A DNA stretch of 64,000 bases from Fragum whitleyi (taxonomy: Eukaryota > Mollusca > Bivalvia > Cardiida > Cardiidae): positions 32,496,912-32,560,911 of the forward strand of contig OX411548.1 in NCBI GenBank assembly GCA_948146395.1, written 5' to 3'. The position numbers and the translations under genes are program-made. This document shows positions 1 to 64,000 of the stretch, piece after piece; position 1 is the first letter of the stretch, and each line of letters starts with the position of its first letter. A model generated the notes under the pieces. That model was given only the letters and a program-made list of their open reading frames with translations, made no database searches and was not told where the DNA came from.

Positions 1-169
1 GCTAAAAAAACGCGATTCCGCTGACATTTTTAATCAAATTATAAGCGTCTGCATCTTGAGATGGAAAGCTATTTATAGAGATTGTATGCATATTTATGGA
101 AGGGAGGTCACTAATATCGCTAATTTTGTTCATCGATATTGGTTTGCCTCCGTTTCATTTCACTAAAAA
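1..169. mobile_element. MITE-A, left part, split by an insertion
   Basis: This stretch matches the interior of the two complete copies at 7930-8331 and 19819-20230, including the shared motif TAAGCGTCT and the GGGAGGTCA segment. The match stops at about 169 and resumes at 1549-1625, so one copy is cut by the element at 170-1548. The left terminus lies before the window. Confidence 0.75.
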
Positions 170-1548
170 ACAAGGTGCCAAATTGTCACAAGATACGCCC
201 GTCACACTGCTAAGTATAAACTGGGGGTTTGAATAGAACTTAGGTTATTTTGAATGAATGTTTTTTGCACCCATGAAGTTTCATGATCCTAGCTGTTATA
301 CTTTTAGAGATATACTCCGGACAAGATTCAAGTCTGAAAAACAACAAAGGGCAATAACTCAAAAAATAGGCCAGGTAGAGTTATGGTTCTTGTGTACTGC
401 ACTCCCCCTTGGTGAAATCTATACACCCATGTAGTTTCATGATCCTAGCTATTATACTTTAAGAGATATACTCCGGACAAGATTCAAGTCTGAAAAACAA
501 CAAAGGGCAATAACTCAAAAAATAGGCCAGGTAGAGTTATGGTTCTTGTGCACTGCACTCCCCCTTGGTGAGATCTATACACCCATGAAGTTTCATGATC
601 CTAGCTATTATACTTTTACAGATATACTCCGGACAAGATTCAAGTCTGAAAAACAACAAAGGGCAATAACTCAAAAAATAGGCCAGGTAGAGTTATGGTT
701 CTTGTGCACTGCACTCCCCCTTGGTGAGATCTATACACCCATGAAGTTTCATGATCCTAACTATTATACTTTAAGAGATATATTCCGGACAAGATTCAAG
801 TCTGAAAAACAACAAAGGGCAATAACTCAAAAAATAGTCTAGATAGAGTTATGGTTCTTGTTCACTGCACTCCCCCTTGGTGAGATCTATACACCCCTGA
901 AGTTTCGTGATCCTAGCTTTTATACTTTAAGAGATATACTCCGGACAAGATTCAAGTCTGAAAAACAACGAAGGGCAATAACTCAAAAAATAAGCCAGGT
1001 AGAGTTATGGTTCTTGTGCACTGCACTCCCCCTTGGTGAGATCTATACACCCATGAAGTTTCATGATTCTAGCTCTTATACTTTTAGAGATATTCTCCGG
1101 ACAAGATTCAAGTCTGAAAAACAACAAAGGGCAATAACTCAAAAAATAGGCCAGGTAGAGTTATGGTTCTTGTGCACTGCACTCCCCCTTGGTGAGATCT
1201 ATACACCCATGAAGTTTCATGATCCTAGCTATTATACTTTTAGAGATATACTCCGGACAAGATTCTAGTATGAAAAACAACAAAGGGCAATAACTCAAAA
1301 AATAGGCCAGGTAGAGTTATGGTTCTTGTGCACTGCACTCCGTAATGATGAGAAGAACACAATTGCCAAGTTTGAAGTGGATTGGACTTCAAGTGACAGA
1401 GTTATGCTCCGGACAAAGAAGTGGACGCCGCCGGACGCCCGGACGCCCGGACGCCCGGACACCCGGACACCCGGACGCCCGGCCGCCCGGACGCCGGATG
1501 CCACGGGTGATCCCATAATACGTCCCGTCTTCGACGGGCGTATAAAAA
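170..1548 (+). mobile_element. Helentron-like element with about seven 155-bp tandem units
   Basis: The 5' end reads AACAAGG followed by a weak hairpin, then the subterminal motif ATACGCCCGTC (193-203). From about 265 to 1380 a unit of about 155 bp repeats in tandem; each contains TCCGGACAAGATTCAAGTC and GGGCAATAACTC. A GC-rich (GGACGCCC)n tract follows (1420-1500). The 3' end is a hairpin whose right arm GACGGGCGTAT (1533-1543) is the exact reverse complement of the 5' motif, followed by AAAAA. The reading frames here (546-842, 858-1268) repeat with the unit and are not genes. The element sits inside an older MITE, which gives both boundaries. Confidence 0.85.
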
Positions 1549-1625
1549 TACTCATCGCACTCATTCAATTTCATTCAAATATCATTCCAAAACCACTCAT
1601 TTTGTCAATTTCAAGATGTTGTTAA
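1549..1625. mobile_element. MITE-A, right end after the insertion
   Basis: Carries the right terminal inverted repeat (TTGTCAATTTCAAGATGTTG) of the copy that begins at 1. It corresponds to 8246-8331 and 20150-20230. Confidence 0.75.
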
Positions 1626-1795
1626 ATGTATTAAGTGAAATGATCAATAGATTCCTGAGCTTCAGTAGCGCCAAATGGACTTTCTTATATTGCAAACGAG
1701 ACATGAATAGTTGCAGGAAATGACATAACGTATCAGAATTAGAAACAGCAGATTAAGAACCAAGTGTTAAGAAAGAAACACAATTCGTCTTATTT

Positions 1796-2024
1796 GGGGC
1801 CACGGTTATAAAAGTTTCTCAGGCCCAGGCTCAATTTACACAAAATTTTAAATTTTAAAATAAATATATGAACATAAAAGATGACATTAATAAGTTGTTA
1901 TTTATATCAACCTATTAATATCATCTTTTATGTTAATACATTAAAATGAGTAATAAAACAGAATTAGGGCTTTAATCTCAAATTGAATTGAGCCTGAGAA
2001 AAGTTTTTATAACCTCAGGCCCAG
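1796..2024. mobile_element. MITE-B, complete copy
   Basis: About 230 bp with terminal inverted repeats of about 25 bp. The left end reads GGGCCACGGTTATAAAAG and the right end is the complement of this sequence (CTTTTTATAACCTCAGGCCC without the first base). Centre AT-rich with a small inverted repeat around AAAAGATGAC/ATCATCTTTT. Fragments lie at 33690-33825, 47289-47371 and 54540-54688. Confidence 0.75.
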
Positions 2025-2785
2025 ATTGAGAATCAAGTGTTGAGAAAGAAACACTTTTCGTCTTATTTGATGTCGATTTTAAAAAGCGTGGTTTACCCTA
2101 TTTATAGATTATTAGCAATCAGTTTGCCCCCGGTCTTGTATTTCTTTTACGGATACGTAAAAATTTTGTGTCCAGGTTATACAATTTTCAGATTAGAATT
2201 CTACGAAAATTCCATATGTCATTTCATGGTAGCCCTTCATTGCTCACCTTTCTTTAATCTTAACGATCTAAACAAAACAGTAATATACCAATCATCCTGG
2301 TTGATTTAGCTAAATATGGCCTCTGTTGTATCTTTAAAGACTTTTGTAAGATTTGACATTAGTACCTGAATTTTTACCGAATTTCAAACTTGTCCCATAT
2401 TCCATCGATATAATCAATTTTCTTGAATGGGCAGAAAAATAAGGCCCTTAATATATACATGTGAACGATTTATCGGATGATTGAGATTTCAACCTTTTTT
2501 TCTTCTTCTTCTTTTTTTTCCTGCCTGAACTAATATCTTTTTACCCTACTTGACCCAATTTTGATTTTGTCTGAGAGTTCTGGATGGCAAAAAATATAAC
2601 CAGTTTTCAGGTTGATTGATAAAAATGGCACTCAGAGTATCTACAAATCTTTTTTTCAAATTTGACCTAAAGAGGTTCATCCCACTTTGCCAATTATATA
2701 AAACAAAACTATCGCTTGCAAGTACCTCAGGTCAGCTGTTAGATGCTGGTTAGTTTAAATAAAGTCGAAAAGGAGCACAATTCGC
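2025..2785. other. No gene recognised; diffuse repeat relics
   Basis: AT-rich. Segments of the form 'TTGATTGATAAAAATGGC' recur at about 2300, 2620 and 3495, suggesting decayed copies of one repeat. The open frame 2037-2309 shows no recognisable domain or splice context. Confidence 0.4.
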
Positions 2786-2975
2786 AGAAAATGCATGTAG
2801 AGTTGTTCCCCTTGAAAGGGTAAGGGACTCTTTTTGATAGCGAAGATGTGTTCTAAGTTTCAAGTGAATGTCTTCTAGAATGTCTTGAAGACATTCACTT
2901 GAAACTAAGAACACGTCTTCGCTATCAAAAAGAGTCCCTTACCCTATCAAGGGGATAACGCTACATGCATTAGAG
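2786..2975. repeat. Long near-perfect palindrome
   Basis: Arms of about 80 bp face each other. The motif AGGGTAAGGGACTCTTTTTG near 2817 is mirrored by CAAAAAGAGTCCCTTACCCT near 2925, and the centre around 2880-2890 pairs TTGAAGACATTCACTTGAAA with its complement. It is probably a foldback mobile element. No coding content. Confidence 0.8.
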
Positions 2976-4874
2976 GCAGCTCTAGATATTACTAAATATC
3001 AAAGTTTTTAATATGACATACGTCACGGGAGTGAAATAACCCCGGTGAATATTTTTGGTATTACACGTGTGTAATTACACTAATGAAATAACTATGCAAA
3101 TGAGCTTAGAGCGAATAGCAACGCTATTTTGTAACCGCGAAAATGACGTCATAATTTATATACTAGTAGTTTGACGTCAGTTTTAAACGGCGTTATATGT
3201 TTGGCGGTAAACTGATATGTTAAATTTCAAGAATTTTGACGATTTTATGCAAAAAATCGGGTCATATTATGAATAGAATATAAAATCTTTGCTCATAAAA
3301 TACCAAAGTTATTAAACTCGTCATCTTCAACAGGTAAAAACTTCGGTATTCAATGATCACTCATTCAATATCCTCAATTTTCGCATGACGACAACGACTA
3401 CTACGCCACAAAGGCCGTAGCAATACCTCGCGTTTCTCCGAAAACAGCAAAAAAGGGAAAATTTTCAAGATAATCAATTAAAATAATTTCCAGCTTGATT
3501 GGTAAAAATGGCTTCGAAAGTGACCACAAGGTTTTCTCGTGACCTCGCGTATGTCACAATCGGCCCAATTTTATAACTTGTTCCAGATTCTACCGAGCCA
3601 ATTAATCCGGCCAATGTTCATGTTAATTGAGCAAAGAATAAGTCCTCTATTTAGCAAGTTAAACTAATTGCAATTCATAACTAAGACTGCTCACAGATGG
3701 CGTAATGCAGGGGTATCAGGAGCAAAGCACGTGTCAGTGCACTGCCCTGAGTCCCCGACTGTATGCGAATTTTATAGTTTGACGTTAACGACAGGTCTCT
3801 GTTCCCTCCAATATCCAATCTTATTTAAAATACTCTGTGTCCGTAAAAACTCTTCAAATAATGTTTCGAGTATAAAAACTGTTGTTTTTTTTTGTTTGTT
3901 TGTTTGTTTTTTTTTTTCCTTTTTGCGTCTTATCTACCTCCGCCAAGAAACTTCAAGTAATGTTTAAGAAATCTATCAAAAACATTATTTTTGTAACAGA
4001 TGTTCATGTTCTTAACGCTCCCTGTCTGAAAACTCATATGTAACTATGGCAACGAAATTTTAGGACGCTGAATAAAATTTGCAAAAATAATAGTATTTAT
4101 GCCTGCGTAGATACTGAGCTGCACACTCAACAAAATATACACTGATCAAGTTAAATATGCGAAAGTTTAAGGCCCATAATTTCTGGATCATTCCTCGCGA
4201 ATACATTCAAGTTTTGAATTTCCCGAAAAAGAAATATGTCATTTACAACTACTGACTGCCTGTTGACTCTACGTGATTTAGTTGATGACCCACCTGACCA
4301 AAATTCGAAGGCAATCAAACTGGCGAATTTTCGGGTATAAGTATACTAGCCAAATCTTTGGCCTAAAGATGTTTCGAAATTATTAGAAATGCCATGCTCT
4401 GACTGAGATGAAATAGCAAGATCTCAACAATTTATTTATGGGTTCTTTTTAACCATTCCAAGGACAGGAAGATTTTAATGATTGATTGTTTTAAGTTGAC
4501 AATTTGAATGAATATTGATATTGATAACATCTATTTAAGGAAATTCGAAATAGGCTGGCAAAAGCACAATCCTGTCGTCAAATAATCGGATAGGTTACTT
4601 CGTAGGGCATCATTTCTAAACCAAATGATGCCATCGACTAATTTCATTTCTTTTTATAATAAGCGCAACTGAATACACGTTGAGGTGGATAAAGCCATTT
4701 AAAAGCAATAATCCTTAGCATTACCGAAAGTGTGCATTCTGCGCTGACGAACAAATAATTTTTTGCACTGGTCTTTTTCGCGAGACGGCGCATCGACTAC
4801 GAACATTCTTGCCTTCTGGGGCCATTAAACTTTTCACCAAGGACATAAACACATACGGATATCGAATACAAGCC
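2976..4874. other. Intergenic, nothing recognised
   Basis: AT-rich DNA upstream of the PAN/WSC gene. A segment near 3385-3440 resembles 42105-42150, so it holds at least one relic repeat. T-rich tract at 3878-3920. No promoter element can be assigned with confidence. Confidence 0.4.
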
Positions 4875-5169
4875 ATGCGTTTTTCACCCATCATTTTGAT
4901 TTGTCTACCAACTATCGTTGTTACTGGGGAAAAAATTTCAATCCTCTATAAAGAAAAATCAGACGTAAATAATAAAAATTGTAGAAACAAAAACAAGGCT
5001 TTCAAAAATGTGACCGTTTCGGACATCATGGCATGCAGTTCCATCTGCACGTCGAAGTCGGATTGTAAGAGCTTCTTCTACTTTCCAACCACACGACGTT
5101 GTGACGGGTGTATGCTGCCATACGACATGATAAATGTGAAAGAGAAAACCGTACACTACACCACTCAAG
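4875..5169 (+). CDS. PAN/WSC gene exon 1
   Basis: Codes for the signal peptide and the PAN-like part with cysteines in CRNKNKAF, ACSSICTSKSDC and RRCDGC. It ends CAA G before GTAAGG, leaving one base of a split codon. Confidence 0.85.
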
Positions 5170-8100
5170 GTAAGGCACTTTCCAAATTACTCTTCATTAC
5201 CATGAAATGAAAATATAGTAATCTGGTACCATCGGACATTTTTCCATTCTTGTAAAAAAGATATCATTACTAAAATGTACCATCAGTGATCACTATAAAT
5301 TGACCTAAAAAATCAAAAATGTTTTTCGTGCATTTTATAGAGAAAATTTGAATTTTATGTAGATTCCATTTTTCTTAAAGTAGTGCCATGAAAGGGGCCA
5401 CAGGAAGCTGTTTAATGACCTCCAAAGTTGGTTTAAATTATTCAAATGAATTAAAAGATGTAAAATAATGCACTCGTAAAATTTACTTTCACCACTACTC
5501 TGTCTATGATTAATTCCATAAAAGCGCCTGTCAACAGAAATACAACTTAAAATACAAGGGGACATGATGGTCCTAAATCGCACACCTGAATAAGTCAACT
5601 TTTAACTTGTCAACCATGATACAGAGATTGTTTGATGTTTATTTAGGGTGGTTTTGAAATAAAAAGACTTATTTTTTCGTAAATTATCAGCTTTCCTGTT
5701 ACCATGGAAACTAGAGACTTTTTTTTTTTTTGGAATTGAATTCTGTAACAACTTTAGTAGAGCTACATTCTGCCAGGTTTCAGATTGATTTGCCCAATGC
5801 TTTAAGAGTAGATTTTTTTCTTAAGATCCTCAGTCTTTCCGTTGCCATGGAAACCGTTTTTTTTTTTTTGCGTTTTTTTTTTTTTTTTTTTTTTGATGGA
5901 TAAAACTTTTTTTTAACAATTTTGGTAGATCTTCACGAAAGACACGTCTCTACCAAGTTTCTGCTCGATTGGCCTTGTGGTTTAGAACAAGATGATTTTT
6001 TAAAAAAGAATTTCGACAATTTACGGTTTTTTTCCGTTGCCAGAGTTTTTGAAAAAAATCAATTTCTTTAAGCAACTTTAGAAGAGCTTAAGAAGAGCTT
6101 CATCCAGGAAACACCTTTCCGAAGTATCAGCTTGATTGGCCAAGTAGTTTTGAAGGAGACGAATTTTTTCGGGATTTGGGGCAATTTTTGGCCTTTCTGT
6201 TACCATGGAAACCAGTTCTTGATTGAATTATATTCTTTTTACAACTTTGGCAGAGCTTCACCCTAGGAACATCTTTACTACGATTCAGTTTTTTTGGCCC
6301 TGTGGTATAGGAGGAGAAGCATTCTTTTTAACATTTCCGGCAATTTTTGACCTTTCTGTTACCATGATGACCAGAGTTTTATAATGGAATTTATTTCGTT
6401 TAACAACTTTGGAAAAGCTTAATCCCAAAATCATCCCTGTCAAGTTTCTATTTGATTGACTTAGTGGTTTTTCGAGAAGAAGCCTTTTAAAGAAATTGTT
6501 GAAACGATGGACGGACTGTGAGTGATTACAATAGCTGACCTTTAGCACTTTGTGCTTAGGTGAGCTAAAAAGCGATTCGAATTGCAAATGAATAAAGAAA
6601 ATCGATAGAATTTTTAAAAAATACCACAATCTGTCGTTTGAAATGATAAATTAGGGAAGCGGATAAATCTCGATGAATATTTTGTAATGCATGTACGAGT
6701 ATGTCATTCCGTTTACTTATCTTCTCTTATTCATGAAGAAATGTGCTTTCCTATTCCTCTACTGAACAATATGCGCCACTTTTAACTTATTTTGGTGAAA
6801 TAAGGTAGGCCATGACACCTTCTGTAATAAATATATCCTTTTTTTTTTAAACAACCACACTGAAAATGAAATAACATACTTTCATAGTGCATTCAATCGC
6901 TAACCAATACTTTCATAGTGCATTCATTAGCTAAGCCATTCGATGATATGCCGTTTTGCAGCGTATCCTAAATGTAACGTCATTACAAAAATGCTGATGC
7001 CATTACGAATATACTTCATGTATTCCATCGAAAACTGGTTTTGGAGTCTTTCGTACATTATACAAGAGAAATTGCCATGTTCATTTATTTATTATTCCAA
7101 AGGCCCGGATTTATTGAAGGATGCTATCGCCTTTCGCTTTGACCAATGCTCTTGTTGAAGTCTTATATCCTGATTAAGTTTTAAAGAATCATTTTAATTA
7201 AATCATATTATTCTCTTCAAGTTTTAAAAAACTAAAACTTTTTTCAGCGAAAGAAGCAGTAACCAAAAGCGGATATCACTTTGTTGGATGTTTCTCAACA
7301 AAGTGTGGGGAAAAGCAGTGTTCAAATGTGTGGAGGGGTGGTGTCCATGCTAACTCGGAAAAAAGTTGTTTGGAAATATGTGAAGATCAGTTCGACCAAA
7401 TATCGAGTTTCGGTCTACAGGTGCGTGTATGTTAGACATGAAGAGAATGCTTTCATTGCAATGTGAAACAAAAACCTGCAAGAATCTTGATTCATGTACA
7501 AGTTAACTGTCAGATTGGGTTTTATGTCTCATAGCACCATGAAAACAAGAAATATTCCTAGCATTTCTTAATCCTTATTTAGTAGAAAACCCCATAGAAT
7601 TATCAAGATACTCCGAGCGCAAGAATACACAATAGATGTAGTTTTGTTCACGAAATATATATATTACTTAAAGGGTTATTAAGCCTTGTACAGGCCAATC
7701 AGAATGCACGATTTAGACGAAACTAAAGTAAATTGTAATTAAATTTTTATTTCATACACGCGTATCAATTGTTTAGCATAACATCTCCATTAACGCCTCT
7801 AAAAGACTTCAGATTGTTTTTTAAAAAAAAAAAATTTCGTGAAAAATAAAACTTTTGAAGAATTGAAACTCCATTTTCCAATTGTTTAGAGTAGGTCACT
7901 ATACAAAAGATTATTTCTCAAACAGTCAGTTACACCATGAAATTGACATTCGCTTCAATCAAAACCATTCTAAATCGCTCACTCAGCGCCCCAATCATTC
8001 ATTACAAATACTCGCTCAATCCATTCAAAAATGCACAAACCCATTTAGAAATAAAGAATCGACAACGTCATTCAAAATAAATTTTGATTGTGAAAAATCG

Positions 8101-8935
8101 CGACTTAATTCAAATTGATAGCGTCTCTTAGGTTCTTTTAGAAATAAGAAGCTCTGCATTTTTTATTAAAGGAAGGTAATCAATATCGCTAATTGTGTTC
8201 ATCCTGAACAAAATTTGCGATATAGGATTACCTCCCATTAAACTCACTAAAAACTCGCTCCACACTCTCATTCAAATTCATTCATAAATCATTCTAAAAT
8301 CATTCACCTTGTCAATTTCAAGATGTTGTTTTTTGTACCATGGGACTCATTCGGAACACCACTCGGACAATCTCTAGATCAACCTCGGATGTATATAGAC
8401 GGACTGTTTTTAAAACGTACGGGAAACCTAGGAAAAACTCGATGACGTCAGTTAAAATGACGTTAGCCCTCGAAACTGTGAGTGAAAACATTCGACGTCG
8501 ACCAACGATACTCGTTTGATTGCACGATTTGTTACATACCCATCCGCCTTACATACATCCGAGGTCTGTTGCAGTTTACGGAAATGGCCGAGTGATGTTC
8601 CGAATGCCACGGGACTTTGAACTCGAATTCTAGACCGGCATCGAACCCGCTTTCTTGAAACCATGATTCCGTCGCTAATCACGAAATCCTGTTTAACATC
8701 TTTTGAATACGTCATCCGGTTGATGTAAACTACAACAAATCTCATTTTCGAATATTTTTATGGAGATCTGAGATGCCTATTTTATATAACGGGACACGAT
8801 TTATTTCAGGGTGATGATTGCTTCTGTGACCTCGCGTACCAGACCAACGCAACCAATTGCGACACTCGGTGTCCAGGGAATGATCTCCAAATATGTGGCG
8901 GAAAGGGTTCAGTCTCGGTGTTTGTCATGAAATGA
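4875..8935 (+). CDS. Secreted PAN/WSC-domain protein, three exons
   Basis: Joined exons 4875-5169, 7248-7420 and 8810-8935 give 197 residues plus TGA with consistent phases (1, then 0). The ATG at 4875 starts a hydrophobic signal peptide (MRFSPIILICLPTIVVTG); an in-frame TTG further upstream is not needed. Residues about 20-98 contain spaced cysteines of a PAN/apple-like segment. Residues about 105-197 form a WSC domain: YHFVGCFS, then SCLEICEDQF, then DDCFCD, then CDTRCPGND and ICGG, the usual eight-cysteine order. WSC domains are known to bind carbohydrate in fungal and animal proteins, so a secreted glycan-binding role is inferred. There is no membrane anchor or enzyme domain. Transcribed away from DNMT1 and not obviously related to it. 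Confidence 0.85.
5170..7247 (+). other. PAN/WSC intron 1
   Basis: GT donor at 5170 and a TTTTTTCAG acceptor at 7245-7247. Holds a Helentron-like element (5554-6571); the remainder is AT-rich with nothing recognised. Confidence 0.75.
5554..6571 (+). mobile_element. Helentron-like element, 145-bp tandem cores
   Basis: The 5' end TACAAGGGGAC...GGTCC forms a hairpin, followed by the degenerate subterminal motif GCACACCTGAA. Six or so core units each contain CTTTCCGTTACCATGGAAAC and a 'GCTTCACCC.AGGAAC' block. A short GGACGGAC tract precedes a 3' hairpin at 6532-6566 and the TAAAAA end. Close relative of the array starting at 62953. T-runs near 5857-5893. Confidence 0.75.
7248..7420 (+). CDS. PAN/WSC gene exon 2
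   Basis: Opens the WSC domain (GYHFVGCFS, SCLEICEDQF). Acceptor TTTTTTCAG, donor GTGCGT. Two bases complete the codon split by intron 1; the exon ends in phase 0. Confidence 0.85.
7930..8331. mobile_element. MITE-A, complete copy
   Basis: About 400 bp in intron 2 of the PAN/WSC gene. The left end TTACACCATGAAATTGACA is mirrored by TGTCAATTTCAAGATGTTG at the right (allowing for mismatches). The reading frame 7882-8118 lies in it and is not a gene. Confidence 0.75.
8335..8618. repeat. Inverted repeat, two arms of about 70 bp
   Basis: The left arm 8338-8405 (CATTCGGAACACCACTCGG... CCTCGGATGTAT) is mirrored by 8548-8615 (ATACATCCGAGG... CCGAGTGATGTTCCGAATG). The spacer is about 140 bp. Probably a decayed foldback element within intron 2. 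Confidence 0.65.
8810..8935 (+). CDS. PAN/WSC gene exon 3, with stop
   Basis: Codes for the C-terminal half of the WSC domain: GDDCFCD, CDTRCPGND, ICGGKGSVSVFVMK, then TGA at 8933-8935. Acceptor TTATTTCAG. No AATAAA is obvious in the next few hundred bases. Confidence 0.85.
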   Translation, partial: GDDCFCDLAYQTNATNCDTRCPGNDLQICGGKGSVSVFVMK

Positions 8936-9159
8936 TTTCTTAGAAAAACGTTTTAAACATGAAACATTTTAACTTTTATTGATTGTCTTTTTAGCGTAAC
9001 ATTTTGGATGAGAAATGTTGTGGCTTGAGATGGCATGAAGCACCCCCAAACCTGAAAAGTTGGTTTAGAGTATGGAGAGATATGCATAAAATTGTATAAC
9101 AATGTCAAGATAAATTAGCTTATCTTCTATTCATGATAGATGGGCGACATATAGGACTA

Positions 9160-9815
9160 GAGACATATAATCTTAGATTGGTAACCAAACCCTCGTAACT
9201 GAAGTCACGAGCATTTGGTAACCCAACGATGAAATGTGTTCACTCTCTCTCTCAGTACGAAAAATTTCTTTTGGTTTTAGGATAGGGTTATTAATACGCG
9301 TTAACGGTGATTACCGATTAACTTTTGTAATCTCGCCAAATACTTCACGGCTAAGCCACGCCCTGCCAGTTGAATAACATCGCAGAATACTTATTATCCA
9401 CGATAAATGACCTGGCAGGGCGGAGCCTAAGTAATGGGTCGCTGAACTTAAGGTTGGGGTAAATCAGCTTTTATTTAAAATTACTTACTTCTACAGAGAA
9501 ACGATATAAGTAACTTAAGACCTTAAATTGTAGGTTGGTCACCAAACCCTCGTAGCTTCAGCTTGTCTAAGCTGAAGTTACGAGACTTTGGTAACCAACT
9601 AATGAAATGTGTTCACTCTAACTAAGCACGTGAATCCTTTTAATCTTAGGTTACAGTTATTCAGTTATTTGCACACGCTCACGATTATTGCTGACTTACT
9701 TTTCAATGAACCCAAAATACTTAAAAGTTAACTCGCCAAATTACGCCACTGCTAAGCCCCGCCCTGCCAGTTCATTAATAACGCAGAATATCTAATCAAC
9801 AAATCTTGGTTTTCT
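9160..9815. repeat. Two direct copies of a hairpin-bearing repeat
   Basis: Copy 1 (about 9165-9450) and copy 2 (about 9520-9815) share a hairpin whose arms read GGTAACCAAACCCTCGTA and its near complement, then a block ending GCCCTGCCAGTT. Probably a MITE that duplicated in tandem. Confidence 0.6.
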
Positions 9816-10137
9816 GAAATCAACTTTCTACTTTCAATGAACCGGGTACTATAGTTAGAAGATATGTGAATAACAGAAAAGATATCCATTTCTTATTATT
9901 AATTTTTATTCGACTTAGTCTATATCATATTCCGTTGATTTAATTATCTAAAGCACTTATACTCGTAGAAATAGTTCTCATTTGAATTTGTAGAGTCGAA
10001 TATATTCTATAGGCATATAGAACCCTAAATCACCTAAATTATTAGAAAAAAAATCTATGAAACTTTGTCTGAATATTTCTATGTTATCTCTCTCCAAAAG
10101 ATTACTTGCAAAAATTTGATTGGTCCATGAATATGGT

Positions 10138-10520
10138 CTTGGCAGGATGGGGCATTGTCTCCCTTTGAATTCTTTGAAAACGTTCATCCTCAACCACTGG
10201 ACAAAACTTCAATGACTTTAAAATGTCTGTCCAAATCTTAGAATTCTTAAAGTCCCCGTCTGTAATCGTGAACATTTCCGAAACGCGAGACAATCATCTT
10301 GGACGACTGTGTATACAAAAACTAGACTTTTATTCTCAAAGATAAGCTTGAATTTGTCATTCCAATATTCGGTAGTGAAAATGATTATGACGCGATGAGT
10401 TAAATATAAGCCTAACTTGATGAATAATTATGACCCGCAACATTTGGGACTCCAATTCAAATACCGCTCCTTTATCGCCATTGAACATGGGCGTATTTTT
10501 CGTGACCAAAATCTCATTTA
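10138..10520. repeat. Dispersed repeat R10, uninterrupted copy
   Basis: 10250-10490 matches 32825-32892 joined to 33495-33700, including AAACTAGACTTTTATTCTCA and the 'TATAAGCCTAA.TTGATGAAT' block. It serves as the empty site for the element at 32893-33494. Confidence 0.7.
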
Positions 10521-12107
10521 CATATTTACTTTATACGGCAGATTATGCGTTTCACGAAAAAGCCGCCGTTTGTCGAATGAATAGTATTTGTATTTAACTC
10601 ATCTGTGGCTTAAAACCAAGTACAGTGATTTGTCTGAAACGACCGATATCGATGCTTCTTCTTCATAAGTAACGAGAGATTGTCAGTCAATCGGGAATTG
10701 TCGGCGATTCTAAGGAATATACAACGGTAATAATAAGGGCGCAGCAATGAAAGCGTTTTTTTTAAATCGGAGATTTATACCGGTTTCCAGAAATCCAGTC
10801 TGTTTGACCCACTACATTTTTACCTTTATCTTCTGAGCAATGTGTTCAAACCAAATAATGTGTTTTCAAACACCGAAGAAACGGCCTTTTCAGTCACAAT
10901 CTACAAACTTTGTTTTTATCTTATTTACTTTTCGACAAATAGAGAAGATGCTAATACAAAATTTGATGTAATTTTCGCTTTTAGTAATTACCAGTTATTA
11001 TTTTCAGTGTTTATAACAAGATTTTCGGTTGAGTAAAGGAGTTGAAACGTACAATAGGTTAACTGTAAAATAAATTTGTAGCACTTACAATATTACTACT
11101 CTGATTTTTTTCTCGAACGGTCATTTACCAGTTGTAGGGCTGACAACCAATCAAATTCTGTTATGATTATCACTCGGTCAAAACCCACGCGTAAATTCAC
11201 ACCACGTGGTAGATGCAATGGACATCGTCTGCTCGAAATGTGTCAATTAAGTTGTTTGTCATTGGTCAATGGTCGTCTGCACTCTGACAGGGAGCGTGGG
11301 AAGTCTACTGGTGGAATGAGTACTGTTGACTACATGTGTTAACAAATAGAAATAATTTTGTAGTTTTGAAATATTTGATTTCAATGAGCACTCTGATCAC
11401 GCTCCAATCCTATTTACAATAAATTCAAATTTGAGTATGAAGAAAAATTATTCAACAACAAATAAACCGACAAAAACATACGATAAACTGATATAGGATA
11501 GCAGTAAGAGCGATCTATTTTTAGAATAACTCATGAATAATCATAGAGTGCTGCTAGATTTAATCGATTGGTCAGAAACCAAAGATATAAATAGCATAGT
11601 TGCCGATTTCACGTGTTTCTTGAGGGAAAAAGCATTTATAGTATTTGGGAAAACCCAATGCTTGAAAAACAAACATGTTGGTAATCAAAATTGTAAATAG
11701 TTTAATGAAAAATGTTTTGTTGCTAAACAGGCTTTTAAACTCTAGAGAGAGGAATAATATGAACAGACAAGCTTTTAGCTTGTCGTGTGCTCATTATAAC
11801 AACGTAAAAAAATCTGCTAAGAAATAATTTAGACTAGCAGAGGGCTATCGAATCAGCAAACTTTCAAAATCGGACCCACGAGGTTGGATAAGCTGGCGAT
11901 GTCCTCGAAAAGATGAAGTGTTACGACAAAAAACTCACAAATTGGGCAAATATTTTACCAACTTTTATTGTCCAAATTTGAGCCCTTTTGATTGGCGAAC
12001 TATTGCACTATCCCAGCCTCTCAATGATGTCCGATTTACAGTGCTGACAGCACTTTGATTTCGCTTTGGACTTTGTATGGCGTCAAAAGCATCAAAATGG
12101 CATTGAG
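10521..12107. other. Nothing recognised
   Basis: AT-rich DNA without long open frames, splice-framed coding similarity or clear repeats. Confidence 0.4.
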
Positions 12108-13789
12108 AACAAGAGGGCCGTTGGCCCTGGGTGCGCTCACCTGAGAAAAAAGCTTCATTACATAGGTTTGTCCATGCAACTACAGAAAAGGAGAATTTCA
12201 CTTATTCAATCAGATAACATTTGAAATAATCCTCCCCCCCCCCCCTCTGCTCCTCCCCTGGTCATTATTTATCTAAGCTTTTTCATAAAAGGTCTGTGAT
12301 CAGCTAATCTACGCCAGATATACAGGCTGAGTCTGAGACTTTTAAAGTTTTCTTTAATGAGTTGATCAATCCATGTCAAATATAAAGGCTGTAGGGATTC
12401 AAAATTCTCAACCAAGCACTCCCCCCTCCCCAAAGATGCTCTGCACCTGGTGAATCTACAGTCATGATTTAGCTAATTCAATTAATGTCCATATGCTGAT
12501 CATCCATACCAATTTTCAAGTCTGTAGGACTCCTGGTTCATTAGAATAAGTTTAAAGATTTCAAAAATGATCCAAAGTACTACCCCCTCCCCAAGACACT
12601 CAGCACCTGGTGACCCAACAGTCATTATTTTAGCTATTTTTATTAAGGTCAATATATTGATCACCCATGACAATTTTCAAGTCTGTAGGGTTTCTGATCC
12701 AGGAGAAGAATAAGGTTAAAGATTACAAAATTGATCCAAAGTACTACCCCCTCCCCCCTAATGCTCCGCCTCTTGTGACCCTACATTCATGATTTTTGCT
12801 ATTTAATTTTAGATCCATATGCTTATCATCCATGCCAATATTGAAGTCTGTAGGACTCCTGGTTCATTAGAAGATGAAGGTTAAAGTTACAAAATTTTCA
12901 CAAAAGTACTCCCCCCTCCCCCTGGTGCTCCGCACCTGGTGACATTACAGTGATGATTTTAGCTATTTTTATTAAGGTCTATGAGCTGATCCTCCATGCT
13001 AATTTTCAAGTCTGTAGGGCTTGTGATTCAGAAGAAGAAGAAGGTTAAAGATTACAAAATTTTAACAAAAGTACTACCCTCTCCCCCTGGTGCTCCGCAC
13101 CTGGTGAATCTACAGTCATGATTTTAGCTAATTCAATTAATGTCCATATGCTGATCATCCATGCTAATATTCAAATCTGTCGGGCTCCTGGTTTAGAAGA
13201 AGAAGAAGGTTAAAGATTACAAAATTTTCACAAAAATACTACCCCCTCCCCCCTGGTTCTCCGTGCCTGGTGGCCCAACAGATATGATTTTAGCTACTTT
13301 TATTAAAGTCTATGAGCTGATCCTCCAGGCCAAATTTGAAGGATGTAGGGCTTCTTATTCAGAAGTAGAAGAAGGTTAAAGATTACAAAATTTACCCAAA
13401 GTACTACCCCCTCCCCCCTGGTGCTCCGCACCTGGTGGCCCAATAGATATGATTTTAGCTATTTTTATTAAGGTCTATGAGCTTATCATCCATGCCAAAT
13501 TTCAAGGCTGTAGGGCTGCTTGTTCAGAAGAAGAAGAATTTTAAAGATTTTCATAAATTTTTAACTTTCGTTGCCATAGCAACCAGAGTTTTTCACCGAT
13601 TTCAATTCTTTTAGCAATTCTTAAAGGGGATCACCTAAGGAACATTTCTGCCAAGTTTGGTTAAAATTGGACAAGTAGTTTAGGAGGAGATGTCATTTAA
13701 AGAAATTGTTGACGGACGACGGACGACGGACGGACAAAAGGTGATCACAATAGCTCACTTGAGCACGTTGTGCTCAGGTGAGCTAAAAA
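12108..13789 (+). mobile_element. Helentron-like element with about seven 164-bp tandem cores
   Basis: The 5' end AACAAGA is followed by the hairpin GGGCCgttGGCCC (12114-12126) and the subterminal motif GCTCACCTGAG (12135-12145). Core units carry 'GCTCCGCACCTGGTG' and 'AAGTCTGTAGGGCT' about every 164 bp. A GGACGAC tract is followed by the 3' hairpin, with right arm CTCAGGTGAGC (13773-13783) an exact reverse complement of the 5' motif, then TAAAAA. Confidence 0.88.
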
Positions 13790-13819
13790 CAGAATCAACC
13801 TAGGAATAAAGCTCTGCAA

Positions 13820-13874
13820 ATCATAATTTGATAACAAAACGCTGTGTTTTACTGCGTTTTGTTATCAAATTATA
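13820..13874. repeat. Perfect short palindrome
   Basis: ATAATTTGATAACAAAACGC pairs exactly with GCGTTTTGTTATCAAATTAT across an 11-base loop. Purpose unknown. Confidence 0.85.
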
Positions 13875-14569
13875 AAGAGCATGAAAGGACGCGATTAACG
13901 ATCGAAAGGCAGTAATGATAATTAATTCATCAAGCGCATTTATCCATGTACCTCTAGAATCCAAATGAATCGAAATTACTACGATTACGTCCGAGGAACT
14001 TTCCAATTTACGGAAAATTCCAAACAATGTTCTATATGGATATTAGTAATACATTTATCACAATAAATCTACCCTGTGTTCAAGATGAAAACGTTTGGGA
14101 AAAGTTGTTGCAATTATATCCGCTTTGTACGTGCAAAGCGATATTACGTTTTTTTAAATGTTCGCTAATGTTTAGGCATTATCGCATCCTCAATGTAGAG
14201 CTTTATTGTGGAAAGACTACATGTAACTACACATGCATATTTTTGGATAAAGCTTTTGATTTTATAGATATTTCGATCAGATTGAAAATCCCCACGGAAA
14301 AGGGAATGTTTCTTTAAATTGAGTTATGTGGTTTATTTTGCATATTCTAAAATAAATGTTTGTCTCATTTTCCATTTCATTTGCTAAAGACACTTACGTG
14401 CAAAGCGGGTGGATCTTTTAAACGTTTGCAAACAGTTTTGCATCCTGGAAGCAGGGTAAGTTATATCACTCAGATTGAAAGGAAGGCATTTTGTTTCAAT
14501 TTTACAGAATGAATCGAAGTTTTTCCGATGAATCTAGTAAATATGAACTAGAATAGTTGTCCAGGAAAA
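13875..14569. other. Nothing recognised
   Basis: AT-rich. The open frame 14027-14317 (96 residues) has no recognisable domain, flanking splice signals or neighbours to support it. Confidence 0.35.
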
Positions 14570-14960
14570 CACTTGTCGGCTCTGCAAAGGGTTGACCTTG
14601 AAATACGACCTTGACCTTTGACCTACAGCGATTGTACTTGTTTAAATGTCACTACTACACCTTGAAGGCAACACCAGTGTCAAATCAATTTGAAATACAC
14701 ACATAAAAGTTATGCTCCGGACGAAAAGGACCCTGACCTTAAATGTAACCTTGTCCTTCAACAAACAGAAAAGAGTGTATCAAATGGCATATCTACTCAA
14801 AGTGGAAAAATGTGCTTAGTTTCTTCTTTTTTTTCAACCTATCAAGAAATGCAGGATTTATGCTCCGGACAATACCGGACGGACATAGGCACAAACGTAT
14901 GGGCCAACTTACACCGTAGTTCAACCCCTTCTCGCTCACCGCAAGCGGGTCGACAAATAA
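14570..14960 (+). mobile_element. Decayed tandem-core element
   Basis: Contains the GACCTTGACCTTTGACCT block (14608-14625), two TATGCTCCGGAC motifs as in the array at 265-1380, a GGACGGAC stretch and a weak hairpin around CGCTCACCGCAAGCGGG. The 5' end is not identified. Confidence 0.45.
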
Positions 14961-15284
14961 ACATTTATACATTCATAAACAATTGTTATGTGGACACAAG
15001 AATGAAAATAAAATGAAATGAAGGCACCGTTTTCTGTGGTTCTGTATAATGAATGTATAGTCGAAATGGGCTCATTTTCAAAAGATGAAGAATATTATTT
15101 GAAAGTATCATCCAAATCAGATTACTATTATTTATTCTTAAAGGTAGACGGGTTTCCTTTTAAATAAAAAGAAAAATTACAGACAGGCCCGTTTTCCTTG
15201 ATGTAGCATAACATTGCCAAACACGGGCAATTTGCACTTTGGAAGTCACATGTAAAGGCTCCTATTCTATGGTTAAGGTCCTAT

Positions 15285-15357
15285 TCTATGGTGTAGCCCA
15301 AAACAGTTGTAACTGCCTATAAATATATAGGCAGTCACAACTGTTTCCTGTCGAGCC
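15285..15357. mobile_element. Short hairpin repeat (CAGTTGTAACTGCC family)
   Basis: Arms AACAGTTGTAACTGCCTATA and its complement enclose a few bases. The same hairpin recurs at 28960-29030, 29105-29170, 29228-29298, 35312-35380 and, more decayed, 46073-46125. Confidence 0.75.
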
Positions 15358-15360
15358 ACT

Positions 15361-15840
15361 GGTTCATGGTCATTTAGCAGACTCAATTTCTGTTGGTTGC
15401 AGAACGTAACTTTTATCATTTCTTATTCATTTATTTTTAAAACATAGAAATATGGGCCAGGATAACAGGAATGAGTTTCTTTTTTTCCCTACTGATACGT
15501 TGAGATAAGGACTAACCAAATTAATCCGATTTCTCCTTTTATCCAATAATATGTCTTATATGTCTATATTTTAGTAAATTATATATGAGCGATATACTAA
15601 GAAATAAATTTCGTTTATAATTCCAACCATAATCGAAATATTTTGTTATAAAATGAAATTTCTCATCAACCATTTTCTATCATCTAATACATCTGTCTTC
15701 GTTTAAGTTAATCATTCATGGGCCATATATGATGAAATGATTTCATTAGTTTATCATTGCTACTGACATGAGCTTATTAATATTTATAAGAGAATTTCCA
15801 AGAATGTATACTACTCATTAAAAAGTTATATTTGATTAAC
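15361..15840. other. Nothing recognised
   Basis: AT-rich intergenic DNA. Confidence 0.4.
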
Positions 15841-16098
15841 ATGACCCGTCACGCGAAAAGGGACCATCTGGGTAGTGTATAAATTGTCGACCACAGTCAA
15901 ACTGCGGGATTGTGCAGACTGACTAGGGTCGAAGTTTTCGCACTTAACTTATTTTCTGAATCTAGACTAATAAATCTACCTTCCAGTGAACAAATTTTTG
16001 AATTGCGACCTCTGGTTGGCCTATGTTGGACCCCATCTCTTTTTCAAACACTTATTTTTCAGAGTTCCCAGATGACCCCTTTTTGCGTGACGGGTCAC
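15841..16098. mobile_element. MITE with about 32-bp terminal inverted repeats
   Basis: Left end ATGACCCGTCACGCGAAAAG continuing to CATCTGGG; right end CCCAGATG continuing to TTTGCGTGACGGGTCAC. The arms differ at a few positions. The frame 15910-16197 overlaps it and is not a gene. Confidence 0.8.
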
Positions 16099-16503
16099 AA
16101 TTACATAAAGATCCAAGTTAGCTTATTTGCTGATAAATTTCATAACGGAATGAACAAATATGCATATTCTGAATTAGTCTTTTTGTGGAATCAGTGATAA
16201 AATCAACTAGTTGGCAACTGATTGGTGAATCGACCAATTAAATTGTGGATTTATGAGATTGGCAACGCGTCTGTGAGTTTTATATTAAAGTTTTAAACCT
16301 GTCGGTGACGTCTTTCAAACTTGTGGAAGACAAGTCTGTATCGACGACTAATTTGCTGTTGTATGTGAATGGAGGATGAATAGTTTTTTCCTGCGGTCTT
16401 CGGTCGACGCTATTATTTATTTGATAGTTTCGATAATATTTAACGCAGAACCCCTTTTTTTGACGAACTGAAAGTTAATGCGAACCCACTGCAAAATTCA
16501 TGT
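16099..16503. other. Nothing recognised
   Basis: Intergenic, AT-rich, no supported feature. Confidence 0.4.
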
Positions 16504-17500
16504 TAAACAAGAGTTGTCAGCGGACAACGTAGCTCGCCCAAACTGCCGCTTGTCACAAACAGCACTTGACCAAAGATCTACGTTCAAGGTTAAATTTTTT
16601 TCATTAAAGTCTATGATCTAATATATATCAGTCTGATTTAGAGATCGAAGTTCAAGGTTAATATTTTTAATTAAAGTCTATGATCTAATATATATCAGTC
16701 TGATTTAGAAATAAGAAAGAAATAAAGATATAATAGCCATAGGTATAAGCACTCAGAAAATATAAGCAAGGTTCAATTTTTTTGTTAAGTTTTTATAAGT
16801 ACATAAAAGGTCAAGGTCAAATATAAAGGACCTTGGTTACTGGTGAAAGCCTATCACCTGGTGAGTTTGTGTATGAGGTTATGATGTCCCTAGGTTAGAG
16901 CACTCCGAAAACATATGCAAGGTTAAAGTTCTTGGTTAAAGTTTTCCCAAGTCCAAAAAAAGTCAAGGTCAAGTTCAAAATTTTAAGGAGCTTGGTCTCT
17001 GTTGAAAGCCTATCACCTTATTAGTGTGTATATGAAGTCATGACCTCCCTGGGTAAAACAAACAGAAAATATATGCAAGGAAAAAAGGGTTTTCGTTAAA
17101 ATTGTTCTAAGTCCATAAAAGGTCAAGGTCAAGATGTCAATGACCTTGGTAATCAGTGAAAACCTATCACCTTTCGAGTGTGTTTATGAAGTAATGATGT
17201 CCCTAGGTAAAATTATTAAAAAAAGAATAAGCAGAGTTGAAGTTTTTTTTGTTAAAGTTTTTGGTTAAAGTTTTTCTAAGTCCATAAAAGGTTGAGGTCA
17301 AGGTCAAAATGTCAAGGCACATGGTCTCTGGTGTAAGCATATCACCTGGTGAGTGCATTTATGAAGTAATGATGTCCCTAGGTAAAGCATTCAGAAAATA
17401 TAAGCTAAGTTAAAGTGTTTTGGTAAAAGGTTTTTTGGTTAATTTTTTTTTTCAAGTTTTTTTTTAAAGGGTCAAGGTCACTGTCTCAAGGTCATTTTGA
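16504..17500 (+). mobile_element. Helentron-like element, 5' end and cores only
   Basis: The 5' end AAACAAGA is followed by the hairpin TTGTCagcgGACAA. Five core units of about 165 bp contain AAGGTCAAGGTCAA and 'CTGGTGAAAGCCTATCACCT'. The expected 3' hairpin is missing; another element begins at 17564. Confidence 0.7.
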
Positions 17501-17563
17501 CATGAGTGCTTGTCTTAAATGAGTGTTTATGTAAAATATAAAGCCTCGAGGATTAATATTGAT

Positions 17564-18425
17564 ACAAACTAGAACTGTCGCAGAGCGGACTAATACCCCC
17601 CACAAGCGCTTTGTCAGAATGCAAGTGCTATAAGTGCAGGATGTGTTTGTTACTAATATTGAGGTCATATGTAGCATTTGCATGAAGTTTCATGATTCTG
17701 GGTCACTTGGTTTTTGAGATAAGAGTCCAGAAATGAAAATTGATGAAAAATTGACTGTGACCTTGACCTTTGACCTATATGACCCAAAAACAATAGGGCA
17801 CTTCCTTGGATCATAAGCAACATTTGCATAAAGTTTCATGCTTGTGGGTCACTTGGTTCTCAAGTTTGTGTCCGGAAACGAAAAATTTAACAAAAATTTA
17901 CTGTGACCTTGACCTTTGACCTATATAACCCAAAAACAATAGGGCACTTCCTTGGGTCATAAGGAACATTTGTATAAAGTTTCATGATTGTAGGCCACTT
18001 GGTTCTTGAGTTAGAGTCCGGAAACGAAAATTTAACAAAGGCTGACTGTGACCTTGACCTTTGACCTACATGACCCTAAAAAACAATAGGGCACTTCCTT
18101 GTCTCATAAGGAACATTTGTATAAAGTTTCATGATTGTAGGCCACTTGGTTCTTGAGTTAGAGTCCGGAAACGAAAATTGATCAAAAGCTGACTGTGACC
18201 TTGACCTTTGACCTACATGACCCAAAAACAATAGGGCACTTCCTTGGGTCATAAGGAACATTTGTGTAAAGTTTCATGATTGTAGGTCATTTGGTTCTTG
18301 AGTTAGAGTCCGGAAACGAAAAGGTCTACGGACGGACGGACGGATGGACGGACGGACGGATGGACAGACAGACAGACATGGTGAAACCAATATACCCCCC
18401 TCTACTTCGTAGGTGGGGGGTATAA
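17564..18425 (+). mobile_element. Helentron-like element with nuclear-receptor-like half-site cores
   Basis: The 5' end AACTAGAACTGTCGCAGAGC forms a hairpin; the subterminal motif is ATACCCCCCAC. Four cores of about 146 bp each carry TGACCTTGACCTTTGACCT (17758, 17904, 18049, 18196). A long (GGAC)n tract follows, then a 3' hairpin with right arm GTGGGGGGTATA (18413-18424), matching the 5' motif. The 3' end touches the next element directly. Confidence 0.85.
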
Positions 18426-18684
18426 TAACAAGATGTGTATGTGAAACACGAATGCCCCTGGAACAGCATTTTTTTTAAAGTTTGACCTTGACAGATGACC
18501 TTGACATATGACCTTGACACATGAGCTTGACTTTGTTGTACAGCTTTGTATGGCAAATACTTTTGGAGAAAAGGCAAAGGTTAAGTTTGGTTAAGTTTTC
18601 AGATAGACGGACGGACAGAGGGACAGACAGACGGACATGAGTAAAACAATATGCCCCCAATCTCTCGATACGGGGGCATAAAAA
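18426..18684 (+). mobile_element. Short Helentron-like element, GTGTTT family
   Basis: The 5' end AACAAGATGTGTATGTGAAA gives a hairpin with AAACAC; ATGCCCC follows. Then TGACCTTGACA repeats, a (GGAC)n tract and the 3' hairpin ATGCCCCC...GGGGGCAT with AAAAA. Same family as 31120-31416, 42386-42680, 45376-45675 and 56652-56715. Confidence 0.82.
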
Positions 18685-19818
18685 ACTTTAACCGAATGCA
18701 GATGCAGACACCGACATCCGGGGGTTTTTTTCTTTCTCATTTATCTCAATGAAGAAACATTTGAAAATCTGAATAATTTTTTGTCTACTTTTAAATTTAA
18801 GTGTCCCATTTTCGCGAGAACTATAAGTATTGTTACCAAAGAAGAGCCAACTCTTCTTGAGTATCAATACTTTAAGTTCTCAAAAAAAGGGAAATGTTTA
18901 GTTTGCAGGTAAAATTTTTTGCAGGAAGACAGACAGACACTGGTGAAAAGTATTCCCTCATCTATTGATCGGGGCATAATTATCTGTCAAAATGTCATGT
19001 TGATTCACAAAGGGACATAATTATTTTGAATCCAATCGATAAGTGTAGGAGCTATGGCCTGGATGAATTCAAATGGACTGACAATCACAATTACACTGAT
19101 GTGAAGTTATGGCAACCATATCTCGCTCAGGGCCAGCAGGCTGGACAAAAATTGACTCATTTCAACAAGAGGCTCATAAAGTCTTAACACGCTGTACTAA
19201 TTAATCTTAAAAAGTCTTTTGCATTAGTTATATTTTCAATTTTTAATTTCAAAGTATTTAAGGAAATGCCATTTCTCTAAAGGGTGTCAAAGGTCAAGAG
19301 CAGAGATAACTTTACCAAATTTCCATGAGGACCTACTCAATTTTCGAAAGAAACGGTCCTTAATGTGGTAAAGACATTTTATGAAAGTTTCTAGCAAATC
19401 TGGTGAAAATTGAAGAATAAAGCAATAACGAGGGTATTTAATCAAAATTCCTCCAGACCTTTTATCCCACGATACGTGAAAGACCAAACCCTTTTCCAAA
19501 AGGTACCAGACTCATATCAGTACATTCATTATGTGAAAATTTGAAATAAATTGGATGATTGTTTTTTTCACTCTAACATTTCACTTTCAGTGGAAACAGA
19601 TAAATGTCAGAAATGATATTTACCACAGGTCACCAAACCCCTGTACCCATTGGTGACATTTTTTTTAAATACACAGAATGGATATATCAACCTGTCTTGG
19701 TGGATCTCAGGAGAAACAAGTGCACCACCTACAAGAACAAACAGCTAAAAATGACAGTAACTATTGATTTTCCAAGATTTTTTTTCAGTTAGATTGACAA
19801 TAATTATTAAACGCATAC
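18685..19818. other. Nothing recognised apart from a 3' hairpin relic
   Basis: At about 18925-18982 a GACAGACAGAC tract and a 'TCCCTCATCTATTGATCGGGGCATAA' -like end (broken hairpin) mark a decayed element. The rest is AT-rich. Confidence 0.4.
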
Positions 19819-20230
19819 AGTTAAAAACATCGTGAAATTGACATTCATCTCAATCAAAACCACTCTAAATGGCTCACTCAACGCTCCAATCATTCATTCC
19901 AAACATACACTCAAATCATTCCAAAACACACAAACCCATCAGAAAATATAGAATCAACAATGTCCTTCAAAATAAATTTTGATTGAGAAAAATCGCGGTT
20001 TCACTGACATAATTCAAATTGTAAGCGTCTTATAGGTTCTTGAAGAAATAGGAAGCTATGTATAGAATTTATATGCATATTTTATTAAAGGGAGGTCATC
20101 CTGAACAATATTTGTGATATAGGATTAACTCCCATTAAATTCACTCAAAACTCTCTCCACACACTCATTCAATTCCATTCCTAAATCATTCAAAAATCAT
20201 TCACATTGTCAATTTCACGATGTTGTTAAC
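19819..20230. mobile_element. MITE-A, complete copy
   Basis: The best preserved copy, about 410 bp. Terminal inverted repeats GTTAAAAACATCGTGAAATT and (reverse complement of the right end) GTTAACAACATCGTGAAATT differ at one position. Confidence 0.82.
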
Positions 20231-20410
20231 TGTATCTGGTGCCAGATTGCTCAGTGGCTAGCATAGTCCAGCTTGGATTTTAGTACAGAGTTCTTATGAT
20301 CTGGGTGACTTCAATGGTCTCGTGTTCCAGTCTCGGGATTAAAGATTACTTTTCTCATTCTCAGCTACAAGTTTTCTCAGTTTTTAACAGGCCCATATTG
20401 CTAAGTGGCT
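20231..20410 (+). repeat. Possible tRNA-derived SINE relic
   Basis: TTGCTCAGTGGCTAGCA resembles a tRNA A box, and GTGTTCCAGTCTC about 75 bp later a B box. A second partial copy of the head follows near 20395. Weak evidence. Confidence 0.35.
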
Positions 20411-20754
20411 ATGACAGTCTGGTTTCAATGCTAGTTCAGTGTGTTAATGATCTATGATCTAAAATATAACATATATTTCAAATAAATTTAAGAGTATAAG
20501 AAGGATGTTCACCACTAGGAATCATTAACACTAGGAATAAAAAAAATCGCTGAAGGTATGAAAAGACTAATTCAAAGAGATAATGTACTATTTCAATACA
20601 ATTTAATTCCATAAAAATTTGTTATTGAATTATATCTTAGTACATGCTCTTTGAACTTTTTATAACAACTTTACAAAAGTAAATAATCTTGAATTGAAAA
20701 AACATTCAATTGTTGCCACTCGTTGGATACATCTAATTTGACCAAAAATCCCCA

Positions 20755-21175
20755 CTTCATTTAAGAGATGAAGACAATATATGTTGATTTCATGCAGGTA
20801 TGAAACTAAAAATTTAATCACACTGAATGAACATGCAAATAACATCCATACCAAAGTGTGATTACTTCTGATTAAGTTTTTAGTTTAATACCTCAATGAA
20901 ATCAACAAAAATTATTTTCATTTCTTATGATTTAATATCATGAAGCAAAAATGGAAAGATTTGTCAGTCAAGAAACAAATTTCTTATGGGACTACTTTTT
21001 GTGGCAGCTATAAAAACAACTGCATTCTCAAATTTGTTTTTATTCGGGAACAAAACAAACTTTTCAGTCAATCAGAAAGCATGAATATTGATGGTACCAC
21101 ACAAAAAATAAGTTCTAAGACTTTGTCAAGAAATTTGATTTATCTAAAAGTATTATGTCATAACAATCTTTGATC
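20755..21175. repeat. Dispersed repeat, copy 1
   Basis: Matches 58165-58435: TTTAAGAGATGAAG, GATTTGTCAGT, GGACTACTTTTTGTG, 'AATCAGAA.GCATGAATATT'. The open frame 20940-21173 lies in it and is not supported as a gene. Confidence 0.6.
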
Positions 21176-21497
21176 TTTGACCTTACCAATGTTCACTTCA
21201 TTTAACCACTTTTTTCAGAGCAAAATATCAATTCACTAAAAATTTAAACAGGACATTATAAATTGATATAGCACTAATTCATGATTATGTAGATAATAAA
21301 TACACAGCACATTCTTTAAAATTAAACAGCATTATATTACAATGAATCGGAAACAGGTCCAACACATGTCATCTTTGAAAATGTCAATCACCGGCTCTAT
21401 TATCTAACAAAGAATGTATTCATTTTCTGTGCATTCCCAAGATTTTTGGTTCATAAGAATATTATACCATAGAAAATATTAAACATGAGGACCATGC

Positions 21498-21503
21498 TTT
21501 ATT
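21498..21503 (-). promoter_or_regulatory. DNMT1: Candidate DNMT1 polyadenylation signal
   Basis: Reads AATAAA on the - strand about 560 bases past the DNMT1 stop codon. It is the first such hexamer found there; unconfirmed. Confidence 0.35.
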
Positions 21504-21544
21504 GCTCATCTGATTCTCCTTGACCCCTGAGACATCACATAAAT

Positions 21545-21860
21545 GAGATAGGCAGATATTCATTTTCTATGTGGAAAGGGATGCATCCAGGCAGAGCCCA
21601 AATATGACCCATGGGCATGATAGTAACAAACTTGGTAGAGGTCCACTAAATGATGCTAAATACCTGTACAAAGCTGTCTGCATTCTGGTTTCAGAGATTT
21701 TTGAAAGTTTTTGCTCTTTGTTTCTTGGTGAAAAGGAATGCATGCTTGCAGAGCCCAAATATGACCCTCGGGGCGAGATTTGAACAAATTTGGTGGATGT
21801 ACTCTAGATAATGCTACATTACAAATTTAAGCTGTCCGTCTTCTGGTTTCAGATAAGACT
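21545..21860 (+). repeat. Two tandem core units without element ends
   Basis: Two units of about 160 bp share GCAGAGCCCAAATATGACCC and 'CTGTC.G.CTTCTGGTTTCAGA'. They look like the cores of a Helentron-like element with no termini. They lie in the probable DNMT1 3' UTR or just beyond it. Confidence 0.55.
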
Positions 21861-22060
21861 TTTAAAGCTTCCCCCCCTTTTTTTATCAATTTCTTCTTTT
21901 TCTACAGCATTTTCTGATATAAGATGTTTTTCTTTTTACAATGCATACACTTTTCAATGTTGTTTGTAAATCTTTGTTTGATTTTCACCTAATAAATGGG
22001 AAAGAGTCAACTAGTAGGTGATGTGACATCACTGTTTTTCCCACGAGCCTTTACAATAAT

Positions 22061-62137
<40,077 letters not shown>

Positions 62138-62952
62138 CTTGGAAACAAATCAAGGAGATTTCAATTAACTTCCAGCCAAGACTAGCATAACAAATTTTCA
62201 ATATAGACTTGGTTAAGATCAGTTTGTCTTAACCCTTTGCTGTTTAATCCCTGCTTTTTAAGCGTCTGTGAATTTATGATTGAGAAAACATTGTGAAAAA
62301 AGAAGAAATTGCTCCTGACAAGCAATTTCTTCTTTTTCCATACTATTTTCTACCCTACTGAATGGTTATTTTTCAAATAAAATCAACTTTAAATTTTTGT
62401 CTGCAAGACCTTTGAATTTGGACAGGTCCAAAATTTTGTAAAACAGGAAAGGGTTAAGTAAACTTCCATGACCATTCTTATACATACAAAGTAGATTTTG
62501 ATAACAGCCTCGAGAGAGGATTTTTGCAACGAAAAAAAAACTATAAAGGAAGAACAGGTATATTTTCAAAAACTATCCTTGTTATTACCAGTGATATTGA
62601 AGAGTCATGCAGAATGAAATCCCTTTGAAATTTACATACAAATCAAAAGGTTGACAGCACCGCATAAACTGAAAGAGTATCAAAGTTTTTCTTAATAAAT
62701 GAATTTTACACATGTATGAAATTTCCTTTAGGTTGCCTAACATTAAACTAAATATCAGGGCAAGTAGGTGACTTCATCCATTACTAGGCCACAACATATT
62801 ATACTTGTCTAATTTAAAAGAATTGAAGATTACAAGTGTTTTGTTCATGAAAGTTTAAAAAACTTAGTCTCTTTCTTCATTATGATGTATTCTGCTGCTC
62901 TTTTTCTTTTGGGGAGTTTTTGGGAATTGGTAGTTTTCATACCACAGCTTAT
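62138..62952. other. DNMT1 intron, nothing recognised
   Basis: AT-rich. A small hairpin AAGAAGAAATTGCT/AGCAATTTCTTCTT lies at 62299-62335. No further exon with a consistent phase was found. Confidence 0.5.
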
Positions 62953-64000
62953 TACAAGAGGACCATGATGGTCCTATATCGCTCACCTGAGTAAGTCAAC
63001 TCATAACCTGTCAACAATGTTATAAATACCAGAGATTGTCTGATATGTACATTTAGGGTGGACTTAAAAGAAACAGACTTTAATTTCCTCCTACGGCAAT
63101 TTGATTTTCTTTTTAATTGCAAACAAAGTTATTGATGGAATTGAATTCAAGTTTAGTAGAACTAAACCTTAAGAATATCCCTGCCATGTTTAAGATATGC
63201 CAAATAGTTAAGGCGAAAATTAACCTTCTATGATATTTTTGGCAATATTTTGACATTTCCAATACCATGTAAACCAGAGATTTTGATTGAATAAAGTTAT
63301 TTTTACAAATTTGGTGGAGCTTCACCCAAAAAATATCCCTACCATGTTTCAGCTTAATTAGCCTTGTGGTTTAGGAAGAGAAGAAGTTTTTCTAAGATTT
63401 TCAGCCATTTTTGTCCATTTTTCAGCCTTTCCGTTACCATGCAAATCAGAGTTTTTGATGAAATTAAATTCTTTCAACAACTATTGAAGAACTTCACGAA
63501 AGAAACATCCCTGCCAAGTTTCAGTTTGATTGGCCTAGTGGTTTAGGAGGAGAAGATTTTTTTCTAAGATTTTCAGCCATTTTCGGCCATTTTTCAACCT
63601 TTCAGTTACCATGGAAACCAGAGTTTTTGATGAAATTAAATTCTTTTAACAACTTTTGAAGAGCTTCACCCAAGAAACATCTCTGCCAAGTTTCAGGTTA
63701 ATTGGCCTTGTGGATTAGGATGAGAAGATTTTTTTTCTAAGATTTTCAGCCATTTTCAGCCATTTTTCAACCTTTCAGTTACCATGGAAACCAGAGTTTT
63801 TGATGAAATTAAATTCTTTTAACAACTTTTGAAGAGCTTCACCCAAGAAACATCCCTGCCAAGTTTCAGCTTAATTGGCCCATTGGTTTAGGAGGAGAAG
63901 ATGTTTAAAGAAATTGTTGACCGACGGACAGACAAACAGACGGACAGAGAATGGCCGGACAACGGACGGTGAGTGATCACAATAGCTCACATTGATTACT
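62953..64000 (+). mobile_element. Helentron-like element, runs off the window
   Basis: TACAAGA, hairpin GGACCatgatGGTCC, motif GCTCACCTGAG (62981-62991). Five or six 145-bp cores (CAGTTACCATGGAAACCAGA, GAAGAGCTTCACCCAAGAAA), then a GGACAGACGGAC tract. The left arm of the 3' hairpin appears (AATAGCTCAC) but the sequence then departs from the expected motif. Confidence 0.8.

Follow-up and report, generated by a model that had tools for sequence, protein, structure and literature searches.

Every mobile-element end detected in the window, a 64,000-nucleotide stretch of the Fragum whitleyi genome, points the same way. A preliminary description had spoken of "+ strand" elements, and all 36 end hits starting in the window are indeed on the + strand, the oddity being this one-sidedness itself. 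The question is therefore what these elements are and why they share one orientation.

The repeats are non-autonomous Helentrons (HINEs, of the Helitron2 group), and the earlier strand reading was backwards, with the 5' and 3' labels swapped. In the HINE order a host T-run is followed by the 5' subTIR within a hairpin, a (GTCC)n microsatellite, central tandem repeats (missing from the short K4b element), the 3' subTIR, a separate 3' palindrome close to the 3' end, and TCT[TA]GTT. The Helentron-type non-autonomous identity proposed earlier is thus upheld by anatomy, and the sharing of ends by unrelated bodies, presented as peculiar, is normal for HINEs. Canonical Helitron1 elements start with 5' TC, end with 3' CTRR and insert between A and T; this candidate was rejected, as the ends here are CTTGTT or CTAGTT and the insertion site is a T-run. 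Nine complete elements and one damaged were curated inside the window, and they are listed here with further copies, ends and gene parts, the families being distinguished by their keys:

169..1543, minus strand: K2 HINE, key ATACGCCCGTC, 3' palindrome end at 169, the HINE 5' end having the higher coordinate
5554..6571, minus strand: diverged K1 copy
12108..13784, minus strand: K1 HINE, key GCTCACCTGAG, palindrome GGGCC/GGCCC
17567..18424, minus strand: K3 HINE, key ATACCCCCCAC, curated ends, subTIR pair
18427..18679, minus strand: K4a HINE, key ATGCCCCCG, adjoining the K3 element; subTIR match of only 7
22064..22297, minus strand: exon-like frame, C-terminal methylase motif of a DNMT1-like gene as judged by eye (PF00145, E 0.071)
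24687..27805, minus strand: K5 HINE, key ATACGCCGCC; a further HINE-5'-type end lies at 25890-25964
29915..30934, minus strand: K6 HINE, key GCTCCACNGGC, curated ends
31137..31411, minus strand: K4a HINE, TCTTGTT end damaged
32893..33489, minus strand: K3 HINE; its empty site, GTACAC joined to AAAAACTAGAC, is present elsewhere
36342..36515, minus strand: K4b HINE, key ATGCCCCCGA, 179 bp
36686..36865, minus strand: DNA_methylase exon-like frame of the DNMT1-like gene (PF00145, E 1.6e-4, 21.7 bits against a cut-off of 22)
38341..38427, minus strand: K5 palindrome-side end
42408..42679, minus strand: diverged K4a copy
43451..43636, minus strand: BAH exon-like frame assigned to the DNMT1-like gene (PF01426, E 7.4e-4, below the cut-off)
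45376..45669, minus strand: K4a HINE, curated ends
62954..64000, minus strand: K1 copy extending beyond the window end, its other end hit reaching 64022

The pairing of ends on which the preliminary description was built is real. Starts of the form AAC[AT]AGA are present together with hairpins that vary by family, and the five quoted pairs were recovered at 193/1533, 12135/13773, 36369/36506, 45401/45661 and 17593/18413. In a loose scan (AACWAGA plus a distant inverse 10-mer), hairpin-plus-partner sites were no more frequent than in a control with the motif reversed: 17 against 19 on +, 16 against 12 on -. Curated ends were used instead. Own against shuffled pairing of the 5' and 3' motifs had been set beforehand as the test, and own pairing was better: among all 40320 permutations of the eight keys the own assignment was the best, with the 5' ends partly picked by match. 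When candidates were restricted to exact AACWAGA at most 3.5 kb upstream (5' and 3' here as in the preliminary description), one existed for 32 of the 36 3' ends; the best candidate scored on average 8.38 within its own family vs 5.96 with other families, and the nearest candidate alone scored at least 8 in 15/32 own vs 27/780 other-family pairings, while for 10/32 no candidate reached 8. The hairpins do vary, as had been claimed for the families, but hairpin and key are not in one-to-one correspondence: key GCTCACCTGAG occurs with both GGACC/GGTCC and GGGCC/GGCCC, and key ATGCCCCCG with GTGTTT/AAACAC and TGTCA/TGACA.

The end structure confirms known anatomy and adds one regularity. In each family's best copy the subTIRs match over 10-13 bp (one position mismatched in K6), in line with the approximately 11-15 bp taken as characteristic of HINEs, and several copies have decayed. 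The hairpin formed by the subTIR is irregular, with a single bulge or mismatch, in all nine representative families, in contrast to the perfect or near-perfect match of the paired subTIRs, and a stability comparison places the subTIR duplex above the hairpin in eight of the nine, K1 being the exception. Most of this has precedents. In Helitron2 (Bao and Jurka 2013, PMC3627910) the 5' ATIR forms a 5' hairpin, the 3' ATIR lies just upstream of a 3' hairpin, two related elements show compensatory changes, insertion follows TTTT without target duplication, and the 5' hairpin is proposed to be opened through ATIR-ATIR pairing. The elements described here resemble it in these features; what differs from that account is the presence of nine families in one animal genome, the irregular hairpins, and the perfect or one-mismatch ATIRs. 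Helentrons (Thomas et al. 2014, PMC4067079), including DINE-1, likewise have a subTIR, an IR, a microsatellite, tandem repeats, a 3' palindrome or stem-loop and a T-rich target, and a Rep with a C-terminal endonuclease is found in this genome too; the portion of that account used here makes no mention of gene-sense orientation. The closest parallel in a bivalve, Cg_HINE of the oyster Crassostrea gigas (PMC7492417), has an 11-12 bp 5' subTIR, a complementary IR, GTCY, GTCC or GTCK microsatellites, tandem repeats, a 3' subTIR and a palindrome, a likeness at the level of structure; the part of its description consulted includes neither a gene-orientation pattern nor hairpin irregularity, both of which are seen here. 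It is accordingly extremely improbable that a new kind of element is involved, as had been proposed from covariation across families and a variable extra hairpin at the 5' end. The pairing speaks for it, but the hairpin is the known 3' palindrome viewed on the opposite strand, matched ends with a hairpin at each end and family-specific keys have already been published for Helitron2, HINE and Cg_HINE, and the orientation had been taken backwards.

An autonomous Rep-helicase partner sharing these ends had been suggested as a thing to look for. The genome encodes a Rep protein (Helitron_like_N, 1.5e-27; REP_ORF2-G2P, 3.1e-6) whose C-terminal part carries an Exo_endo_phos domain (E 1.7e-7); the two parts read lie 2 kb apart, the frame is of 2508 aa and several copies of it score equally. 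A single K3-like 3' end of 42.8 bits lies downstream of the frame, at 2315-2362 of the flanking piece. A search for the predicted 5' counterpart in 5 kb, of which about 4.5 kb lies upstream of the frame, was negative; the best match had 3 mismatches, a level reached by 274 of 300 shuffles. As to the sites of insertion, AAAAA, that is, a T-run in the HINE sense, flanks the 3' side in the earlier naming of 25 of 27 curated elements, and the insertions lie on the 3' side of a T-run in the host. Among the matches listed, empty sites for the elements at 32893, 74798, 120839 and -1096 reveal no target duplication, in keeping with the T-rich target and lack of duplication of HINEs, and empty copies for the element at 128634 carry AGAAA and not AAAAA.

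The one-sidedness extends beyond the window in domains. Within 264 kb, end hits number 55 + and 2 - at 0-100 kb and 0 + and 52 - beyond 100 kb, the strand flipping 29-42 kb past the right end of the window; to the left of the window they are mixed (12 + and 10 -), and an unambiguous antisense copy is present at 68784-69016. Helentron-like self-hits were concordant in 1917 cases and discordant in 39, a comparison that speaks to coherence alone since sense was partly assigned: in the minus domain of 105-162 kb it was taken from the elements themselves, without a host gene, and at 0-22 and 73-93 kb DNMT1 sense was assigned without exons in those parts, so that the repeat counts there are not gene evidence. 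Within the minus domain a TatD-like hit was noted on the minus strand at window-relative 122612-122791 (E 8.8e-4, below the cut-off), antisense to the surrounding elements; it was not taken as a host gene because the neighbouring frames look intronless and frame-broken, and if it were one, it would count against a gene-sense pattern. On chromosome C1, sampled as the first 100 places from two end searches and 17 from another, pairs of ends from different families were, among the matches listed, on the same strand in 17/17 cases below 5 kb, 30/41 at 5-15 kb, 28/39 at 15-30 kb and 38/76 at 30-60 kb. Concordance among these matches is thus about 72% at 5-30 kb and coherence is gone by 30-60 kb; below 30 kb the same-strand pairs amount to 75/97, vs 49.5 (sd 4.9, maximum 68) in 5000 label shuffles. 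Also on C1, K2 and K4 ends on the + strand of the earlier naming lie 12 and 20 kb downstream of a receptor exon at 8824968 (+), and would be antisense if that gene extends so far.

The window's DNMT1-like gene, for which a DNMT1-RFD domain outside the window is decisive (E 1.5e-21, window-relative 71744-72079, minus strand), is on the minus strand and fits a gene-sense pattern. Twelve inter-exon stretches from 12 kinesin genes (five on +, seven on -) were then considered, sequence that had not been used in forming the idea; they represent one gene family and 12 of 14 listed introns, and DNA between same-strand exons was counted as intronic. In them 48/49 end hits (34/35 and 14/14) are gene-sense, the lone exception being a weak hit (31.9 bits) within a K4b element, and orientation matches the gene strand in 12/12 genes, both strands included. 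Three 2.5-kb neuronal-receptor stretches, used as a control, lent no support: the hits comprised a K1 element in sense and an internal fragment in antisense, and one stretch gave none. Other repeats in the same DNA formed 112 loci in 17 single-linkage clusters, which may mix families or include unmasked Helentrons, and 39 loci were in the minor orientation, with 33:27 in the largest cluster. Targets on the coding strand of the first eight kinesin introns were evenly supplied (127 T5 vs 131 A5 runs), and these introns contained 6 exact K2, K4 and K6 ends where genome totals predict 0.94 (P 4e-4); the four later introns contained 1.

Such a pattern could arise after insertion or during it. Were elements to insert both ways, antisense copies might harm the host transcript and vanish, as has been proposed for one orientation of human intronic retroviruses (PMC1794541), and the 27 elements examined do lean modestly towards antisense in poly(A) signals (22, against 17 in sense) and in acceptor-like sites (26 against 18). 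Donor-like sites, however, favour sense (15 vs 6), leaving no consistent antisense excess of selectable signals, and the bias persists in K4 elements of 163-300 bp, ten of which together contain one poly(A) signal and zero splice-like sites. Of the non-query K4 copies located in kinesin introns or the DNMT1 domain, the four with at least 90% identity are all sense, and the enrichment of exact ends in introns and the presence of other repeats in both orientations also weigh against purifying selection, which is decidedly unlikely. Repair at insertion is unlikely as well: template-strand nicks, for which the APE-like endonuclease of the Helentron could be a source, would stall RNA polymerase and be cleared by transcription-coupled repair, and coding-strand insertions would mostly succeed. 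This predicts the same gene-sense pattern, the autonomous protein carries the Exo_endo_phos domain, and the genic orientation bias of human L1 likewise arises at insertion, via transcription-coupled repair (PMC5717806), although L1 is a retrotransposon biased against sense; repair alone, however, does not predict enrichment in introns.

Insertion into the lagging-strand template would instead tie orientation to replication. Strand domains are present, GC skew in the unique DNA of opposite domains shows a weak difference of the expected sign (-0.030 with se 0.012 against +0.023 with se 0.015), and co-orientation of replication with transcription could mimic a gene-strand pattern. Animal replicons are generally longer than the 30-60 kb by which coherence on C1 is lost, and orientation tracks the strand of the kinesin genes on both strands; because coherence was gene-sized and gene strand fitted, this very improbable reading was dropped. 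Its model, the bacterial IS200/IS605 family (PMC5371812), shares single-strand transposition and, as inferred here, an orientation that records polymerase direction, but its bias mirrors replication direction whereas the present one tracks genes, and the likeness drawn here is one of behaviour.

The near-uniform gene-sense copies in the introns examined suggest insertion into DNA opened by transcription. The Rep nuclease of Helentrons is of the HUH type and acts on single-stranded DNA. HINEs would be short copies mobilised in trans by Helentrons, and the transposon strand would become attached to a T-run in the coding (non-template) strand, made single-stranded in germline transcription by the bubble or an R-loop; with that strand exposed by transcription, orientation would record transcription direction. 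The imperfect 5' hairpin may serve as a weak lock that yields to the 5'/3' subTIR duplex; in the model of Bao and Jurka this duplex would mark the end of rolling-circle synthesis, while the family key would hold each end to its own partner. This mechanism is judged moderately probable. The wider claim falls a little short of probable: that a rolling-circle group integrates nearly exclusively into the transcription-exposed coding strand of germline-active genes, its tens of thousands of copies forming a strand-resolved record of germline transcription, and that the irregular 5' hairpin and the matched subTIR duplex form a two-state lock whose key is specific to each family.

No report of gene-orientation bias in Helitrons was found at title and abstract level in the open literature, among the matches listed. 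If the pattern holds, the near-total gene-sense orientation, its specificity among repeats, the equal target supply and the intron enrichment would indicate single-stranded coding-strand DNA as the target, and target choice by eukaryotic rolling-circle elements would become approachable by sequence data alone. These elements would then be a eukaryotic, transcription-based counterpart to the replication-directed IS200/IS605, and HINEs could mark gene direction in unannotated genomes.

The elements lie where the preliminary description placed them, the 5'/3' pairs quoted there are exact, and their identity as Helentron-type non-autonomous elements stands. On the strand opposite to the one described, they run from a host T-run through a 5' subTIR (a subterminal repeat found at both ends), which forms a hairpin with its own complement, then a (GTCC)n microsatellite, tandem repeats in the usual case, a 3' subTIR and a 3' palindrome to TCT[TA]GTT. 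The same end anatomy is given in the portions available of the papers on oyster Cg_HINE (PMC7492417), HINE/DINE-1 (PMC4067079) and the Helitron2 group (PMC3627910). The elements are thus non-autonomous Helentrons (HINEs) with an already known end structure; therefore the two ends had been swapped, and the variable hairpin regarded as an added, new feature is the known 3' palindrome. The curated set comprises 27 elements with eight subTIR keys (family-specific sequences) in nine families, K1–K8 with K4 split into K4a and K4b, from 264 kb (the window and 100 kb on either side). The window also contains a 267-bp tandem array (61268-62022) with 2.8 copies of a unit that includes a palindrome and, outside the HINE hits, a long fold-back repeat noticed on visual inspection (about 2820-2955).

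The claim that the 5' motif and 3' arm match better within than between elements was borne out against shuffled pairings: own-family key pairing ranks best among all 40320 permutations, with 5' ends partly picked by match. With unpicked 5' candidates the mean score is 8.38 for own and 5.96 for other pairings, the score falling below 8 in 10 of 32; when only the nearest candidate is taken, 15/32 own against 27/780 other pairings reach at least 8. Family hairpins exist, as described, but the palindrome does not correspond one-to-one with the key: K1 and K4 each combine one subTIR key with two different 3' palindromes, which means that the two features change independently of each other. When one representative per family is compared, the 5' hairpin contains exactly one irregularity in all nine.

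Irregularity of the 5' hairpin, by family
Bulge in the 3' arm: K1, K2, K4b, K5, K8 (two bases in K8)
Bulge in the 5' arm: K4a, K7
Mismatch: K3, K6

In the best copy per family, the subTIR pair matches perfectly in all eight families other than K6, where one mismatch is present. The subTIR duplex is predicted to be more stable than the hairpin in 8/9 families, concentration and tether effects being ignored; the exception is K1 (-13.9 vs -15.0). Together with these predictions, irregular hairpins and matched subTIRs fit the idea, found in the available part of PMC3627910, that the 5' hairpin opens when the subTIRs pair. None of the portions of HINE/Helitron2 descriptions consulted for anatomy mentions the irregularity; its contrast with the matched subTIRs adds modestly to the known structure. 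The hairpin loops of K1, K2, K3, K5, and K6 are of the GAA or GGA type. Loops of this type are exceptionally stable when the DNA is single-stranded. The ends of Fusarium FoHeli are likewise printed with GAA (PMC5148889, in part). A strong splice-donor-like string, CAGGTGAGC, occurs in K1 elements on both strands, e.g., at the K1 end at 13765-13784.

Helitron_like_N has at least 150 matches in the genome; among the matches listed, frames reach 2628 aa, many open frames are near 2500 aa, and equal-scoring frames recur (2508 aa in six, 2535 aa in four), which at the sequence level suggests recent activity of autonomous Helentrons. A candidate autonomous partner, one of the copies with a 2508-aa frame, read in parts, carries Helitron_like_N together with a Rep-like domain and, at its C-terminus, an endonuclease. 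A fetched part of the frame matches Herpes_teg_N (E 4.8e-10, L041:73-507); a match of this kind may represent an OTU-like cysteine protease. Helentrons are reported to carry such a protease (PMC4067079, in part). A K3-like 3' end about 830 bp downstream of the stop, in coding orientation, supports the element orientation used here; the 5' end predicted to pair with it did not turn up in about 4.5 kb upstream of the frame.

Insertion is strand-specific. Among the sites listed, those of the elements at 32893, 74798, 120839 (minus), and -1096 (minus) have flanks that, once joined, are present uninterrupted elsewhere and show no target duplication; a run of five A on the strand of the preliminary description is kept in most empty copies of these four sites. 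The empty copy of the site at -43432 has six A, and those of the site at 128634 have AGAAA. Since AAAAA also stands at the corresponding flank of 25/27 curated elements, insertion occurs 3' of a T-run on the HINE strand.

Strands of hits to the ends of curated families follow the preliminary description, whose + strand runs opposite to the HINE strand; as the queries derive from the same DNA, the counts are descriptive. All 36 hits in the window are on +. From 0 to 100 kb there are 55 + and 2 - hits, beyond 100 kb 0 + and 52 -, with the flip between 92984 and 105587; left of the window there are 12 + and 10 -. Both minus hits of the plus domain belong to one K4a element at 68784-69016 (L019:4784-5016). 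No other K4a copy in that domain is clearly antisense; a sense K4a lies about 190 bp away from this element and a K5 about 30 bp, and its orientation reflects either a local inversion or a true antisense insertion. Elsewhere, five of eight 3-kb loci around K2 ends contain other families as well, and in every case these share the strand of K2. For K2, K4, and K6 places on chromosome C1, among the matches listed, cross-family strand agreement is complete below 5 kb (17/17), falls to 30/41 between 5 and 15 kb and 28/39 between 15 and 30 kb, and is down to 38/76 between 30 and 60 kb; below 30 kb as a whole it is 75/97, against 49.5 (sd 4.9, maximum 68) in 5000 shuffles. Genome-wide strand totals of K2, K4, and K6 ends are balanced (740/762, 5326/5562, and 8038/8368).

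The window gene is DNMT1-like and lies on the minus strand (DNMT1-RFD, E 1.5e-21, at 71744-72079, outside the window; DNA_methylase and BAH matches inside it, below the cut-off), which is also the HINE sense there. The expectation that HINE sense equals gene sense was set down before kinesin genes were analyzed, these being located from stranded exon matches (5 on +, 7 on -) and sampled as between-exon stretches (8 of 5 kb and 4 of 4 kb; 12 of 14 chosen). End hits are sense in 34/35 cases in the first eight stretches, where hand-merging gives 19 elements, all sense, and in 14/14 in the later four; the sole exception, of 31.9 bits, lies within a K4b element. In the DNA tested, HINEs thus follow gene sense, a pattern not reported for Helitrons or Helentrons in the titles or abstract openings listed from the open-access literature. 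By their DNMT1 and kinesin genes the host is an animal. In a small control, three 2.5-kb stretches flanking neuronal receptor exons, the hits comprised a sense element and an antisense internal fragment, and one of the stretches had none. The receptor domain itself, Neur_chan_LBD, has at least 151 matches in the genome; among those listed, most cover almost the full domain in a single frame and many cluster on chromosomes C9 and C2, in line with a large and, judging by sequence, probably intron-poor expansion. In the minus domain (105-162 kb), where sense was assigned from the elements themselves, no host gene was found; a weak, frame-broken TatD-like match (122493-122880, minus strand, L024) lies opposite to the assigned sense.

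Once Helentron-like sequence is masked, the remaining repeats of this DNA form 112 loci in 17 clusters with 39 in the minor orientation (33:27 in the largest cluster). Target runs are about equally frequent on both strands, T5 and A5 numbering 127 and 131 on the coding strand of the first eight introns; the two domains give 258 vs 291 and 159 vs 181. The orientation could alternatively be set at insertion by transcription-coupled repair, which is reported for L1 (PMC5717806, in part), or arise after insertion by selection. Poly(A) signals are somewhat commoner in antisense (22 vs 17 sense), as are acceptor-like sites (26 vs 18), while donor-like sites are commoner in sense (15 vs 6), the splice matrix being unfitted; the ten K4 elements, with one poly(A) signal and zero splice-like sites among them all, are equally biased. 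Exact ends number 6 in the first eight introns against 0.94 expected from the genome mean (6.4 times) and 10 against 2.19 in 0-93 kb (4.6 times); the left 100 kb shows no such enrichment (1 vs 2.35), and the four later kinesin introns hold one exact end.

HUH enzymes work on single strands. We infer that HINEs would integrate into a T-run of the coding strand, laid bare as a single strand by transcription. In bacteria the orientation of IS200/IS605 elements records the direction of replication (PMC5371812, in part); by analogy, HINE orientation may record transcription in a like way.
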